From: Lachnospiraceae bacterium
GTDB lineage: Bacteria; Bacillota; Clostridia; Lachnospirales; Lachnospiraceae
NCBI GenBank assembly: GCA_902363135.1
Contig: CABIZF010000001.1
Location: 1-64,000, forward strand
Length of the DNA stretch: 64,000 nt
Direction: 5' to 3'
Within the stretch, counting starts at the first letter, position 1; every line of letters begins with the position of its first letter. The position numbers and the translations under genes were made by a program. Below are positions 1-64,000 of the stretch, piece after piece. A model generated the notes under the pieces. That model ran no database searches, was not told the origin of the DNA, and saw only the letters and a program-made list of their open reading frames with translations.

Positions 1-490
1 GATCACAGACCAGTACGATATAGTCGCGGTAGAAGATATTGATATGAAAGCGATGAGCCAGTGTCTGCATTTTGGGAAAAGTGTACAGGATAATGGATAC
101 GGGATGTTTCGGAATATGCTGGATTATAAGCTTGCCTGGAAGGGAAAAGAATTAGTAAAGGTAGACCGCTTTTTCCCTTCAAGCAAAAAATGCAGTAAAT
201 GTGGAAAGATAAAAAAAGAGCTGAAATTATCCGAAAGAGTTTATCGCTGTTCGTGTGGAAATGAGATGGACAGAGATCGAAATGCAGCGATCAATATCCG
301 TGAAGAAGCAAGAAAGATGCTGGCAGCATAAACTGTCCGTATCTGGACAATAAGTAATAAAATACGCCCGTGTCCGGGCAAAAAATCGTGGGGCACGCGA
401 GGATAGCTTGTAGATACTTGGCTCAATAGAGCTATTGAGCAAGAAGCCCCCACTTCAAAATCTGGGATTTAAGTGGTGGAAGCATGTCAC
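1..490 (+). mobile_element. IS200/IS605-type element, right part (truncated by window edge)
   Basis: This is the 3' part of a tnpB gene followed by about 160 bases of non-coding right end. The right end finishes in a bulged hairpin at about 447-478: two arms of the CACTT/AAGTG and AAATC/GATTT type, a 2-nt bulge and a TGG triloop. The stretch from about 425 to 490 closely matches the corresponding end of the second element (39669-41500, opposite strand), and the similarity stops at about 490/491. That comparison defines the right boundary. By analogy with other TnpB systems, the 3' end of tnpB plus the right end is probably transcribed as the omega RNA, with the guide read from the flank just after 490. 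Confidence 0.75.
2..331 (+). CDS. tnpB: TnpB, RNA-guided nuclease of IS200/IS605 element (C-terminal part only)
   Basis: The reading frame is open from the first bases of the window and ends at TAA 329-331, so the start lies outside the window. What remains is the C-terminal third of TnpB: the RuvC-II motif VAVEDIDM with the catalytic Glu, the conserved QDNGYG segment, the zinc ribbon (CSKCG then CSCG), and the RuvC-III motif MDRDRNAAINI with the catalytic Asp. It is clearly homologous to the complete TnpB at 39821-40918. TnpB is the compact DNA nuclease ancestor of Cas12 and uses an omega RNA from the element's right end. Whether this copy is intact upstream cannot be seen. Confidence 0.85.
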   Translation: MTDQYDIVAVEDIDMKAMSQCLHFGKSVQDNGYGMFRNMLDYKLAWKGKELVKVDRFFPSSKKCSKCGKIKKELKLSERVYRCSCGNEMDRDRNAAINIREEARKMLAA

Positions 491-507
491 TATGAAATGA
501 TGATGCA

Positions 508-575
508 GAATTGCGGGAGCTGCTTTGCAGCGGAGCAATTCGTAGGCATCAGTAGGATTGCGAGAGCATGAAATG
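508..575 (+). repeat. Dispersed hairpin repeat (GGATTGCGGGAGC type)
   Basis: A hairpin at 508-541 pairs GAATTGC with GCAATTC and carries an inner GCTGC-TTT-GCAGC triloop stem. Next to it, 554-575 matches the reverse strand of 63171-63192 at 21 of 22 positions. At 63160-63191 the same sequence forms the stem GGATTGC/GCAATCC. It is therefore a dispersed intergenic repeat, lying between the IS end and the cupin gene. Its function is unknown. Confidence 0.45.
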
Positions 576-606
576 TAACAGTTCTGCAGAAAGGGGCGGT
601 ATTATT

Positions 607-948
607 ATGGTAAGAAAAACAGTAAAAGCAACGAAGTCACAGGTACAGGGCGGAAGAGGAGAAGTCGAGTTTGAGCACATTCTGGATAAGGATGAGCTAA
701 ACGGTCATGGTAGTCTGTATGCAAAAATTCGCCTGAAGCCCGGCTGCAGTGTAGGATATCACAAGCACATTGGAAATACAGAGCCGTACTATATTTTGGA
801 AGGTCATGGGACTTTTATTGATAATGATGGGACCCGGACAGAAGTAGGACCTGGCGATGTCTGTGTAATTGAAGTTGGACAGGGGCATTCGATGGAAAAT
901 AATTCCGATCAGGACCTGGTATTTATGGCATTGATTTACAACGAGTAG
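607..948 (+). CDS. Cupin domain-containing protein
   Basis: A small single-domain beta-barrel cupin of 113 aa. Cupin motif 1 is seen as the GYHKHIGNTEPYYILEG region (two His and a Glu that normally bind a metal) and motif 2 as PGDVCVIEVGQGHSMEN (third His). Such stand-alone cupins serve as metal-dependent enzymes or small-ligand sensors; the substrate cannot be read from sequence. The start at 607 is preferred over the ATG at 568 because AAAGGGG lies about 10 bases upstream. The stop overlaps the ribosome binding site of the next gene, so the two are probably co-transcribed. Confidence 0.85.
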   Translation: MVRKTVKATKSQVQGGRGEVEFEHILDKDELNGHGSLYAKIRLKPGCSVGYHKHIGNTEPYYILEGHGTFIDNDGTRTEVGPGDVCVIEVGQGHSMENNSDQDLVFMALIYNE

Positions 949-959
949 GAGGCATGAAT

Positions 960-1619
960 ATGGATTTCGAAGAGCTTGGGAAAAAATTGAAAAAATTCAG
1001 TCAGGATACGATGACAGAGGTTCAGAAGATGAACGAGGTACGTCAGCTGAACGGAAAAATCAGCGATGAGAAAAAGCTTTTGAACCGCCTGTATCTGGAG
1101 ATGGGTCAGAAGCTGTACGATACGTATAAGGATGCGGAGCTCCCACTGGAAGAATTTGACGGTGACTTTCGCAAGATCCGTGAGCGCTATGTGGCGATTG
1201 ATTTGCTTCAGGAAAAGATCCGTAATGTAAAGGGTGTTGTGCTCTGCCCATGCTGCAATATGGAAGTGGCAGCCGGAGATCGTTATTGTACAAACTGTGG
1301 CAATAAGATGCCGGAGACGGTAAAACTTGAGGAGACGACCGATGAGGATGCGGTAGAGGTAGAATCTACCGTTGTAGAGCCGGGGGCTGAATCAGAGGAA
1401 GGAGAATCAGAAAAAGCCGAAGACGCAGTTGAACAGACAGAGTCAGCAGCAGAAGAAGCAGTCTGTGAGGCAGCAGAAGAGACCGGAGCGTGTGCCAGGA
1501 GTGCCCATCAGGAAGAGACCGTTGCGACAGATGAGCTGGCAGCAGATGCAGAGGCAGCGGTCGAGGAAGCAGAAGAGGAGACCGCAAAGGAAGCTGCGGA
1601 ATCCACATCAGAGGAGTAG
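960..1619 (+). CDS. Zinc-ribbon protein with acidic C-terminal tail
   Basis: A protein of about 219 aa. Residues 1-85 are charged and predicted helical, probably a coiled coil. A zinc ribbon follows (CPCCNMEV then CTNCGNKM), and the last 100 residues are a Glu/Ala/Thr-rich, very acidic low-complexity tail. TAGGAGG at 946-952 sits 7 bases before the ATG at 960 but only 1 base before the ATG at 954, so 960 is the better start. It lies 11 bp after the cupin and 5 bp before the alcohol dehydrogenase. The function is unknown; the tail suggests protein-protein or membrane-associated roles rather than catalysis. Confidence 0.75.
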   Translation: MDFEELGKKLKKFSQDTMTEVQKMNEVRQLNGKISDEKKLLNRLYLEMGQKLYDTYKDAELPLEEFDGDFRKIRERYVAIDLLQEKIRNVKGVVLCPCCNMEVAAGDRYCTNCGNKMPETVKLEETTDEDAVEVESTVVEPGAESEEGESEKAEDAVEQTESAAEEAVCEAAEETGACARSAHQEETVATDELAADAEAAVEEAEEETAKEAAESTSEE

Positions 1620-1624
1620 ATAGC

Positions 1625-2719
1625 ATGCATTTTTATATGCCGACAAAGGTATACAGCGAGCGCGGCTGCGTCCGGAGGTACAGTCAGGAATGGGCAACGC
1701 TCGGGAAAAAAGCATTGATCGTGACCGGAAAGAGCTCTGCGAAGAACGGAGCCTTGATGGATGTACTCGGTGCGCTGCATGAGCATGGTACGGCGGTAGT
1801 CGTTTTCGATGAGACGGAGGAAAATCCGTCGATCGAGATGGTGATGCGGGTGCGGGAGCTTGGTCTGCAGGAGAACGTCGATTTTGTCATCGGAATTGGC
1901 GGTGGATCTCCGATGGATGCGGCGAAGGCGATTGCGCTGATGCTGTATCATAAGGAGAAGGGCGCAGAGTTTCTGTATCAGAATGGCGACGATGAGGCGC
2001 TCCCTGTTGTAGAAGTACCGACGACCTGCGGGACCGGTTCTGAGGTGACGCCGTATGCGATTCTGACGATCCATGCGAAGCGTACGAAGTCCAGTCTGCC
2101 GCATCGGATTTATCCGGCATATGCGCTGGCAGATGGTAAGTATTTACTGGAAGCCGGGCGTGGCATTTTGGTCAATACGGCGGTCGATGCGCTGGGACAT
2201 TTCATCGAGAGTTATATCAATGCGAATGCGACAGATTACAGCCATATGCTCTGTGAATATGGTATGAAGATATGGAGCAGTACGAAGAGTGTGCTGATCG
2301 GGGCAGAGCGGACGGTGGAGGACTGCGACCGGCTGCTTCTGGCATCCACGATAGCGGGGATGGCGATTACACATACAGGGACGGCGCTGCCGCATGGGCT
2401 TAGCTATTATCTGACCTATGAAAATCATGTGCCGCATGGCAGGGCTGTCGGATATTTTCTGCCGGGCTATGTTGCGGCTGCGGATGCTGCAATGCGCCGA
2501 AAGGTGCTTGAACTGATCGGTTTTCCGGATCAGGCGTATTTTACAGCCTTTATCCACCGGCTGCTCGGACCGATGCAGGCAGAGCCGGAGCTTATAACAC
2601 GTGCAGTAGAAGGTATTCTTGCAAACGAGGCAAAGCTGAAAAATGTTCCGTTTTCCGTCACGGAAGATATATTGAACAGTATCTGTGCCGAAGCAAATCT
2701 ACAGAGGAAATTTACTTAA
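1625..2719 (+). CDS. Iron-containing alcohol dehydrogenase
   Basis: A 364-aa group III alcohol dehydrogenase. The Rossmann-like NAD(P)-binding half contains the GGGSPMDAAKA signature. The helical half supplies the metal ligands of the family in DALGHFIES, ALPHGLS and ENHVPHGRA. The length is normal for the family. It should interconvert an aldehyde or ketone with an alcohol in the cytoplasm, as part of fermentative redox balancing; the exact substrate is not deducible. It is the third gene of the cupin/zinc-ribbon/ADH group, with a ribosome binding site inside the preceding coding sequence. Confidence 0.9.
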   Translation: MHFYMPTKVYSERGCVRRYSQEWATLGKKALIVTGKSSAKNGALMDVLGALHEHGTAVVVFDETEENPSIEMVMRVRELGLQENVDFVIGIGGGSPMDAAKAIALMLYHKEKGAEFLYQNGDDEALPVVEVPTTCGTGSEVTPYAILTIHAKRTKSSLPHRIYPAYALADGKYLLEAGRGILVNTAVDALGHFIESYINANATDYSHMLCEYGMKIWSSTKSVLIGAERTVEDCDRLLLASTIAGMAITHTGTALPHGLSYYLTYENHVPHGRAVGYFLPGYVAAADAAMRRKVLELIGFPDQAYFTAFIHRLLGPMQAEPELITRAVEGILANEAKLKNVPFSVTEDILNSICAEANLQRKFT

Positions 2720-2836
2720 CCGGTTTTCTCCTGATAAGTGAAACGGATTCTGTCGACAGAATTGCCAGAATCAGGATAGACTGCAGGACTCGATCAGGCA
2801 TAAAGTATAGTAAATATATCAGAGAGGGAAGAGAAG

Positions 2837-3796
2837 ATGGAAGGAACAGGAAAGCAGGAAATGGACGCACTCGTGGACGAGATTCTGAAAAGCTATGAGG
2901 CGCATCCGGAGACTTGCAGCATTAATACGAGAAACCGCATTAGTAAAGACATTATTATTGATATTCTGGAAGAGATCCGAAGCGTGGTGTTTCCGGGATA
3001 TTTTGAGGTGAAAAATCTGAACGCGCAGTCGATCGAATACCACATCGGGGAGCTTCTGGAGGATATTCATTACCGGCTGCGTAAGCAGGTGGCGAAGGCT
3101 CTGTATCATACAAATGAGAAGAGTATTCGCGAGGAAGATGCGCAGCTTCGGGCGGAGGAGATCGTGAAGGCATTTCTGAAACGAATTCCGGCATTGCGCG
3201 AAGTATTGGCGACAGATGTGCAGGCAGCTTACGATGGTGACCCGGCGGCTTTTAATACCGATGAGGTCATCTTCTCCTATCCGGGTGTATTCGCGATTAC
3301 GGTCAACCGGATCGCGCATGAGCTTCATGCGCTCGGTGTGCCGCTCATTCCGCGTATGATGACCGAGTATGCACACAGCCTGACCGGGATTGACATTCAT
3401 CCGGGGGCTACGATCGGGCGGTATTTTTTTATCGACCATGGTACAGGTGTGGTAGTCGGTGAAACGACTAGGATCGGGGATTATGCGAAGATCTATCAGG
3501 GCGTGACACTGGGAGCGCTCTCGACCAGAGGTGGACAGAGCCTGCGCAATACGAAGCGCCATCCGACCTTAGAGGACAATGTGACGGTGTATTCCGGTGC
3601 ATCTATTCTCGGAGGAGATACGGTCATCGGGGCCGGAGCAGTCATCGGTTCGAATGCATTTATTACTTCCTCTGTGCCTGGGGGCACGAGAGTCAGCATC
3701 AAGAATCCGGAGCTGCAGTTCAAGGATCGAAAGGAACGCGGCGTGAAGATGACTGAGCTCGGTCAGGAAGGGTTCTGGACGAAGGACAACGAGTAA
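2837..3796 (+). CDS. cysE: Serine O-acetyltransferase
   Basis: A 319-aa protein of the EpsC/CysE-type family. It makes O-acetylserine from serine and acetyl-CoA, the first step of cysteine synthesis. The N-terminal 160 residues are the helical SAT domain. From about residue 170 the left-handed beta-helix hexapeptide repeats start, with IDIHPGATIG and the catalytic region FFIDHGTGVVVGET followed by YQGVTLG. The RBS GAGAGGGAAGAG precedes the ATG. No cysK is adjacent. The 117-bp gap upstream contains no recognisable T-box or other riboswitch. Confidence 0.92.
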   Translation: MEGTGKQEMDALVDEILKSYEAHPETCSINTRNRISKDIIIDILEEIRSVVFPGYFEVKNLNAQSIEYHIGELLEDIHYRLRKQVAKALYHTNEKSIREEDAQLRAEEIVKAFLKRIPALREVLATDVQAAYDGDPAAFNTDEVIFSYPGVFAITVNRIAHELHALGVPLIPRMMTEYAHSLTGIDIHPGATIGRYFFIDHGTGVVVGETTRIGDYAKIYQGVTLGALSTRGGQSLRNTKRHPTLEDNVTVYSGASILGGDTVIGAGAVIGSNAFITSSVPGGTRVSIKNPELQFKDRKERGVKMTELGQEGFWTKDNE

Positions 3797-3862
3797 GCAG
3801 GCAGAAAAGGGGAAAGTGTGGAACAAACGGAGCACGGTTTCGTGCAGAAGGGAGATTCCAGT

Positions 3863-4045
3863 ATGAGCAGAAACAAAAAAGAAATGGGAAACGCGGGAAA
3901 GCCGGAGCATCCAACAACGTCCCGGACGGCCAGTGAGCAGCCGTCAGTGCAGAAGCATTCTGCAATAAGCGAGACTTGGGCGCAGGAAACGATAGAGGAT
4001 CTCGATGATTTTATTGAGTCTCAGGGGATTTATATCCGGCAGTAG
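3863..4045 (+). CDS. Small hypothetical protein
   Basis: A 60-aa hydrophilic protein lying 66 bp after cysE. The first 40 residues are Lys/Ser/Thr/Pro-rich and look disordered; the end, ETIEDLDDFIESQG, is acidic and probably helical. The start at 3863 has GAAGGGAG 8 bases upstream; a GTG at 3818 would add 15 residues. I do not recognise the family. Probably co-transcribed with cysE. Confidence 0.5.
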   Translation: MSRNKKEMGNAGKPEHPTTSRTASEQPSVQKHSAISETWAQETIEDLDDFIESQGIYIRQ

Positions 4046-4105
4046 CATGGACAATACTTTAGCATCGCATTGTCAATAAAGCGGCAGTTTGTATTTGCCG
4101 AAACT

Positions 4106-4201
4106 GAACACAGATCGCGAAGCGACTGCGTTCATGAGCAAGTAGCGAAGCTAGACCCTGTCAGCAGAGCTGCAGGGATGGATTGCGAATGTCCGCTTTA
4201 C
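4106..4201 (+). repeat. Composite bulged-hairpin repeat, copy A1 (full length)
   Basis: Three hairpins sit in a row, each a short stem, a 1-2 nt bulge, a second short stem and a triloop. They are GCAG-[A]-TCGC-GAA-GCGA-CTGC; CCCTG-[T]-CAGC-AGA-GCTG-CAGGG; and GCGG-ATT-GCG-AAT-[GT]-CCGC. A linker containing AAGTAGCGAAGC joins the first to the rest. Copy A2 (12952-13038, opposite strand) is nearly identical over about 90 bases. TAAAGCGG at 4077-4084 is inverted relative to CCGCTTTA at 4193-4200. Confidence 0.8.
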
Positions 4202-4220
4202 TCACGCAGTACATCAGAAA

Positions 4221-4278
4221 AAGGAAGGACACGGAATGTCATCTCCAATGCTATGGAGACGACGTTCCGTGTCTTTTT
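4221..4278 (+). terminator. Intrinsic terminator, probably bidirectional
   Basis: GACACGGAA (4228-4236) pairs with TTCCGTGTC (4265-4273), with further pairing inside (CTCCA/TGGAG), followed by TTTTT. On the minus strand the flanking AAAAAGG also gives a T-run, so it could end the convergent AEC gene as well. A second perfect 9-bp inverted repeat, TTTACAGGA/TCCTGTAAA, follows at 4281-4305. The rest of the 4046-4374 gap holds only repeat A1. Confidence 0.75.
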
Positions 4279-4374
4279 ACTTTACAGGAAATTGCGTCCT
4301 GTAAAATAAGGACGAAGTGGCTATTCTGTTAAGGCGTATCAAGGAGAGATCCGCTTGCTTCATTTATATCTGCT

Positions 4375-5295
4375 TTACAGAATCAGCCGCTCTGCCGCGA
4401 ACACAAACAACGGGATTGTCACAAGCGATGTCACCGTGGTAAAGGCATAGAGCTCAGAGGCGTACAGAGAGTTCTTATGGAAGCGCAGGGCAAATGCTGT
4501 GCCTGAGGCAGCGACCGGGCAGGCGGAGGCAACGAGCATTGTGCAGCCAACCATCGGGTCAAACGGAATCAGCACGAGCACGACGAGCAGAAGCGCCGGC
4601 ATAAGGAGCAGCTTGGAAGCGGAAATAAGATAGAGCTTCTGATTTCGGAGCATGCTCAGAAGATCAGTCTGTGCGACAGAAATACCGGCTATGAGCATGG
4701 CGAGCGGCGTGTTCATACCGGCGACATAGTTCATCGAGTCGAGCAGCAGATACGGGATGTGGATCCTGCCGAAAAAGAACACCACGCCGAGGATGCTGGC
4801 AAAGATCATGGGGGAGAGCAGGCCCTTTTTCAGCTCCTTTAAAGAGAAAGTTCCAGTCATGATCATGATGCCGTGCGTCCACGAAAAGAAATTGAAGACA
4901 GTCATGTAGGCGGTCAGATAGAGCACGCCCTCGTTACCTAAGATGCTCTGCACGAGCGGTATACCGATAAAACCGCAGTTGGAATACATGCTGGCAAAGC
5001 GGTCGATGCCGCAGTCCGGATTGCCGGTCGTGCGGATCAGGACGGTGGAAAGGATGGCGGCTACGAGATGCGTCAGAAAAGCGAGCAGATAGGCGACGAG
5101 CAGCCCCTGTGCGAGATGAGCGGAATACTCGGTCTGCAAAGATACGATAGCGAGCATCGGATTGACGACCATGAGCAGCAGATTGGCGAGTACCTTGCTG
5201 CCATTTTCGTCGATCAGCCTCATCCGGAAGCAAAGGCAGCCGAGCAGTAAAAGAAGCAGCATTTTCAAAATCTGATTCACTATAATGACAAACAT
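4375..5295 (-). CDS. AEC family transporter (auxin efflux carrier-like permease)
   Basis: A 306-aa integral membrane protein with about ten hydrophobic segments and the typical AEC features: the N-terminal region LANLLLMVVNPMLAIVSL, the NCGFIGIPLVQSILG motif of the first repeat, and the C-terminal SACPVAASGTAFA. Family members export or exchange small organic acids such as malate; the substrate here is unknown. It is convergent with cysE and has no operon partner. The 248-bp gap upstream (5296-5543) contains a worn copy of the bulged-hairpin repeat with the 12-bp palindrome GCGAATATTCGC at 5357-5368. Confidence 0.88.
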   Translation of the reverse strand: MFVIIVNQILKMLLLLLLGCLCFRMRLIDENGSKVLANLLLMVVNPMLAIVSLQTEYSAHLAQGLLVAYLLAFLTHLVAAILSTVLIRTTGNPDCGIDRFASMYSNCGFIGIPLVQSILGNEGVLYLTAYMTVFNFFSWTHGIMIMTGTFSLKELKKGLLSPMIFASILGVVFFFGRIHIPYLLLDSMNYVAGMNTPLAMLIAGISVAQTDLLSMLRNQKLYLISASKLLLMPALLLVVLVLIPFDPMVGCTMLVASACPVAASGTAFALRFHKNSLYASELYAFTTVTSLVTIPLFVFAAERLIL

Positions 5296-5543
5296 TGTGG
5301 TATAATCCTTTCAGAGAAATTCGGTCAGTGTAGCATACATGGCAGCAAAGCGGATTGCGAATATTCGCCTGACCAGATACTTTAGATCAAGTATGGCATA
5401 GCAAATACAGGATGTCTAGTGCAAGGTTGCGGAAAAAGCGATCTTGTAAGATATCCCGGACAGGAATCGGCAGAAGGACAAGTCACAGAAGGTAGAGCTA
5501 TGTATGAAACGCGCAGAATAACAGAGCAGGGAGGAAAATCAAA

Positions 5544-6113
5544 ATGAAAAAGCTGATACTCGCATCAAATTCCCCGCGCAGGCGGGAACTCCTGGAGCAG
5601 ATCGGAGTGGAATTCGAAGTGATTCCGAGCAACGCAGAAGAAAAGGTCACAAAGCAGGAGCCGTCGGAGGTCGTGGAGGAGCTTTCCAGACAGAAGGCGG
5701 AGGACGTAGCAGCAGCGGTAGAGGATGGCATCGTGCTCGGGGCAGATACCGTTGTATGTCAGGATGGCCAGATCATGGGCAAGCCAAAGGATGAGGCGGA
5801 CGCGAAGCAGATGTTGCAGAAGCTGCAGGGTGAGGAGCATTCCGTTTATACCGGAGTGACGATTCTGGTAAAAGAAAATGGCGCGGTACAGCATGTACAG
5901 ACGTTTTCACAGGAGACAAAGGTATATGTCTATGAGATGACTGACGAGGAGATTGACCGCTACATTGCTACCGGAGAGCCGCTGGACAAAGCGGGTGCCT
6001 ATGGCATTCAGGGACGGTTCGCAGCTTATGTGGATGGCATCGAGGGTGACTACAACAATGTAGTCGGATTGCCGGTATCTGCAGTGTGGCAGGAGCTGAA
6101 GGAGCTGCTGTAA
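5544..6113 (+). CDS. maf: Maf-like nucleoside triphosphate pyrophosphatase
   Basis: A 189-aa cytoplasmic enzyme that hydrolyses dTTP/UTP or modified nucleotides to the monophosphate, linked to septum formation control and nucleotide-pool cleaning. Diagnostic motifs are the N-terminal LILASNSPRRRELLEQIG and ADTVVCQDGQIMGKPKD, with the conserved C-terminal KAGAYGIQG. The length is standard. GGGAGGAAAA lies just upstream of the ATG. It is followed by a strong terminator. Confidence 0.93.
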   Translation: MKKLILASNSPRRRELLEQIGVEFEVIPSNAEEKVTKQEPSEVVEELSRQKAEDVAAAVEDGIVLGADTVVCQDGQIMGKPKDEADAKQMLQKLQGEEHSVYTGVTILVKENGAVQHVQTFSQETKVYVYEMTDEEIDRYIATGEPLDKAGAYGIQGRFAAYVDGIEGDYNNVVGLPVSAVWQELKELL

Positions 6114-6171
6114 GTGCAGAAATTTACCAGAATCAGGCAAGGCTCCTGCTTCCGTTGCGTGAAGCAATAAA

Positions 6172-6234
6172 AAAGACTATGTAAGATGTCCGGACTGGAA
6201 GGCTTTCGGAAGGACAGTTACATGGTCTTTTTTT
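6172..6234 (+). terminator. Intrinsic terminator of maf
   Basis: AGACTATGTAA pairs with TTACATGGTCT (one mismatch), followed by seven T residues. The inner region can also pair (GTCC/GGAC). It lies between convergent maf and truA. Confidence 0.8.
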
Positions 6235-6267
6235 GTTGAATCAGCATTTGTTATTGACTTATGACAG

Positions 6268-7047
6268 CTATCGTTTGCCAGCGGCATCTTCTTCCGCCGC
6301 CGGATAAAACACATCCACCAGAAACAGTCCTTGCGGCGGCGCAGTGAATCCTGCCAGCGAGCGGTCTTTCCCTTCAAGTGCAAGCCGGACTTCCGGAAGG
6401 GAACGGTCGCCAAGCCCAACCTCAAGGAGCGTACCGGTCAGGATGCGAACCATATTGTAGAGGAAGCCGTCTCCGTGGTAACGGATGGAAAGAATTCCGT
6501 CGTTTTCCTCAATCGCAATCTCATAGATGGTACGAACGGTCGATTTTTTCATGTGCCGGTTTGCACAGAAGCTTTTGAAATCATGAGTGCCGGTGAGCAG
6601 ATCGGCGGCCTCGCGCATGTGCTCAAGATTCAGCTTATCTTCCACGCGGAGCAGGTAGCGTCGCTGAAAGACATTTGCGACTTCACCGCAGTCAATCCGG
6701 TATTCATACAGCTTGCTGCTGGCGGAGAGCCGTGCATGGAAGCGCTCTGACACCTGCTCGACTGCGAGGACACGGATGTCCTGCGGAAGATACTGATTAA
6801 AATAATCCTGGATTTTCTGGCAGGAATAACGGCTCATGATGCGCGGAATCCGGAAATTGGCGATCTGACGCAGTGCATGTACGCCTGCATCGGTGCGGCC
6901 GGAGCCGTTCAGATCGACAGGCTCGCCGTAAAGCTGTTCCAGTATCGTTTCCAGCTTTTCCTGAATTGTATTTGAGGTGTTGCCCTGGCGCTGCCAGCCA
7001 TTGTAGCGGGTGCCGTCATATTGAATCATGAGGCAGAAATTTGCCAT
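6268..7047 (-). CDS. truA: tRNA pseudouridine(38-40) synthase TruA
   Basis: A 259-aa enzyme that isomerises uridines 38-40 of the tRNA anticodon arm. The catalytic Asp53 lies in GRTDAGVHA, and the N-terminal IQYDGTRYNGWQRQ motif is typical of TruA. The start at 7047 is chosen because AAAGGAG lies 8 bases upstream and the protein then begins exactly where TruA proteins do; a longer open frame to 7155 has no support. It is the downstream neighbour of the split membrane protein. Confidence 0.93.
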   Translation of the reverse strand: MANFCLMIQYDGTRYNGWQRQGNTSNTIQEKLETILEQLYGEPVDLNGSGRTDAGVHALRQIANFRIPRIMSRYSCQKIQDYFNQYLPQDIRVLAVEQVSERFHARLSASSKLYEYRIDCGEVANVFQRRYLLRVEDKLNLEHMREAADLLTGTHDFKSFCANRHMKKSTVRTIYEIAIEENDGILSIRYHGDGFLYNMVRILTGTLLEVGLGDRSLPEVRLALEGKDRSLAGFTAPPQGLFLVDVFYPAAEEDAAGKR

Positions 7048-7172
7048 GCGAGATGCTCCTTTCTGATGCTGTATATGCGGATTTGCCGCAGTTATTGTGC
7101 GTACCGTCTTTCGGGTATCATATCTGCCGAGAGGCACTCTGTGGTGTACAGACAAATAGATATACGCCGGAT

Positions 7173-8033
7173 TTACGGCTGTACGGTATCTGCCTGCCGG
7201 ATACGGAAAATTTCAAATTCCCCGGCCTGTCCAAGCTTTTCATAGCCTGCAGCTTCATAATAATCGGCAAGCCCCATATCAGAATGAGAGATAATATAAT
7301 TGACGGTACATTTTTTTGCGCTTGTTAAAAATTCCTGCCGGTCGATCTGGATGCCATAGCGGGAGACGAGGGCCAGCCGGTGCAGATGGTGATTTGATGC
7401 GATCACATCTGCGATCTGTGTCTCATCATCCGGATCAATGCTCCAGTCAAGCAGATCGTTGCGGCGCAGGATACCACGGATCGACGGATCGTACTGTCGA
7501 AGCTCCAGCAGCTGCTGGCTTGAGTAGAGTGTGCGCTTTTCCAGTCCGGTTGCGGCAGAATCCGATTCGATGATGGAAGAAATCTCCAGAATCTCATTGC
7601 TCGTCTTGTAAATATTCTGCGGCATGTGCAGATAAGGCCGGACAGAAGAGCCGACGGTCGCGACAAAGACAGCGAAGACGATAGACAAAAGAAGCTGTGC
7701 CCATTTTTTCATGCGGAGAGTACAGAGCATGGCAAAGGCATAGGCGAGCACGAGATTGACCGGAAGCAGCCAGAACAGGCGGCGGATCCGGGTGGTCAGG
7801 CCGATCTTTGCCGCGAGCGGCACGATGAAGAACGGATTGAAGATCGTAAGAAGCATGAAAAGAAACGGATAAAGAAAGCCGAGACTTAAGCGTTCCTTTC
7901 CGATCACGAAAAATCCGGCCAGGCATACAAAGTAAGCGATAAGAAACCATTCGATCCCACCGAAGGCGGTCCGGAACATTTCGTATAAAAAAGTTACATT
8001 TGAAAACTGAAAGATGGAAGACATTCGCATCAC
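7173..8033 (-). pseudogene. C-terminal part of a polytopic membrane protein, separated by an in-frame TAG
   Basis: About 286 aa, with four or so hydrophobic helices in the first 135 residues and a soluble C-terminal region of about 150 residues. It begins directly after the amber stop of the upstream frame, in the same frame, with GTG and ATG codons available for restart (GTG ATG CGA ATG just after TAG). It seems to continue the fold of the upstream part. Either one membrane protein of about 659 aa was interrupted by a nonsense mutation, or two coupled subunits are made. The architecture (many helices then a soluble tail) is like GT-C or DUF6077-type proteins, but I am not certain of the family. 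Confidence 0.5.
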
Positions 8034-9152
8034 CTACTTTCCGGTATAAATAAGGATATGATTCTTTGTCAGCATGTACAGAGCAGCCATGAGCATGCAT
8101 GGAAGGATCAGAATCACATACCGCACCACGATCCGCAGCTGCTTCTTGTGCAGTGCGAGCGGCAGATAAAAGGCCGTCAGCTCAAACGGAATCATAAAGA
8201 TAGAGGACATATTCAGCCCAAAGGAGCCGAGGATAACCAGAAACGAGTAGACCCACCACGTTTTCCCTTCCGGATTCAAAAGCGTCTTCAGGAAGCAGTA
8301 CAGCAGCGCCGGAATAATCAGAACGGCGAGAATTGTTTTGCCTTCCGACGGGCGGATGATCAGAAATTCAGCTGCCGTGAACAGGTTAAAGCTGAAGAAG
8401 TTCAGCAGCCAGAGAAAGGCGAGCATAAGAGTACTCTTTGCACGGTTCCCATGAAAAAGGAAGCGTCCGATCTCATACATGATGCACTGGTACAAAATGA
8501 TAACGACAGATGCCATAACGGTCATATTCTCTACCATCGGATGCAGATGCAGCAGCTGGCACATGACCGCGCCGTGATTCTGATAGGTTTCCAGCAGATA
8601 TTCCGGGTTCAGGTAGTCGAGGAGCTTACCGGTATATGGATTGTACTGGCTGAGCGTATTCGTATACAGCGAAGTCGCCGTGTCACCAAGGTAGTAGGAC
8701 TGATCCCAGATTGCGTAGGTCTCGTCATTCAGATTAAAAAGAAGGACCTGGGCGGCAATCAGGATGAGCAGCACGCAGGTGCTATATTTCTGCTGTCCGG
8801 TAAAAAGCGACCGCAGACATGCCAGCCTGGGGCAAAAATCCTTTCGCTCGGTAATAAAAAAGAGAATCGATACGAGTATAAGTACAATGGCCCACACAGC
8901 CGACAGCCGGGATAACGGCCATAAAAGCACCTTCATCGGAAGTGCCAGCACCGTAAACAGAAAATGATAGACGAAGAATCCAAGGATTGTCGTGCGCGCA
9001 AATGAAAAATCCGAGGCCGGAACGAGCCGCACCGCAAGTGCACCGAACGCATAATAGAAAAAGAAGTACAGGAGCAGAACTCCTGCGAGAATCAAAAGCT
9101 GAATCATCATTCGTATTCTCCCATATAGATAGTAAGGTTTAAACGGTAACAA
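8034..9152 (-). CDS. Polytopic membrane protein, N-terminal part (DUF6077-like)
   Basis: 372 aa with about nine predicted membrane helices, including a first helix of Leu/Phe/Tyr and a long extracytoplasmic loop around residues 140-200 (DETYAIWDQSYYLGDT, YNPYTGKLLDYLNPEYL). Acidic residues in such loops are typical of membrane-bound GT-C glycosyltransferases. It terminates at TAG 8034-8036, directly followed in frame by the next reading frame. The probable start is the ATG at 9110 (MIQLLILAG) or 9152. Function unknown; a role in surface-polymer assembly is possible. Confidence 0.55.
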   Translation of the reverse strand: MLPFKPYYLYGRIRMMIQLLILAGVLLLYFFFYYAFGALAVRLVPASDFSFARTTILGFFVYHFLFTVLALPMKVLLWPLSRLSAVWAIVLILVSILFFITERKDFCPRLACLRSLFTGQQKYSTCVLLILIAAQVLLFNLNDETYAIWDQSYYLGDTATSLYTNTLSQYNPYTGKLLDYLNPEYLLETYQNHGAVMCQLLHLHPMVENMTVMASVVIILYQCIMYEIGRFLFHGNRAKSTLMLAFLWLLNFFSFNLFTAAEFLIIRPSEGKTILAVLIIPALLYCFLKTLLNPEGKTWWVYSFLVILGSFGLNMSSIFMIPFELTAFYLPLALHKKQLRIVVRYVILILPCMLMAALYMLTKNHILIYTGK

Positions 9153-9258
9153 ATCAAAGCAGAATTTTCCGGCAAAAAAGCACAGAACAAACGATCTGTC
9201 ATCTCTATAAAGATACCAATTTTTGCGGGAAAAATCAAGGCGAAGGGCGATATCTCAA

Positions 9259-9288
9259 TTGACAATAAGAAGACACCGGTTCTATACT
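9259..9288 (+). promoter_or_regulatory. Sigma-A promoter of the surface protein gene
   Basis: TTGACA at 9259-9264 and TATACT at 9283-9288 with an 18-bp spacer, 83 bp before the ATG at 9371. Confidence 0.7.
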
Positions 9289-9370
9289 TGATTCAGGTGG
9301 ACTGTGCCGTTTGGGATCAGAAGTACCAGGATGGCAGAGAACGGCAAAATCAGCAAAGAGGAGAAAGAAA

Positions 9371-11974
9371 ATGGGAAAAAGAGACAGGCTATGGAAAAAG
9401 CTATGGGTACTGGCATTGTGTGGAGTAATGGCTATGGAACCGGCTGCAGCGTGTGCGGAAGAACCGGCAGAAGCGATGAATGCAGCGGATGCTCAGGCAG
9501 ATGTGAGTATGGAGCTGCCGGAAGAAGTGGAAAATGATATCGTGGAGGAGATGGATGAAGCAGTAGCAGAGATACCATCTGAAGCAGGAACAGAGTCCGG
9601 AAAAACGGATGCAGAGGCATCAGACATTGATGAGACGGCAGAAACAGATACGGAAGGAAGCAGCACAGGAGAAGCTGTGGCACCTTACGACGATTCTGGT
9701 CTGGAGGTAGAATCGGTGACGGAGGTGGAGCTGTCGCCGTTTGCGGTGCAGGCTTCGAATGAACTTGGCGGAACCTGCGGGACAAATGTGACGTGGTCCT
9801 TAAAGGATGGAATTATGACGATCTCAGGAAACGGAGCAATGGATGATTTTATCATTGTCCGGGACTGGTACACAGGACAGCTGATCGAAGAGGAAACGCA
9901 TCGAAGCCCGTGGGAAGATTATAATGCGCAGATCCGGGAGGTTTATGTTGAGGATGGCGTGACGTCTGTCGGCAGTATCGCATTTTGTGACTGCTATAAC
10001 CTGGAAAAGGCAGTGCTTGGCAATTCAGTAAAAAAGATCGGAAGTGGCGCGTTTGCAAATGATAAAAATCTGACAGAGCTTTCTCTTGGAAAATCAGTAG
10101 AGTCCATCGGAGACAATGCCTTTTACGGAATTGGTATCAAAACGCTGGTTTTGCCATCCAGTTTGAAAACCATCAATTATTATGGACTTCAGGCGTTGCA
10201 GAAGCTGGAAAACTTTGTGACAGAAAACGGGGGCACTTATCAGGCGGTGGATGGTGTCTTGTATACTGCTAACGGGACCACATTAGTTGCATATCCGTGC
10301 AGCAGAAACGGAGAGTACCGGATTCCGGCTGGTGTTACGAAAATAGAGAGAAATGCGTTCTATCAAACAAGCCTGTCTAAGATCGTAATTCCGGATTCAG
10401 TGACAGAGATCGGAGAGAGTGCGTTTGATTATAGTAATGACTTGAAAACAATTGTGTTCGGAAAGGGAGCAAAGGTAATTCCGAGTAGTTGCTGCTATTA
10501 TGACAGGGCACTGACGACCGTTATTATTCCGGAAGGGGTAACCACCATTAAGGAAAGTGCATTCTGGTGGTGTACGGCGCTAGAAGAAATTACATTACCC
10601 TCTACAGTGAACGTGATCGAAAGGGCATTTGAGAAGGCAACGAAGGTCACAATCCAAAATGACAATATTAAGCAGATTGAGGATGGGACTTATATAGATG
10701 GATTTTATGTGAGTCTGACAGCAACCGAACTGTATCAAAATGCATTTGCGGTACTGGAGCTTGTAAATGCAGAAAGAAAAAAAGCAGGTGTTCCTGCGCT
10801 TGTGATGGATCCGGGCCTTTTGGATACTGCGATGCAAAGAAGCTTTGAAACCGCGCTGTACTGGAGCCATACAAGGCCGAACGGACTGGATTGCTTTACT
10901 GCAAACAATAAAATGAGGGGTGAGAATATTGCGGCAGGGGCACCGACACCGGAATCTGTAATGGATATGTGGATGAATTCAGACGGACACAGGGCGAATA
11001 TACTTTCTTCCGGATTTACAAGCCTTGGCGTTGGCTGTGTATATGCAGATGGCGGTTACTACTGGGTGCAGTGCTTTGGGACTGACTGCGGGACAGCAGC
11101 AAGTGCCGGCAATTACCGGAATACGACGAATACAAGGAATATTTTGGTAAAAAGAGAAGAACCATATTACAGTGCAGAGCTGTGGCTAAGCTCCGATAAG
11201 TTGGCCGCAGGAGATGTGGAAGAGGTATTTGTATGCTGGAATGGTCGGCCTGTCTCAGGTACAAATGCAGTGCTTGTATCCTCAGATCCGGCAGTGTGCG
11301 AAGTGAGCAATGGGAGACTGATTGCAAAAAAAGCAGGTACGGCAACAATTACATTGTATTATGAAGGCTACAGGGAGGCTGCGGTAACAAAAACAGTTAC
11401 GGTGTCAGAGAAGGCATCTGCAGGTAAGCCATCTACAGGCAAGCCATCCGCAGGCCAGGCCCAGTCCAAAAACACATACAAGGTGAACTTTTATCCAAAT
11501 GGCGGTCAGGGAGGCATGATCGTACAGAGTGTAAAGAAAAAAGCAAAGCTGAAAACACTCCCGAAGGTAGTCCGCAGCGGTTATCAGTTCTCCGGCTGGT
11601 ATACGGCGAAGACAAAAGGAAAGAAAGTGTCTGCCTCTACGAAGGTGACGAAAAACCTGAAGCTCTATGCGCGGTGGACAAAAGTGAAGGTAGCTAAGCC
11701 GTCCATAAAAAAGGCTGTGAATAAGAAAAAACAGAAAGCTGCGATAACGGTAAGCAAAGTCTCCGGGGCAAAGGGCTATCAGCTTCTGTATGCGGATAAC
11801 GCAAAATTCAAAAATGCAAAAACAATCACCATTTCAAAGCCCTCCACAACACTGAAAAATTTACAGAAGGGGAAGACATACTATGTAAAAGCAAGAGCTT
11901 ACAAAAAGGATTCCACCGGGAAAAAGGTGTTTGGGGCTTACGGAAAGAGTAAAAAGGTTAAGATCAGGAAATGA
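9371..11974 (+). CDS. Secreted multidomain surface protein: BspA-type LRR, CAP, InlB-type repeat
   Basis: 867 aa. The order is: signal peptide (residues 1-30, cleavage near ACAEE); acidic Glu/Ser/Thr-rich linker to about 125; BspA-like leucine-rich repeats about 190-425 (repeated KIGSGAF, SIGDNAF, EIGESAF units); CAP/SCP-PR1 domain about 457-570 with SHTRPNG, GENIA and DGHRANIL; a bacterial Ig-like segment to about 680; a Ser/Gly/Lys-Pro linker; an InlB B-repeat (Listeria-Bacteroides type) about 703-767 (FYPNGG to GWYTA to LYARW); and a Lys-rich Fn3-like end. There is no LPXTG, so it is probably secreted or held non-covalently. The start at 9371 follows AAAGAGGAGAAAG; an upstream in-frame codon at 9311 would mask the signal peptide. 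It is probably an adhesin or matrix protein. Confidence 0.85.
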   Translation: MGKRDRLWKKLWVLALCGVMAMEPAAACAEEPAEAMNAADAQADVSMELPEEVENDIVEEMDEAVAEIPSEAGTESGKTDAEASDIDETAETDTEGSSTGEAVAPYDDSGLEVESVTEVELSPFAVQASNELGGTCGTNVTWSLKDGIMTISGNGAMDDFIIVRDWYTGQLIEEETHRSPWEDYNAQIREVYVEDGVTSVGSIAFCDCYNLEKAVLGNSVKKIGSGAFANDKNLTELSLGKSVESIGDNAFYGIGIKTLVLPSSLKTINYYGLQALQKLENFVTENGGTYQAVDGVLYTANGTTLVAYPCSRNGEYRIPAGVTKIERNAFYQTSLSKIVIPDSVTEIGESAFDYSNDLKTIVFGKGAKVIPSSCCYYDRALTTVIIPEGVTTIKESAFWWCTALEEITLPSTVNVIERAFEKATKVTIQNDNIKQIEDGTYIDGFYVSLTATELYQNAFAVLELVNAERKKAGVPALVMDPGLLDTAMQRSFETALYWSHTRPNGLDCFTANNKMRGENIAAGAPTPESVMDMWMNSDGHRANILSSGFTSLGVGCVYADGGYYWVQCFGTDCGTAASAGNYRNTTNTRNILVKREEPYYSAELWLSSDKLAAGDVEEVFVCWNGRPVSGTNAVLVSSDPAVCEVSNGRLIAKKAGTATITLYYEGYREAAVTKTVTVSEKASAGKPSTGKPSAGQAQSKNTYKVNFYPNGGQGGMIVQSVKKKAKLKTLPKVVRSGYQFSGWYTAKTKGKKVSASTKVTKNLKLYARWTKVKVAKPSIKKAVNKKKQKAAITVSKVSGAKGYQLLYADNAKFKNAKTITISKPSTTLKNLQKGKTYYVKARAYKKDSTGKKVFGAYGKSKKVKIRK

Positions 11975-12023
11975 TGGTTGAAAAGCAGAGATGGGTTCTG
12001 TCTTTTGATTATGATGAGCGCGT

Positions 12024-12087
12024 AAAAAGCTCTCGCAGGAGCAGAGCCGGTGTAAAATGCCGGTGTGCTTCTGCGGGAGCTTTTTTC
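12024..12087 (+). terminator. Intrinsic terminator of the surface protein gene
   Basis: AAAAAGCTCTCGCAGGAGCA pairs with TGCTTCTGCGGGAGCTTTTTT with a few wobbles, and has an inner GCCGG/CCGG-rich loop. A short open frame (11971-12270) runs through it and is therefore not treated as a gene. The rest of 11975-12361 holds repeat D1, one DnaA-box-like TGTGGATAA (12200-12208) and nothing else recognised. Confidence 0.75.
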
Positions 12088-12095
12088 AGTTATGG

Positions 12096-12155
12096 GCAGG
12101 CAATCCCCTCACCTGCCGCTAAGTGCTCCGCGCACTTGAAGCGGGGGAATGCTTA
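12096..12155 (+). repeat. Dispersed repeat family D, copy D1
   Basis: It folds as an outer stem of CCCC against GGGG and an inner AAGTGC-TCCGC-GCACTT hairpin followed by GAAGCGGGGGAATGCTT. The sequence 63380-63433 has the same plan and similar sequence (inner ATTGC-TTTGC-GCAAT, then GAAGCAGGGGACTTGCTT). The compensatory changes in the inner stem argue for a conserved RNA or DNA hairpin. Confidence 0.55.
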
Positions 12156-12361
12156 TCTGCGTTTAAGATACACAGCCGGTGGGGATAAAGAGGGGAGTCT
12201 GTGGATAAACAGAAAAAAATCGGGCGGCGTGGTTGAAAAGTGTCTGGAAATTTCTTATACTAAAAAATAGTATCTGCTATCTCTGAATATCCGGGACAGA
12301 GGATGGAAAGGGACATCCATGAATCAGAAGACGGCAGGATGTGAAATAATTACGGAAGAAA

Positions 12362-12937
12362 ATGGAGAAACTGATCGTGACAGAGGAATTTTATATAGAT
12401 CCCAGGCTGCAAGAGGAGATCGAGCAGCAGCTTCTGGAGCTGCCGATTGTCCAGTATGCCTGGCTGCCTGCAAAAGAGCTGACCTTTTCAGAAAATGTGC
12501 GTAAGATCTGTCGGGAGGAGTGCCCTCGTTACGGGACGAGCTGGGCCTGCCCGCCGGCGGTCGGGACAGTGACGGAATGCCAGGAACGCTGCAATGCGTA
12601 TCCGGGTGCGTTTGTATTTACGACGATTGCGGAGGTGGCTGATACAGCCAATCTGGAGGAAACATTGGCGACACGTGGGGAGCATGAGGCGGTCACAAAG
12701 GAGATCCGAAAGATTCTGCAGACAAAATTTGAACAGACGCTGGCTTTGTCGGCGGATTCCTGTGAAATTTGCGGAACCTGTGCCTACCCGAATGCACCGT
12801 GCCGTCATCCGGATCATATGGTGCCATGCATTGAAGGATACGGGGTCGTGGTAGCTGATTTTGCCAGAAAAGCAGGCATTGAATTTATGAACGGAGCCGG
12901 GATCGTGACCTGGTTCGGAATGGTGCTGGTTAAATAG
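12362..12937 (+). CDS. DUF2284 domain-containing cysteine-rich metal-binding protein
   Basis: 191 aa. Cysteines cluster in CREECPRYGTSWACPP, in QERC, and in CEICGTCAYPNAPC, which is the DUF2284 pattern and resembles an Fe-S or metal site. Such proteins are common in anaerobes, and the function is not established. GGAAGA precedes the ATG. It stands alone between repeats D1 and A2. Confidence 0.8.
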   Translation: MEKLIVTEEFYIDPRLQEEIEQQLLELPIVQYAWLPAKELTFSENVRKICREECPRYGTSWACPPAVGTVTECQERCNAYPGAFVFTTIAEVADTANLEETLATRGEHEAVTKEIRKILQTKFEQTLALSADSCEICGTCAYPNAPCRHPDHMVPCIEGYGVVVADFARKAGIEFMNGAGIVTWFGMVLVK

Positions 12938-12951
12938 CCGGGTAAAGCGGA

Positions 12952-13038
12952 CATTCGCAATCCATCCCTGCAGCTCTGCTGACAGGGCCTAGCTTCGCTA
13001 CTTGCTCATGAACGCAGTCGCTTCGCGATCTGCGTTCA
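12952..13038 (-). repeat. Composite bulged-hairpin repeat, copy A2 (full length)
   Basis: The inverse of copy A1, identical over about 90 bases except for A/G in the second hairpin region (CTAGACCC in A1, CTAGGCCC here). All three bulged hairpins are present. It lies between the DUF2284 gene and the htrA promoter region. Nothing else is recognised in 12938-13203 apart from a TATACT at 13105-13110 without a good -35. Confidence 0.8.
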
Positions 13039-13203
13039 CAAAATAAACACAGATATCCCACAAAACGACCACATTTTAATCACAAATCGGTCAAAGGGAT
13101 CCATTATACTGTTGGCATAAAGAAAAAGAAAAGGAATGAAGCCGGTGGGAGCAGAAGAGATGCCCCGGAAGCTTCATGGATTAGATCGAAGGAGGTCTTA
13201 TAT

Positions 13204-14442
13204 ATGAGAAAACAGACAGTGATTTCATTATTGTGCGCAGGCGTTTTGACGGCAGGCGCAGTGACAGGGCTTATGGGGTTTGCGGATAACGATACCGCGC
13301 TGGCAGGCAGTGCCGGAACAGAAAAGGTGCAGCTGCTTGCAACATCTGATGTGGATTCAGATTCTGATTCAGACAGCAGTGATACGGCAGAAGCGACCGG
13401 GACAATTACCGGTGTCAGTGATGTAGCGGCAGCGGCAATGCCGTCGGTCGTATCAATTACAAACAAATCCGTGCAGGAGGTACAGAACCTGTACAGTATT
13501 TACGGCTATGGTGCTCCGACCTATGAGCAGGAGAGTACAAGCTGTGGCTCCGGTATCATCATCGGTAAGAATGACAGCGAGCTTCTGATCTGCACGAACA
13601 ACCACGTCGTAGAAAATTCGACGGAGCTGTCCGTTGGTTTTGCGGATGAATCCGTCTGCGAGGCAGTAGTAAAGGGTACGGATGCTTCCAATGACCTGGC
13701 CGTCGTAGCAGTAAAGCTGGATGATATTTCCAGTGATACAATGGATGCCATCAAGGTCGCAGAGATCGGTGATTCCGATAAACTGGTAGTCGGTCAGCAG
13801 GTCGTAGCAATCGGTAATGCACTTGGTTATGGCCAGTCCGTAACGACTGGTATCGTCAGCGCGCTGAACCGTACGATTGATATCGATGGATATCAGGCGG
13901 ACCTGATCCAGACCGATGCAGCGATCAACCCGGGCAACAGCGGTGGAGCGCTTCTGGATATGCAGGGCAGAGTCATTGGTATCAACTCCGCGAAGGCAGC
14001 AGCCAACGGCGTTGAAGGTATGGGCTACGCGATCCCGATTTCGAATGCAAAGTCCATCCTTGAGGATCTGATGAACAAAAAGACCAGAACCGATAAGGTA
14101 GATGAGGCTGACAGTGCTTACGTCGGTATTGCAGGACAGGGTGTATCCGGTGAGATGTCTTCCCTGTATGGTATTCCGGAAGGTATTTATCTGACAGAGG
14201 TACAGGATGGCAGCCCGGCAGCAGATGCAGGACTTCAGAAGGGTGATATCATCACGAAGTTTGATGGCAGCAGCGTGACCAGCAGGCAGGATCTGAAGAC
14301 ACAGCTTGCTTACTATGCAGCAGGCGAAGAGGTTCCGGTCACGATCCAGCGTCAGAACGGCTCCGAGTATGAAGAGCAGAAGGTGACCATCACGCTTGGT
14401 AAGCTTTCTGATTACCAGGACAGCCAGCAGGAGACAAACTGA
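13204..14442 (+). CDS. htrA: HtrA/DegP-type trypsin-like serine protease with PDZ domain
   Basis: 412 aa. An N-terminal hydrophobic signal or anchor (residues 7-26) and an Asp/Ser-rich linker (about 48-60) are followed by a trypsin-like domain with His134 (TNNHVV), Asp164 (NDLAVV) and Ser246 (NPGNSGGAL). The PDZ domain (about 300-395) contains the GSPAADAGLQKGDIIT motif. It degrades or refolds misfolded exported proteins outside the membrane. GAAGGAGG lies 9 bases before the ATG. A terminator follows. All catalytic residues are present. Confidence 0.94.
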   Translation: MRKQTVISLLCAGVLTAGAVTGLMGFADNDTALAGSAGTEKVQLLATSDVDSDSDSDSSDTAEATGTITGVSDVAAAAMPSVVSITNKSVQEVQNLYSIYGYGAPTYEQESTSCGSGIIIGKNDSELLICTNNHVVENSTELSVGFADESVCEAVVKGTDASNDLAVVAVKLDDISSDTMDAIKVAEIGDSDKLVVGQQVVAIGNALGYGQSVTTGIVSALNRTIDIDGYQADLIQTDAAINPGNSGGALLDMQGRVIGINSAKAAANGVEGMGYAIPISNAKSILEDLMNKKTRTDKVDEADSAYVGIAGQGVSGEMSSLYGIPEGIYLTEVQDGSPAADAGLQKGDIITKFDGSSVTSRQDLKTQLAYYAAGEEVPVTIQRQNGSEYEEQKVTITLGKLSDYQDSQQETN

Positions 14443-14485
14443 TCGGCGATCCGAAAAATGTAATATTCCCTCCCTTTCATAAATA

Positions 14486-14529
14486 AAAATGTCGCTTTCC
14501 GGCAGAAATGCCGGAAGGCGGCATTTTTT
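14486..14529 (+). terminator. Intrinsic terminator of htrA
   Basis: AAATGTCGC plus TTCCGGCA pairs with TGCCGGAA plus GGCGGCATTT around a GAAA tetraloop, followed by a T-run. Confidence 0.85.
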
Positions 14530-14606
14530 GGTGCGCTAAAAAAGGAAATAAAGTATAATGATAGTATGTAATCCTGCGGAATATGTGGCCTGGTTGCCGG
14601 AAGTTA

Positions 14607-14635
14607 TTGAGCATTGCCCAAATTTCCGCTATAAT
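14607..14635 (+). promoter_or_regulatory. Sigma-A promoter of the YkgJ-family gene
   Basis: TTGAGC at 14607-14612, 17-bp spacer, TATAAT at 14630-14635; the coding region starts 36 bp further on. Confidence 0.65.
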
Positions 14636-14671
14636 AGAGACACTATGGGCAGCTGAGAAAGGAAAAGACAA

Positions 14672-15364
14672 ATGAAACGAAATGTAAGTCTGGAGGAGAT
14701 TTCCGACGGAAGGCTGTATGATAAAAATGATATGGTGCGGGCTGGCTGCGGTGACTGTAAGGGGTGCTCTGCATGCTGCCACGGAATGGGAGAAACGATC
14801 ATTCTCGATCCGTATGATCTGTGGCGCCTGACGGTGAATCTGGGGGTGACGGCGAATGGGCTGCTGCAGGAAAAGCTGGAGCTGCATGTTGTGGATGGGA
14901 TGATTCTTCCAAATCTGCGGATGAATCCGACGACTTCCGCCTGTGGTTTTTTGGATAAGGAGGGTCGGTGCAGCATTCATGCATATCGCCCGGGGATTTG
15001 CAGGCTGTTCCCGCTGGGACGCTACTACGAAGATTCGGCCGAAGCAGCATCAGGCATCCGGGAGGCGGGATATTTTCGCTATTTTCTGCAGGTGCATGAA
15101 TGTCCGATGCCGAATAAGACGAAGGTAAAGGTTGGGAAATGGGTCGATACTCCGCAGCTGGAGCAATATGAGGCTTATATCCGTAAGTGGCACAGCTTTC
15201 TGGAGACAGTCGAAAAAATGCTGCCGCAGATGCCGGAAGAGCAGGTGAAAAATGTGAATCTGTTCGTGCTGAAGCTGTTCTTTTTAAAGCCGTATGAGGC
15301 CGGAGATTTTTATTCGCAGTTTCAGGAGCGGATGACGATGGCACGGGATGTGCTGGAGCTGTAA
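14672..15364 (+). CDS. YkgJ family cysteine cluster protein
   Basis: 230 aa. The zinc/iron-chelating cysteine cluster is CGDCKGCSACCHGMG near residues 26-40, then CGFLDKEGRCSIHAYRPGICRLFP near 90-113. This is the pattern of the YkgJ/CxxCxxCC family. The remaining 115 residues are helical. The function is unknown; a metal-binding or Fe-S role is inferred from the cysteines. It has its own promoter and is 88 bp from the next gene. Confidence 0.85.
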   Translation: MKRNVSLEEISDGRLYDKNDMVRAGCGDCKGCSACCHGMGETIILDPYDLWRLTVNLGVTANGLLQEKLELHVVDGMILPNLRMNPTTSACGFLDKEGRCSIHAYRPGICRLFPLGRYYEDSAEAASGIREAGYFRYFLQVHECPMPNKTKVKVGKWVDTPQLEQYEAYIRKWHSFLETVEKMLPQMPEEQVKNVNLFVLKLFFLKPYEAGDFYSQFQERMTMARDVLEL

Positions 15365-15452
15365 ATAGAATCATAGCAAACGCACGACAGCGGATGTGCA
15401 TGGTGATAGAAAAAATCAGGAGGATGTGAAAAAATCAGGAGGATGTGAAAAA

Positions 15453-16079
15453 ATGGAAATGGATAACAGATACCGCAGAGATCATGAGCTGCCATATTTT
15501 GCAGATGACAGCGTGATAGCGGAACAGATTAAGGTAAAAAAAGCAATCCGGGAGTACAACACGGTGATGCCATTTGAGCCGGAAAAGGGACGGGCATGTC
15601 TGGATGAAATCGGTCTGCAGCACGGAGAAAATTTATATTTTGAGCCGCCGTTTCACTGTGAATATGGCAGCCATATTAAACTCGGAGAAAATTTTTATGC
15701 AAATACCGGTTGTGTGATGCTTGATGTCGGGAAGATTACGATCGGGAAAAATGTCATGTTTGGACCGCACGTTTCGATTTATACGGCGGGCCATCCGCTG
15801 CATCCGGACAGTCGTAATTCCGGATATGAGTATGGCATTGCGGTGACGATCGGGGATAATGTCTGGATTGGCGGAAGCTGCGTCATTCTTCCTGGGGTGA
15901 AGATCGGAAACAATGCGGTCATCGGTGCGGGAAGCGTCGTCACAAAGGACATTCCGGATAATGTGTGTGCAGCCGGGAATCCGTGCCGCGTTATCCGTGA
16001 TATTACGGAGGAGGATCGGCAGTATTATTTTAAGGACCGGAAGTTTGACGACGAGGTGTGGAGTAAGATAAAAGGTTAA
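15453..16079 (+). CDS. Maltose/galactoside O-acetyltransferase-like enzyme
   Basis: 208 aa, left-handed beta-helix acetyltransferase. An N-terminal helical segment (residues 1-60) is followed by hexapeptide repeats with HIKLGENFYANTGCVMLD, the catalytic-His region IYTAGHPLHPDSR, and VWIGGSCVILPGVKIG near the end. Family members acetylate sugars with acetyl-CoA. The start at 15453 follows a perfect AGGAGG. That site lies in a tandem duplication: an AAAATCAGGAGGATGTGAA unit occurs twice at about 15413-15451, so two Shine-Dalgarno sequences precede one start. Confidence 0.85.
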   Translation: MEMDNRYRRDHELPYFADDSVIAEQIKVKKAIREYNTVMPFEPEKGRACLDEIGLQHGENLYFEPPFHCEYGSHIKLGENFYANTGCVMLDVGKITIGKNVMFGPHVSIYTAGHPLHPDSRNSGYEYGIAVTIGDNVWIGGSCVILPGVKIGNNAVIGAGSVVTKDIPDNVCAAGNPCRVIRDITEEDRQYYFKDRKFDDEVWSKIKG

Positions 16080-16133
16080 CAGCCTAAGATATACAGCAAA
16101 ATCAAATATAAAATAATTGACCCGAATCAAGTC

Positions 16134-16165
16134 AAGTAGCGAAGCGGATTGAGAATATCCGCTTT
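16134..16165 (+). repeat. Bulged-hairpin repeat, copy A4 (third hairpin only)
   Basis: AAGTAGCGAAGC followed by a variant of the third hairpin (GCGGATTGAGAATATCCGC). Here the stem is extended because ATATCC pairs with GGAT. The copy lacks hairpins one and two. Confidence 0.55.
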
Positions 16166-16198
16166 GACGAGCACATGGAAAAAGGGAGGGTTTTACAA

Positions 16199-18736
16199 AT
16201 GAATTCAATCAGAATTGCAACATCAGAAGTACAGCCGTACGAGATCGCGCATACGGAAGCAGTGCGCAAAGCAGCGCCGGAGTGCATGGTACTGTTGAAA
16301 AATGACGGCACACTGCCGTTTTCGGGAGCAGGGAAGCTGGCACTCTATGGAAGCGGCGCACGCAGCACAATCAAGGGAGGTACCGGCTCCGGAGATGTGA
16401 ATGTGCGGCATTTTGTAAACATAGAGGAAGGACTGGAGCATGCCGGATTTACGATCACGACAAAGGCATGGATGGATGCATATGACGCGATCTGCCAGAG
16501 GGCAAAGAAGGAGTATTATGCAGGGGTACGAAAAGAAGCGGAGGCGGCCGGCGTAAAGGGACAGGCAATCATGCTCTTTGCAATGGGACGGACCTGCCCG
16601 GAGCCGGACTACGAGTTGCCGCTGGATGGTGAAGGTGATACGGCTGTCTATGTACTGGCGCGTAATTCCGGAGAGGGAACCGACCGGAAGCCGCAGGCCG
16701 GAGATGTCGAGCTGACAAAGACGGAGATCCGGGATATCCTTGCTTTGAATCAGAAGTATGAGCGATTTGTGCTTGTATTGAATGTTGGTGGTATGGTCAA
16801 CTTAGAGCCGGTAAATGCCGTCGGCACGGTGCTGCTGCTCGGTCAGATCGGAAGCGCGACCGGAGATGCATTTGCAGATGTGCTGCTTGGACGGGCGTAT
16901 CCTTCCGGAAAGCTGACGATGACATGGGCGCCGATCGAGGAGTATGCATCCACGGAGGGTTTTGGAGATCCGAACGATACGGAATATAAAGAGGGAATTT
17001 ACGTCGGATACCGGTACTTTGATACCGTTGGAACGACTCCGGATTACCCATTTGGATATGGTATGAGCTATACAACATTTGCGGTTGAGCCGAAGGACTT
17101 TGCGGCGGATGCCAAAACGGTGACCGTGACAGCAGTGGTAAAAAATACCGGAACAACAGCCGGAAAAGAGGTCGTGCAGGTCTATTATTCCGCGCCGGAC
17201 GGAGTACTGGACCGTCCGTATCAGGAGCTGGCAGGTTTTGCAAAAACGAGGGAGCTGCAGCCGGGCGAGCAGGAGGAAGTGACGGTAAGCTTTACTACGG
17301 AATCAATGGCGGGTTATGATATGGCGCGGGCTGCCTATATACTGGAAGCCGGAGTTTACTATGTACGCGTCGGAAACAGTTCGAGAAATACGCATATCGC
17401 AGGTGCAATCCATCTGGATGCAGAGGCGGTCGTGGAGCAGGAGCGGAATATCTGCGGTGAGAGCGGATTTACGGATCTGAAGCCGGAGAAGCGTGGCGTC
17501 ACTTATGCAGAAGAGGCAAAAGAGAAAGAGACTGCAGTGTCTGTGGAGCTGTCAGCGGCAGAGTTGAAGCAGGTGACACATGTGTATTCAGAGCTTCCAA
17601 GAGAGCTGCCGCATGGCCCGGCGTGCAGATGGGAGGAGGTAGTGAGCGGGAAGAAGACCATGGAGGAGTTTGTCGGTGGTCTGACGGATGAACAGCTTGC
17701 GTACCTGTGTATTGGTGCATATAAAGAGTGTGAGGATATGATGGAGGTCATTGGAAATGCATCGATATCTGTAGCCGGTGCAGCAGGAGAGACGACACAG
17801 CAGCTCAAGGAGCTGGGGACTCCGACGCTTGTCATGGCAGATGGTCCGGCAGGTCTGCGCTTAAGTCCGACATATGAGTGCGTGGACGGTACAATCCGGT
17901 CGACCGCTTCGAATTTCGGAGAATCCTTTATGATGGTGCTTTCAGAGGAAGAGAGAGCAGCGATGGCTGCCGCTGCATCCGAAGAAGCGAGCGGCGAGAC
18001 GTATTATCAGTACTGCACTGCGATTCCAATCGGGACAGGGCTGGCACAGTCGTGGAATGAAGAGCTCGTAAAGCAGTGCGGCGATCTGGTTGGCAAGGAG
18101 ATGGAGCAGTTTGGCACTCATATCTGGCTGGCACCTGCCATGAATATTTTCCGCTCTCCGCTTTGCGGACGGAATTTTGAATACTACTCGGAGGATCCGC
18201 TGCTCTCCGGAAGCATTGCGGCGGCGATGACGCTCGGTGTACAGGCACATAAGGGCTGCGCGACGACGATCAAGCATTTCGCCTGCAACAACCAGGAAAC
18301 AAATCGTTATTTTTCGAACAGCCGCGTCAGTGAACGTGCGCTTCGGGAAATTTATCTGAAGGGCTTTGAGATCTGCGTCAAGCATTCCCAACCGCATTTT
18401 ATCATGACCTCTTATAATCTGATCAACGGCGAGCATGCCTGCAACAGCAAGGATATCCAGACATATACGCTGCGCGATGAGTGGGGCTTTGCGGGCGTCG
18501 TGATGACTGACTGGCTTGTGACCGGAGGTATGGGCGCATCAGGAGAAAAGTGGCCGTGCGCGTCCGCAGCGGGCAATGTGAAGGCCGGAAATGATATCAC
18601 CATGCCGGGAATCCCATCGGATAAAAACGATATGTTGAAGGCCCTGGAAGATCCGACGCATCCGTATGCGTTAAGCCGCGCGGAGCTGCAGCTGTCAGCA
18701 AAGCGGGTACTGGAGATGATTTTGAAGCTGGCGTGA
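16199..18736 (+). CDS. Beta-glucosidase, GH3 family with permuted domain order
   Basis: 845 aa. Unlike standard GH3 enzymes, the C-terminal (alpha/beta sandwich) domain comes first (about 25-290, LLKNDGTLPF and YGSGARSTIKGGTGSGDV). An Fn3-like domain follows (about 300-395, VVQVYYSAPDGVLDRPYQEL), then the catalytic TIM-barrel domain (about 520-845, MADGPAGLRL, KHFACNNQETNR). The nucleophile is Asp771 in GVVMTDW. This inverted order is known from Ruminococcus albus and Butyrivibrio beta-glucosidases. No signal peptide, so cytoplasmic. GGGAGGG lies 8 bases before the ATG at 16199. Confidence 0.92.
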   Translation: MNSIRIATSEVQPYEIAHTEAVRKAAPECMVLLKNDGTLPFSGAGKLALYGSGARSTIKGGTGSGDVNVRHFVNIEEGLEHAGFTITTKAWMDAYDAICQRAKKEYYAGVRKEAEAAGVKGQAIMLFAMGRTCPEPDYELPLDGEGDTAVYVLARNSGEGTDRKPQAGDVELTKTEIRDILALNQKYERFVLVLNVGGMVNLEPVNAVGTVLLLGQIGSATGDAFADVLLGRAYPSGKLTMTWAPIEEYASTEGFGDPNDTEYKEGIYVGYRYFDTVGTTPDYPFGYGMSYTTFAVEPKDFAADAKTVTVTAVVKNTGTTAGKEVVQVYYSAPDGVLDRPYQELAGFAKTRELQPGEQEEVTVSFTTESMAGYDMARAAYILEAGVYYVRVGNSSRNTHIAGAIHLDAEAVVEQERNICGESGFTDLKPEKRGVTYAEEAKEKETAVSVELSAAELKQVTHVYSELPRELPHGPACRWEEVVSGKKTMEEFVGGLTDEQLAYLCIGAYKECEDMMEVIGNASISVAGAAGETTQQLKELGTPTLVMADGPAGLRLSPTYECVDGTIRSTASNFGESFMMVLSEEERAAMAAAASEEASGETYYQYCTAIPIGTGLAQSWNEELVKQCGDLVGKEMEQFGTHIWLAPAMNIFRSPLCGRNFEYYSEDPLLSGSIAAAMTLGVQAHKGCATTIKHFACNNQETNRYFSNSRVSERALREIYLKGFEICVKHSQPHFIMTSYNLINGEHACNSKDIQTYTLRDEWGFAGVVMTDWLVTGGMGASGEKWPCASAAGNVKAGNDITMPGIPSDKNDMLKALEDPTHPYALSRAELQLSAKRVLEMILKLA

Positions 18737-18756
18737 GGCAGCAAACACGCAGGTAA

Positions 18757-19077
18757 TATCATACGCTTTTAGTTGGATTTTTAGCCGGAAATTCGGACTG
18801 GTTGGTAAAATCAAATGTAGAGGCAGGATCCGGTTTTGCGGATATCATAGTTGAAACAGAGGATCCGGATGCAGGGATTATTTTTGAGCTAAAATGCGCC
18901 AGGGAGAGATCTGGATTAGATAAGGCATGCGAAAAAGCAATGGAACAGATCAGGGATCGTGGATATGAACAATATCTGGAAAATGATGGTCGGCACAATC
19001 TGCTGCTTTATGGAATTGCTTTTTATAAAAAAAGATGCAAGGTTGTGTTGGAAAAACATTGTCTGGGGCCGGAATAG
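18757..19077 (+). pseudogene. Remnant of AAA-ATPase/PD-(D/E)XK nuclease-like protein (C-terminal end)
   Basis: An open stretch with no proper start codon. It reads like the C-terminal nuclease domain of the widespread DUF1703-type ATPase proteins: VKSNVEAGSGFADIIV, then IIFELKCA (the D...ExK core), then a conserved QIRDRGYEQYL...LLYGIAFYKKRCKVVLE. The N-terminal AAA domain (about 400 residues) is missing. It sits directly behind the GH3 gene. Probably a decayed fragment; expression is unlikely. Confidence 0.65.
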
Positions 19078-19358
19078 AAGATGGTTTCAGGAAAGGAGAA
19101 TCGAGTAAAAGGGAAGAATTTTGTAAAAACAGGGGAACAATGAAACGAGCCGTGGTGTTGTGCGAGAAGGAATATCAACAATATCAGTGCGCTGGTAGAA
19201 TAGGTGTAGATTCAGCAGGAATATCTTCACAAAAATCGCGTGTAACAGTGTAGACTCAGAGAACTAAAATTGCCATATTGCATGAAAAACGTCTCATAAA
19301 AGAATGCCTTCGGTGATACTTAACAAAAAAGATAGAAACTTTTGTAAAAACAGACTAA

Positions 19359-19387
19359 TTGACAATCGAAAAGTACAACGTTATACT
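19359..19387 (+). promoter_or_regulatory. Upstream promoter of the LacI gene with its own operator (O1)
   Basis: TTGACA at 19359-19364, 17-bp spacer, TATACT at 19382-19387. The 14-bp near-palindrome GTACAACGTTATAC occupies 19373-19386, covering the spacer and the -10. It matches the operators at 20911-20937 and 28948-28982, so the regulator probably represses itself. The other parts of the 19078-19592 gap hold only the second promoter at 19457. Confidence 0.75.
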
Positions 19388-19456
19388 TTCAATACGACAT
19401 GAAAACAGGGCAAATATAGCAGATGTGAGAGGTTTGTCAGAAAATACCTAAAGCGA

Positions 19457-19486
19457 TTGACACTGTTTCAGGCTGCCAAGTATAAT
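19457..19486 (+). promoter_or_regulatory. Second promoter of the LacI gene
   Basis: TTGACA at 19457-19462, 18-bp spacer, TATAAT at 19481-19486. It has no operator match and would give constitutive basal expression of the regulator. Confidence 0.7.
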
Positions 19487-19592
19487 GAAAGGCATTCTAT
19501 TATAAAAGCAACGAACCGTAGCATATGGAAAAATTGGCATCAGTGGAAGGCGGGATATGTGAAAGATCGCAGGCAGAAGACAGGAGAAAAGT

Positions 19593-20612
19593 ATGGCGAG
19601 TATTAAAGATGTGGCTGAGATGGCCGGTGTGTCGCTCAGCACGGCATCCATTGTAGCAAATGGAAAAGCGAAGGAACGGAAAATATCAGAGGCGACGCAG
19701 AAAAAGGTGCTGGAGACGATGAAGGCGCTGAATTACATTCCGAATGTGTCGGCAAAAACGCTCCGGCGGGGAGAGTCACAGAAGTATGTCGTTGCGTTGT
19801 TCTGGAACTTTGACTTTCGAAGCATTATGATGCATCGTTTTCTGTTTGGATTCCAGAAGAAAATAAAAGAATTGAATGCTGATATGTCAATTATTATTCA
19901 TCCATATCAGACGGGCGAGCTGAAGAAAGAAGCGGCGAGCTTCACCGGTGGGGAGTTTCATGCAGCAGTTATTGGTAATGCAGATGGGAATGATATGGAA
20001 TTTTTGAAGGAGAGTAACTTTCAGTTGCCAATCATTTTGTACAACCGGTTGTTGGAAGGATTCAGTTCGGTAAATATCGACGATCATCAGCTCGGTATGA
20101 TGGCGGCAGAACATCTGTATGCGCAGGGCTATCGTAGACCGGCCATTATTCATGGCACTCAGAATTTTCCCGGAGCAACCGGACGTGAGCAGGCGTTTCG
20201 TAACCGGATGGAGGAGCTTGGCTGCGAGATTCCGGAGCCGAGAATGATTCTTGCGGGAAACTCCGTGCGAGGCGGCTATGAGTGCGGCGAGCAGATCAAG
20301 GCGAAACAGGAGGAGATCAATGCAGACAGCTTTTTCTGTGCATCGGATTCGATTGCACTCGGGTTGCTGGCAGCACTGGCGGATACCGGACTCGTTCCAG
20401 AAAAAGCAGGCGTGTTGGCGATCGGCAACAGTGATCCACAGTACAGTAAATACCATGCACCATCGGTCAGCGTCATCAATATTCCGATTGAGGAGATGGC
20501 AGAGGAGTGCTGTGATTATTTGTACCGGAATATGTATTCTCCCTCTTCTGAAGCGAAGACCCGTTACTTTGAGACGAAGCTTTACGCAAGAGAGACGACA
20601 GAACGAAAATAA
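19593..20612 (+). CDS. LacI family transcriptional regulator of the downstream catabolic regulon
   Basis: 339 aa. The N-terminal helix-turn-helix (ASIKDVAEMAGVSLSTAS, residues 2-20) is followed by the hinge helix region (NYIPNVSAKTLRRG) and a periplasmic-binding-protein-like effector domain (about 60-335). It differs from sugar-type LacI proteins in having VSLSTASIVANGKAK at the recognition helix. GTACAACGTTGTAC-like sites occur at its own promoter and at the two promoters downstream, and LacI proteins bind such central-CG palindromes. Inducer unknown; probably the imported substrate or a product of its hydrolysis. Confidence 0.9.
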   Translation: MASIKDVAEMAGVSLSTASIVANGKAKERKISEATQKKVLETMKALNYIPNVSAKTLRRGESQKYVVALFWNFDFRSIMMHRFLFGFQKKIKELNADMSIIIHPYQTGELKKEAASFTGGEFHAAVIGNADGNDMEFLKESNFQLPIILYNRLLEGFSSVNIDDHQLGMMAAEHLYAQGYRRPAIIHGTQNFPGATGREQAFRNRMEELGCEIPEPRMILAGNSVRGGYECGEQIKAKQEEINADSFFCASDSIALGLLAALADTGLVPEKAGVLAIGNSDPQYSKYHAPSVSVINIPIEEMAEECCDYLYRNMYSPSSEAKTRYFETKLYARETTERK

Positions 20613-20629
20613 AATCATCAATTACCAGA

Positions 20630-20658
20630 AAAAGCAGTCGTGTATGCGGCTGTTTTTT
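20630..20658 (+). terminator. Intrinsic terminator of the LacI gene
   Basis: AGCAGTCG pairs with CGGCTGTT (two wobble pairs), then a run of seven T. It separates the regulator from the transporter operon. Nothing else is recognised before the promoter at 20880. Confidence 0.65.
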
Positions 20659-20879
20659 TGTGCTAAGAAATGTGAAGATACCATGTATTTAATAGGAATA
20701 TTTCCCCTTCTCAGATTAGTTGTCGGGAGTCGACGCGAAGAGCGTATGAGTGGACAGAACGCACCAACTGCGGCAGGTGACGGAATGGGTAACTCGATGA
20801 AAACAGTAAAAAATGAAAGATGACGGTGATTTGTTAATTTTTGACAAAAAAATTATGCAAAAAAAGTGGAAAACGTCAA

Positions 20880-20937
20880 TAGACAAAGATTAATGCGTGC
20901 AGTATGATAAGTACAACGTTTTAGTACAACGTAATAC
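20880..20937 (+). promoter_or_regulatory. Promoter and double operator (O2) of the ABC/CocE operon
   Basis: TAGACA at 20880-20885, 17-bp spacer, TATGAT at 20903-20908. Two operator copies, GTACAACGTTTTAG (20911-20924) and GTACAACGTAATAC (20924-20937), cover the expected transcription start. Confidence 0.75.
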
Positions 20938-20962
20938 ACAAATTTTTAATGGAGGAAAGGAT

Positions 20963-22504
20963 ATGAAAAGAAAACTGATCGGCCTTGTGGCAGCTGTGGC
21001 GGCTTCCCTCGTGATGGCGACCGGCGTTTCTGCTGAGAGCGCAGAACCGAAGTACGGAGGAACTCTGAAGTACGCATCCCACAACACAACGTCAACCCCG
21101 GGCTACACGCCGGACAACTCAAACAACGCATCCCTGATTTTCCTGAACACCGCATACGAGTCTCTGACTTACTACGATGAGAGCGGTGCGATCATTCCGA
21201 GACTGGCGACCGAGTGGACAACAGACCCGGAGGAGCCGAGTATCACCTGGACCTTACGTGAGGGCGTACAGTTCGCAGATGGCACCGACTTTAATGCAGA
21301 AGCAGTAAAGGTCAACATCGAAGAGTACCAGAAGTGCTCCAGAAATGAGACTGCGAATGTTGCTTCCGTAGAAGTTATTGACGACTATACCGTAAAGATG
21401 ATCCTGAACAGCTGGAATTCTTCCACGCTGGAGTCTGTCGGATTCTTCGTATATTATATGTCTCCGGCTGCACTTGAGGATGTAGATTCCCTGAGAAATT
21501 CTTCCTGCGGTACTGGTGCATTCCAGGTAAGCGAGTTCAATCCGGGCGTATCTGTAAAGTATACCAAAAATGAAAATTACTGGCAAGAAGGAAAGCCGTA
21601 TCTGGATGGTGTTGAGATATACATTGTAGACGAGCCGACGACCAGAGCATCTGCATTCCAGGCTGGTGAGTATGACATCATTCTGATGAACAATCTGACC
21701 GTTGCAAATGACCTGATTTCCTCTGATCTGTATGAGATGGAGAGAAACGTATCCGGTCAGGGTCTTGTATCTACCGGACTGATTCCTAACTCTGCAGAAG
21801 AGGGACCGTTCCAGGATCCGGTAGTTCGCCGCGCAATGTGCTATGCAATTGATACACAGGCACTCAGCGATGCATTTGGTTATGGATATCTGACTGTTCT
21901 GAATCAGTGGGCAGCACCGGGCGCTCCGACGTATGATGAGAACCTCAATGCGATCACTTATGATCCGGACAAAGCAAGAGAGCTCCTCGCACAGGCTGGC
22001 TATCCGGATGGATTTGATACCACTCTTACGACTGATGCGGGAAACAAGGACTACTTTACCGCAGCAGCAAACATGCTGACAGAGGTAGGCATCCGTTGTA
22101 CCGTAGATCTCGTAGATGAGTCCGCACAGGTAAATCTGTACCAGACTGGTACATGGCATGGTATCATGGGTCACTTTGCATCCATCGCACCGGATCTTGG
22201 ACTGTACATGGGCCGTCATCTGGATACAAACGGCGCGTTCTATGCAAAGGGCATTCAGCATCCGGACGATCACATGGAGCTTCTTGAGAAAATCCGTACT
22301 GCAGCAACAGAAGAAGAAAAGATTCAGCTTGAGTATGAGATGCAGGAGCTGATCTATGATGCAGATAACGGTTCTGCTCTGTTTGGACAGCCGCTGTATG
22401 CACAGGCTGAGCCGATTCTTAAGTACAGCTATGTAAAGGATGACAACAGAAGCGTTGTTCATGTCGGCACATGGAATGTAGAGAACTGCTGGCTGGATAA
22501 ATAA
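20963..22504 (+). CDS. ABC transporter substrate-binding protein, peptide type (SBP_bac_5)
   Basis: 513 aa. A signal peptide (KRKLIGLVAAVAASLVMATGVSA) is followed by a family-5 solute-binding domain: GGTLKYASHNTTSTPGYTPD at the N-terminus, TWTLREGVQFADGTDFNAEAV, and the conserved DPVVRRAMCYAID near residue 290. It would capture a peptide-like or acylated ligand outside the cell. Unusually, the signal peptide ends in VSAES with no lipobox cysteine, so no lipid anchor is predicted. The start at 20963 has GGAGGAAAGGAT upstream. First gene of the operon under operator O2. Confidence 0.9.
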   Translation: MKRKLIGLVAAVAASLVMATGVSAESAEPKYGGTLKYASHNTTSTPGYTPDNSNNASLIFLNTAYESLTYYDESGAIIPRLATEWTTDPEEPSITWTLREGVQFADGTDFNAEAVKVNIEEYQKCSRNETANVASVEVIDDYTVKMILNSWNSSTLESVGFFVYYMSPAALEDVDSLRNSSCGTGAFQVSEFNPGVSVKYTKNENYWQEGKPYLDGVEIYIVDEPTTRASAFQAGEYDIILMNNLTVANDLISSDLYEMERNVSGQGLVSTGLIPNSAEEGPFQDPVVRRAMCYAIDTQALSDAFGYGYLTVLNQWAAPGAPTYDENLNAITYDPDKARELLAQAGYPDGFDTTLTTDAGNKDYFTAAANMLTEVGIRCTVDLVDESAQVNLYQTGTWHGIMGHFASIAPDLGLYMGRHLDTNGAFYAKGIQHPDDHMELLEKIRTAATEEEKIQLEYEMQELIYDADNGSALFGQPLYAQAEPILKYSYVKDDNRSVVHVGTWNVENCWLDK

Positions 22505-22534
22505 GCTTACGCTTACGTGACAGAGTAATAAAAA

Positions 22535-22602
22535 GCCGTCATCAGCAGACGGCGGGAGACAGTGAATCAGTGTGGAGGCACCGCAGGTCGGCTGCCTCCA
22601 CA
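22535..22602 (+). other. Two intercistronic hairpins after the binding-protein gene
   Basis: GCCGTC/GACGGC (22535-22553) and a perfect 10-bp stem TGTGGAGGCA/TGCCTCCACA (22571-22602, 12-nt loop). Neither has a T-run, so they are more likely to stabilise the 3' end of the binding-protein message than to end transcription. That would give more binding protein than permease. Confidence 0.6.
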
Positions 22603-22624
22603 TTTGGAAATTGGAGGTTTACGC

Positions 22625-23581
22625 GTGAATAAAAAGATACTTAAAATGATCGGAAAGCGTATCGTACAGTCGATCATCGTTGTTTTTATTGTAACATTGC
22701 TTGTATTCCTTCTGATGCAGCTGGTACCCGGAGATCCGATCGTGAATTTCCTTGGTTCTAATGCAACAGAAGAGCAGGTAGCATATTACACTGAACTGTT
22801 TGGTTATGATAAACCGGTTCTGGTACAGTATGGGAAATGGATTCTCGGTCTGTTTCACGGTCAGATGGGACGTTCAGTTGCTTATCAGGCGGAAATTTCA
22901 GGTATCCTGTTCCAGCGTCTTGGCATTACTATTTCGATTGTAATTCCGGCCTTTATTTTGGCGGTGGTACTTGGAATCGTACTCGGTATTCTCGCAGCAA
23001 AGAAGCGCGGAAGCAGACTGGACAGTGCGATTTCTGTATTTGCTAACATTGGTATGTCCATGCCGATGTTCTGGTTTGGAATGCTGCTGATTATGTTTTT
23101 TGCACTGAAGCTTGGCGTACTTCCGACCTCCGGATTTGTAGCGTTTAAGGATAGCCCGGGCCAGTACATTTCTCATATGGTGCTGCCGATGATTGTACTG
23201 GCGATGAATCCGCTGGCAACCTTTACGAGACAGACACGTTCTTCCATGCTGGAGGTCATCCGTCAGGATTATGTCACGACGGCACGGGCGAAAGGACTTG
23301 GTCAGAAGGCGATTACTTTTAAGCATCAGCTGAGAAACGCATTAATTCCAATCATCACCGTAATGGGAACAACACTTGGCGGTATGATTGGCGGAACAGT
23401 TCTTGTAGAGAGCATCTTCGTCGTACCCGGACTTGGCAATCTGATGATCACAGCGATCAAAGGTCGTGACTTCATGGTAGTAGAGAACGGTGTTCTCGTC
23501 ATTGCGATTGCAGTAGCACTTTGTAACCTTGTGGTAGATATTCTCTATGGCATTATTGACCCGAGAATTCGAAATGACTAA
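22625..23581 (+). CDS. ABC transporter permease, DppB/OppB type
   Basis: 318 aa, six membrane helices, BPD_transp_1 fold. The permease EAA-type loop is RQDYVTTARAKGLGQKAITFKHQLRNALIP, of which DYVTTARAKGLG is the ATPase contact. The N-terminal segment ends in LVPGDPIVNFLG, typical of DppB. The start is GTG at 22625, set by GGAGG at 22613-22617; an upstream in-frame ATG (22562) lies inside the second hairpin and has no binding site. 27 bp before the next permease. Confidence 0.92.
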   Translation: MNKKILKMIGKRIVQSIIVVFIVTLLVFLLMQLVPGDPIVNFLGSNATEEQVAYYTELFGYDKPVLVQYGKWILGLFHGQMGRSVAYQAEISGILFQRLGITISIVIPAFILAVVLGIVLGILAAKKRGSRLDSAISVFANIGMSMPMFWFGMLLIMFFALKLGVLPTSGFVAFKDSPGQYISHMVLPMIVLAMNPLATFTRQTRSSMLEVIRQDYVTTARAKGLGQKAITFKHQLRNALIPIITVMGTTLGGMIGGTVLVESIFVVPGLGNLMITAIKGRDFMVVENGVLVIAIAVALCNLVVDILYGIIDPRIRND

Positions 23582-23608
23582 TTCAAACAGTACGAAAAGG
23601 AGAAAGAA

Positions 23609-24520
23609 ATGAAGAAGAAGTTAAAAGAAATTAAAAACTCCCGTATAGTCAAAGTACTGTTTGCCAGAAAATCGGTTGTTTTCTGTCTGATCGTACTGGC
23701 GGTACTGATTCTGGCGGCAATCTTCGCGCCGCTGATTACGGTATATGATCCATACAAGCAGGATCTGACATCCATGCTGCAGGGCGTGAGTCTTACACAC
23801 CCTCTGGGAACAGACTCGATGGGCCGTGATCTGCTAACCCGTATTATTTATGGAGGTCGGATTTCCTTCGTAGTAGGTCTGGTATCCGTATTAATTGCAG
23901 GCGGCATCGGTATGGTACTCGGACTGATAGCCGGTATGGCAGGTGGAATTATTGATGCAGTTATTATGAGAATTATGGATGCGATGATGTCAGTTCCAAT
24001 GATTATTATGGCATTGTTTCTCGGAAGTATTTTTGGTAAAGGACTTGGAAATATCTGTCTGGCGATTGGTATCAGTATGATTCCGAGCTATGCGCGTGTA
24101 ACGAGAGGTCAGGTACTTACCGTCCGCGAGATGGATTACATTACGGCCGGTACGCTCTGTGGCGCATCAAAATTTGTGAATACACTGAAACACATCCTTC
24201 CAAACTGTATCTCTTCAAATATTGTTTTGATGACGATGAACCTTGGTAATGCGATTCTGAATGAAGCAGCACTTTCCTTCCTCGGCATGGGAATCAATCC
24301 GCCGACTGCGAGCTGGGGCAGCATGGTAAACGACGGATATAAGTATATGAGTTCGAATCCGGTTATTGCGATTGCACCGGGACTGTTTATCATGATCGTT
24401 GTACTTTGCTTCAACATGGTAGGTGATGCGCTCCGTGATGCGATGGATCCGAAACTTCGTGGAACACTCGGAAAGAAGAAAAAGAAAAAAGCAAGAGCTG
24501 TGAAGACAGTAAATGCATAG
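23609..24520 (+). CDS. ABC transporter permease, DppC/OppC type
   Basis: 303 aa. The N-terminal membrane segment is followed by the extracytoplasmic LTHPLGTDSMGRDLLTRIIYGGR signature of DppC proteins and five further helices with the EAA-type loop (MDYITAGTLCGASKFVNTLKHI). The C-terminus is extremely Lys-rich (KKKKKKARAVK). Partner of the permease upstream, forming the membrane channel of the importer. 14 bp before the ATPase gene. Confidence 0.92.
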   Translation: MKKKLKEIKNSRIVKVLFARKSVVFCLIVLAVLILAAIFAPLITVYDPYKQDLTSMLQGVSLTHPLGTDSMGRDLLTRIIYGGRISFVVGLVSVLIAGGIGMVLGLIAGMAGGIIDAVIMRIMDAMMSVPMIIMALFLGSIFGKGLGNICLAIGISMIPSYARVTRGQVLTVREMDYITAGTLCGASKFVNTLKHILPNCISSNIVLMTMNLGNAILNEAALSFLGMGINPPTASWGSMVNDGYKYMSSNPVIAIAPGLFIMIVVLCFNMVGDALRDAMDPKLRGTLGKKKKKKARAVKTVNA

Positions 24521-24534
24521 AAAGGATAAGCAAT

Positions 24535-25503
24535 ATGGCAGAAAAATTACTTGAGATAGAAAATCTCAGCGTTGAATATAATACAGAAATTGCGACAGTA
24601 TATGCAGTCAACGGGCTCAGCTTATCTCTGAATTACGGTGAAACTCTCGGCCTGGTAGGAGAGACCGGAGCGGGAAAGACGACAACCTGTCTGAGCATTA
24701 TGCGACTGTTACCGGAAGGGATCGGCGAGATCACAGATGGAAAGATCGTTCTGGATGGACATGACATGCTGAATCTGCCGGAGGAGAAAATTCGGGATCT
24801 GCGCGGAAATACCGTGTCCATGATTTTTCAGGATCCGATGTCCAGCTTAAATCCGGTCATGACCGTGGGCGATCAGATTAAGGAAGTGCTGAAAATTCAT
24901 AATAAAGATATGAGCAAGGCAGAGCTGGAAAAAGCCGTTGACAATATGATGGAAATGGTTGGTATTCCAGCGAATCGTAAAAATGAGTATCCCCATGAAT
25001 TTTCCGGCGGTATGAAGCAGAGAATTGTCATTGCGATTGCGCTTGTCTGTGAGCCAAAGCTGATCCTGGCCGACGAGCCGACGACGGCGCTGGATGTAAC
25101 GATTCAGGCCCAGATGCTCGGACTGATCAATGATCTTCAGAAGCGTTTGAACACGGCGATGATTCTGGTAACACACGATCTGGGGGTTGTGGCGCAGACG
25201 TGTGAGAAGGTAGCGGTCATGTATTCCGGTGAGGTTGTGGAGATCGGAAGTGCAGAGCACATTTTTGATGGTAAATATTTGCATCCGTATACACAGGGCC
25301 TGTTTAATGCGATCCCGAAACTGGATTCAGATACGCACCGTCTGGAAACGATTGAGGGAATGATTCCGGATCCGACGGTAAAAATTGAGGGTTGCCGTTT
25401 TGCAAACCGCTGTCCGTATGCGACTGATGCATGTAGAGGAACAGATATTCTGTTGAAGGAAGTGGAGCCGGGGCATTTTGTGGCCTGCACAAAGTTTCAG
25501 TGA
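24535..25503 (+). CDS. ABC transporter ATP-binding protein, DppD type
   Basis: 322 aa. Walker A is GETGAGKTT, the Q-loop MIFQDPMSSLNPVMTV, the signature FSGGMKQR, Walker B LILADEPTTALD, and the H-loop VTHDLG. The C-terminal oligopeptide-type extension ends in the CRFANRCPYATDAC cysteine motif, which is an Fe-S-like site in some family members. No DppF partner is encoded here, although this importer type normally uses a DppD/DppF heterodimer. A DppF-like protein encoded at 49039 could in principle supply the second half. Confidence 0.92.
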   Translation: MAEKLLEIENLSVEYNTEIATVYAVNGLSLSLNYGETLGLVGETGAGKTTTCLSIMRLLPEGIGEITDGKIVLDGHDMLNLPEEKIRDLRGNTVSMIFQDPMSSLNPVMTVGDQIKEVLKIHNKDMSKAELEKAVDNMMEMVGIPANRKNEYPHEFSGGMKQRIVIAIALVCEPKLILADEPTTALDVTIQAQMLGLINDLQKRLNTAMILVTHDLGVVAQTCEKVAVMYSGEVVEIGSAEHIFDGKYLHPYTQGLFNAIPKLDSDTHRLETIEGMIPDPTVKIEGCRFANRCPYATDACRGTDILLKEVEPGHFVACTKFQ

Positions 25504-25522
25504 AAGGATCAGGTGATAAGAC

Positions 25523-27202
25523 GTGTTGACACCGGAAGAGCAGCTGGAGCTGCAAAGAGTCAGAGATGAATTTGCAAAGTGCGAGCAGAAGCCGACCTAT
25601 GAAATTTTCTGCTATGAGGAAATGCTGGAAATGGACGACGGCGTAAAGCTCCGCACGATCATTTATCGCCCGGACCGGGAGGGAGCTATGCCGACGATTG
25701 TTGTGCGAACCTGCTATCCGCAGAACGATTATCTGTATCGGGCAACCGCAGAAGAGTATTGTCGAAGAGGATTCAACTATATTTACCAGTATTGCCGTGG
25801 TACCGGCGGTTCTGAGGGTGAGTGGGAGCCGAATGTGAATGAGCGTCCAGATGGCAAGAAGACCATCGACTGGATCTGTGATCAGGAGTGGGTAGGAGAT
25901 ACCGGATATACCGGATGCTCCTACTTGTCTCTGACCGGATGGCTGATCGCAGATATTCTGCCTGAAAAGGTAAAGACCATGTATCTGACCCATTATGGGG
26001 CGCAGCGCTTTGTATCCGCATTTCAGGATGGCATGTTTCGGCACGATGTGCTGACGGCATGGACGATGGAAAATGCCGGATATCCGGTGACAGCAGATTA
26101 TCTGGAGTCCTGCATGTACCATCCGCAGGTAGAGGTGGATGAAAAGCTGTGGGGAAAGAAGATCCCGTGGTATCGCCAGTGGATCACGAGCACAGATCGT
26201 AGTGATCCGTACTGGAATACCGGATTTTGGAATCTGTTAAAAGAGATTCCGTCGCGTGTAAAAGTGCCGCTGTATGTCGGAGAGGGCTGGTACGATCATC
26301 ACCTCGCCTCTGCGATTGAGACATACAAATCGCTTTCGGATGAGTGTAAGGCGAAGAGCCGGTTCCTGATCGGGGCATGGGAGCATGGATTCCATGTAAA
26401 GCTTCAGGATAAGGAAGGCACACATTTTGAGAATGATGATATTCTTCGGACGTTTTCCTGGTTTTGGGATTTCCTCGTAGAGAAAAAAGAGCCGGAAGCG
26501 CAGATTGACTATTATGTCATCGGGGATGACAGCTGGTATACCAGAAAGAATTTTGAGATTGAAAATCAGAAAGAACTGAACTTATATATCGGAGAAAAGA
26601 AGGACGGTATCTATACACTCGGGAAAGAAAAGGAAGCCGGGGAAGGCACACTGACCTGGATCTTTGATCCGGAGCATCCGGTGATGACACACGGTGCAGA
26701 ATCCCTGCTTGTGACGAAGGAGGAGCAGGGAAGCCTGCTGCAGCCGGAGCCGAATTATCGGGAAGATGTCATCAGCTGTATTTCGGAGCCATTTGAAGAA
26801 GCGGTTACCGTTGTTGGAAAGATGCAGGTAAAGCTTACCGTATCAGCGGATGTGGATGATACTGCGTTTGTTGCAAAGATTATGGAAGTGACTGCAGACG
26901 GAAAAGCATACAATATGCGGACCGGTATTACGACGCTTGGCTACCGCAACCAGAGCGATGAACGTCAGACCTATACGCCGGGAGAGAAGGTTACAATTAC
27001 CATTGATACCTGGGATCTTGCATGGAAAATCCAGAAGGGTTCCCGGATTCGAATTGATCTGACATCGTCCGATTTCCCGCAGTACAGCGTACACAGCAAC
27101 TATGCAGGCTGCTGGGCAAAGCAGGAAAAGGTGCGCAAGGCACAGGAGAGCGTATATTTTGGCGGTGAGGCGGATTCATATATCCGGTTACCGATTATCT
27201 GA
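25523..27202 (+). CDS. CocE/NonD family hydrolase (X-Pro dipeptidyl-peptidase-like), paralog 1
   Basis: 559 aa. The alpha/beta-hydrolase domain has the nucleophile Ser133 in TGCSYLS, the acid in GWYDHHLAS, and the His in GAWEHGFH. A C-terminal jelly-roll (DUF4976/X-Pro C-terminal type) domain spans about 365-555. Relatives hydrolyse esters (cocaine esterase), acylated cephalosporins or N-terminal X-Pro dipeptides. No signal peptide, so it acts on imported substrate. It starts with GTG 19 bp after the ATPase and is about half identical to the next gene by eye. Confidence 0.88.
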   Translation: MLTPEEQLELQRVRDEFAKCEQKPTYEIFCYEEMLEMDDGVKLRTIIYRPDREGAMPTIVVRTCYPQNDYLYRATAEEYCRRGFNYIYQYCRGTGGSEGEWEPNVNERPDGKKTIDWICDQEWVGDTGYTGCSYLSLTGWLIADILPEKVKTMYLTHYGAQRFVSAFQDGMFRHDVLTAWTMENAGYPVTADYLESCMYHPQVEVDEKLWGKKIPWYRQWITSTDRSDPYWNTGFWNLLKEIPSRVKVPLYVGEGWYDHHLASAIETYKSLSDECKAKSRFLIGAWEHGFHVKLQDKEGTHFENDDILRTFSWFWDFLVEKKEPEAQIDYYVIGDDSWYTRKNFEIENQKELNLYIGEKKDGIYTLGKEKEAGEGTLTWIFDPEHPVMTHGAESLLVTKEEQGSLLQPEPNYREDVISCISEPFEEAVTVVGKMQVKLTVSADVDDTAFVAKIMEVTADGKAYNMRTGITTLGYRNQSDERQTYTPGEKVTITIDTWDLAWKIQKGSRIRIDLTSSDFPQYSVHSNYAGCWAKQEKVRKAQESVYFGGEADSYIRLPII

Positions 27203-27216
27203 GCTGGGGTAATGCG

Positions 27217-28899
27217 ATGAAGAGTGAACGAGAGAGAACTGACGCGATCCGGAGACTGTTTGCACAGCTCCCGGCAGAAGATCGGGTGTACCGGTTCTGG
27301 TCGGAGGAATTTATGCTTTCGGCCAAGGGGGCAAAGCTGCGTACATGTGGCTGGTTCCCCGAGACGGAGGAACCGGTTCCAGTTATCGTGACGCGGAGCT
27401 GCTATCCGCATCAGGAGGCAGAATTCCGGATCTATGGTGAGGAGTATGCAAAACGCGGGTTTGGCTTTGTCGTGCAGTGGTGCCGGGGGACGAATGGCTC
27501 CGGCGGAAACTGGGAGCCGAATACATGGGAGCGGCAGGACGGACTGGGGCTGATGCAATATCTTTCGGATCGACCGGAAGTAAAAAACATTGGCTACTGG
27601 GGTAATTCCTATCTGGCATCAACCGGATGGTGCATGGCGGATGCGGTTCCGGAGAAAGTAAAAAGTATGTATCTGGGCGTCTATGGCACAGACCGTTATA
27701 CGTCGGTCTATCAGGATGGGCTGTTCCGGCAGGATATTTTTACCTGGTGGTCGATGACCAATGCAGGGAAAAAAGTAGATGCAGATTATCTGGAATCGTG
27801 TCGCTACCGTCCGCAGATGGAGGTCGATGAAGCGCTGTGGGGTGTAAAGCTTCCATGGTACCGCGACTGGATCGGCAATACTGACCGCGACAGTGAGTAC
27901 TGGTCGCAGGCAGGCTTCTGGAAAATGATGCAGGAGATTCCGGGACGGCTGAGGATTCCAGTATTTATCCGGGATGGCTGGTATGACCATCACCTTGGCA
28001 GCGCAGTAGTGACCTGGAAGAGCTTGTCAGAGCAGGCCGGGATGCACAGTACTCTGCAGCTTGGGCCGTGGCGTCATGAGTATGACTACGCACTGGATGG
28101 GCAGAGTACGGAACATCTGGAGGATGATAGTGTCTCGTCTGTGTATCAGTGGTTCACGAAAACATTAAAAAAGGAACAACTTCCAAAGCGACAATGCCAA
28201 CTCTATGTGGTGGGCGCAGACCGCTGGATCACGATGGAGGATTTGCCAGAGAAGGGGCAGACAGAGAAACTGTATCTGGATGCTGGATCGTTTACCAACG
28301 GAGCGGCTACTTTGACGCAGAAGCCGGGGAAAGAGGCGAAGGTGACGTATACATATGATCCGGAGAATCCTGTCATGTCGCACGGGACAGAGTCCTGCTT
28401 TAAATCAAAAAGAGAGATCGGAAGTCTCTGGCAGCCAGCGTGCGGATATCGTCCGGATGTTCTGAGCTTTCGTTCACAGGCGTATGAACAGCCGTTGGAG
28501 ATGGCAGGCTGTATAGAAGTCATTCTGTATGTCAGCTCGGATGCAGAGGATACTGCATTTACCGCCAAGATCATGGAAGAGTTTGAAGATGGCCGCACGG
28601 TGAATATCCGGAGCATGATAACGACCCTTGCCTATCGGAACGGGGCAGACACTCGTCAGACGTATACGCCTGGAACTGTCAAAGAAATTCATCTACATAT
28701 GTGGCCGATCGCGTGGAAAACGCATCCAAATTCCAGAATCCGTGTGGATATTTCTTCGTCGGATTTTCCGCAATATGCCGTGCACAGTAACTATTCAGGT
28801 ATCTGGTCTGTGCAGAAGCGTACAAAGTGCGCACAGCAGGTGATTTATACAGGAACGGGACGTGAATCAAGAGTGATTCTTCCAGTAAATACTTTATAA
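27217..28899 (+). CDS. CocE/NonD family hydrolase, paralog 2
   Basis: 560 aa, a tandem duplicate of the preceding hydrolase. It has the same layout: Ser131 in GNSYLAS, Asp in GWYDHHLGS, His in GPWRHEYDY, and the C-terminal beta-rich domain ending in SRIRVDISSSDFPQYAVHSN, shared with paralog 1. It lies 14 bp downstream. The two probably act on different stereo- or acyl variants of the same substrate class. It is the last gene before a second operator-bearing promoter. Confidence 0.88.
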   Translation: MKSERERTDAIRRLFAQLPAEDRVYRFWSEEFMLSAKGAKLRTCGWFPETEEPVPVIVTRSCYPHQEAEFRIYGEEYAKRGFGFVVQWCRGTNGSGGNWEPNTWERQDGLGLMQYLSDRPEVKNIGYWGNSYLASTGWCMADAVPEKVKSMYLGVYGTDRYTSVYQDGLFRQDIFTWWSMTNAGKKVDADYLESCRYRPQMEVDEALWGVKLPWYRDWIGNTDRDSEYWSQAGFWKMMQEIPGRLRIPVFIRDGWYDHHLGSAVVTWKSLSEQAGMHSTLQLGPWRHEYDYALDGQSTEHLEDDSVSSVYQWFTKTLKKEQLPKRQCQLYVVGADRWITMEDLPEKGQTEKLYLDAGSFTNGAATLTQKPGKEAKVTYTYDPENPVMSHGTESCFKSKREIGSLWQPACGYRPDVLSFRSQAYEQPLEMAGCIEVILYVSSDAEDTAFTAKIMEEFEDGRTVNIRSMITTLAYRNGADTRQTYTPGTVKEIHLHMWPIAWKTHPNSRIRVDISSSDFPQYAVHSNYSGIWSVQKRTKCAQQVIYTGTGRESRVILPVNTL

Positions 28900-28935
28900 A
28901 ACATAATTATTAAGTGCTAAAAGAACAGGTAGTTC

Positions 28936-28982
28936 TTGACAAAACAAGTACAACGTTGTATCATACAAGTATAACGTTGTAC
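28936..28982 (+). promoter_or_regulatory. Promoter and double operator (O3) of the AtuA/CoA operon
   Basis: TTGACA at 28936-28941, 17-bp spacer, TATCAT at 28959-28964. Operators GTACAACGTTGTAT (28948-28961) and GTATAACGTTGTAC (28969-28982) lie exactly 21 bp apart, two helical turns, so both face the same side of the DNA. Confidence 0.8.
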
Positions 28983-29031
28983 TAAACAAAACGGAATATA
29001 GGTAACAAAGCAATTGCAAGGAGGAACTGAG

Positions 29032-30399
29032 ATGAAAAAAGTAGCGATAGGAGGAGGCCAGGGCTTCTGGGGAGACTCCCCTGACGCGGCGATTCATATG
29101 ATCCGCAATGCGGATATTCAGTATATGGGCTGCGATTATCTGGCTGAGCTGACGCTTTCCATCATGGCAAAGCAGCAGCTGAAGGATCCGACAAAAGGCT
29201 TTGCACCGGACTTTCAGACAAGAATTCTGAAAGAGGCCGGCAAGGAAGCGTGGGAGAAACACATCCGTATCTGTACAAATGCAGGTGGTATGAATGTTGC
29301 AGGCTGTGTAGACGGCATCAGGCAGTGGGCCGAGTCGGAAAAGATGAAGGGATATAAGATCGGATATGTCACGGGCGATTCGATTAAGGACAAGATCCCA
29401 CAGCTGCTCAAGGACGGATGGACATTCCCGAATTTTGACTATGACGGAGATTTCCATTCGATTCTGGATAAGATTTATAACTGTAACGCTTACATCGGAC
29501 ATGAGGGAATCGAACAGTGTCTGCGCGACGGAGCAGATGTGGTCATTACCGGACGTGCTGCAGACAGCGCATTGTTCCTTGCACCGCTGGCCTATGAGTT
29601 TGGCTGGGCGGATAATGACTGGAACAATCTGGCTCGTGGTATTATGGCAGGCCACTTGCTGGAGTGTGGCGGACAGGGAGCCGGTGGTAACTATATGTAT
29701 GACTGGAGAAATGTACCGCGGATGGATGAGTTGGGATTCCCGATCGCAGAGCTGACGGATGATACGTTTGAGATCACTAAAGCTCCGGACTGTGGCGGTG
29801 TGATTTGTGAGCAGAGCTGCAAGGAGCAGTTCCTCTATGAGGTCCATGACCCGGCAAATTATCTGACACCGGATGTAAATGTAGATATCAGTAAGGCAAC
29901 GATTACCCAGGTGGGACCGGACCGTGTACGGATCGGCAATGTCCGGGGCAAACAGCGTCCGGATACGTTAAAGCTCTGCGTGGGATACCACAAGGGCTGG
30001 AAGACGGTTTCCATGCTGAGTTTTGCGTGGCCGGATGCCTATGAGAAGGCACAGTACTGTGCAGAAGTTATCATGAAAAAGATGGCCCGTCGAGGCATGA
30101 AGGCGGATGATGTACATATCAGCTATATTGGTGTAAACAGCCTGCATCTTGGCGTGGCAGATATGAGTGAGGAAGCGCTTAAGAATCTGAATGAGTGTGT
30201 ACTGCGTATCGCGGTATTCAGCGAAGATAAGAGTGAGTGTGCGAAGATTATTCCGGAAATCAGTCCGCTGCAGTTGAACGGACCGCCAGGAGCGTCCTTC
30301 TTCGGAGGACGTGCGCGGGTACAGGAGGTTATGGCGTTGTGGCCGACTACGATTCCGAGAGATGCACTGGATATTCAGTCTCACATACTGGAGGTATAG
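29032..30399 (+). CDS. AtuA-like protein, large part (DUF1446 / acyclic terpene utilisation family)
   Basis: 455 aa. The N-terminus KKVAIGGGQGFWGDSPDAA and the MGCDYLAELTLSIMAKQ motif match the AtuA/DUF1446 family, which in Pseudomonas belongs to acyclic terpene catabolism but whose catalytic role is not established. The family's C-terminal domain is here a separate gene 3 bp downstream. AAGGAGG lies 8 bases before the ATG at 29032. It is the first gene under operator O3. In this context it is likely a lyase or CoA-linked step between hydrolysis and thiolysis. Confidence 0.85.
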   Translation: MKKVAIGGGQGFWGDSPDAAIHMIRNADIQYMGCDYLAELTLSIMAKQQLKDPTKGFAPDFQTRILKEAGKEAWEKHIRICTNAGGMNVAGCVDGIRQWAESEKMKGYKIGYVTGDSIKDKIPQLLKDGWTFPNFDYDGDFHSILDKIYNCNAYIGHEGIEQCLRDGADVVITGRAADSALFLAPLAYEFGWADNDWNNLARGIMAGHLLECGGQGAGGNYMYDWRNVPRMDELGFPIAELTDDTFEITKAPDCGGVICEQSCKEQFLYEVHDPANYLTPDVNVDISKATITQVGPDRVRIGNVRGKQRPDTLKLCVGYHKGWKTVSMLSFAWPDAYEKAQYCAEVIMKKMARRGMKADDVHISYIGVNSLHLGVADMSEEALKNLNECVLRIAVFSEDKSECAKIIPEISPLQLNGPPGASFFGGRARVQEVMALWPTTIPRDALDIQSHILEV

Positions 30400-30402
30400 A
30401 CG

Positions 30403-30732
30403 ATGCCGGAAATTTATTTAAATGATATTGCACATGGCCGCAGTGGTGATAAGGGAGACACGAGCAATGTCTGCGTATATGCCAGAAAGCCGGAATATTA
30501 TAAGATCATTGAGCGGGAAGTGACACCGGAAAAGCTGCATGCTTTTTTCGGAGATATGGTGAAGGGTGAAATTACAAGATATGAAGTTCCAAGTCTTGGC
30601 GGCTTCAATTTTGTCATGAAGCATGCACTTGGCGGCGGAGCGACGATGAGCCTTCGTCTGGACTCCCTTGGAAAATCCATGGGAAGCGCGGTTATGCGTA
30701 TGAAGATTCATGTAGAAGATGGAGAAATTTAA
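30403..30732 (+). CDS. AtuA C-terminal domain protein (small subunit)
   Basis: 109 aa. It begins LNDIAHGRSGDKGDTSNV, the hallmark of the AtuA-related C-terminal domain, and has VPSLGGFNFVMKHALGGGATMSLRLDSLGK further on. In many organisms this is fused to the AtuA N-terminal part; here it is separate, immediately following. The 3' end overlaps the next gene by 14 bp, indicating translational coupling with the VWA protein. Confidence 0.85.
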   Translation: MPEIYLNDIAHGRSGDKGDTSNVCVYARKPEYYKIIEREVTPEKLHAFFGDMVKGEITRYEVPSLGGFNFVMKHALGGGATMSLRLDSLGKSMGSAVMRMKIHVEDGEI

Positions 30733-32134
30733 AGAACAAAAAGAGCTTGCCGGGCAGATTTTGCATCTGACGGAAGCGAAGCTGCTTACGAGGCTCCGGT
30801 TTTTATCCGGAGCCCTTACAGCAATAAGCTATAAAACTTCAGAAGAAAAGCTTTTATTTGCGGCGGAAAAGGATTGTATTTCCTATAATCCAGAACAACT
30901 TCTGAGAAGGTATCAGAAGTCACCGGATGTGATAACTCATGCGATGGTGCATTGCCTCCTCCATTTGCTGATGGGACATCCGTTCTGTCATCAGGAGAAG
31001 GATATAAGGCTGTGGAATCTGGCGAGTGATATGGCTGTGGAGTATTCCTGTATGGAACTTTCCGGATATTTTTTATCAGAGCACTACGCGAGGGAGAGGG
31101 CCAGTCAGCTGGAACGTTTTTCAGATTATGCAGGTGGGAACACAGCAGAAGCTTTCTACAATTACTTTTTGGAAAGCGATCTTTCGGAAGAAGAGCAGGA
31201 GGGATTAGAGTCGCTGTTTTATCTGGATAGCCATAAATATTGGGATGTTCCGGAAAAAAGTGCTGTACAAGGCGGGAGGAAGACTTCAGGAGAACTTACC
31301 GGAAATTCCGATGAGGAAGAGACGCCTGAAAATCCGGCGGCAGGTGCAGAGGCACCGGAGGAAACCGCCCGTAAGGAAAAGCAGGAGAAGAAATGGAAAC
31401 AGCTGGCGCGGCAGGTGCAGACAGATCTGGAATTGTTTCAGAGAAGACAGGGCATCCGTGCGGGCAGCCTGATTCAGGGGATGAAGCCGTTTCTATTTGA
31501 GACGGTGGATTATACGGCTTTTTTACGGATGTTTGCAGCAGAAAATGAAGTCCTGCAGATTTCGGATGAGGAATTTGATCCGATCTATTACACGTATGGA
31601 CTGCAGAAGTATGGAAATATCCCGTTGATTGAACCGCTGGAATACAGTAATCTGCATCGCATTCGGGAGTTTGTCATTGCGATTGATACATCTGGAAGTG
31701 TTCAGGGCGAGATCGTTGCTGAGTTTTTGCGGCAGACTGTGCGTGTGCTGCATCAGACAGCGAGCTTTACGGATCAGGTGGCGATTTTCATTTTACAGTG
31801 TGATGCACAAATACAGAGCTGTATCCAGATTCATGAGCTGAAGGAATTGGATGAGTATATCGATCATCTGGAGCTGTATGGATTTGGAGGAACAGATTTC
31901 CGGCCGGTGTTTGAATACGTAGAGCAACTGCTGGAGCAGAAAAAATTGAAAAAAGTAAATGGGCTGCTTTATTTTACCGATGGGGCAGGCATTTATCCGG
32001 AAATAGAGCCAGCGTATAAGACCGCTTTTATTTTTAATCGGGATGACTACAGCTCACCGAAGGTTCCAGAGTGGGCGATCCGTGCAGTGCTGACTTCAGA
32101 CAATATCCGGATCCTGAAGAAAAATATAAAATGA
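30719..32134 (+). CDS. VWA-like protein with DUF2201-type putative metallopeptidase N-terminus
   Basis: 471 aa. The N-terminal domain contains HAMVHCLLHLLMGHPF (an HxxxH-like helix) and ASDMAVEYSC, as in the DUF2201 'putative metallopeptidase' domain. A Glu/Lys-rich linker covers about 185-235. The C-terminal VWA domain keeps the MIDAS motif IDTSGSVQ, the distal Thr (GGTDFRP) and LYFTDGAG. Such proteins pair with MoxR AAA+ ATPases in metal insertion or conformational activation of enzymes. Overlaps the AtuA small subunit gene and is 16 bp from the ATPase gene. Cytoplasmic. Confidence 0.85.
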   Translation: MEKFKEQKELAGQILHLTEAKLLTRLRFLSGALTAISYKTSEEKLLFAAEKDCISYNPEQLLRRYQKSPDVITHAMVHCLLHLLMGHPFCHQEKDIRLWNLASDMAVEYSCMELSGYFLSEHYARERASQLERFSDYAGGNTAEAFYNYFLESDLSEEEQEGLESLFYLDSHKYWDVPEKSAVQGGRKTSGELTGNSDEEETPENPAAGAEAPEETARKEKQEKKWKQLARQVQTDLELFQRRQGIRAGSLIQGMKPFLFETVDYTAFLRMFAAENEVLQISDEEFDPIYYTYGLQKYGNIPLIEPLEYSNLHRIREFVIAIDTSGSVQGEIVAEFLRQTVRVLHQTASFTDQVAIFILQCDAQIQSCIQIHELKELDEYIDHLELYGFGGTDFRPVFEYVEQLLEQKKLKKVNGLLYFTDGAGIYPEIEPAYKTAFIFNRDDYSSPKVPEWAIRAVLTSDNIRILKKNIK

Positions 32135-32150
32135 AAAATGGAAGCATGAT

Positions 32151-33647
32151 ATGAATATTGCAAACGCAAAACAACAGATCAAAAATGCAGTGACCATTTA
32201 TTTGCAAAAAGATGCACTGGGGAGATATGAGGTACCGCTGGTACATCAGCGACCGATTTTCTTGCAGGGAGCGCCGGGTCTTGGCAAAACTGCGATCATG
32301 AAACAGATCAGCGAGGAGCTTGGGATCGGGCTGGTTTCCTATTCTATGACGCATCACACCAGGCAGAGTGCGATTGGACTGCCGATGATTGTGGAGCGGG
32401 AATTTGGCGGAAAGCGCTATTCCGTGAGCGAATATACGATGAGTGAAATCATTGCAAGCGTATATGAGTGCATGGAACGTACCGGAAAAAGGGAAGGAAT
32501 CCTGTTTCTGGATGAGATTAATTGTATTTCAGAGACTTTATCTCCGGCAATGTTGCTGTTTCTCCAGTACAAGGTTTTCGGAGGACATACGCTTCCGGAT
32601 GGATGGGTCGTTGTGACAGCCGGAAATCCGGCAAGATACAATAAAAGTGTCCGGGAATTTGATGCAGCGACACTGGATCGGCTGAAATACCTTCCGGTAG
32701 AGCCGGATTATGAGATATGGAAGGAATATGCGGTGCAGAGAAATGTATGCCGCACGATTTTAAGCTTTTTGGATATTCGACCAGATTGCTTTTATGTAAT
32801 GGAAACGACGGTTTCAGGCTTTTCTGTTGTCACCCCACGGTCGTGGGAGGATCTTTCCCAGAGTATTTGGATGCATGAACGGCTTCAGATCGAGATCGAC
32901 CAGAATCTGATTCGGCAATATTTACAGAATGATGCCGTAGCACGGGATTTTGCCGTCTATTATGAGCTGTATCAAAAATATCGTTTGGCCTATGACGTCG
33001 ATGCGATTGTGGCAGGAACTTATAACCCGGAAACACTAGAGGAGGCACGACAGGCCAGGATAGATGAGCGGTTGACCTTAACTGGATTGCTGCTTGAGAA
33101 GGTGCTCGGAGATATGCAGTACTGCACGACAGAAAAAACAGCATTACTGAAACTCAGGGAGCAGCTGGTGGCCCAAAAAGAAGTGCTGGAAGCGACGGGT
33201 ACTCAGGCTGTGAAAGTTTTTGATGAGATGCAGCATGCATTGAGAACGTCGGCAGAACAGGGATCAGAGGCGGAACAGGCCGGATGGAACAGCGCGGCGT
33301 CTCAGCTTCATAAGATGCAAAAGGCAGCCATGCGGAATACAGGTAAGTTATCTGTATATGAAGTGTGCCGCAGCTATTATGCAACGCAGGTGGCAGAGCT
33401 GGAACAGCACGTAAAAAAGACACAAGCAGAATGTGGAAATCTTTTAAAGTTTTTGCAGCAGGCGTTTGGAGATGGAAATGAGCTCTCGATGGCGGTCAGT
33501 GACCTGACGGCGAAACCGGAGGCATCTTCGTTCATTGGACAGTTTCTGAGTCTGGAATTTTTTGAGGCAAGCAGTCGTCTTCAGCTTCATAAAAAGGAAA
33601 AACAGCTGCAGGATCGGATTCAGCTTGCACTTGGAGAAGAGGGCTGA
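32151..33647 (+). CDS. MoxR-type AAA+ ATPase
   Basis: 498 aa. The AAA domain is about residues 30-240: Walker A GAPGLGKT, Walker B GILFLDEIN, sensor region VVTAGNPARYNKSV and the DRLKYLPVEPD arginine-finger area. The remaining 250 residues are largely helical with a Gln/Glu/Lys-rich coiled coil. It would act as an ATP-driven chaperone with the adjacent VWA protein. Its place between AtuA and CoA-transferase genes, under the same operator, suggests it matures or activates a pathway enzyme. Confidence 0.87.
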   Translation: MNIANAKQQIKNAVTIYLQKDALGRYEVPLVHQRPIFLQGAPGLGKTAIMKQISEELGIGLVSYSMTHHTRQSAIGLPMIVEREFGGKRYSVSEYTMSEIIASVYECMERTGKREGILFLDEINCISETLSPAMLLFLQYKVFGGHTLPDGWVVVTAGNPARYNKSVREFDAATLDRLKYLPVEPDYEIWKEYAVQRNVCRTILSFLDIRPDCFYVMETTVSGFSVVTPRSWEDLSQSIWMHERLQIEIDQNLIRQYLQNDAVARDFAVYYELYQKYRLAYDVDAIVAGTYNPETLEEARQARIDERLTLTGLLLEKVLGDMQYCTTEKTALLKLREQLVAQKEVLEATGTQAVKVFDEMQHALRTSAEQGSEAEQAGWNSAASQLHKMQKAAMRNTGKLSVYEVCRSYYATQVAELEQHVKKTQAECGNLLKFLQQAFGDGNELSMAVSDLTAKPEASSFIGQFLSLEFFEASSRLQLHKKEKQLQDRIQLALGEEG

Positions 33648-33668
33648 GGATTGACAGAGGGATAAGAT

Positions 33669-34913
33669 ATGGAACAAAGAAAGCGACAGATGCGGTTTGC
33701 AGTGACGGTGGATGGTGAAATTCTGATGACGAAGCCCAGTGATGAGGAAGCGGCGGGATATGTGGATTTCTCTGTCTTGGAAGATGGTACGGCGAGGTTG
33801 CTTCGCTGGCCGAGAAATACGACTGTGGCACGTTTGCCGGAAATGATCGGAGGCTATCAGATTACGGAAATCGCACCGCTTGCATTTGCGGCATTTCATT
33901 TTTCAAAGGAGCTCTGGGAGCAGTTCGGAGGAGGCTCTTCTCTTTCGTTTAGCATTTTCTGTATCATGCATGCCGTGGCTATGCAGCGGGAAGCGGTGGA
34001 TGCGGGTGGCCCTGTGGAGATCTGGCTTCCTGATACGATCCGAAGCATTGGAATGTATGCATTCTGGCATTGTGACCGACTGACGAAGGTTCGGCTTCCG
34101 GCTTATCTGGAACATCTTAAGGCAGGGCTTTTCGGAGAGTGCAGCAGACTGGAGCAGGTACAGCTTCCAGATTGTCTGACGCAAATCGGAACGATATATC
34201 CGGACAATGTACATGTCATGCCGGATGTAGGTGTGTTTTCAGGATGCCATGCGTTAAAAGAACTGGCGCTGCCGAAGACGGTAACGGTGATCGGAGCAGA
34301 ATCCTTTAATAGCTGTGGTCTGGTACATTTACGGATTGAGGATGAAGAAACTGATGGTCAGCAGCCATGGTCACGGAGGATTGAAACCCATCCGCTGACA
34401 TTTGATCATACGGCAGCACTGCAGTGGATGAGTCGTTGTATCAATGGAACGATCATAAGGCAGATCGGGCTACCGGAGGCAAGAGATAAGATTTTAACTT
34501 GTGATGAGCGTTATCGTATTATTGCGAGTTTACCCAGACTGTTTCTGACAGAAGGAGCAGAGCAGATGGATATAATCGCAAAAGAAGCTTTCCGGTTGGA
34601 TTTTTCTGGAAGAATGGCGATCGCAAGACTGCGGTATCCGGAATATTTGAGCACTGAAATGCGAAGATGGTACCTGGGGATTCTGGTAGAGTATTCGGAT
34701 CGGCTGGAAAAGTTCTGGCCAGGAGAAGAGAACCGGGAGAGAGAACTTCTCGATTTGCTGCAAGGCTGCGAAGGATTTGACGCACAGCTTCTGGGAGAGC
34801 TGATGGCAATTGCCGGCAGAAATCATATGCAGCCGGAACTGATTTATGAAATGATGGAATTACGCAACAGACGCTTTTCTGGAATTACCGGAATGGAGTG
34901 TCTGGCACTATAG
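33669..34913 (+). CDS. Cytoplasmic leucine-rich (BspA-like) protein
   Basis: 414 aa with no signal peptide. Residues 1-35 start with a charged segment. Then come LRR_5-like repeats (about 45-225) with the pattern LPDTIRSIGMYAFWHCDRLTKVRLP, of which the core repeat SIGMYAF resembles surface BspA units. The C-terminal half (about 255-414) is helical and unassigned. It lies 21 bp after the MoxR gene. I infer a scaffold or substrate adaptor for the VWA/AAA+ pair; no catalytic motif is seen. Confidence 0.7.
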   Translation: MEQRKRQMRFAVTVDGEILMTKPSDEEAAGYVDFSVLEDGTARLLRWPRNTTVARLPEMIGGYQITEIAPLAFAAFHFSKELWEQFGGGSSLSFSIFCIMHAVAMQREAVDAGGPVEIWLPDTIRSIGMYAFWHCDRLTKVRLPAYLEHLKAGLFGECSRLEQVQLPDCLTQIGTIYPDNVHVMPDVGVFSGCHALKELALPKTVTVIGAESFNSCGLVHLRIEDEETDGQQPWSRRIETHPLTFDHTAALQWMSRCINGTIIRQIGLPEARDKILTCDERYRIIASLPRLFLTEGAEQMDIIAKEAFRLDFSGRMAIARLRYPEYLSTEMRRWYLGILVEYSDRLEKFWPGEENRERELLDLLQGCEGFDAQLLGELMAIAGRNHMQPELIYEMMELRNRRFSGITGMECLAL

Positions 34914-34949
34914 AAATACAGTATAGGTGAAGAAAAAGGAGATACGGCT

Positions 34950-36155
34950 ATGGAGGAGAGAAAAGCAGAACAGGCACTGGAAAATTTAACGGTACTGGAT
35001 CTTACAAGAGTTGTTGCAGGACCTTATGCAGGCGCACTGCTTGGAGATCTGGGCGCAAATGTAATTAAAATTGAGATTCCGGGAAGAGGCGATGACGCGC
35101 GCGGATATGGTCCGTACGAAAACGGAGAAAGCATGTATTATGCAAACTTGAACCGAAACAAACGCGGAATTACTTTAAATATGAAATCAGAAAAGGGAAA
35201 AGAAGCATTTTTGAAACTGGTGGAAAAGGCAGATATTCTGATCGAAAATTTCCGACCAGGTGTCATGGATAAGCTGGGACTTGGTTATGATCGTCTGAAA
35301 GAAATTAATCCGCGACTGATTTACGGAGCGGTATCCGGTTTTGGATGCTATGGACCATATGCTATGCGTCCTGGTTATGACATTGTATCTCAGGCGATGG
35401 GAGGGCTGATGAGTGTTACTGGCGCGAAGGGAGGAGAGCCGACCAGATCCGGAAATGCGATGGGAGATATTTTGGGTGGCATGAATCTGGTCATTGGTGT
35501 ACTTGCGGCAGTTAATTACCGGAATATGACCGGAAAAGGACAGCGCGTGGATATTTCTCTAGTGGATTCTGTTGTGGCAAGTTTGGAGAATGCGTATGTG
35601 CGTTACTTTAAATCGCATAAACTTCCGGTAAGAAACGGAAACGCATACGCTTCGATTGCCCCATATGACGCGTATCATGCAAAGGATGGCTATGTCATTA
35701 TTGCCTGTGGCAATCAGAAGCTTTATGAGAAGTTTTGTAATGAGGTAGTAAATATGCCGTGGATGATTACGGATGAGCGTTTTCTGACCGTTCCGCTTCG
35801 TGTGGAGAACAATGAAATACAGAAAAAGTATATCGAAGAGTGGACGACGCAATATACTGTGGATGAAGTAGTGGATATTGTACTTTCACACGGAATTCCG
35901 GCAGGCCCGATTTATAACGTAAAACAGATTACGGAGGATCATCACATTGCGGAAGTACGCGAGATGTTTATTGATATTGACCATCCGGTAATTGGAAAGA
36001 TGACCGTTAATGGATGCCCGGTAAAGCTGATGGATGCAATGCCGAGAATTAATCGTCCGGGTCCGACGCTTGGTCAGCACAATGAAGAGGTTTATAAGGC
36101 AATCGGATATACGGATGATGAACTTGAAGAGATGAAGCAGGAAAATGTAATCTAA
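34950..36155 (+). CDS. CaiB/BaiF family CoA-transferase (class III)
   Basis: 401 aa. The N-terminal [19 protein letters not shown] and [12 protein letters not shown] motifs, [13 protein letters not shown] and the catalytic Asp in [11 protein letters not shown] identify the class III family. It transfers CoA from one acyl-CoA to another acid. The specific acids are unknown; in this operon it would activate the acid released by the CocE hydrolases or processed by AtuA. AAAAAGGAGATA precedes the ATG. 10 bp before the thiolase. Confidence 0.92.
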
Positions 36156-36165
36156 GGAGGCGGAC

Positions 36166-37350
36166 ATGGCTAAAAAGGTAGTAGTTGCAGGAGCATGCCG
36201 TACAGCGATCGGAAAAATGGGTGGAGCGCTTGCAAATGTACCGGCAACGGAACTGGGAGCGATCGTGATCCGTGAGGCACTTGCGCGAGCCGGGGTACCG
36301 GCAACGGAAGTAGATCATGTCTATATGGGATGTGTCATTCAGGCGGGTCTCGGTCAAAATGTAGCGCGACAGGCTTCTATCAAGGCGGGGCTTCCGGTGG
36401 AGACACCGGCAGTAACAGTAAATGTGGTGTGCGGCTCCGGTTTAAACTGCGTGAACATGGCGGCGCAGATGATTCAGGCAGGCGATGCAGATATCGTAGT
36501 AGCCGGAGGTATGGAAAATATGTCAATGGCACCTTACGCGATGATGAACGGTCGGTTTGGATATCGCATGAATAATGGAACGCTTGTAGATACGATGGTA
36601 AATGATGCACTATGGGATGCGTTTCATCAGTATCATATGATGATTACGGCGGAGAATGTAGCAGAACAGTGGCATCTGACCCGAGAAGAGCTGGATGCAT
36701 TTGCGGCGGAGAGTCAGCAGAAATGTGAACAGGCGCAGGCAGCCGGTGTATTTGCGGATGAGATTGTTCCGGTTCCGGTAAAGGTAAAAAAGAACATCAT
36801 AGAATTTTCAAAAGACGAGGGGCCGCGTGCCGGAACGACAAAGGAAGGGCTGTCAGCATTGCGCTGCTGTTCCGGAAAGGAGGGTGGCGTCGTAACAGCC
36901 GGAAATGCATCAGGAATCAATGATGGCGCGGCGGCAGTCGTCGTGATGAGTGAAGAAAAAGCAGCTGAGCTTGGGGTAAATCCGATGGCAGTCTTTGTAG
37001 CCGGAGCACTTGGTGGTGTAGATCCGTCTATTATGGGTGTAGGTCCGGTAGCATCGACCCGCAAGGTATTGAAGAAGACGGGACTTTCGATCTCGGATTT
37101 TGATCTGATCGAGGCAAATGAGGCGTTTGCAGCCCAGTCTCTGGCAGTGGCAAGAGAGCTTGGGCTGGATCCGGAAAAGCTTAATGTAAATGGCGGAGCG
37201 ATCGCACTTGGTCACCCAGTCGGTGCATCCGGCTGCCGGATTCTCGTGACTCTGCTGCACGAAATGCAAAGACGGGATGCGAAGCGTGGACTGGCTACCC
37301 TGTGTATTGGCGGCGGCATGGGCTGCTCGACGGTTGTAGAGCGGGTGTGA
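36166..37350 (+). CDS. Acetyl-CoA acetyltransferase (thiolase II family)
   Basis: 394 aa. Catalytic Cys89 in VVCGSGLNC, the His in [10 protein letters not shown] and the second Cys in LCIGGGMG are all present. Thiolases cleave 3-ketoacyl-CoA into acetyl-CoA and a shortened acyl-CoA, or run in reverse. It is the last gene of the operon under operator O3. There is no acyl-CoA dehydrogenase, hydratase or 3-hydroxyacyl-CoA dehydrogenase in the operon, so the substrate probably enters at the 3-keto level. Confidence 0.93.
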
Positions 37351-37416
37351 AAGCGTTATCTGCGAACAGAAGAATAGCAGATAATTCCTGTTAAAGAGAA
37401 TAAAATAAGACAGAAG

Positions 37417-37473
37417 AATCCCATCAGAGGCAAACGGTACGAAAAAGACCGAATGCTTCTGGTGGGATTTTTT
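37417..37473 (+). terminator. Intrinsic terminator of the AtuA/CoA operon
   Basis: AATCCCATCAGA pairs with TCTGGTGGGATT, followed by TTTTT. It lies between the thiolase and the convergent ROK gene. Confidence 0.8.
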
Positions 37474-37480
37474 GAAAATT

Positions 37481-38602
37481 TCACCCCCAAAACCCCTGAA
37501 TATATGGCAACGCCGCTCCGATACAAATATTATCCTGCGGCATTTTACTGATGCGGAGAAAGTCCGCCGGTTCCCCAAATGGTGTGAGCTGGCGGATTTT
37601 TTCGTGCAGAAAAAGGAGATCTTCTTCCTGCAGATAGGGTGCCAGATGGCCACCGAGGATAAAGTCAGTGTCATAGACGAGATGCAGAAGATTGATGCAC
37701 TCAGCGAGGTCAGACAGGAAGGCAGCCCAGCGGCAGGAGCAGATGACATTGCCCTGACGCACATTTGTGAAGAACGATTCAATTGTTTCTCCGTCGGCGA
37801 GCAGCGTCTTGACAGAGCAGAGTGTCTCCATACATCCTATCTGGCCGCAGTAGCAGCGGATGCCGTTATCACGCATGTGGATGTGCTCGATCGTGCCACT
37901 GTGTCCGTGCTTGCCGCCCATGATCGTCCTTTTTGCGATCACGGAGCCACCAAGATGACGGCTGAGCGAGAGATAAAAGGCATCTGTGAGATCCGGAGAG
38001 GCCCAAAGCTCGGAGATGGCAGCGCTTTCCGCGTCATGGATGAAGGAACACGGCCACGGAAGATGATCGGAAAAAACAGACAGTGACAGCCCGGTACAGG
38101 AGAGGATCTTTCCGTAGAGAATGCTTTTTTTATCAGCAGAGATCAGCGCCTGCATGGCAAAACCGATGCCGAGGATCTGTGAGGATTCACATGGAAGTGC
38201 CCTGGCAAAGATAAGAATTTTATCACAGATCATCTGGTAATACTCAGGCGTGTCAGTATAAGTCTCAGAAAAGGAGTCGCGCGCAATGCTTTTGCCGTAC
38301 AGGTTGACGGCGACGACCTTTACTTCGTTTTTGAGCAGCTCAACGCCGAGTGCGATCCGGAAGTCCGGGACGATCGCATAGGCAGCAGCCTTGCGGCCTG
38401 CACTTTCGGAAGCGATCTGTCCGCTCTTGGAGATCCGTCCCTCTGATTCAAGGAGGGAGAGATTGGAGGCTACGGTCGGTCGGCTCAAATGCAGCTGCAA
38501 GGCCAGCTCCTGCTGAGAGCTTCCGGGATGCTGATAGAGATAGTGATAGATCAGACTGCGGTTATTCTTTTTGATCTGTGTCGGTGTGATGCTTTTTGTC
38601 AT
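37481..38602 (-). CDS. ROK family transcriptional regulator
   Basis: 373 aa. A winged helix-turn-helix (about 10-70, GSSQQELALQLHLSRPTVASNL) is followed by a ROK sugar-kinase-like domain. The zinc motif GHSGTIEHIHM...CYCGQIGCMETLCS is intact. ROK repressors usually sense sugars or phosphosugars. Its start overlaps the end of the upstream LacI gene by 41 bp, so the two are translated as a pair. No sugar catabolic gene is next to them, so the targets must be elsewhere. Confidence 0.9.
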   Translation of the reverse strand: MTKSITPTQIKKNNRSLIYHYLYQHPGSSQQELALQLHLSRPTVASNLSLLESEGRISKSGQIASESAGRKAAAYAIVPDFRIALGVELLKNEVKVVAVNLYGKSIARDSFSETYTDTPEYYQMICDKILIFARALPCESSQILGIGFAMQALISADKKSILYGKILSCTGLSLSVFSDHLPWPCSFIHDAESAAISELWASPDLTDAFYLSLSRHLGGSVIAKRTIMGGKHGHSGTIEHIHMRDNGIRCYCGQIGCMETLCSVKTLLADGETIESFFTNVRQGNVICSCRWAAFLSDLAECINLLHLVYDTDFILGGHLAPYLQEEDLLFLHEKIRQLTPFGEPADFLRISKMPQDNICIGAALPYIQGFWG

Positions 38603-39620
38603 GGCAGATAGCTACCGTCCCTTCTTCGTAATAAACAGCCGGAAATTCATCGATCTGAACCGGACGGTTCGGACGCTCCAGTCGGTTGAGCAGGAAGCGG
38701 ACGACCGTTTGTGCCAGGCTTCGATCCTTCGGATAGGAGATACTCGAGAGCGGCGGTAGGTATGGCATGCTGCTGCAAATATGGTCAAAGCCGCAGATCG
38801 AGATGTCTTCCGGGATGCGATAGCCATTCTGGCGCAGGGTGTTCATTATATAGTAAGCAAATTCATCGTTGTAGGCAATGATTGCAGTATAGTTGATTGG
38901 ATGAAGAAGCTGCAAAATGGTATTTTGTTCAATGGTGCGATTGATTTCTTCGAAGGAAATAATACGCAAAGCGTCAGATGGAAGATGCGCGTCCTGCAAT
39001 GCATGAAGAATTCCCTGCTGACGCCGAATCTGGGATTCTATCGTGGGAGGACCGGCAATGTACAGAAAACGGGAATGTGACAGTCGGGTCAGCTTCTGGC
39101 CGGCCAGATATCCGCCATCATAGTCATTGACGCAGACGCAATCCATTTCGGTACCGGGGACGCCACGGTCAATTAAGATCACGGGAAGTGTCAGTGACCG
39201 GAGCATTTTAGCGGAATGCTCTGCGGTTCCGTGAACAAAAAGAATGATGCCGTCTGCCGAGAGGGAGAGAGCAAGCTTCAGCATTTGCTGCTCTGTTTCC
39301 TCGCTGCTGTGGGTAAAAAGCAGCAGTGGGATATAACCGTGTGTTCGCAGCTCAGCAACGATATCATCAATGAGGAAGGTATAATGCGGATTGTGAGCAT
39401 GCTCAATGATGACCGCAATCATGTGACTCTTTCCGGAACGCAGGGAAGATGCGAGGTTGTTGCGGATATAGCCAAGTTCATCGGCTGCCTGCTGAACCTT
39501 CCGAAGTGTAGCCTCAGAAATTCTTGAGTCATTTCGCAGAGCAAGAGAGACCGTATTTACCGAGCAGTCACAATGCTCGGCAATGGTTTTTAAAGTAATG
39601 CGGTTTGGAGCGCATGCCAT
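38562..39620 (-). CDS. LacI family transcriptional regulator
   Basis: 352 aa. The helix-turn-helix is at the N-terminus (ITLKTIAEHCDCSVNTVSLAL) with the hinge region DELGYIRNNLASSLRSG, then a binding-protein-like effector domain. The start at 39620 follows AAAGGAT; the longer frame to 39686 has no binding site. An IS605-type element ends about 50 bp upstream of this start, so the native promoter has probably been displaced. It is different from the LacI protein at 19593 and has a distinct recognition helix. Confidence 0.9.
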   Translation of the reverse strand: MACAPNRITLKTIAEHCDCSVNTVSLALRNDSRISEATLRKVQQAADELGYIRNNLASSLRSGKSHMIAVIIEHAHNPHYTFLIDDIVAELRTHGYIPLLLFTHSSEETEQQMLKLALSLSADGIILFVHGTAEHSAKMLRSLTLPVILIDRGVPGTEMDCVCVNDYDGGYLAGQKLTRLSHSRFLYIAGPPTIESQIRRQQGILHALQDAHLPSDALRIISFEEINRTIEQNTILQLLHPINYTAIIAYNDEFAYYIMNTLRQNGYRIPEDISICGFDHICSSMPYLPPLSSISYPKDRSLAQTVVRFLLNRLERPNRPVQIDEFPAVYYEEGTVAICHDKKHHTDTDQKE

Positions 39621-39820
39621 AATCGGGATCCTTTCCGGTACATAATCACAATAATATCGAGTATAGCAGTGACATGCTCCCACCACTTAAATCTTACGAT
39701 TTTGAAGTGGGGGCTTCCTGCTCGATTGCCTTTTAAGGCAAAGCTAAAACAGGCTATCCCCGCGTGTCCCGCGGTTTTGTTTTTTATGTTCATCCGGTTA
39801 CGGATTTTTTTCTTGTGCCG

Positions 39821-40918
39821 TCAGGCACATTCTTTATAAATTCTTTTTCCTTCTTCTCGGATGTTGACTGCTGCATTCACATCCCGATCCATCCTGTTTC
39901 CACATTCACAAACGTACATTCTGTCCGACAATGACAGTTCCTTTTTCTTATGTCCACATACACTGCAAATCTTGCTGGATGCAAAATAACGGTCTACCTT
40001 TATAAGATGTTTCCCGCGCTCTTCCAGTTTGTATCCCAGCATGGACAGAAACTGCCCATACCCATTATCCTGCACGCCTTTCCCAAGATGCAGCCCTCCG
40101 GACATTCCTTGCAGATTCAGATCTTCCACGCATACTGCATCATATCCTTCAGCAAGCTCCCTGCTGAGCTTATGCTGGAAATCTTTTCTCTGGTTCTTTA
40201 TCTTTTCATGACATAAAGCTACCTTTTTCTTCTGTTTCTGATAGTTCTGGCTTCCTTTTTCACAGTGGGAAAGATTTCTCTGCTCCCTTGCAAGTTTTTT
40301 CTCTGCTTTTCTGTAAAACATAGGATACCCGCCTCTTTCTCCTGTAGAAAATACACACATTCCCTGCATGGCAAAATCGATCCCAAGGAATCTCTCTGCC
40401 CGTCTTTTTTCCACTGTTTGGTTCTCACAGCAGAACAAAAGACTTGCATAATATTTCCCGGATGACTCACGGCTTATAGTTACAGATTTCAGTTGCCAGT
40501 CTGACGGAACCTGGCGGTGAAGTTTTATTTTTATGGCAGACATCTTTGGAAGCTTCAAATGGGTATCCTGCAAAAGGATATTCCCGTTTACTGCATTGGT
40601 CGTATAAGAATTTCTTGAATGTTTTCTTGATTTATAACGGGGAAATCCGCAGGATGGTTCCCGGAAAAACTTCCGGAACGCACTTTCCAGATGCAGCTGC
40701 ACATTTGCCAGGGCAAGGGAGTCCACCTCCTTCAGCCAGGGATATTCCTTCTTATATCCGGCCGGTGTGTTCCTGAGCATCTTTTTTTCTTTCTGATAAT
40801 AGCTGATCTTGTCCGCAAGCATCTGGTTATAGATAAAGCGGCTGCAGCCAATTGTTTTCTCTATCTGAACCCTCTGCTCTTTATTTGGATAGATCCTTAT
40901 TTTTACGGCGCGGTTCAT
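39821..40918 (-). CDS. tnpB: TnpB, RNA-guided DNA nuclease (complete)
   Basis: 365 aa from ATG 40918 (a GTG at 40927 is also possible). The N-terminal OrfB helix-turn-helix region is KIRIYPNKEQRVQIEKTIG. RuvC-I has Asp in FLGIDFAM, RuvC-II Glu in VCVEDLNL, the zinc ribbon CSVCG/CECG, and RuvC-III Asp in MDRDVNAAVNI. All three catalytic acids are intact and the length is normal. With an omega RNA from the right end it should cleave DNA next to a transposon-specific TAM. The tnpA gene upstream is inactivated. Confidence 0.9.
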   Translation of the reverse strand: MNRAVKIRIYPNKEQRVQIEKTIGCSRFIYNQMLADKISYYQKEKKMLRNTPAGYKKEYPWLKEVDSLALANVQLHLESAFRKFFREPSCGFPRYKSRKHSRNSYTTNAVNGNILLQDTHLKLPKMSAIKIKLHRQVPSDWQLKSVTISRESSGKYYASLLFCCENQTVEKRRAERFLGIDFAMQGMCVFSTGERGGYPMFYRKAEKKLAREQRNLSHCEKGSQNYQKQKKKVALCHEKIKNQRKDFQHKLSRELAEGYDAVCVEDLNLQGMSGGLHLGKGVQDNGYGQFLSMLGYKLEERGKHLIKVDRYFASSKICSVCGHKKKELSLSDRMYVCECGNRMDRDVNAAVNIREEGKRIYKECA

Positions 40919-41315
40919 TTTTCTCACCCGGGCTTTCTATATACTGCCGTATCGTTTCAATCGGCGCCCCGCCTGCACTGAGCAGACAGAAGCTCTGACT
41001 TCAGAATACTTCTTTCCAGAGTTCTTCTCTTATCTTTGGATACTCTTTTTTCAGCAGTCTGCTGCTGGCACTTTTATAGGCATTGATGAATTTACTGAGT
41101 TCCGTCTTTGGCTGTGCGCGGAACATCACATGAACATGGTCTGCATCGTGATTTCATTCTTCCAGTACGATCCCGTATCCGGGTGCGATATACTCAAAGA
41201 TCTCTTTTGCTCCTTCGGATCTTTCGTCGTTCAGTATTTTTCTTCTGTATTTTATAACCATCACCAGATAATAATATAGCAGAAATACTGAATTGGAATT
41301 ATGGTCTAATTCCAT
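40881..41315 (-). pseudogene. tnpA: tnpA, HUH/Y1 transposase of IS200/IS605, inactivated by two TGA codons
   Basis: Reads from ATG 41315 to TAA 40881. The frame shows YYYLVMVIKYRRKIL, the HUH motif DADHVHVMF, the LSKFINAYKSASSRLL helix and the catalytic Tyr region IRQYIESPG. Two in-frame TGA codons interrupt it: at 41155-41157 (LEE*NHDADH) and 41001-41003 (WKEVF*SQSF). Both fall where relatives usually have Trp. No frameshift is needed to join the parts. The end overlaps the start of tnpB by about 40-47 bp, as in intact elements. Confidence 0.8.
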
Positions 41316-41670
41316 TGCATTTATCACTCTTTTTCTTATATCGACTGATATGTATTTACAAACTAATTGTTCTTTTTCAGTATACTATATTAGGGGATAG
41401 AGAACAAGAGTTTCCTTTGTACTATAAGGACTTTTTTTGAGCAGATATGCTCAGATGTGCAATTCATCTCACCACCTGAAGAGGTGGGAGAATTCTTGCT
41501 ACATTTGTTAAATTCAGATTCCGACAAGAATACAATGGGTATTCTATGTGATCCGGATCGGGGTAGAAGAGGTGTAGGTAAGTGCATCGGACAGAATGCA
41601 TAAAAATAATCCGAAATGTTTGTGTATTCATTCGTATAGACGAAATCGAAAAACTGTAGTATTCTGAAAC

Positions 41671-41695
41671 TATAATTTGTAAACATATTTTACAA
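41671..41695 (+). promoter_or_regulatory. -10 element and inverted repeat upstream of the SDR gene
   Basis: TATAAT at 41671-41676 is followed at once by TTGTAAA-CATAT-TTTACAA (41677-41695), a perfect 7-bp inverted repeat placed where it would cover the transcription start. Probably an operator; the cognate regulator is unknown. No clear -35 was found. Confidence 0.5.
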
Positions 41696-41718
41696 AATTA
41701 AAAGCAGGAGGTTTTGTC

Positions 41719-42495
41719 ATGGGAATTATTGAAAAAATGCGTCTGGACGGGAAAAAAGGCTTTGTGACAGGCGGTGCACGCGGCATCGGGAAGTGTACAG
41801 CTACGGCGTTTGCGGAGGCTGGCGCGGATGTGGCGATCGTGGATCTGGACTATGCAGAGGCGGTAAAGACCGCGAAGGAGCTGGCGGATAAGACCGGGCG
41901 TAAGGTAATTGCGATCGAGACGGACTGTACGGTGCCGGAGCAGGTCGATGCGATGGTAGCGAAGGTCGTAGAAGAGCTCGGCGGACTTGATTTCTGTCAC
42001 AACAATGCGGGTATCTGTATCAATGTTCCGGCTGAGGAAATGACCTATGAGCAGTGGCTGAAGGTCATTAATGTGAACCTGAACGGGATTTTTCTGACGG
42101 ATATTGCGGCAGGAAAGTATATGCTGGCCCATGGTGGCGGCTCGATCATCAATACAGCATCCATGTCTGGCCACATCGTAAATGTACCGCAGCCGCAGTG
42201 TGCATACAATGCGTCCAAGGCAGGTGTGATCCAGCTGACGAAATCGCTTGCGATTGAGTGGGCAAAGAGAGGCGTGCGTGTGAACTGCATCAGCCCGGGA
42301 TATATCGGCACGGAGCTGACTTTGAATTCTCCGACCTTAATTCCGCTGATCGAGAAGTGGAACGAGATGGCACCGATGGGCCGCATGGGCAAGCCGGAGG
42401 AGCTGGAGTCGATTTGTGTGTACCTTGCAGGGGATACGAGCACCTTCACGACCGGATCGGATTTCGTGATTGATGGCGCATTTACGTGCTTCTGA
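41719..42495 (+). CDS. SDR family NAD(P)-dependent oxidoreductase
   Basis: 258 aa classical short-chain dehydrogenase. The cofactor motif is TGGARGIG, followed by NNAG, the catalytic Ser in NTASMSGHIVN, and YNASK with the catalytic Tyr and Lys. Asp after the second strand (IVDLD) favours NAD(H). Similar proteins oxidise polyols or reduce keto sugars; substrate unknown. AGGAGG lies 9 bases upstream. Stands alone with its own terminator, beside the IS element. Confidence 0.9.
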   Translation: MGIIEKMRLDGKKGFVTGGARGIGKCTATAFAEAGADVAIVDLDYAEAVKTAKELADKTGRKVIAIETDCTVPEQVDAMVAKVVEELGGLDFCHNNAGICINVPAEEMTYEQWLKVINVNLNGIFLTDIAAGKYMLAHGGGSIINTASMSGHIVNVPQPQCAYNASKAGVIQLTKSLAIEWAKRGVRVNCISPGYIGTELTLNSPTLIPLIEKWNEMAPMGRMGKPEELESICVYLAGDTSTFTTGSDFVIDGAFTCF

Positions 42496-42524
42496 CAGGA
42501 ATTGTGTGCGAATATCTGCTTTAC

Positions 42525-42557
42525 CGAAAAAAGGGCCTGAAGAGGCCCCTTTTTTCG
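42525..42557 (+). terminator. Intrinsic terminator between convergent SDR and dppA genes
   Basis: AAAAAAGGGCCT pairs with AGGCCCCTTTTTT around GAAG with one bulge; T-runs on both strands make it usable in both directions. Confidence 0.85.
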
Positions 42558-42571
42558 GTTTGATGGTATGA

Positions 42572-43366
42572 TTATAAAATAAACATTCTGGCGGTTGCCA
42601 CTTCATGGACGCTGTGCCCGGTAAATTCTACGGTGTATGGTCCGGTCTGCTTTACGCCTGGATAGTAGCTGGCGCGGTGGGCTCTGTAATGATCCTTGAA
42701 GCTGATCTCCATGGTGAGTGTTTCAGGCAGCTGGATATGACAGCTGGCACGGTTTTCCACACCTTCTCTGGCTGCCTGACGGATGCGCTCGCAGGCTTCC
42801 TCCGGTGTGATGCTGATCGTAGCCTCACCGAGACCTTCTTTGACCGCAACGGTGCGGATCTGAGGATCCCAGTGATGGACGTGGGAGCAGAGCGCACGGT
42901 CGCCGCTCAGAAATACGGACGGTACGCCGAGCTCTGCCGCATAGAAAGCGTGCATGAGAAATTCACTGCAGAGCTCTCCGTTGAATTTGACATAATTATT
43001 GCCGCGGTTCATGGTATGGCTTAACGGATTGCCGTCGAAGCCGGCCGGGCTGTGATATCCGACAAACAGAACGGCGTCAAAGCTCTTGTCGATGCCGCCG
43101 ATCATGGAATCCGGGCTGTTCGTCCAGTCGCGGATGAAACGGCACTGCTTTGGAAAACCGGTGATATCCATGTTGCGTCCACTGTCATGTGCATCTTTGA
43201 TATAGACCTCGTCAGCTCCGGCATCAATAGCTCCCAGCGCTGCGGCCATGGCCTCGCGCTTCATCTGTTCTGCCACGGCACCATGCTCCAGGTTTCCGAG
43301 GTTGGTGGACTCCCAGGATGTGGATCCGGTCAGTCCTTCTACGTCTACGCTGATGTAAACCTTCAT
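42572..43366 (-). CDS. dppA: D-aminopeptidase DppA, M55 family
   Basis: 264 aa. The zinc ligands and active-site residues of M55 are visible in ISVDVEGLTG, KDAHDSGRN, GYHSPAGF and FNGE. In Bacillus subtilis, DppA releases N-terminal D-amino acids, mainly D-Ala, from peptides. It is the last gene of an alr/M20/dppA operon that diverges from an oligopeptide importer, which supports a role in breakdown of cell-wall-derived peptides. Confidence 0.92.
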   Translation of the reverse strand: MKVYISVDVEGLTGSTSWESTNLGNLEHGAVAEQMKREAMAAALGAIDAGADEVYIKDAHDSGRNMDITGFPKQCRFIRDWTNSPDSMIGGIDKSFDAVLFVGYHSPAGFDGNPLSHTMNRGNNYVKFNGELCSEFLMHAFYAAELGVPSVFLSGDRALCSHVHHWDPQIRTVAVKEGLGEATISITPEEACERIRQAAREGVENRASCHIQLPETLTMEISFKDHYRAHRASYYPGVKQTGPYTVEFTGHSVHEVATARMFIL

Positions 43367-43401
43367 GTCGATTTCTCCTTATGATAAAAATTTGATAAAA
43401 A

Positions 43402-44631
43402 CTATTTTTTCAGAAGCTTTCTGGTGAGTGTGTACTGCATGGCCACACCGATCTTCAGGCAGTCGTCATCCAGAAGGAAGCCCGCCGTATGGACAGGAGC
43501 GCCGACCGGTGTTTCCGGGGCGGTACAGCCAAGGTGGTAGAACACACCGCCTTTTTTTGCAGCTTCCTGGAAGAAAGAGAAGTCCTCTACGCCAAGGCTT
43601 GGAAATTCCTTCCAATTGATGTGCTCTTTTCCAAGAATCTCGCCGGCACATTCTGCAGCTGCATCCACCAGAGCATTGTCGTTGATCAGCGCATCATAGC
43701 CGGAGTGGAAGAGCACGTCGGCGGTGCCGCCGTAGGCAGCGGCAATGGAGGTGGCCTGATTGCGGATGTATTCCTTTGCCTGGGAGCGGGTGGCCGGGTC
43801 CAGCGTCCGTAAGGTACCATGGATCCGCACGTGGTCGCAGACGATGTTGCAGGCGGTGCCGCCCTGGATCTCTCCGAAAGAGAGCACTGCACTGTTGAGC
43901 GGGGAGATCGTGCGGCTGACGAAGGTCTGGAGGGAACTGATCAGGGTAGCGGCCATGACGATTGTATCGACACCGCCTTCCGGATAAGCGCCGTGGCAGG
44001 ATCTGCCGTGCAGATCGATCAGTACTTCGTCGCTGGCAGCGTTGAGCTTGCCATACTTCATCTCCAGTTCTCCGGTGTGAAACTGAGGCATGACATGGAG
44101 ACCGGTGACATAGTCTACGTCAGGATCTTTCATGCAGCCCTGCTCAACCATCCGCTGCGCGCCTCCGACCGTTTCCTCCGCAGGCTGGAAGAAAAATTTT
44201 ACGGTACCGGACCATTCACTGCGGTGCAGCTGCAGCAGTCTGGCAGTACCGAGTGCGATCGTCGTATGGGCATCGTGGCCGCAGGCATGCATCATCCCGG
44301 AATTAAGGGAACAGCAGGCGTGGGAAGGATCCTCCTCAATGGGAAGCGCATCGATGTCGGCCCGAAGTCCGACGGTGTTGCCGACCGGATCATTTCCCTC
44401 GCCGGTGAGAGAAGCCAGAATACCGGTATCAGCAATCATCCGGTAAGGAATTCCCCAGGCGTCCAGGCAGCCTGTAATAATGCGGTCGGTTTCAAATTCC
44501 TGGGTACCTTTTTCCGGATGCTGATGAAGCGTGTGGCGGATTGTCACAAGCTCCGGGAGCAGTGTCTCAATATCACGGCACAGGTCAGTGGCCGCAAAAG
44601 CTTTCGAAAAATGAGTTTCAGAGGAAGTCAT
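43402..44631 (-). CDS. M20 family metallo-amidohydrolase
   Basis: 409 aa. The metal-binding motif MHACGHDAHTT and the FFQPAEETVGGAQRMV segment identify the M20D group (N-acyl-amino-acid or hippurate hydrolase-like), with the lid domain about 200-320. It would deacylate or cleave small imported peptides or N-acyl amino acids. It lies between alr and dppA on the same strand, with gaps of 60 and 35 bp. Confidence 0.9.
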   Translation of the reverse strand: MTSSETHFSKAFAATDLCRDIETLLPELVTIRHTLHQHPEKGTQEFETDRIITGCLDAWGIPYRMIADTGILASLTGEGNDPVGNTVGLRADIDALPIEEDPSHACCSLNSGMMHACGHDAHTTIALGTARLLQLHRSEWSGTVKFFFQPAEETVGGAQRMVEQGCMKDPDVDYVTGLHVMPQFHTGELEMKYGKLNAASDEVLIDLHGRSCHGAYPEGGVDTIVMAATLISSLQTFVSRTISPLNSAVLSFGEIQGGTACNIVCDHVRIHGTLRTLDPATRSQAKEYIRNQATSIAAAYGGTADVLFHSGYDALINDNALVDAAAECAGEILGKEHINWKEFPSLGVEDFSFFQEAAKKGGVFYHLGCTAPETPVGAPVHTAGFLLDDDCLKIGVAMQYTLTRKLLKK

Positions 44632-44691
44632 GTTATTACATCCTTTCTTTATAAACTTTATAAATAAGAAGCAAAAATAACGTGCATCTGG

Positions 44692-45822
44692 TCAGGCATT
44701 CATATAAATCCTGGCAGGTCGTGATGAGAGCCTGGAAACAATCTCATTTTTGTTAGTCTGGGCCAGCTGGCTGATCTCCTGGATATCGGGCGCGTTGTCG
44801 CTGCCGTTGCCGTAGATGATGGCGGTATCTCCGATCTGGGCGTCAGGTACCTGGCTTAAGTCTGCCATGCACTGATCCATGCAGATCACACCGATGATGG
44901 GGCAGCGTACACCACGGATGGTGACAAAGCCACGGTCACGCAGGTTGCGGGGATAGCCATCGGCATATCCGAACGGCAGGGTCGCTACCCGCGTATCTTC
45001 CGGGGCACGCCAGGCATAATCATAGCTGACCCCCTCGCCCTTATGGACGTTGGAAATATGGCAGATTTTTGTTTCAAAGGTAAGCGCCTGGCGCACCTTC
45101 ACAAAGCCCTTGTGGAAGCCACGCAGACCATAAATCAGTGCTCCGGCCCGCACCATGTCCATACGGTATTCCGGGTAGTCTACCAGGGCGATGCTGTCCG
45201 CGATGTGCCGGAAACGGAAAGAAAAGCCTTCGGCCTGAAGCACATTGATGACGCTGGTAAAGCGCTGATACTGTTCCAGATTGGAGGCATCATCTAAAAG
45301 TGCCAGGTGGGAAAAGATACCGTCGGTCACTAGGTAAGGCAGCTCTTTGATCTGAAGCATTTCCCGAATCCCGGCCTCTGAGTCGGAAAAACCGATTCGG
45401 TGGAAGCCGGTGTCTACTTTCAGATGGATTCTGGCCGGCTGGCGAAGGTCAGCTGCCGCGTGATTGAGCAGACGGGCCTGATGCAGGCTGTCGATCGTCT
45501 GGATAATGCCGTATTCAGCGGCGTATGGAAGCGCGCGGTCCGGCGTCAGTCCCATGACCAGGACCGGATAGTCCGGAAAAGCCTGCTTTAGCTCCAGTGC
45601 TTCTTCTAAGGTGGCGACCGCCAGCAGTGCGGCGCCATGCTCGATCAGAGTGGGGGCGATTGCCCGGGCGCCATGCCCGTAGCCGTTGGCCTTTACGACA
45701 GCAGCCACAGCGGTCTCTTTTCCTACCAGCTGACAGATATGTTCCATGTTTTCAGCAATTGCAGATAAATCTACGCGGATCACAGTATCCCGCAGTCCGC
45801 AGTTTTTGATGTCAGTATTCAT
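44692..45822 (-). CDS. alr: Alanine racemase
   Basis: 376 aa PLP enzyme. The cofactor Lys is in VKANGYGHGA near residue 47, and the second catalytic Tyr is in GVSYDYAW. The length is normal. The start at 45822 follows AGGAG with 7-base spacing; the frame reaching 45843 lacks one. It interconverts L- and D-alanine. Its place beside D-aminopeptidase, M20 and LD-carboxypeptidase genes suggests a catabolic role, turning D-Ala from murein peptides into L-Ala. Confidence 0.93.
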   Translation of the reverse strand: MNTDIKNCGLRDTVIRVDLSAIAENMEHICQLVGKETAVAAVVKANGYGHGARAIAPTLIEHGAALLAVATLEEALELKQAFPDYPVLVMGLTPDRALPYAAEYGIIQTIDSLHQARLLNHAAADLRQPARIHLKVDTGFHRIGFSDSEAGIREMLQIKELPYLVTDGIFSHLALLDDASNLEQYQRFTSVINVLQAEGFSFRFRHIADSIALVDYPEYRMDMVRAGALIYGLRGFHKGFVKVRQALTFETKICHISNVHKGEGVSYDYAWRAPEDTRVATLPFGYADGYPRNLRDRGFVTIRGVRCPIIGVICMDQCMADLSQVPDAQIGDTAIIYGNGSDNAPDIQEISQLAQTNKNEIVSRLSSRPARIYMNA

Positions 45823-45855
45823 AATCCATCTCCTGTGTGTCATTCTTATCCGCTA

Positions 45856-45884
45856 ATATTAAACCATTTTTTTTAAAATAACAA
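45856..45884 (-). promoter_or_regulatory. Promoter of the alr/M20/dppA operon
   Basis: On the minus strand, TTGTTA (45879-45884), 17-bp spacer, TAATAT (45856-45861), 34 bp before the alr start. Confidence 0.6.
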
Positions 45885-45948
45885 GATGAAACAGGGACAG
45901 AAAAGCTCTGATAATAAAAAGAAAAAGATATTTCGTGAGGTTTGTGTA

Positions 45949-46001
45949 TTGACAGTGGGAACAGCTTGTACTAAACTGTACTTTAGCGTACAAAAAGGTA
46001 C
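45949..46001 (+). promoter_or_regulatory. Promoter of the oligopeptide importer with a GTAC ladder
   Basis: TTGACA at 45949-45954, 17-bp spacer, TAAACT at 45972-45977. GTAC tetranucleotides start at 45968, 45978, 45988 and 45998, exactly 10 bp apart, so all lie on the same face of the helix across the -10 and transcription start. TTGTAC (45966-45971) and GTACAA (45988-45993) are inverted. A multi-site operator is the simplest reading. Confidence 0.65.
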
Positions 46002-46026
46002 CATTAGCAAGATGGTACCTTTTTTT
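45993..46026 (+). terminator. Attenuator-like hairpin in the importer leader
   Basis: AAAAGGTACCAT pairs with ATGGTACCTTTT around a 7-nt loop, followed by a T-run. It lies about 10-40 bases after the predicted transcription start and before oppB. Since the genes on both sides diverge, it has no upstream message to end; attenuation is likely. Confidence 0.65.
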
Positions 46027-46111
46027 AATATTTGACAGATCACTGTTGTAAAGTAAAGAAGTGACTTGCTGCAAATGATGGACGCAAAAGATAAATTGAA
46101 GGGGGATTGTT

Positions 46112-47038
46112 ATGCTTCGCTATATTGTAAAACGTGTGATTGCAGGATTTCTTTCGCTGTTTATGCTGATCACGCTGACATTTTTTCTGATGCATGTGAT
46201 ACCGGGTGGACCATTCAGCCCGGGTGAATACAGAAAGACACCGCCGGAGGTGCTCAAGCAGATCCAGGACAGCTACGGTTTGAATGATCCGATCTATGCT
46301 CAGTATGGACGGTATCTGAATAATCTTGCCCACGGGAATCTCGGCGTATCATTTAAAAAGCTGAATTATTCGGTGAACGAGCTGATCGGCAACGGAGCTC
46401 CGGTATCAGCCAAGGTGGGATTCTGGGCGATCCTTCTGGCCCTGATTATCGGCATTCCGCTTGGAACTACCGCTGCGGTGCGGCGCGGCCATCTGGCCGA
46501 CGGTATTTCCATGGTGATCGCGACGGTAGGAGTATCGGTGCCGAGCTTCGTGCTGTGTGTGCTGTCGATGTATCTGTTCTGCGACAAGCTGAAGCTGCTG
46601 CCGACCTACGGACTGGACAGCTGGAACTGCTACATCCTTCCGGTGGGCTGTATGGCATTTGGCCAGATTGCTTACATTACACGTCTGATGCGTTCCAGCA
46701 TGCTGGAGACCATGCGCCAGGATTTCATCCGCACAGAGCGCAGCAAGGGGATCCCGGAGCTGGTGGTGATCGGAAAATATGCACTGAAGAACTCCATTCT
46801 TCCGGTTGTTACTTATGTGGGCCCAATGGTAGCGGCGCTGATGACGGGTACCTTTATTATTGAGAAGGTATTCAGTATTCCGGGGCTGGGCCGGTATTTT
46901 GTAAATGCGATCGGAGACCGTGACTATGCGGTGACACTGGGACTGACCATATTTGTAGGAGCCATGATTATCATCTGCAACCTGGTTGTGGATATCATTT
47001 ACGCCTTTGTGGATCCGAGAGTAAAGATTGACAAGTAA
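46112..47038 (+). CDS. Oligopeptide ABC transporter permease, DppB/OppB type
   Basis: 308 aa with six membrane helices. The N-terminus RYIVKRVIAGFLSLFMLI and MHVIPGGPFSPGE are typical of OppB. The EAA-type loop is RQDFIRTERSKGIPELVVIG. GAAGGGGGAT precedes the ATG. First gene of the importer operon; 13 bp before the next permease gene. Confidence 0.93.
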   Translation: MLRYIVKRVIAGFLSLFMLITLTFFLMHVIPGGPFSPGEYRKTPPEVLKQIQDSYGLNDPIYAQYGRYLNNLAHGNLGVSFKKLNYSVNELIGNGAPVSAKVGFWAILLALIIGIPLGTTAAVRRGHLADGISMVIATVGVSVPSFVLCVLSMYLFCDKLKLLPTYGLDSWNCYILPVGCMAFGQIAYITRLMRSSMLETMRQDFIRTERSKGIPELVVIGKYALKNSILPVVTYVGPMVAALMTGTFIIEKVFSIPGLGRYFVNAIGDRDYAVTLGLTIFVGAMIIICNLVVDIIYAFVDPRVKIDK

Positions 47039-47051
47039 AAGGAAAACGGAC

Positions 47052-47999
47052 ATGAATACAAATACGAATTATACTTATGAGACAGAGATCCCAGACACAC
47101 TGCTGGCAGATTTGCCGGAGGAAGCCCGGGATCAGGAAAATATTAACCGGGTCAGCTTTACTTACTGGCAGACCTGCTGGAAGCGGATGAAAAAGGACAA
47201 GCTGGCTATGTTTGGTATTGTGGTGATCATTGCGATGGCGATACTGGCCGTTTTTGGCCCGATGCTCTGTCCGTATTCCTATGATGATGCTGACTTTATG
47301 GCAATTTTGCAGGGACCGTCCCTGAAGCACTGGTTCGGAACAGACGGGTTGGGCCGCGATATATTTGTCCGTACCCTTTACGGCGCACGGATCAGTCTGA
47401 CCATCGGATTTGTAGCCGCAATCGTCAATATGGTGATCGGAGTGCTTTACGGCGGTATCGCAGGATATCTGGGTGGCTGGGTGGATCTGATTATGATGCG
47501 TATCGTGGATATCTTGAGCGGTATTCCGAGCCTGATTTACCTGATATTGATTATGATGTTTTTAGGCAGCAGTGTGCAGAGTATTCTGCTGGCCATGTGT
47601 CTGACCTACTGGATCACGACAGCCAGGATGGTAAGAGGACAGATTTTCACACTGAGAGAGCAGGATTACGCTCTGGCTGCCAAGGTGTGCGGTCAGACCA
47701 AATGGCAGATTCTTATCCATCATCTGATTCCGAACAGCATGGGAAGTATCATTGTAACGATGACGTTCCTGATTCCTTCCGCTATTTTTGAAGAAGCATT
47801 TTTAAGCTTTCTGGGTATCGGTATCCAGGTACCGAAGGCGAGCTGGGGAACCATGTGCAATGACGCAATCCAGTATCTGACACAGCAGCCATGGCTGATG
47901 ATTTTCCCGGCGCTGGCGATCAGTATCACGATCTTTTCCCTGAACTTTATCGGTGACGGACTGAGAGATGCGTTGGATCCTCGAATTAATAAACAGTGA
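47052..47999 (+). CDS. Oligopeptide ABC transporter permease, DppC/OppC type
   Basis: 315 aa. A cytoplasmic N-terminal tail of about 45 residues precedes the first helix. The GTDGLGRDIFVRTLYGARISL signature and the C-terminal SWGTMCNDAIQYL region are DppC/OppC-type. Start at 47052 (MNTNTNYTYETE) follows AAGGA; an upstream TTG at 47028 is less likely. Forms the channel with the preceding permease. Confidence 0.92.
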   Translation: MNTNTNYTYETEIPDTLLADLPEEARDQENINRVSFTYWQTCWKRMKKDKLAMFGIVVIIAMAILAVFGPMLCPYSYDDADFMAILQGPSLKHWFGTDGLGRDIFVRTLYGARISLTIGFVAAIVNMVIGVLYGGIAGYLGGWVDLIMMRIVDILSGIPSLIYLILIMMFLGSSVQSILLAMCLTYWITTARMVRGQIFTLREQDYALAAKVCGQTKWQILIHHLIPNSMGSIIVTMTFLIPSAIFEEAFLSFLGIGIQVPKASWGTMCNDAIQYLTQQPWLMIFPALAISITIFSLNFIGDGLRDALDPRINKQ

Positions 48000-48013
48000 C
48001 GGAGTAGAGAGCC

Positions 48014-49042
48014 ATGAGTAATATGACAGAGAATAAATTAAACCAGACAGACAGGTTGCTGGAAGTGAAAAATCTCCGGACCACATTCCGCACCATCTCC
48101 GGCGAGGTGAAGGCGGTAAGAGGGACTTCCTTTTATGTGAATGAGGGAGAGAGTATCGGTATTGTAGGAGAGAGCGGCTGCGGAAAGAGCGTATCTATGC
48201 TCTCAGTACTTCACCTGTTGGATGATAATGCAAAAATGGAAGCGGATGAAATTATGTTTCACGGAAAGGATATTTCGAAGATATCCACCCGTGAAATGCG
48301 TAAACTGAACGGTCACGAGATTGGTATGATTTTCCAGGATCCAATGACCAGCCTGAACCCGGTCTTTACGATTGAACAGCAGATCAGGGATCCGCTGATG
48401 CGCCATCTGGGCTATACAAAGGAACAGGCCAGAGAGCGGGCGCTGGAAATGCTTCAGGTAGTAGGTATTCCGAGCCCGGAGAGCCGACTGAAGCAATACC
48501 CACACGAGCTGTCCGGCGGACTTCGCCAGAGAGTGATGATTGCGATTGCCATGTGCTGCAATCCCCGCCTGCTGATAGCGGACGAGCCTACAACGGCGCT
48601 GGATGTGACGGTACAGGCACAGATTCTGGATCTGATGCGTAAAATGAAAGACGATTCTAAGACGGCGGTCATTATGATCAGCCATGACCTGGGTGTGATC
48701 TCCAGCCTCTGCAGCAGAGTCATCGTGATGTATGGAGGACTGATCGTGGAGGAAGGTCTGATCGATGATCTGTTCTACCGGACGGCTCATCCGTATACGG
48801 CCGGACTGCTGGCATCCATCCCGAAGGGGGATGGAGAGAAGCTGGTGCCGATCAACGGTACGCCGCCTGATCTGGTAAATCCGCCGAAGGGCTGTCCTTT
48901 TGCAGCGCGGTGCCGGTATGCTATGAAGCTGTGTGAAGAATGTATGCCGCCCAGATATGATCTGGACAGTCATCATTACTGTCATTGCTGGCTGCACCAT
49001 CCGTCAGTCGAAGCGAAGAAAGGAAAGGTAAAGCTGGTATGA
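48014..49042 (+). CDS. Oligopeptide ABC transporter ATP-binding protein, OppD/DppD type
   Basis: 342 aa. Walker A GESGCGKS, Q-loop MIFQDPMTSLNPVFT, signature LSGGLRQR, Walker B LLIADEPTTALD and H-loop ISHDLG are all intact. The C-terminal CPFAARCRYAMKLCEEC cysteine motif is present. The stop overlaps the start of the next ATPase gene as ATGA, so the pair is translationally coupled. Confidence 0.94.
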   Translation: MSNMTENKLNQTDRLLEVKNLRTTFRTISGEVKAVRGTSFYVNEGESIGIVGESGCGKSVSMLSVLHLLDDNAKMEADEIMFHGKDISKISTREMRKLNGHEIGMIFQDPMTSLNPVFTIEQQIRDPLMRHLGYTKEQARERALEMLQVVGIPSPESRLKQYPHELSGGLRQRVMIAIAMCCNPRLLIADEPTTALDVTVQAQILDLMRKMKDDSKTAVIMISHDLGVISSLCSRVIVMYGGLIVEEGLIDDLFYRTAHPYTAGLLASIPKGDGEKLVPINGTPPDLVNPPKGCPFAARCRYAMKLCEECMPPRYDLDSHHYCHCWLHHPSVEAKKGKVKLV

Positions 49043-50013
49043 GCAATATTTGCATCGAAGCACAGAATCTCAAAATACAGTTTCCGCTGAAGCATAAAAT
49101 GTTTCAGGAGAGGAAATATCTAAAAGCAGTGGATGGCGTCAGCTTTGCCATTGAACAGGGAACCACCATGGGACTGGTGGGAGAGAGCGGATGCGGCAAG
49201 ACCACGGTGGGCCGTGCACTGCTGCGGCTCTATGATATCGAAGAAGGTGGAAAGATCCTCTTTGACGGGACGGATATCAGCAGACTGAACGACAAGCAGA
49301 TGCGTCCGTATCGCAAAAAGATGCAGATGATCTTCCAGGATCCCTATACCAGCCTGGATCCGAGAAAGACCGTCGGTACCATCATCCGGGAGCCGTTGAT
49401 TTCCCTGGGGCTGATGGAGGGAAAGGACGCACAGGACCGCGTGGAAGAGCTGATCGACATGGTAGGCTTAAAGAGAGATCACCTGAATCGTTATCCACAT
49501 GAGTTTTCCGGCGGACAGCGTCAGAGGATCGGAATTGCCAGAGCGCTGGCGGCCAATCCGGAGTTCATTGTATGTGACGAGCCAATTTCGGCACTTGATG
49601 TGTCTATCCAGGCACAGGTAATCAATATTCTGGAAGAACTGCAGGATAAATACAGCTTTACCTATCTGTTTATCAGTCACGATCTGTCAATGGTGCGCCA
49701 TATCAGCCACCAGGTCGGTGTGATGTATCTGGGCAATCTGATTGAATATGCCCAGGTGGATGAGCTGTATGAGAATATGCTCCATCCCTATACCAGCTGC
49801 CTGATGAGCGCAGTACCAATCGCGGATCCGGAGCAGAACCGGCGCAGCCACAGGATCATTCTTCAGGGAGATGTACCGTCTCCCATCGATCCGCCATCCG
49901 GCTGTCCGTTCCGCACCAGATGCAGCCAGTGCAAGGAAATCTGCAAGGAGAAAAAGCCGGAACTGAAAAGAATCAATGAAAAGCATATGGTGGCATGCCA
50001 CCTGTATGATTGA
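49039..50013 (+). CDS. Oligopeptide ABC transporter ATP-binding protein, OppF/DppF type
   Basis: 324 aa. Walker A GESGCGKTT, QMIFQDPYTSLDPRKTV (typical of OppF), signature FSGGQRQR, Walker B FIVCDEPISALD and H-loop ISHDLSMV are seen. The C-terminal CPFRTRCSQCKEIC motif follows. The start is the ATG overlapping the oppD stop. It is the only F-type ATPase in this window and could also serve the importer at 22625-25503, which lacks one. Confidence 0.94.
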   Translation: MSNICIEAQNLKIQFPLKHKMFQERKYLKAVDGVSFAIEQGTTMGLVGESGCGKTTVGRALLRLYDIEEGGKILFDGTDISRLNDKQMRPYRKKMQMIFQDPYTSLDPRKTVGTIIREPLISLGLMEGKDAQDRVEELIDMVGLKRDHLNRYPHEFSGGQRQRIGIARALAANPEFIVCDEPISALDVSIQAQVINILEELQDKYSFTYLFISHDLSMVRHISHQVGVMYLGNLIEYAQVDELYENMLHPYTSCLMSAVPIADPEQNRRSHRIILQGDVPSPIDPPSGCPFRTRCSQCKEICKEKKPELKRINEKHMVACHLYD

Positions 50014-50110
50014 TGATACCTCATCCGCCGAAGCTTTGCGTGTGAGGATTCAGCAGCCTGTGTTTTGGCTGCGACAGGAAAGACAGTATCTGCCTTGGCA
50101 GTTCTGTATC

Positions 50111-50146
50111 ATCGGGGACAAAATACCTTTTGACCCCGATCTCATA
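50111..50146 (-). repeat. Dispersed repeat family C, copy C1
   Basis: On the minus strand the core GGGGTCAAAAGGTATTTTG is identical to 63126-63144 on the plus strand. It forms a stem of ATCGGGG-ACAAAA against TTTTG-A-CCCCGAT. It lies in the 159-bp gap between oppF and the binding-protein gene. Confidence 0.55.
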
Positions 50147-50172
50147 AATAAAAAAAGAAAAGGAGAATGAGT

Positions 50173-51765
50173 ATGAAGAAAAAACTGGTTTCTGTATTAT
50201 TGGCGGCTGCAATGGCAATGACCGTGCTTCCTGTAACGGCTGCGGCTGAGGGAAACACCCTGACCTATGCAATTTCAAGTGAGTGTGAGACACTTGATCC
50301 GGGTATGTGCAACTATCTGGGTTCCAGCGGAATGATCATGAACCTGTTCATGGGTCTGTACCGTGCGGATTCTACCGGTGCGGCACTGACAAACGGCTGC
50401 GCAGAGAGCTATGAAGTGAGCGAAGACGGAAAGACCTATACCTTCCATCTGTATGATGATGTATTATGGAGCGATGGAACACCGGTAACTGCAGGCGATT
50501 TCGAGTACTCCTGGAAGCGTATGCTGGATCCGGCTACCGCGTCTCCGGCTGTCAGAGATCTGTTTGATATCAAGAATGCGGAAGCATACAATGCAGGCGA
50601 GTGCAGCATAGATGAAGTGGGCATAAAGGCAACCGATGATACGACCCTCGTGGTAGAACTGGAAAATCCGACCAGCTACTTTGTCGAAAAAACTGCAGTA
50701 GCCAGCCTTTCTCCTGTCAATAAAGCGGCGGTAGAAGGCTCCTCCACCTGGTCACAGAAGGCAGAGACCTTTGTCAACAACGGCGCATTTATCGTAGAAG
50801 AAATCAATCCGGAAGAGAGCTATGTGCTGAAGAAAAATCCGAACTACAAATATGCGGATGAGGTAAAGCTTGACGGAGTCAAGGTCGTATTCATGGCACA
50901 GGGTACCTCTACTCTGACCGCTCTGAAAAACGGCGAGATCGATATGACCAACAATATTTCTACTCAGGCACAGGCGGAATTCAGCGGTACGGACCAGCTG
51001 CTGGACTTTGACTGCCTTGGTACATCCTATTATGACATTAACTGCGAGAACCTGACGGATGCCAGAGCCCGCAAGGCGATGTCTATGGCGCTGGATCGCG
51101 ATACGATCACCCAGAGCCTGGTAGCAAGCAAACCGAAGCCAGCTACCGGATTTGTTCCGGCCGGACTTTCCTACTATGATTCTGATGATGATTATCGCAC
51201 CGTTGTAGGTGACCTGATTACCTATGATGTGGACGGGGCAAAGGAGCTGCTTGAGGAGGCGAAGGCAGACGGCTTTGACGCAGATGCAACGTATGAGATT
51301 ATTATTAAAAACGATGATGAGCTGAAGCTGATTGCACAGGCGATGCAGGCAATGTGGAAACAGAATCTGGGTCTGAACTTTACGATCACCACCTATGAGT
51401 CCGGTTCCTACTGGGATGAGTTCTATGATGGAAACTTTGATGTGGCATTTGACGGATGGACCGGAGACTACGATGACCCGAATACCATGCTTGAGTGCTT
51501 CACGCAGAAGGCCTGCGCGACACAGAACAGATGGAGCGGTGAGAAGGCAGAAGAGTACGATCAGATCATTGCAGACTGTGCGACCATGACCGACCAGACC
51601 GAGCGGTATGCAAAGTTCGTAGAGGCAGAGAAGATTCTGATGGATGAGAGTCCGATCCTTCCGTTGTACTACAGAAAATCTCAGCTGCTGGTAGGCACGA
51701 ATGTGGCGAAGGCAGTCAACGATACGCTTGGTCATACACTGCTGATGTACACGGAGCTGTCATAA
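50173..51765 (+). CDS. Oligopeptide-binding protein of the importer (SBP_bac_5)
   Basis: 530 aa. Signal peptide MKKKLVSVLLAAAMAMTVLP-VTAAAEG, then the OppA-type domain: SECETLDPGMCNYLGSSG, the conserved GTPVTAGDFEYSWKRMLDPAT, and FYDGNFDVAFDGWTGDYDDPN near residue 420. No lipobox Cys is present. AAAGGAGA lies 8 bases before the ATG at 50173 but only about 2 before the ATG at 50167. Expected to capture (muro)peptides outside the cell for OppBCDF. Confidence 0.92.
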   Translation: MKKKLVSVLLAAAMAMTVLPVTAAAEGNTLTYAISSECETLDPGMCNYLGSSGMIMNLFMGLYRADSTGAALTNGCAESYEVSEDGKTYTFHLYDDVLWSDGTPVTAGDFEYSWKRMLDPATASPAVRDLFDIKNAEAYNAGECSIDEVGIKATDDTTLVVELENPTSYFVEKTAVASLSPVNKAAVEGSSTWSQKAETFVNNGAFIVEEINPEESYVLKKNPNYKYADEVKLDGVKVVFMAQGTSTLTALKNGEIDMTNNISTQAQAEFSGTDQLLDFDCLGTSYYDINCENLTDARARKAMSMALDRDTITQSLVASKPKPATGFVPAGLSYYDSDDDYRTVVGDLITYDVDGAKELLEEAKADGFDADATYEIIIKNDDELKLIAQAMQAMWKQNLGLNFTITTYESGSYWDEFYDGNFDVAFDGWTGDYDDPNTMLECFTQKACATQNRWSGEKAEEYDQIIADCATMTDQTERYAKFVEAEKILMDESPILPLYYRKSQLLVGTNVAKAVNDTLGHTLLMYTELS

Positions 51766-51810
51766 GATTTTTATCGACAGAACACTGATAAGAAAACGAG
51801 GACACAGAAG

Positions 51811-52755
51811 ATGGCAATAGAAGAAAAGGCACTGCGGATGCCGAAACAAATCAAGCCGGGTGATACACTGGGAGTGGTTGCTCCCAGTATGCCGGTCAAA
51901 CCGGAGGAAAAGGAAAAGCTGACTGCGTACCTGCAGGACGCAGGATACCGGGTAAAGCTTGGAAAGACAGTAAAAGAGCTGTCCAGTTTTCATGGCTATA
52001 TGGCCGGAGATCCGAGGGTACGTGCGGAGGATGTCAATCAGATGTTTGCAGATCCGGAGGTGGACGGAATCATCTGCGCCCGTGGCGGATACGGCAGCAG
52101 CCAGGTGATGGAATATCTGGATCTGGATATGATCCGGCAGCATCCGAAGCTGTTTCTCGGCTACAGCGACATTACGAATTTTCATTCCGTCTTCAGCCGT
52201 TACTGCGGGTTTGTCACCTTCCACGGTCCTATGCTGATCAGCAATATGATCAAGAACTTTGATGCTTACAGTAAGGACAGCCTGAAAAGGGCGCTTGCCA
52301 TGGAGGATCGATATGTGTTCCGCAATCCGGAGGGCGATCCGATGCACATCCTGACGGCAGGACGTGCCACCGGTGTGGTGACAGGCGGAAATATCAGCCT
52401 GATCGCGCATTCCATAGGAACCTTCTACCAGCCGGTGACGGAGGGAAAGATCCTGCTTCTTGAGGATGTCGAGGAGAGCATCGCACATCTGGATATGATG
52501 ATTACACAGCTGGAGCAGGCGGGAGTCATGAAGGGCATCCGGGGCATATTGCTGGGCAATTTCCAGGGCTGTTCCAATGAACGCTATGACGACAGCTATC
52601 AGATCGATCAGTTCTTAAGAGACCGGTTTGCCGGTTATGATGTGCCTGTGCTTGCAAATGTCTGCAGCGGCCATGCAAAGCCGATGGGGACGATCCCGAT
52701 GGGAACCGTCTGCACGATGGATACAGACAGCGACGAGCTTGTCTTTACCTGTTAG
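51811..52755 (+). CDS. LD-carboxypeptidase, S66 family (YkfA/LdcA-like)
   Basis: 314 aa. The catalytic Ser (about 96) lies in ARGGYGSS, the Glu in LLLEDVEES and the His in NVCSGHAKPMG, giving the Ser-Glu-His triad of S66. LdcA-type enzymes cut the L,D bond of murein tetrapeptides and release D-Ala. No signal peptide, so it acts inside the cell on imported peptides. Last gene of the importer operon, followed by a terminator. Confidence 0.92.
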   Translation: MAIEEKALRMPKQIKPGDTLGVVAPSMPVKPEEKEKLTAYLQDAGYRVKLGKTVKELSSFHGYMAGDPRVRAEDVNQMFADPEVDGIICARGGYGSSQVMEYLDLDMIRQHPKLFLGYSDITNFHSVFSRYCGFVTFHGPMLISNMIKNFDAYSKDSLKRALAMEDRYVFRNPEGDPMHILTAGRATGVVTGGNISLIAHSIGTFYQPVTEGKILLLEDVEESIAHLDMMITQLEQAGVMKGIRGILLGNFQGCSNERYDDSYQIDQFLRDRFAGYDVPVLANVCSGHAKPMGTIPMGTVCTMDTDSDELVFTC

Positions 52756-52790
52756 GGGTCACGTCAGGTATCTGGAAAACAAAATGTTGA

Positions 52791-52844
52791 AAAAGGGCCT
52801 GTCCGGGCGGAGATCAGAAGATTTCCGTCCGGGCAGGCCTTTTC
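52791..52844 (+). terminator. Intrinsic terminator of the importer operon
   Basis: AAAAGGGCCTGTCCGGGCGGA pairs almost completely with TCCGTCCGGGCAGGCCTTTT; T-runs occur on both strands and the genes converge. Confidence 0.85.
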
Positions 52845-52869
52845 TGCGGCAGAAAACAGGCTCCGGTAA

Positions 52870-53352
52870 TCAGCGGGTGATATCGCAGAAGGTTCCTTTG
52901 CTTGCTGCGGCGAGATCCTGCGGGGCGAGCTCAATCTGGATGCCAAGGTGGCCGCCGCTGACAACGATCTGCGGATAATTCTGCGCGGCCTCGGCGATAA
53001 AGACCGGGTACTGCTTCTTCATACCGATCGCAGTGCAGCCACCGCGAATGTAGCCGGTCACGCTGTTGATATCCTTGACGTGGATCATGGCAAGCGACTT
53101 GACACCAGCCTGATGCGCACACTTTTTCAGATCCAGCTCGGAATCAATCGGGATCACGAATACATAGTAGGCCGGTTCCGGGCTGACGGTCACGAGCGTC
53201 TTAAACATGGTCTCATGGGCAGCGCCGATCAGGTCAGCAGTGTGCTGTGCGTCGGTAAATTCGTCACATTCATAGGTAAACGTTTTATAGGAAATTTTCA
53301 TGCGGTCCAGAATCCGCATGGCATTTGTCTTTGGCTCTTTATTTTTTGCCAT
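52870..53352 (-). CDS. ybaK: Cys-tRNA(Pro)/Cys-tRNA(Cys) deacylase, YbaK/EbsC family
   Basis: 160 aa. It edits mischarged Cys-tRNA(Pro) made by prolyl-tRNA synthetase. The conserved Lys is in MFKTLVTV, followed by KSLAMIHVKDINSVTGYIRGGCTAIGMKK with the YIRGGCTAIG loop. Length normal. The start at 53352 follows AGAGGGA; the longer frame to 53421 has no support. Convergent with the importer operon. Confidence 0.92.
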   Translation of the reverse strand: MAKNKEPKTNAMRILDRMKISYKTFTYECDEFTDAQHTADLIGAAHETMFKTLVTVSPEPAYYVFVIPIDSELDLKKCAHQAGVKSLAMIHVKDINSVTGYIRGGCTAIGMKKQYPVFIAEAAQNYPQIVVSGGHLGIQIELAPQDLAAASKGTFCDITR

Positions 53353-53519
53353 AATATATCCCTCTTTTCTTCGAAAAATGGCTGCTGCTTGTATCATACA
53401 TCTAAACATGGGATTGCGCAAGTATGGTTTGCCGGGGCTATTTGCAGTTCGTATCCGGAGAGGAGCATTTATGGTCAGAGTTCATATATTATATGGAAAA
53501 AACAGAGGATGGGTTTGCT

Positions 53520-54119
53520 ATGAGCAATGATCAGGAACGACGGGCACCGAGTGTATGCCGCAGTATGTATATGTGTATGGAAGAGATTGACCGGGAGCGG
53601 GCGCAAAGTGGGTGGAATCCATATGCAGGAGAGGAGGAGCCGGATAAAAAGCCCTCGTGGCTGCCGCAGGAAATGTTAAATACCGGCACAGAGCAGGCGA
53701 GGTTAAATGCAGTTCCGCGATTTCAGATGCCGGATCGGGAAGCGCTGATGCAGCAGGAGCAGGAATTTGAGCAGGATCTGCAGCGCCTGCAGTCGCTGTA
53801 TCCGAAATCGGCCGTCCTGTTACTCCCCTATATTGAGGAAGCGTGTGAGAAAATGGAATATGACGGCAGCCAGATGTATCTCATTTATCCGGACCGAGAA
53901 ATGCTGAACCGGATCGTGGCAGGGATTTATGCGGCGGTGCGCGACCTGCTTCCGCCGGCAGAAGAGCCGGTGCGCGACGAGATGCTGATTATGCAGAGCT
54001 GTGAGAGCGTCCGGAAGCCCGGCGAAAACCGGGTAGAAGACATGATCCGGTGCATGCTTTTGCAGGAAATGTACCGCAGGCGTTGTCGGCATGCGCGGTG
54101 CAGGCGGGGCTTTATGTAA
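53520..54119 (+). CDS. Hypothetical protein
   Basis: 199 aa. The N-terminal part is polar with a Pro/Glu-rich stretch (WNPYAGEEEPDKKPSWLP). Residues 75-165 are probably helical, with SLYPKSAVLLLPYIEEACEKM and MYLIYPDREMLNRIVAGIY. The C-terminus is Arg/Cys-rich (RRRCRHARCRRGF). No known domain recognised. The start at 53520 has GAGGA 9 bases upstream; earlier in-frame ATG codons (53424, 53493) lack one. Divergent from ybaK. Confidence 0.65.
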   Translation: MSNDQERRAPSVCRSMYMCMEEIDRERAQSGWNPYAGEEEPDKKPSWLPQEMLNTGTEQARLNAVPRFQMPDREALMQQEQEFEQDLQRLQSLYPKSAVLLLPYIEEACEKMEYDGSQMYLIYPDREMLNRIVAGIYAAVRDLLPPAEEPVRDEMLIMQSCESVRKPGENRVEDMIRCMLLQEMYRRRCRHARCRRGFM

Positions 54120-54215
54120 AAAAAACTTGTTCAAATTTTATCTGGATAGTATACTGAGTGGAGTGTGAGCTTCACGACAGGAAAACAAAAAGAAAGACGG
54201 AGAACACGAAAAAGA

Positions 54216-55391
54216 ATGGAAGAACTGAGAAGGCTATTAGAAGAACTGTTGGATGCCCGGCTGCTTGGAATCGTGCTCAGTGCACCAAGGCAGAAGGAGT
54301 CGTACCGGAGGATTCGTATCCGGGCGCTGGACTGTCGCGGTGCGCTGCGGTTTCAGGCCGCATTCTGGGATGGAAAGAAAGAGTTTCATAAAAATTATGA
54401 AAAAGAAGCGCTGATTCCGGAGCTTCTGGTATGGATGAGCCACGATTACCGGCAGCTGCAGGCGGAGAGTACACAGTATACCGCATCCGTGCTTGTAAGC
54501 AAAAAGGGGACGGTGACAGTCAAAAAAAAGGCACGTGCGACAGAGGCAAAGCAGGCGGATATGACGCACAACCGGGCAAAGCAGTATCTGCTGCCGGAAG
54601 AAGAGCCGGTGCCGTTTCTTGTGAAGCTTGGTGTCATGACACCGGAAGGAAAGGTCGTGAAGGCGAAGTATGATAAATTCCGCCAGATCAATCGCTTTCT
54701 GGAATTTATCGAGGATATTACCCCGGTGCTTGCAAAGGACCGGGAGATCACAATGATCGATTTTGGCTGTGGCAAATCATATCTGACCTTTGCCATGTAT
54801 TACTATTTACATGAGCGCAAAGGATATGACCTTCGGATCACCGGACTGGATCTTAAGGAGGATGTCATCGCCCATTGCAATCAGCTGGCAAAGGAGTTCG
54901 GCTATGAGAAGCTAAACTTTCTGACCGGAGATATCGCAGACTATGAGGGCGTTACGCAGGTCGATCTCGTGGTTACGCTTCACGCCTGCGATACGGCGAC
55001 GGATTATGCGCTGGCAAAGGCAGTTGCGTGGAATGCACGTGCGATCCTTTCCGTGCCGTGCTGTCAGCATGAGCTGAATCGGCAGATCAAAAATGAGGTG
55101 CTGCAGCCGGTGCTGCGCTATGGCCTTTTAAAGGAGCGGATGGCAGCACTGATCACAGATGGACTGCGGGCATCTATGCTCGAGGAGCAGGGATACCGGG
55201 TGCAGGTGCTGGAATTTATCGATATGGAGCATACGCCGAAAAATATTCTTCTGCGCGCCGTAAAGGAGCCGGAAAAAATCCGCCGCGGCGATGCCGCAGG
55301 AAAACAGGAGGAGCTGGAGCGCTGTATGGCATCATTGCATGTCACACCGACACTTGAAAAACTGCTGCGGGGCGCTTGCCGGAAAGGATGA
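54216..55391 (+). CDS. Class I SAM-dependent methyltransferase (Methyltransf_32-like)
   Basis: 391 aa. The N-terminal 140 residues are a charged RNA-binding-like region. The Rossmann fold follows with motif I MIDFGCGKSYLT (about 190), motif II LDLKEDV, and VVTLHACDTATDYALA with SVPCCQHEL near 295. This HACD/PCCQ pattern is shared with the METTL25/GSTCD-like group, thought to act on RNA. The start is uncertain: ATG at 54216 with GGAGA 12 bases upstream, or GTG at 54165. The next gene starts 12 bp downstream. Confidence 0.82.
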   Translation: MEELRRLLEELLDARLLGIVLSAPRQKESYRRIRIRALDCRGALRFQAAFWDGKKEFHKNYEKEALIPELLVWMSHDYRQLQAESTQYTASVLVSKKGTVTVKKKARATEAKQADMTHNRAKQYLLPEEEPVPFLVKLGVMTPEGKVVKAKYDKFRQINRFLEFIEDITPVLAKDREITMIDFGCGKSYLTFAMYYYLHERKGYDLRITGLDLKEDVIAHCNQLAKEFGYEKLNFLTGDIADYEGVTQVDLVVTLHACDTATDYALAKAVAWNARAILSVPCCQHELNRQIKNEVLQPVLRYGLLKERMAALITDGLRASMLEEQGYRVQVLEFIDMEHTPKNILLRAVKEPEKIRRGDAAGKQEELERCMASLHVTPTLEKLLRGACRKG

Positions 55392-55403
55392 TGATCAGAA
55401 GCT

Positions 55404-57878
55404 ATGCGTGAGAAATTAAAAACCGTAAAAAATGCAGTCGTGCATGTACTGATACTGCTGCTTGTGTTTATCGGAGCGGTAGTGCTGTTTGAGAAGCTGA
55501 TCAATCAGTCAACGCCGAACAGTGCACAGGACATGGAAAACTCCACGTTTCCACTTGTATATATGCAGAATAAGGGTGTCAGCTACAACTGTCTGCATGG
55601 CTATGCCTATGAGATGGATGTCGCGAATATCCGTGATACTGTGACGGTGCTCGGCGACAGTCATGAGCTGGATATTCAGATCCAGCCGTTCAGCTCAAAT
55701 GTGGAGAGCGTTTCCTATGAGGTGCTCTCTTTGGACGGGACAGAATCACTGGAAAATACAAAAGTCGTACAGCTTACAGAGGAGAGCAATTACCTCACTG
55801 CGACTTTGAACATTCAGAACAATATGCTGCTCAATCAGGAGTATATACTGAAGCTTCAGGTGACGGCCGGAGGCAGAGATGTGTACTTTTATACACGATT
55901 ACTGCTGGAGGATGGTCTGCATCTGGAGGCTTACCTGAATTTTGTGAGCGGATTTTACGAAAAATGTGTAAACAAGACGGATGAGGCGACACTCGGCTCG
56001 GCAGTAGAGCCGGATGAGACGACAGATCAGAAGAATACCCTGGCAGAAATGGACATTCACAGTTCAGTCAATCGCCTGATGTGGGGCAGTCTGAATCCGC
56101 AGATCTTTTACAAGCCGACGCCAAGCCTTGTGGATATCAACGGGACGACAGCATCCTTCGTGCTGGACTACCGGATCTCCGCGATCAATTCCGAAGGAAT
56201 GACGGAGCTTTACAATGTAAAGGAATTTTATCGTCTGCGCTATACGGATACCCGTGTGTTCCTGCTTGATTTTACCAGATCGACCGATGAAATTTTCAGT
56301 GCAGAGGGAACGGTGATCAATTCGAAGGGCATTAATCTGGGTGTGACTTCGCAAAACGTTGAGTTTGCGATTGACGAAAAGAGCAAGGTGGCTGCATTTG
56401 TGCAGGAGGACGAGCTGTGGACCTATCAGATTAATGCAGGCCGTATGACACGTGTGTTTGGTTTTCCGCAAAAGGAAAACATGGACTATCGTGATTTTTA
56501 TGAGAAGAACAATATTAAAATTCTTCGTGTGGACTCTGATGGCAATGTCTGGTTCTGTGTTTCCGGCTATATGAACCGCGGACGGCATGAGGGTGAAAAT
56601 GGTATTGCGGTTTATTATTATGAGGATGCTTCTGCAACCGTCGAGGAGATTCTATTTGTCAAGACGATGGAATCCTATGATATGCTGAAGCTGGATATCG
56701 GATCGCTGGCGTATATTACGGAAAATGCACAGGATTTTTATCTGCTGCTGCAGGGGATGATTTATCGGATTGATTTGAATACCAGGGAGTATGAGCGTGT
56801 CGTGGACGGTGTCAATACCGAATGCTATACCGTATCAAAGTCCAACCGGTATGTAGCATGGTTAAAAGAAGGCGCACGCTATGATTCACAGACCCTGTAC
56901 CGCATGGATCTGGAGACCGGTGCAGTACAGGAGCTTACGTGTGATGCGGATGACCGGATACGACCGGTGGCCTTTATAGGTGAGGATCTGGTCTATGGAG
57001 TGGCCCATACATCAGACATTGATATGACTCATGAGGGAAGCGAGCTGTTTCCGATGTATCGCCTGGTGATTGTAGGCTCAGACGGAGAAGAACGAAAGAA
57101 CTATGAGCCGGGAAATGCATACGTGCTTTCGGTAGAACAGTCGGAGAATATGCTTGTGCTGTCCCGCGTGATGCGCACAGAAAACGGATATGAGGAGACG
57201 ACAGAGGATCATATCGTGAGCACCAATACGGATGAGGAAGTGGCGACAGGAACGACGACGCAGGCTTCTTCCGTGAAAGGCTCAGAGGTCATCCTGCGGC
57301 TTGGCACGACGCTGAGAGATACGACGGTGCAGACGGTAAATGCGAAGCTGCTTATAGACGGTGCGGCATCAGAGATTTCCATTCCGACGAACAAGAACCG
57401 GGAAAAGCTCTATTATGTCTATGCAGGAGGAAGCCTGGAGAGTGTCTGGACGACCGCCGCGGAGGCAATCCGCCGAGCGGATGAAAAGGTGGGTGTCGTC
57501 ATCAATGACGAGAAGGAATTTGTATGGGAGCGAGGAAATCGCGCAGAGACAGCGAAGATCAGCGTGGATAAAATCCCGCAGGCGATCCAGAACGGAGTGA
57601 TGGATCTTGATACGCTGGAGTCGCAGCTTGGAAAGGTAGTCATCGATCTGACCGGCTGTACCCTGGAGCAGGTGCTGTACTTTGTCGGAAACCGTCATCC
57701 GGTGCTGGCATGGACCGGTACGGAGACGGTAATCATTACCGGTTACGATGACTACGGCAATCTTATTTTGCTGAAGCCCGGTGAGACAGAGACGTACTTT
57801 TACGGGCCGGAAGACAGCAAAACACTGTTTGAGGCCGCGGGCAATCAGTTTATGACGTATCTGAATACCGATTTATAA
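55404..57878 (+). CDS. Large membrane-anchored exported protein, C39-like C-terminus
   Basis: 824 aa. One N-terminal membrane helix (residues 13-31) follows a short Lys-rich tail, so almost all of the protein is outside the cell. The middle (about 60-640) is beta-rich and resembles a repeated-blade architecture (WTYQINAGRMTRVFG, WFCVSGYMNRG, TLYRMDLETGAVQELT). The end (about 690-824) resembles a peptidase C39-like fold: IDLTGCTLEQVLYFVGN, HPVLAWTGTETVIITGYDDYGN. The position of the catalytic Cys is not clear, so activity is doubtful. Follows the methyltransferase gene closely. Confidence 0.7.
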   Translation: MREKLKTVKNAVVHVLILLLVFIGAVVLFEKLINQSTPNSAQDMENSTFPLVYMQNKGVSYNCLHGYAYEMDVANIRDTVTVLGDSHELDIQIQPFSSNVESVSYEVLSLDGTESLENTKVVQLTEESNYLTATLNIQNNMLLNQEYILKLQVTAGGRDVYFYTRLLLEDGLHLEAYLNFVSGFYEKCVNKTDEATLGSAVEPDETTDQKNTLAEMDIHSSVNRLMWGSLNPQIFYKPTPSLVDINGTTASFVLDYRISAINSEGMTELYNVKEFYRLRYTDTRVFLLDFTRSTDEIFSAEGTVINSKGINLGVTSQNVEFAIDEKSKVAAFVQEDELWTYQINAGRMTRVFGFPQKENMDYRDFYEKNNIKILRVDSDGNVWFCVSGYMNRGRHEGENGIAVYYYEDASATVEEILFVKTMESYDMLKLDIGSLAYITENAQDFYLLLQGMIYRIDLNTREYERVVDGVNTECYTVSKSNRYVAWLKEGARYDSQTLYRMDLETGAVQELTCDADDRIRPVAFIGEDLVYGVAHTSDIDMTHEGSELFPMYRLVIVGSDGEERKNYEPGNAYVLSVEQSENMLVLSRVMRTENGYEETTEDHIVSTNTDEEVATGTTTQASSVKGSEVILRLGTTLRDTTVQTVNAKLLIDGAASEISIPTNKNREKLYYVYAGGSLESVWTTAAEAIRRADEKVGVVINDEKEFVWERGNRAETAKISVDKIPQAIQNGVMDLDTLESQLGKVVIDLTGCTLEQVLYFVGNRHPVLAWTGTETVIITGYDDYGNLILLKPGETETYFYGPEDSKTLFEAAGNQFMTYLNTDL

Positions 57879-57883
57879 TAAAT

Positions 57884-57928
57884 AAAAAGCTGCTATTTTC
57901 CACTACACTGTGGATTTAGCAGCTTTTT
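57884..57928 (+). terminator. Bidirectional intrinsic terminator
   Basis: AAAAAGCTGCTATTTTCCAC pairs with GTGGATTTAGCAGCTTTTT; T-runs flank both sides. Confidence 0.85.
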
Positions 57929-58030
57929 AACTTCCTCAAGTGAGCGCCGGATCTGCAGCGCTTTTCTGTTAATACAGGGTTTATCGCAGGTCAGAAGATA
58001 GCACCATCTTCGAATGCCGGTGATACGCAT
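57893..58030 (-). CDS. Possible small protein, Cys-containing
   Basis: 45 aa, MRITGIRRWCYLLTCDKPC at the start followed by a basic helical region (RRSLEEVKKLL). GGAGGGG lies about 8 bases before the ATG. The stop falls inside the bidirectional terminator, the usual position for a short terminated gene. I do not recognise the family; it could also be chance. Confidence 0.4.
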   Translation of the reverse strand: MRITGIRRWCYLLTCDKPCINRKALQIRRSLEEVKKLLNPQCSGK

Positions 58031-58134
58031 CGTCATCCCCTCCCTGCTGTTAGAATATGTCAGGAATGCCGATGCGTGCATTTTTTTAGCACTTATTTTT
58101 GCCTTTTGACCCTGGTATCATGGAAAGGAACAGC

Positions 58135-58782
58135 TCAGCGGCAGATGACCATTTTGCAGATGGGATTGCCAATGGAGGAGAAACGCTCCTCATATTCAGT
58201 CATGATATTATCGCGCATCAGATCCTCATCCTGATGGAGGTCAAAGGTGCAGACGAGCAGCTTCCAGCCGGCAGCTTCTGCCTCCTCTAAAGCAAAATCA
58301 AAGAGAGGGCGGTTATCCGTCTTGAACTCAACGCGTCCTTCCGGAGTCAGGATCTGTGCATACCGTGCCAGAAACTGGCGGCTTGGCAGACGGCGCTTGG
58401 CATGCCGGTCCTTTGGCCACGGATCGGAGAAATTCAGATAAATGCCGGAGACTTCACCTTCACCGAATACTTCCGGCAGATCCTCGGCATCCATACGCAG
58501 ATAGCGCAGATTTGTCAGCTCCGGGAGCAGCTCGCGCTTCTCCAGTGCGCGCAGCAGCACGCTCGAATATTTTTCTATTCCGACGTAATTGTTTTCCGGA
58601 TTCCGACCGGCGAGCTCCGTGATGAAACGGCCCTTGCCCATTCCGACTTCGAGATAGAGCGGCTGAGCCTTCTCAAGGACGGTGTCCCATTTTCCTTTTT
58701 TCTCCCGCATGACGTCCTCATGCACGACATATTCGCTGGCGGCGATCGTTTCCCGCGCGCCTGGTATATTTCTCAGTCTCAT
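58135..58782 (-). CDS. trmB: tRNA (guanine-N7-)-methyltransferase TrmB
   Basis: 215 aa. It makes m7G46 in tRNA. The motif EVGMGKGRFITELA binds S-adenosylmethionine; YVGIEKYSSVLLRAL, LNFSDPWPKDRHAKRR and TDNRPLFDF are hallmarks of TrmB. Length and start are normal. Divergent from the repeat-rich hydrolase gene. Confidence 0.95.
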   Translation of the reverse strand: MRLRNIPGARETIAASEYVVHEDVMREKKGKWDTVLEKAQPLYLEVGMGKGRFITELAGRNPENNYVGIEKYSSVLLRALEKRELLPELTNLRYLRMDAEDLPEVFGEGEVSGIYLNFSDPWPKDRHAKRRLPSRQFLARYAQILTPEGRVEFKTDNRPLFDFALEEAEAAGWKLLVCTFDLHQDEDLMRDNIMTEYEERFSSIGNPICKMVICR

Positions 58783-58973
58783 AATGCCTCCTGTGTGATG
58801 TTATTCCGCTTTATTGTCGCAGAAACCGTAAAAATGTCAAGCGTTTCTGCTGGTAAATATTTCTTTTTGTAGGTTCCAGTTATTGACTTTTTATTAAATA
58901 TCGAGTAGTATTTTAAATAAGATGTAAAAATTTTGTAATCTTTGGTTTTATCTTTTTTGAGAGGATCTTTATT

Positions 58974-60881
58974 ATGAAAAAACGAAAAGCGCTTGTGATG
59001 CTGGCGCTGACCGGGCTGCTTGCGATTGGCGGACCGGCGGCTACGGCAAATGCAGCCTGGAAGACGACCTCTTCCGGTACGATTTATACCCAGACTGCCA
59101 AGCCCGGCTATTTGACCGGTTTTCAGAAAATAGCCAAGAAGGTCTACTACTTCAATGGACAGGGCATCCTGCAGAAGGGCTGGATCACCGTAGATAAGAA
59201 GCGGTACTATGCCGATGCCAAGACCGGTGAGATCGCGATCAGCAAATGGGTGAATCAGTATTACTTCCGGGAGGATGGCTCTCTGGCGGTCAATACGTGG
59301 ATTGACGGAAAATGGGTCGGTGCGGACGGACGCTATACCGGCGTGAAGAATAACGTTGGATTTGTCACAGACAATGGCAAGACCTATTATTACGATGCCA
59401 TGACACACCAGGCGGCAAAGGGCTGGCTGAACGTGGGAGGCAAGACCTACTATATGGATCCGGTGACCGGAGCGATGAAAAAGGGCTGGATCAAGGTCGG
59501 TGGCAAGACCTATTACGCCGGACCGAAGAAGGGCGTGATTCTGAAGAACCAGTGGCTGAATGGAAAATATTTGCAGGCAGACGGTTCTGTAGCGACCGGT
59601 ATGACAAAGATCGGCAAGAAGACGTATTTCTTTACCTCGGCAGGAAAGAAGCGTACCGGCTGGGTGACCTATCAGAAGAAGGCATATTACTTCAGCAAAA
59701 AGGGTGTTCTTCAGAAGAATAAATGGGTCGGCAGCCGCTATGTGAACTCTGAGGGAACGGTTGCACATGGCTGGACGAAGATCGGCAAATATACTTATTA
59801 TTTTAATTCCAAGGGCTATAAGGTGACCGGCTGGGTCAATGAAAACGGCAACCGTTATTTCTTGAATAAGCTTGGCCAGCTGCAGAAAAAGCGCTGGCTG
59901 TGGTCGAAGAAGTATTATGCAAGTGCATCCGGGGCAGTCCTGAAGGGGCTGAACGCGATCGGCGGCAATCTGTACTACTTCAATACGACGAATGGCGCGA
60001 TCGTAAAGAACAGGCTGCAGGCAGTCGGTAACGATACTTACTATCTCCAGAAAAATGGTACGGCAGCGAAGAATAAATGGGTGACGATCAGTTATAAGCA
60101 GTATTATTTCCAGACAGATGGTAAGATGGCGAAGGGAACCTGGGTCGGACAGTACTATGTAGATGCAAATGGCGTTAAGACGTCCCAGACGAAGACCGTC
60201 GGCTGGAAGACGACCAACGGCCAGAAGTATTACTTTGACGCCAATGGAAATATGACGACCGGCTTTGCAACGATCAGCGGCAATCGTTATTTCTTCAATA
60301 ATTCCGGTGTGATGCTGACCGGACTGCAGGAGATCGCAGGTATCAAATATTACTTCTATCCGGAAGGAAATATGGCGGTTTCTACGACGGTCGTCGTCGG
60401 CACGAAGCAGTATACGGTCAATGAGAGCGGCATTGTTACCGCAGAGGAAAATCTGAAGATTAACGGCGCGACAACCGGCGCGCAGATCGTAAATTTCGCA
60501 CTGAAGTATGTCGGTAATCCATATGTGTACGGTGGAACAAGCCTCACGAACGGCGCGGACTGTTCCGGATTTGTACAGACCGTATTTGCGACATTCGGCA
60601 TTCGGCTGCTGCGTGTAGCCAACGACCAGATGATTGGGCCGTCCGCCTCCTACATCCAGAATTATGGATACAAGCGTGCGACCGTAGTCGATATTTCCAG
60701 CATTCAGCCGGGAGACCTTCTGTTCTACGGCTCCGGCAACTATGCGAGCCATGTAGCGATCTATATGGGCAATGGCCAGATCGTACACGCGAGCAACTCA
60801 CAGCCGTATCCAAAGGGTGGAATCAAGATTTCCAATTACAACTATCAGACACCGATCAAGGCAGTTCGGTACTGGTCATAA
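58974..60881 (+). CDS. Secreted NlpC/P60 peptidoglycan hydrolase with cell-wall-binding repeats
   Basis: 635 aa. The signal peptide (residues 1-27, cleavage at ANAAW) is followed by some 20 choline/glucan-binding-type repeats (about 30-480) of the pattern GWxxxxGKxYYxxxxG. The C-terminal NlpC/P60 domain (about 502-635) has Cys530 (DCSGFV), His593 (SHVAIY) and His605 (IVHASN). NlpC/P60 enzymes cut gamma-D-Glu-diaminopimelate bonds, so it could release the peptides imported by the OppBCDF system. GAGAGGA lies 8 bases upstream. Confidence 0.93.
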   Translation: MKKRKALVMLALTGLLAIGGPAATANAAWKTTSSGTIYTQTAKPGYLTGFQKIAKKVYYFNGQGILQKGWITVDKKRYYADAKTGEIAISKWVNQYYFREDGSLAVNTWIDGKWVGADGRYTGVKNNVGFVTDNGKTYYYDAMTHQAAKGWLNVGGKTYYMDPVTGAMKKGWIKVGGKTYYAGPKKGVILKNQWLNGKYLQADGSVATGMTKIGKKTYFFTSAGKKRTGWVTYQKKAYYFSKKGVLQKNKWVGSRYVNSEGTVAHGWTKIGKYTYYFNSKGYKVTGWVNENGNRYFLNKLGQLQKKRWLWSKKYYASASGAVLKGLNAIGGNLYYFNTTNGAIVKNRLQAVGNDTYYLQKNGTAAKNKWVTISYKQYYFQTDGKMAKGTWVGQYYVDANGVKTSQTKTVGWKTTNGQKYYFDANGNMTTGFATISGNRYFFNNSGVMLTGLQEIAGIKYYFYPEGNMAVSTTVVVGTKQYTVNESGIVTAEENLKINGATTGAQIVNFALKYVGNPYVYGGTSLTNGADCSGFVQTVFATFGIRLLRVANDQMIGPSASYIQNYGYKRATVVDISSIQPGDLLFYGSGNYASHVAIYMGNGQIVHASNSQPYPKGGIKISNYNYQTPIKAVRYWS

Positions 60882-60903
60882 AAGAAAATAAGCAGAAAAT
60901 AAG

Positions 60904-60946
60904 ACAGGTGGAAGCTTCCGGAAAAGGGCTTCCGCCTGTTTTTTTA
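60904..60946 (+). terminator. Intrinsic terminator of the NlpC/P60 gene
   Basis: ACAGGTGGAAGC pairs with GCTTCCGCCTGT (one wobble), then seven T. Confidence 0.88.
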
Positions 60947-61090
60947 AAAAAATACATCCCGTAAAGCGAAACATAGAATTGTGTATATCAAAAAGAATTT
61001 TCAGAGTATTCAGTATATTTTAAATGATTTCCGATTTTAAAAACGCCTGCATTTTTCTGTCAAACACCGTCATTTTTTGCGGTTTTATCA

Positions 61091-61251
61091 CAATCCACAA
61101 AACGTCCGTTCTTTTTTTGAACTATGTAAACCACGTAATCCACACACTAAAATGTGGACAATGTGGATAAACCAGTGTATAAGTTCATTTCTTCCGCATT
61201 TTTTCATCCACAATCTGTGGATAAAAAGTGGATAAAAAACGGTTATCCACA
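61091..61251 (+). promoter_or_regulatory. Cluster of DnaA boxes
   Basis: Three perfect TTATCCACA boxes: 61162-61170 and 61216-61224 (reverse orientation) and 61243-61251 (forward). Near matches lie at 61136-61144, 61153-61161, 61204-61212 and 61227-61235, with a weaker one at 61091-61099. An AT-rich stretch lies at 60945-61080. There is no coding region between 60882 and 61422. No dnaA, dnaN or rpmH is nearby, so this is either a secondary DnaA-binding region or an origin separated from dnaA. Confidence 0.7.
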
Positions 61252-61372
61252 TGAGAATCGAAATATCATGTCTTGTTTTTGTGCAGAATTTCACATAAAT
61301 TTTACATGTTTCGCGTTGCATGGAAAAAGGTGGAAAATAAATTGTCTGATAACAGGAAAACTAAAATGAGTA

Positions 61373-61406
61373 TTTGCAATCCGCCTCGCTACTTGCCTGA
61401 TTCGGT
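61373..61406 (-). repeat. Bulged-hairpin repeat, copy A5 (partial)
   Basis: On the minus strand AAGTAGCGAGGCGGATTGC matches the linker and first arm of hairpin three of family A. The second arm has been lost. A5 and A4 also share the preceding GAATCA. Confidence 0.45.
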
Positions 61407-61408
61407 TA

Positions 61409-61436
61409 AAAAAGCTGGATGATTACTCATCCAGCT
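61409..61436 (-). terminator. Terminator overlapping the end of the AI-2E gene
   Basis: AAGCTGGATGA pairs with TCATCCAGCTT (perfect 11 bp, 4-nt loop), followed on the minus strand by a T-run. The left arm is the last three sense codons of the gene, and the stop codon lies within the loop. Confidence 0.85.
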
Positions 61437-62889
61437 TCATATCTTTCAGTGCGTTGTCTACGAGGGTTTCAGAAATATTCTTTTTCTTCAGCCGGTACTG
61501 CAGGTAGAGGTCGAAGAGATAGTTGATGATGGCCACGACCGGTACGCCGAGGAACATTCCGATGACGCCGAACATGCTGCCACCGACGGTGATCGCGAAG
61601 ATGATCCACAGCGGTTTCATGCCGGTAGAGTCTCCGAGAATTTTCGGTCCGAGGATCAGCCCGTCGAACTGCTGCAAGCAGAGCACCATGATCGCGAATA
61701 TCAGAGCCTTGACCGGCTTGACGAACAGCAGGATCAGAATACCCGGGATGGCACCGATAAACGGTCCGAAATAAGGGATCATATTTGTAACGCCTACGAT
61801 GACACTGATCAGCAATCCATATGGGAGCCGCAGGATCGTCATCAGTATGAAGCAGAGCACACCGATGATGGAGGAGTCAATAAATTTCCCGACGACGAAG
61901 CTGCTGAACAGCCGGTTGCACTCTGCCAGAATCTCATGGCAGGTATCAAAGTGCTTCTGCGGGAGAAAGGCGTAGATAATTTTCCAGGCCGCCCGCATGA
62001 GGCGTTTCTTATCGTACAGCATATAGATTGATACGATAATGGTAATCAGCAGGTTGACGATCCAGTTGGCGATCCACATCGAGACGGAATAAATAGCCGG
62101 AACCATGTTTGTGGCGAAATTCCGTAGCGTGGTAATGAGATCCGGTACCGCATCTGTGATCGGCTTTGTGATCGCTTCGATATCCAGATCCGGGAACCGT
62201 GTCTGCAGATCTGCGATCAGCTCCAGAAGGGAGCTGTACGCGCTCGGAATGAAGTTTACAAAGTCTACGATGTTATTTACGATCTCAGGCAGGATGTAGA
62301 GCAGGATGAGCACGATAAAGCCAAGCCCGATCACATAGGTGATAAGGATGGACAAAACCGTCTGTACCGTGTGGTTCATCCGCCGGTTCAGCTTCTGACA
62401 GGCCAGATCAAAGAGATGGTAAAAAGCATGCACCATCGGGTTGAGCACGTAGGCGAGCAATGCACCGAAGATAAACGGGCTGAGGACGCCTGCGATCTGT
62501 CCGAGCCAGCCCTTGGTCTTTTCGATATCGATGACAGCCTTGAAGATGATCGCAGAGGCCAGAATCATGATGATACCGTAAATGCAGATCGTGAAATAGC
62601 GATTGTTTTTTATAAAGCGCTGACTTTCGCCTGGCGGTGTATCATCGCCAGGATGGAAGCTGTGTGCAGAGGCAGAAACAACATGGTCAGAAACCGATGC
62701 TGCAAGCTTCTGTGCCGGCGGTGGCGCGGCGCTTTCGGTGTGTGCCGCAGACATGGTTTGTGACAGCGTAGATGTCCCGCCTGCCCTAAGCTGGTCAGGA
62801 GACACCTGCGCAAAATTCGTGGCAGGCTGACGCGTTTGTGACTTCTGCGCAGTATGCCGTTTGGTTGATTTTTTGTTTTTAGATTTCAT
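61423..62889 (-). CDS. AI-2E family transporter (TqsA/YdiK-type permease)
   Basis: 488 aa. The first 95 residues are cytoplasmic, Lys/Thr/Gln/Ser/Ala-rich and low in complexity. Then come eight or so membrane helices, with the family motifs PLLEL-like loop region (FPDLDIEAITKPI), VGKFIDSSIIGVLCFILM and NMIPYFGPFIGAIPG near residue 370, which is the most conserved AI-2E segment. Members export small signals or act as Na+/H+ or polysaccharide-linked permeases; the substrate here is unknown. Confidence 0.9.
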   Translation of the reverse strand: MKSKNKKSTKRHTAQKSQTRQPATNFAQVSPDQLRAGGTSTLSQTMSAAHTESAAPPPAQKLAASVSDHVVSASAHSFHPGDDTPPGESQRFIKNNRYFTICIYGIIMILASAIIFKAVIDIEKTKGWLGQIAGVLSPFIFGALLAYVLNPMVHAFYHLFDLACQKLNRRMNHTVQTVLSILITYVIGLGFIVLILLYILPEIVNNIVDFVNFIPSAYSSLLELIADLQTRFPDLDIEAITKPITDAVPDLITTLRNFATNMVPAIYSVSMWIANWIVNLLITIIVSIYMLYDKKRLMRAAWKIIYAFLPQKHFDTCHEILAECNRLFSSFVVGKFIDSSIIGVLCFILMTILRLPYGLLISVIVGVTNMIPYFGPFIGAIPGILILLFVKPVKALIFAIMVLCLQQFDGLILGPKILGDSTGMKPLWIIFAITVGGSMFGVIGMFLGVPVVAIINYLFDLYLQYRLKKKNISETLVDNALKDMKLDE

Positions 62890-62919
62890 AGGTTCCTTTC
62901 TGTCTGGTCGCTGTCATTT

Positions 62920-62987
62920 GAACGCAGATCGCGAAGCGACTGCGTTCATGAGCAAGTAGCGAAGCGGATTGCGAATGTCCGCTTTAC
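62920..62987 (+). repeat. Bulged-hairpin repeat, copy A3 (second hairpin absent)
   Basis: Identical to A1/A2 in hairpins one and three and in the AAGTAGCGAAGC linker, but lacks exactly the 28-bp module that forms hairpin two. It lies just upstream of the AI-2E gene. Confidence 0.75.
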
Positions 62988-63125
62988 TCTGTGAACTATT
63001 CTGTCGGCTCATTCCTGCAGTTTTGCAAAAACAATCAGCAGGAGTTTCCGATCCCTAGAAAGCAGAAGCAGATTCTGGCAGACCGTGTAGTGACTGAAAC
63101 ATGTATTTTTCAATTATATGTTGTT

Positions 63126-63192
63126 GGGGTCAAAAGGTATTTTGACCCTTATGACACACGGATTGCTTCGCATTTCATGCTCCCGCAATCCT
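63126..63192 (+). repeat. Family C repeat (copy C2) followed by a family B hairpin
   Basis: 63126-63147 is GGGGTCAAAAGG-TATTTTGACCC, a near-perfect palindrome followed by TTATGACAC. Next, 63160-63191 is a hairpin with GGATTGC/GCAATCC arms; its 63171-63192 part matches 554-575 in inverse orientation. Both repeats thus sit side by side. Confidence 0.55.
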
Positions 63193-63250
63193 AAAACACC
63201 TCAAATCCGCTCATTTTTTTACGAAAAATGGCTACTTTTCAGTGTTTTGC

Positions 63251-63314
63251 GGGTCAATAAGTCATGCTTTTTCATGCAAGCATGAAATGCATGACTTTTT
63301 GACCCTTGTGTCAT
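63251..63314 (+). repeat. Family C repeat, copy C3 (long hairpin)
   Basis: GGGTCAATAAGTCATGC pairs with GCATGACTTTTTGACCC (small internal loop), and inside it TTCATGC/GCATGAA forms the top. It ends TTTTTGACCCTTGTGTCAT, like C2 (TTTTGACCCTTATGACAC). A shorter relative, TTTTGACCCTGGTATCATGG, lies at 58104-58123. Confidence 0.6.
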
Positions 63315-63379
63315 TATATAATGCAGGGAAAGCGGATTCAAGTATCTCGGGGGCAGAAAAGTCTAAAAGAATTATAAAG

Positions 63380-63433
63380 ACAAGTCCCGGCCCACAGCAT
63401 ATTGCTTTGCGCAATTGAAGCAGGGGACTTGCT
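63380..63433 (+). repeat. Dispersed repeat family D, copy D2
   Basis: Same plan as D1 (12096-12155): a GTCCC-type arm, inner ATTGC-TTTGC-GCAAT hairpin, then TTGAAGCAGGGGACTTGCTT. It precedes an A-rich stretch and the tRNA promoter. Apart from the repeats noted, 62988-63508 contains no recognisable gene. Confidence 0.55.
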
Positions 63434-63508
63434 TGATCTGGCCAAATTGTCGGAAAATTTAAGAAAAAACGGAAAATAAAAAAACTTTAAAAAATTTGAA
63501 AAAACCCC

Positions 63509-63536
63509 TTGCAATTCCTAAAAACTATGCTATAAT
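63509..63536 (+). promoter_or_regulatory. Promoter of tRNA-Lys
   Basis: TTGCAA at 63509-63514, 16-bp spacer, TATAAT at 63531-63536, about 58 bp before the tRNA. Confidence 0.75.
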
Positions 63537-63594
63537 AAGTCTTGCTTGTGAGGGAAACGAAAACAAAGAAACAAAACAAGCGACAATCAAATAA

Positions 63595-63667
63595 GCGCGA
63601 TTAGCTCAGTTGGTAGAGCACCTGACTCTTAATCAGGGTGTCCAGGGTTCGAGCCCCTGATCGCGCA
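63595..63667 (+). tRNA. tRNA-Lys, anticodon CTT
   Basis: The acceptor arm GCGCGAT (63595-63601) pairs with ATCGCGC (63660-63666), discriminator A. The D-arm is GCTCAGTTGGTAGAGC, the anticodon arm CCTGA-CTCTTAA-TCAGG with CTT at its centre, and the T-arm CAGGG-TTCGAGC-CCCTG. CCA is not encoded. Confidence 0.97.
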
Positions 63668-63672
63668 CTGAA

Positions 63673-63718
63673 AGCACTGTTTTTGCGGACATGGAGCCGC
63701 GGGGACGGTGTTTTTTTT
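63673..63718 (+). terminator. Intrinsic terminator after tRNA-Lys
   Basis: CACTG pairs with CGGTG and GCGG with CCGC inside, followed by eight T. Confidence 0.7.
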
Positions 63719-63811
63719 GCGCCCGCGCAGAATTCTTGCCGGAAATCTTAGCTGCCGTTTTTGCGTGGCTGATACAACATACAAAAATTAACTGGACTAA
63801 TAACGCAGAAT

Positions 63812-63852
63812 GAACGCAGAGCTGCAGGGATGGATGCGAATGTCCGCTTTAC
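63812..63852 (+). repeat. Bulged-hairpin repeat, copy A6 (internally deleted)
   Basis: The 5' half of hairpin one (GAACGCAG) is joined directly to the 3' half of hairpin two (AGCTGCAGGGATGGA) and hairpin three, with one further base lost. The join falls at a CAG shared by both hairpins, consistent with slippage or recombination between them. The rest of 63719-64000 holds only the promoter at 63962. Confidence 0.6.
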
Positions 63853-63961
63853 AATCCAGGCAAATTATGTACTGCAGTTATTTGCAGTATGATGTACTAG
63901 TACTGTCAGAATCAACAAAATCCCAAAAACATTTTTGGTAAAAAGTAAAGACAGGATTTCC

Positions 63962-63990
63962 TTGACAGAGTCTTATGCAAAACGTATAAT
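63962..63990 (+). promoter_or_regulatory. Consensus sigma-A promoter at the window edge
   Basis: TTGACA at 63962-63967, 17-bp spacer, TATAAT at 63985-63990. The gene it drives lies outside the window. Confidence 0.8.
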
Positions 63991-64000
63991 AAGAACAACA

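Follow-up and report, generated by a model that had tools for sequence, protein, structure and literature searches.

The operon examined here, part of a 64,000-nucleotide stretch of Lachnospiraceae DNA (the window), is probably a regulon that breaks down an ester (or amide) of 3-hydroxy-3-methylglutarate (HMG), with the acid cleaved by AtuA after CoA activation. In the proposed route, an Opp-type importer would take up the intact HMG conjugate, two CocE hydrolases would release HMG inside the cell, and a class III CoA-transferase (CaiB), judging from the relatives, would convert HMG to HMG-CoA. The AtuA large and small subunits would then most likely cleave HMG-CoA to acetoacetyl-CoA and acetate, and a thiolase would split acetoacetyl-CoA into two acetyl-CoA. 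The lyase step is thus most likely carried out by a protein unrelated to the textbook HMG-CoA lyase. Precedents exist for single steps (AtuA acetate lyase, citramalate lyase). The initial annotation knew of no described pathway with this gene set, and none was found among the best matches listed in the openly licensed literature, nor did these matches include a paper that connects AtuA to citramalate lyase, HMG or mevalonate.

A gene set with shared operator-like sites

The peptide-type importer, two CocE/NonD hydrolases, split AtuA, class III CoA-transferase, thiolase and AAA+/VWA module named by the initial annotation are all present, all lie on the forward strand and are all backed by Pfam or NCBIfam models in a profile search of the window (Table 1). 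A LacI-type regulator gene is followed by the genes for the Opp-type importer, the two CocE hydrolases, the split AtuA, the VWA, AAA+ and LRR proteins, the CoA-transferase and the thiolase. Intergenic gaps in the two long gene blocks range from -14 to 36 nt, except for about 120 nt 3' of the solute-binding protein (SBP) gene, and the second CocE gene is separated from atuA by 132 nt.

Table 1. Features of the proposed regulon, with positions in the window and the matches or motifs that identify them.
Feature	Position	Strand	Evidence
LacI-type operator-like site, 5' of regulator gene	19372..19387		0 mismatches on - strand
LacI-family regulator	19593..20612	+	PF00356 53.4 bits, PF13377 89.5 bits
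Two overlapping operator-like sites, 5' of importer genes	20910..20938		2-3 mismatches
Solute-binding protein family 5 (SBP_bac_5), signal sequence without lipobox cysteine	20963..22504	+	PF00496 232.7 bits
Opp/Dpp-type permease 1, GTG start	22625..23581	+	PF00528 153.4 bits
Opp/Dpp-type permease 2	23609..24520	+	PF00528 111.9 bits
Opp-type ATPase, sole one in operon	24535..25503	+	PF00005 105.7 bits, PF08352 68 bits
CocE/NonD serine hydrolase 1, nucleophile motif GCSYL, no hydrophobic N-terminus	25523..27202	+	TIGR00976 258.0 bits, hydropathy
CocE/NonD serine hydrolase 2, motif GNSYL	27217..28899	+	TIGR00976 198.5 bits
Two operator-like sites, 5' of atuA	28947..28983		one with 0, the other with 3 mismatches to searched letters
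AtuA large subunit, proposed HMG-CoA:acetate lyase	29032..30399	+	PF07287 430.1 bits (cut-off 22.8)
AtuA small subunit, ferredoxin-like domain	30403..30732	+	PF23544 98.4 bits (cut-off 27)
DUF2201-type VWA protein, DTSGS MIDAS, H-x-x-x-H...GH motif without metalloprotease glutamate	30719..32134	+	PF09967 53.1, PF13203 27.2 bits
AAA+ ATPase (MoxR-like), intact Walker A and B	32151..33647	+	PF07728 31.6, PF00004 32.4 bits
LRR_5 leucine-rich-repeat protein, no strongly hydrophobic segment	33669..34913	+	PF13306 61.7 bits, hydropathy
Class III CoA-transferase (CoA_transf_3), proposed HMG CoA-transferase	34950..36155	+	PF02515 425.8 bits (cut-off 23.3)
Thiolase with CGSG, GHP and CxGGG motifs	36166..37350	+	PF00108 321.3 bits, TIGR01930 470.2 bits (cut-off 240.55)

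Palindromes of the AGTAYAACGTTRTACT type lie upstream of the LacI gene (19372), the SBP gene (20910, 20923) and atuA (28947, 28968). Searching the window for this palindrome returned 10 strand matches, against 0.17 expected from shuffling; nine of them are the five promoter sites read on one or both strands, and the remaining one lies elsewhere, at 59347. At the level of sequence, the palindromes at three promoter regions support the earlier claim that the gene set forms one regulon, and the LacI regulator is predicted to control all three transcription units. A neighbourhood that is not kept in relatives had been named beforehand as one result that would refute the pathway reading; the core of the operon was found again in relatives from many genera, with Blautia schinkii (L020) among the carriers of atuA and caiB.

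The window's operon is missing a second importer ATPase (OppF), which is present in several relatives. Both CocE/NonD hydrolases exceed the TIGR00976 cut-off (66.3), carry the serine nucleophile motif and look cytoplasmic. Among the AtuA loci, CocE was found in 10 of 16 with Opp permeases and in 23 of the 65 others (p 0.09), and we regard a linkage of CocE to the Opp importer as weak. CocE was found in none of the 15 loci with CitMHS or TctA transporters, compared with 33 of the remaining 66, a difference that does not count as independent because 10 of the 15 are one HMGR arrangement. The ester (or amide) substrate suggested earlier is retained, while the open list of candidate substrates gives way to HMG as the nameable acid.

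AtuA and the CoA-transferase in the window and its relatives

The AtuA large subunit aligns across its full length with the solved citramalate lyase subunit A, CmlA (PDB 9erq, 9evf), at 19% identity and has the fold of this solved AtuA member, whose substrate is citramalate instead of HMG(-CoA); the small subunit had no match among solved chains. In a random class sample, PF07287 matched in 35 of 391 genomes, with E below 1e-100 in only 8, and the AtuA proteins there were mostly of other, weaker types. We rejected a terpene-degrading role for this AtuA, since no carboxylase or hydratase genes, including the geranyl-CoA carboxylase subunits of the Atu pathway, were found in the operon, which also differs from that pathway in having no dehydrogenase gene, in the splitting of AtuA into two genes, and in the proposed substrate, HMG-CoA, and entry via a CoA-transferase. 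Carboxylase and hydratase genes adjoin one AtuA relative (L102). No classical HMG-CoA lyase (NF004283/PF00682) was found among the operon genes, and tblastn gave no match at E 1e-10 in the window.

Genes at the relatives' loci were called with a purpose-made codon-usage caller, by which small genes can be missed. HMG-CoA reductase (HMGR) replaces the CoA-transferase in 13 of 81 AtuA loci, and one further locus (L061) has both HMGR and CaiB with a single AtuA pair. Other observations weigh against the proposed route. Neither HMGR nor CaiB was found in eight of the 81; the sequence ends shortly 3' of AtuA in four of these (L038, L039, L040 and L045) but not in the others (L003, L004, L005 and L013). 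A thiolase lies near AtuA in only 17 of the 81 loci, never alongside HMGR. Acidaminococcus (L026) has AtuA and CaiB plus five lyase-like genes above the cut-off, and Youngiibacter (L078) has one such gene.

Mevalonate degradation of the Pseudomonas mevalonii type uses a degradative HMG-CoA reductase and an HMG-CoA lyase. HMG-CoA is central to it as to the proposed route, and relatives of the window AtuA sit in similar sigma54-Tct-HMGR clusters, where AtuA occupies the place of the HMG-CoA lyase; in the window, the CoA-transferase moreover replaces the reductase. When genomes were picked by HMG-CoA reductase alone, its neighbour was HMG-CoA lyase in 7 of 12, AtuA in 4, neither in 1 and both in none. 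This gene replacement in relatives is what points to AtuA at the HMG-CoA-cleaving step.

The best solved match of the CoA-transferase, succinate-hydroxymethylglutarate CoA-transferase (PDB 9br6, 9br7), belongs to the same class III family and is preferred by a small margin, only 7 bits (13 by profile), over YfdE (4hl6), which we take to be oxalate CoA-transferase. Against the NCBI model for the bacterial succinate-glutarate CoA-transferase (NF052585) the protein scored 322.4 bits, under the curated cut-off of 750. Because of this small margin and the sub-cut-off score, the substrate is not fixed by sequence; we infer that the enzyme moves CoA onto HMG. It is rather unlikely that the CaiB-type operon uses another 3-hydroxy acid (citramalate-like, 3-hydroxyglutarate or longer 3-alkyl-3-hydroxyglutarates) and that HMG-CoA is the substrate only in the HMGR loci. 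Class III CoA-transferases are broad in substrate and the AtuA superfamily takes several acids, which together with the small margin would favor such a reading, but the AtuA tree interleaves HMGR loci with CaiB loci, and HMGR and CaiB stand next to the same AtuA pair in L061.

Order, products and wider role of the AtuA step

The overall order of import, hydrolysis, activation and thiolysis given by the initial annotation fits the evidence, but AtuA more plausibly follows the CoA-transferase, acting on HMG-CoA, than precedes activation as suggested there. We consider it improbable that AtuA cuts free HMG to acetoacetate and acetate, with the class III CoA-transferase then activating acetoacetate. 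Two AtuA relatives (L084, L100) have 3-oxoacid/acetate CoA-transferase genes with no class III CoA-transferase or HMGR seen nearby, and the solved AtuA homologue is named for citramalate, a free acid, both in favor of that order; however, the 13 close loci pair AtuA with HMGR, whose degradative direction yields HMG-CoA, and class III CoA-transferases are not the usual activators of acetoacetate. The PDB title of one solved AtuA relative mentions ADP and pyruvate; should this point to ATP use instead of a CoA site, the steps could follow another order.

For AtuA acting on HMG-CoA, acetoacetyl-CoA and acetate are the products expected from the Atu pathway, in which a member of the AtuA family would convert 3-hydroxy-3-alkylglutaryl-CoA to acetate and a 3-oxoacyl-CoA; an excerpt of PMC4847356 provides this single-step precedent for AtuA as an acetate lyase. 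The earlier suggestion that AtuA gives a 3-oxoacyl-CoA without a dehydrogenase or hydratase fits the evidence and looks right. That AtuA instead yields acetyl-CoA and acetoacetate, like the classical HMG-CoA lyase, with the thiolase serving another step, would agree with its taking the place of that lyase in the sigma54-Tct-HMGR clusters. We doubt it: the operon has no class I acetoacetate-activating gene yet has a thiolase, and the Atu enzyme is assigned as acetate-releasing in the same excerpt (PMC4847356). Finally, it is very hard to credit that these genes are an assortment with no common pathway, since, even though AAA relatives occur apart from AtuA in 146 of 250 family genomes and thiolase and CocE are missing from some loci, operator-like sites precede all three units, the same core recurs across genera, and the palindromic operator upstream of atuA is kept in the CaiB loci and absent in the HMGR loci.

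Cleavage of HMG-CoA by AtuA would make a testable HMG-CoA lyase of a family mostly annotated as 'acyclic terpene utilisation' or DUF1446, and would let gut anaerobes use HMG and mevalonate without the classical lyase. In bees, HMG is documented as a free gut metabolite (PMC11343714), and the authors describe the first two steps of HMG use as unannotated in the genome of the bee symbiont Snodgrassella alvi. Parts of PMC12682905 and PMC11939887 also describe plant saponins and flavonoids that are acylated with HMG, and removal or not of this HMG group by gut bacteria bears on the action of such plant compounds. We tentatively hypothesize that AtuA is a second, unrelated HMG-CoA-cleaving family in gut and environmental anaerobes, that the regulon of gut Clostridia eats HMG-acylated plant glycosides, in some cases with VWA-AAA-LRR proteins assembling or activating the lyase, and that AtuA could account for the missing first HMG steps of Snodgrassella alvi.

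The VWA-AAA+-LRR trio

The AAA+/VWA module, listed earlier along with the pathway genes, is present but optional: only 10 of 81 AtuA loci carry VWA-AAA-LRR, and we rejected the trio as essential. The LRR gene, between the AAA+ and CoA-transferase genes, had gone unmentioned. The trio may remodel or activate the AtuA enzyme, and the operon offers a clear test case for the effect of an orphan MoxR-VWA-LRR module on a named enzyme.

An AAA+ protein with Walker motifs adjoins a VWA protein with a MIDAS, as in MoxR-vWA modules in general, whereas the score against PF20030, the MoxR of the beta-propeller ternary class, was 20.3 bits, under the cut-off of 27. The trio resembles the MoxR-vWA ternary systems, as set out in an excerpt of PMC7159879, in joining an AAA+/VWA pair to a third protein; it differs in that this protein is an LRR_5 protein, outside the classes named in that excerpt, and in its linkage to a metabolic enzyme. 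The H-x-x-x-H...GH motif is found in all ten AtuA-linked VWA proteins, and the HExxH glutamate is missing in all ten, which disfavors an active metalloprotease. A PADLOC search gave no match for the VWA and LRR proteins and, for the AAA+ protein, a best score of 24.1 bits (E 5e-6) to IetA over residues 5-62; with no strong match there, a defence role was set aside.

In the AAA tree, a 100/100 branch split the 10 AtuA-linked AAA proteins from 10 taken from elsewhere; the latter were the top ten by score in a far longer hit list, and other AAA proteins could fall differently. Random insertion of the trio is disfavored by the AtuA-linked AAA proteins forming their own branch. The AAA protein of L079 has a very long branch in this tree.

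Gene content, operators and conservation of the operon

The operon carries, all on one strand, genes for a LacI regulator, a family-5 solute-binding protein (SBP), two Opp-type permeases, one Opp-type ATPase, two CocE/NonD hydrolases, the large and small AtuA subunits, a class III CoA-transferase (CaiB), a thiolase, a DUF2201-type VWA protein, an AAA+ ATPase and an LRR_5 protein. Every gene that the initial annotation had named for an uncharacterised import, hydrolysis, activation and thiolysis regulon is present. Spacing is tight except for 350 nt 5' and about 120 nt 3' of the SBP gene and 132 nt 5' of atuA. A 16-bp palindrome, AGTAYAACGTTRTACT, lies upstream of the regulator, the SBP gene and atuA; a search of the whole window gave 10 strand matches versus 0.17 expected, 9 of them at these three sites and none upstream of the GH3 glycosidase gene. 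Inspection of the sequences revealed the motifs expected to carry the catalytic residues in both CocE hydrolases, the CoA-transferase (GDILGG), the thiolase and the AAA+ protein. Several relatives encode a second ATPase (OppF), which is absent from the window operon; a second complete Opp set in the window could supply an ATPase for the missing function.

Coordinates of the operon and of other features in the window and in related loci
Feature	Position	Observation
Operon	19593-37350 (+)	
SBP	20963-22504	signal sequence without lipobox cysteine; cysteine present in 6 of 7 relatives with a readable N-terminus (exception L020)
OppD	24535-25523 (OppD and the gap behind it)	not followed by OppF, unlike in loci L001, L012 and L020
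Second Opp set	46112-51765	two permeases, two ATPases, SBP
GH3 glycosidase	16175-18736	C-terminal domain precedes N-terminal domain
OrfB/TnpB-like IS605 transposase gene	39821-40927	adjoins a ROK gene and a second LacI gene
Clostridiales-1 RNA	63152-63313	117.9 bits
Reductase fusion, locus L081	5134-7902	HMG-CoA reductase and ecdysteroid-kinase-like/APH domain in one 923-aa frame
Azospirillum plasmid cluster, L100	4634-9080	citrate symporter, AtuA, small protein, 3-oxoacid CoA-transferase A/B; candidate HMG-use cluster in Pseudomonadota

An AtuA alignment was scanned against contigs from one genome per species, and the best 80 of 121 loci encoding relatives were kept, giving 81 with the window. 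By our own gene calls, AtuA has CaiB nearby in 60 loci, a LacI regulator in 43, CocE in 33, thiolase in 17, and Opp permeases 1 and 2 in 15 and 14 (either in 16). The full set of LacI, Opp importer, CocE, AtuA, CaiB and thiolase recurs, for example, in L001 and Blautia schinkii (L020). The proposed neighbourhood is therefore conserved in its core, but its VWA and AAA genes occur in only 10 of the 81 loci and the LRR gene in 9.

The operator was sought between -400 and +60 nt relative to the called atuA start, excluding L059, whose upstream stretch is too short. It was found in 20/59 CaiB loci at one mismatch or fewer and 31/59 at two or fewer, and in 4/8 and 6/8 loci with neither CaiB nor HMG-CoA reductase (HMGR), while none of the 13 HMGR-only loci had it at either threshold. 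Letter-shuffled controls gave 0/4000 and 1/4000.

The alternation of CaiB and HMG-CoA reductase

HMGR is encoded near AtuA in 14 of the 81 loci. In 13 of these, it directly follows the AtuA genes in the same orientation, and CaiB is absent; in L061, the only locus with both, CaiB follows AtuA and the reductase set is on the other strand. For this mutual exclusion, Fisher p is 7e-9 over all 81 loci and 2e-8 over the 63 flanked by 3 kb or more on both sides. All 11 AtuA-linked reductases scanned (of 14; L061, L066 and L070 lay outside the scan) pass the NCBI 'degradative' HMGR model, and the best solved matches of the L078 reductase are HMG-CoA reductases, led by 6dio and 1qax, the latter being the Pseudomonas mevalonii enzyme. 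CaiB and HMGR loci are mixed across the AtuA tree, and two of the CaiB loci, L054 and L056, fall within a well-supported group of HMGR loci, although several long branches meet and individual placements are unsure. Since AtuA stays constant while its supplier alternates between reductase and CoA-transferase, AtuA would most simply act on HMG-CoA.

The best solved match of the CoA-transferase is succinate-hydroxymethylglutarate CoA-transferase 9br6 (284.8 bits; 374.1 with a 12-sequence profile), followed by YfdE (277.7; 360.9). Because this margin is small and the protein fails NCBI's closest named family by a wide margin, the ranking is consistent with HMG without being proof of it. Taken as a whole, the evidence gives fair confidence that the operon's acid is HMG, and more confidence that AtuA is an enzyme cleaving HMG-CoA; the pathway first proposed appears largely right.

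Lyase or AtuA beside the reductase

HMGR was also sought irrespective of AtuA and found in 7/391 genomes of the class, 4/225 of one order and 1/394 of another (the samples overlap by a few genomes), and all 12 neighbourhoods were inspected. A gene like that of the classical HMG-CoA lyase adjoins the reductase in G028, G099, G165, G176, G308 and G999 and lies 2.2 kb away in G780, whereas AtuA adjoins it in G005, G211, G776 and G830; no stretch has both. G005 and G211 already figure among the 80 loci, as L078 and L080, and so add no new cases; G776 and G830 are outside that set. The G205 reductase, fused to a kinase-like domain, has neither nearby. The curated lyase cut-off (246 bits) is passed by G780, G099, G165, G176 and G308 but not by G028 (165) or G999 (200). 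The reductases of G099, G165, G176 and G308 are another subtype, best matching the NADPH model below its cut-off. G999 and G830 share sigma54 activator, TctB, TctA and reductase genes, and the G999 cluster (L111) carries a lyase where that of G830 (L110) carries AtuA, as would be seen if one enzyme had been displaced by another of unrelated origin.

No lyase-like gene was found in the 81 AtuA loci (best 80 of 121 and the window) at E 1e-10. Among 18 genomes searched for lyase, 15 carry AtuA, and 13 of these have only weak matches (64 bits or less), the exceptions being Acidaminococcus (five genes above cut-off) and Youngiibacter (one). The other three are G780, G999 and G028, each with reductase beside lyase; G028 also encodes an outer-type AtuA away from that pair. 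L037 (scanned) and L061 and L077 (assigned by cluster) carry aconitase-X and S-Me-THD-like proteins and Opp genes with HMGR and AtuA, perhaps for use of anhydromevalonate compounds.

The finding bears on the AtuA family and on HMG/mevalonate use by anaerobes. It is also relevant to Snodgrassella alvi, for which the two initial steps in 3Hmg use are reported to lack annotation (PMC11343714).

Uptake, hydrolysis and the VWA-AAA-LRR trio

The CocE proteins of the window have no hydrophobic N-terminus, and therefore the ester would need to be imported intact; an HMG ester would enter the cell whole and be hydrolysed inside by CocE. None of the 15 loci that carry a CitMHS or TctA transporter has CocE, against 33 of the remaining 66; this would fit free acids being used without an esterase, but 10 of the 15 represent a single HMGR-type arrangement. 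With one representative scanned per cluster, carboxylesterase and sugar-type ABC genes were found in L032, L034, L035, L055, L069 and L075, and an arabinofuranosidase adjoins AtuA in L003-L005. These neighbours would suit HMG-acylated glycosides, which are listed for Lilium and Moringa; HMG occurs as an acyl substituent of plant saponins and flavonoids (PMC12682905, PMC11939887). We infer this uptake and hydrolysis part of the pathway.

The trio is always on the AtuA strand at varying positions, and L005 ends before the LRR gene. At E 0.001, 146/250 genomes in the family have AAA relatives, and the module is therefore not specific to AtuA. MoxR-VWA pairs activate metalloenzymes, and a role in AtuA assembly is thus a natural guess by analogy. 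The LRR form is not described among the literature matches listed or in the excerpted text of one MoxR-vWA paper. The 10 AtuA-linked AAA proteins separate with full support from the 10 best-scoring others. In L091, an unlinked module, the third protein is LRR_5-like, slightly below cut-off (26.5 versus 27.7 bits). VWA-AAA modules (L090-L099), several with an extra downstream gene, are frequent in the family.
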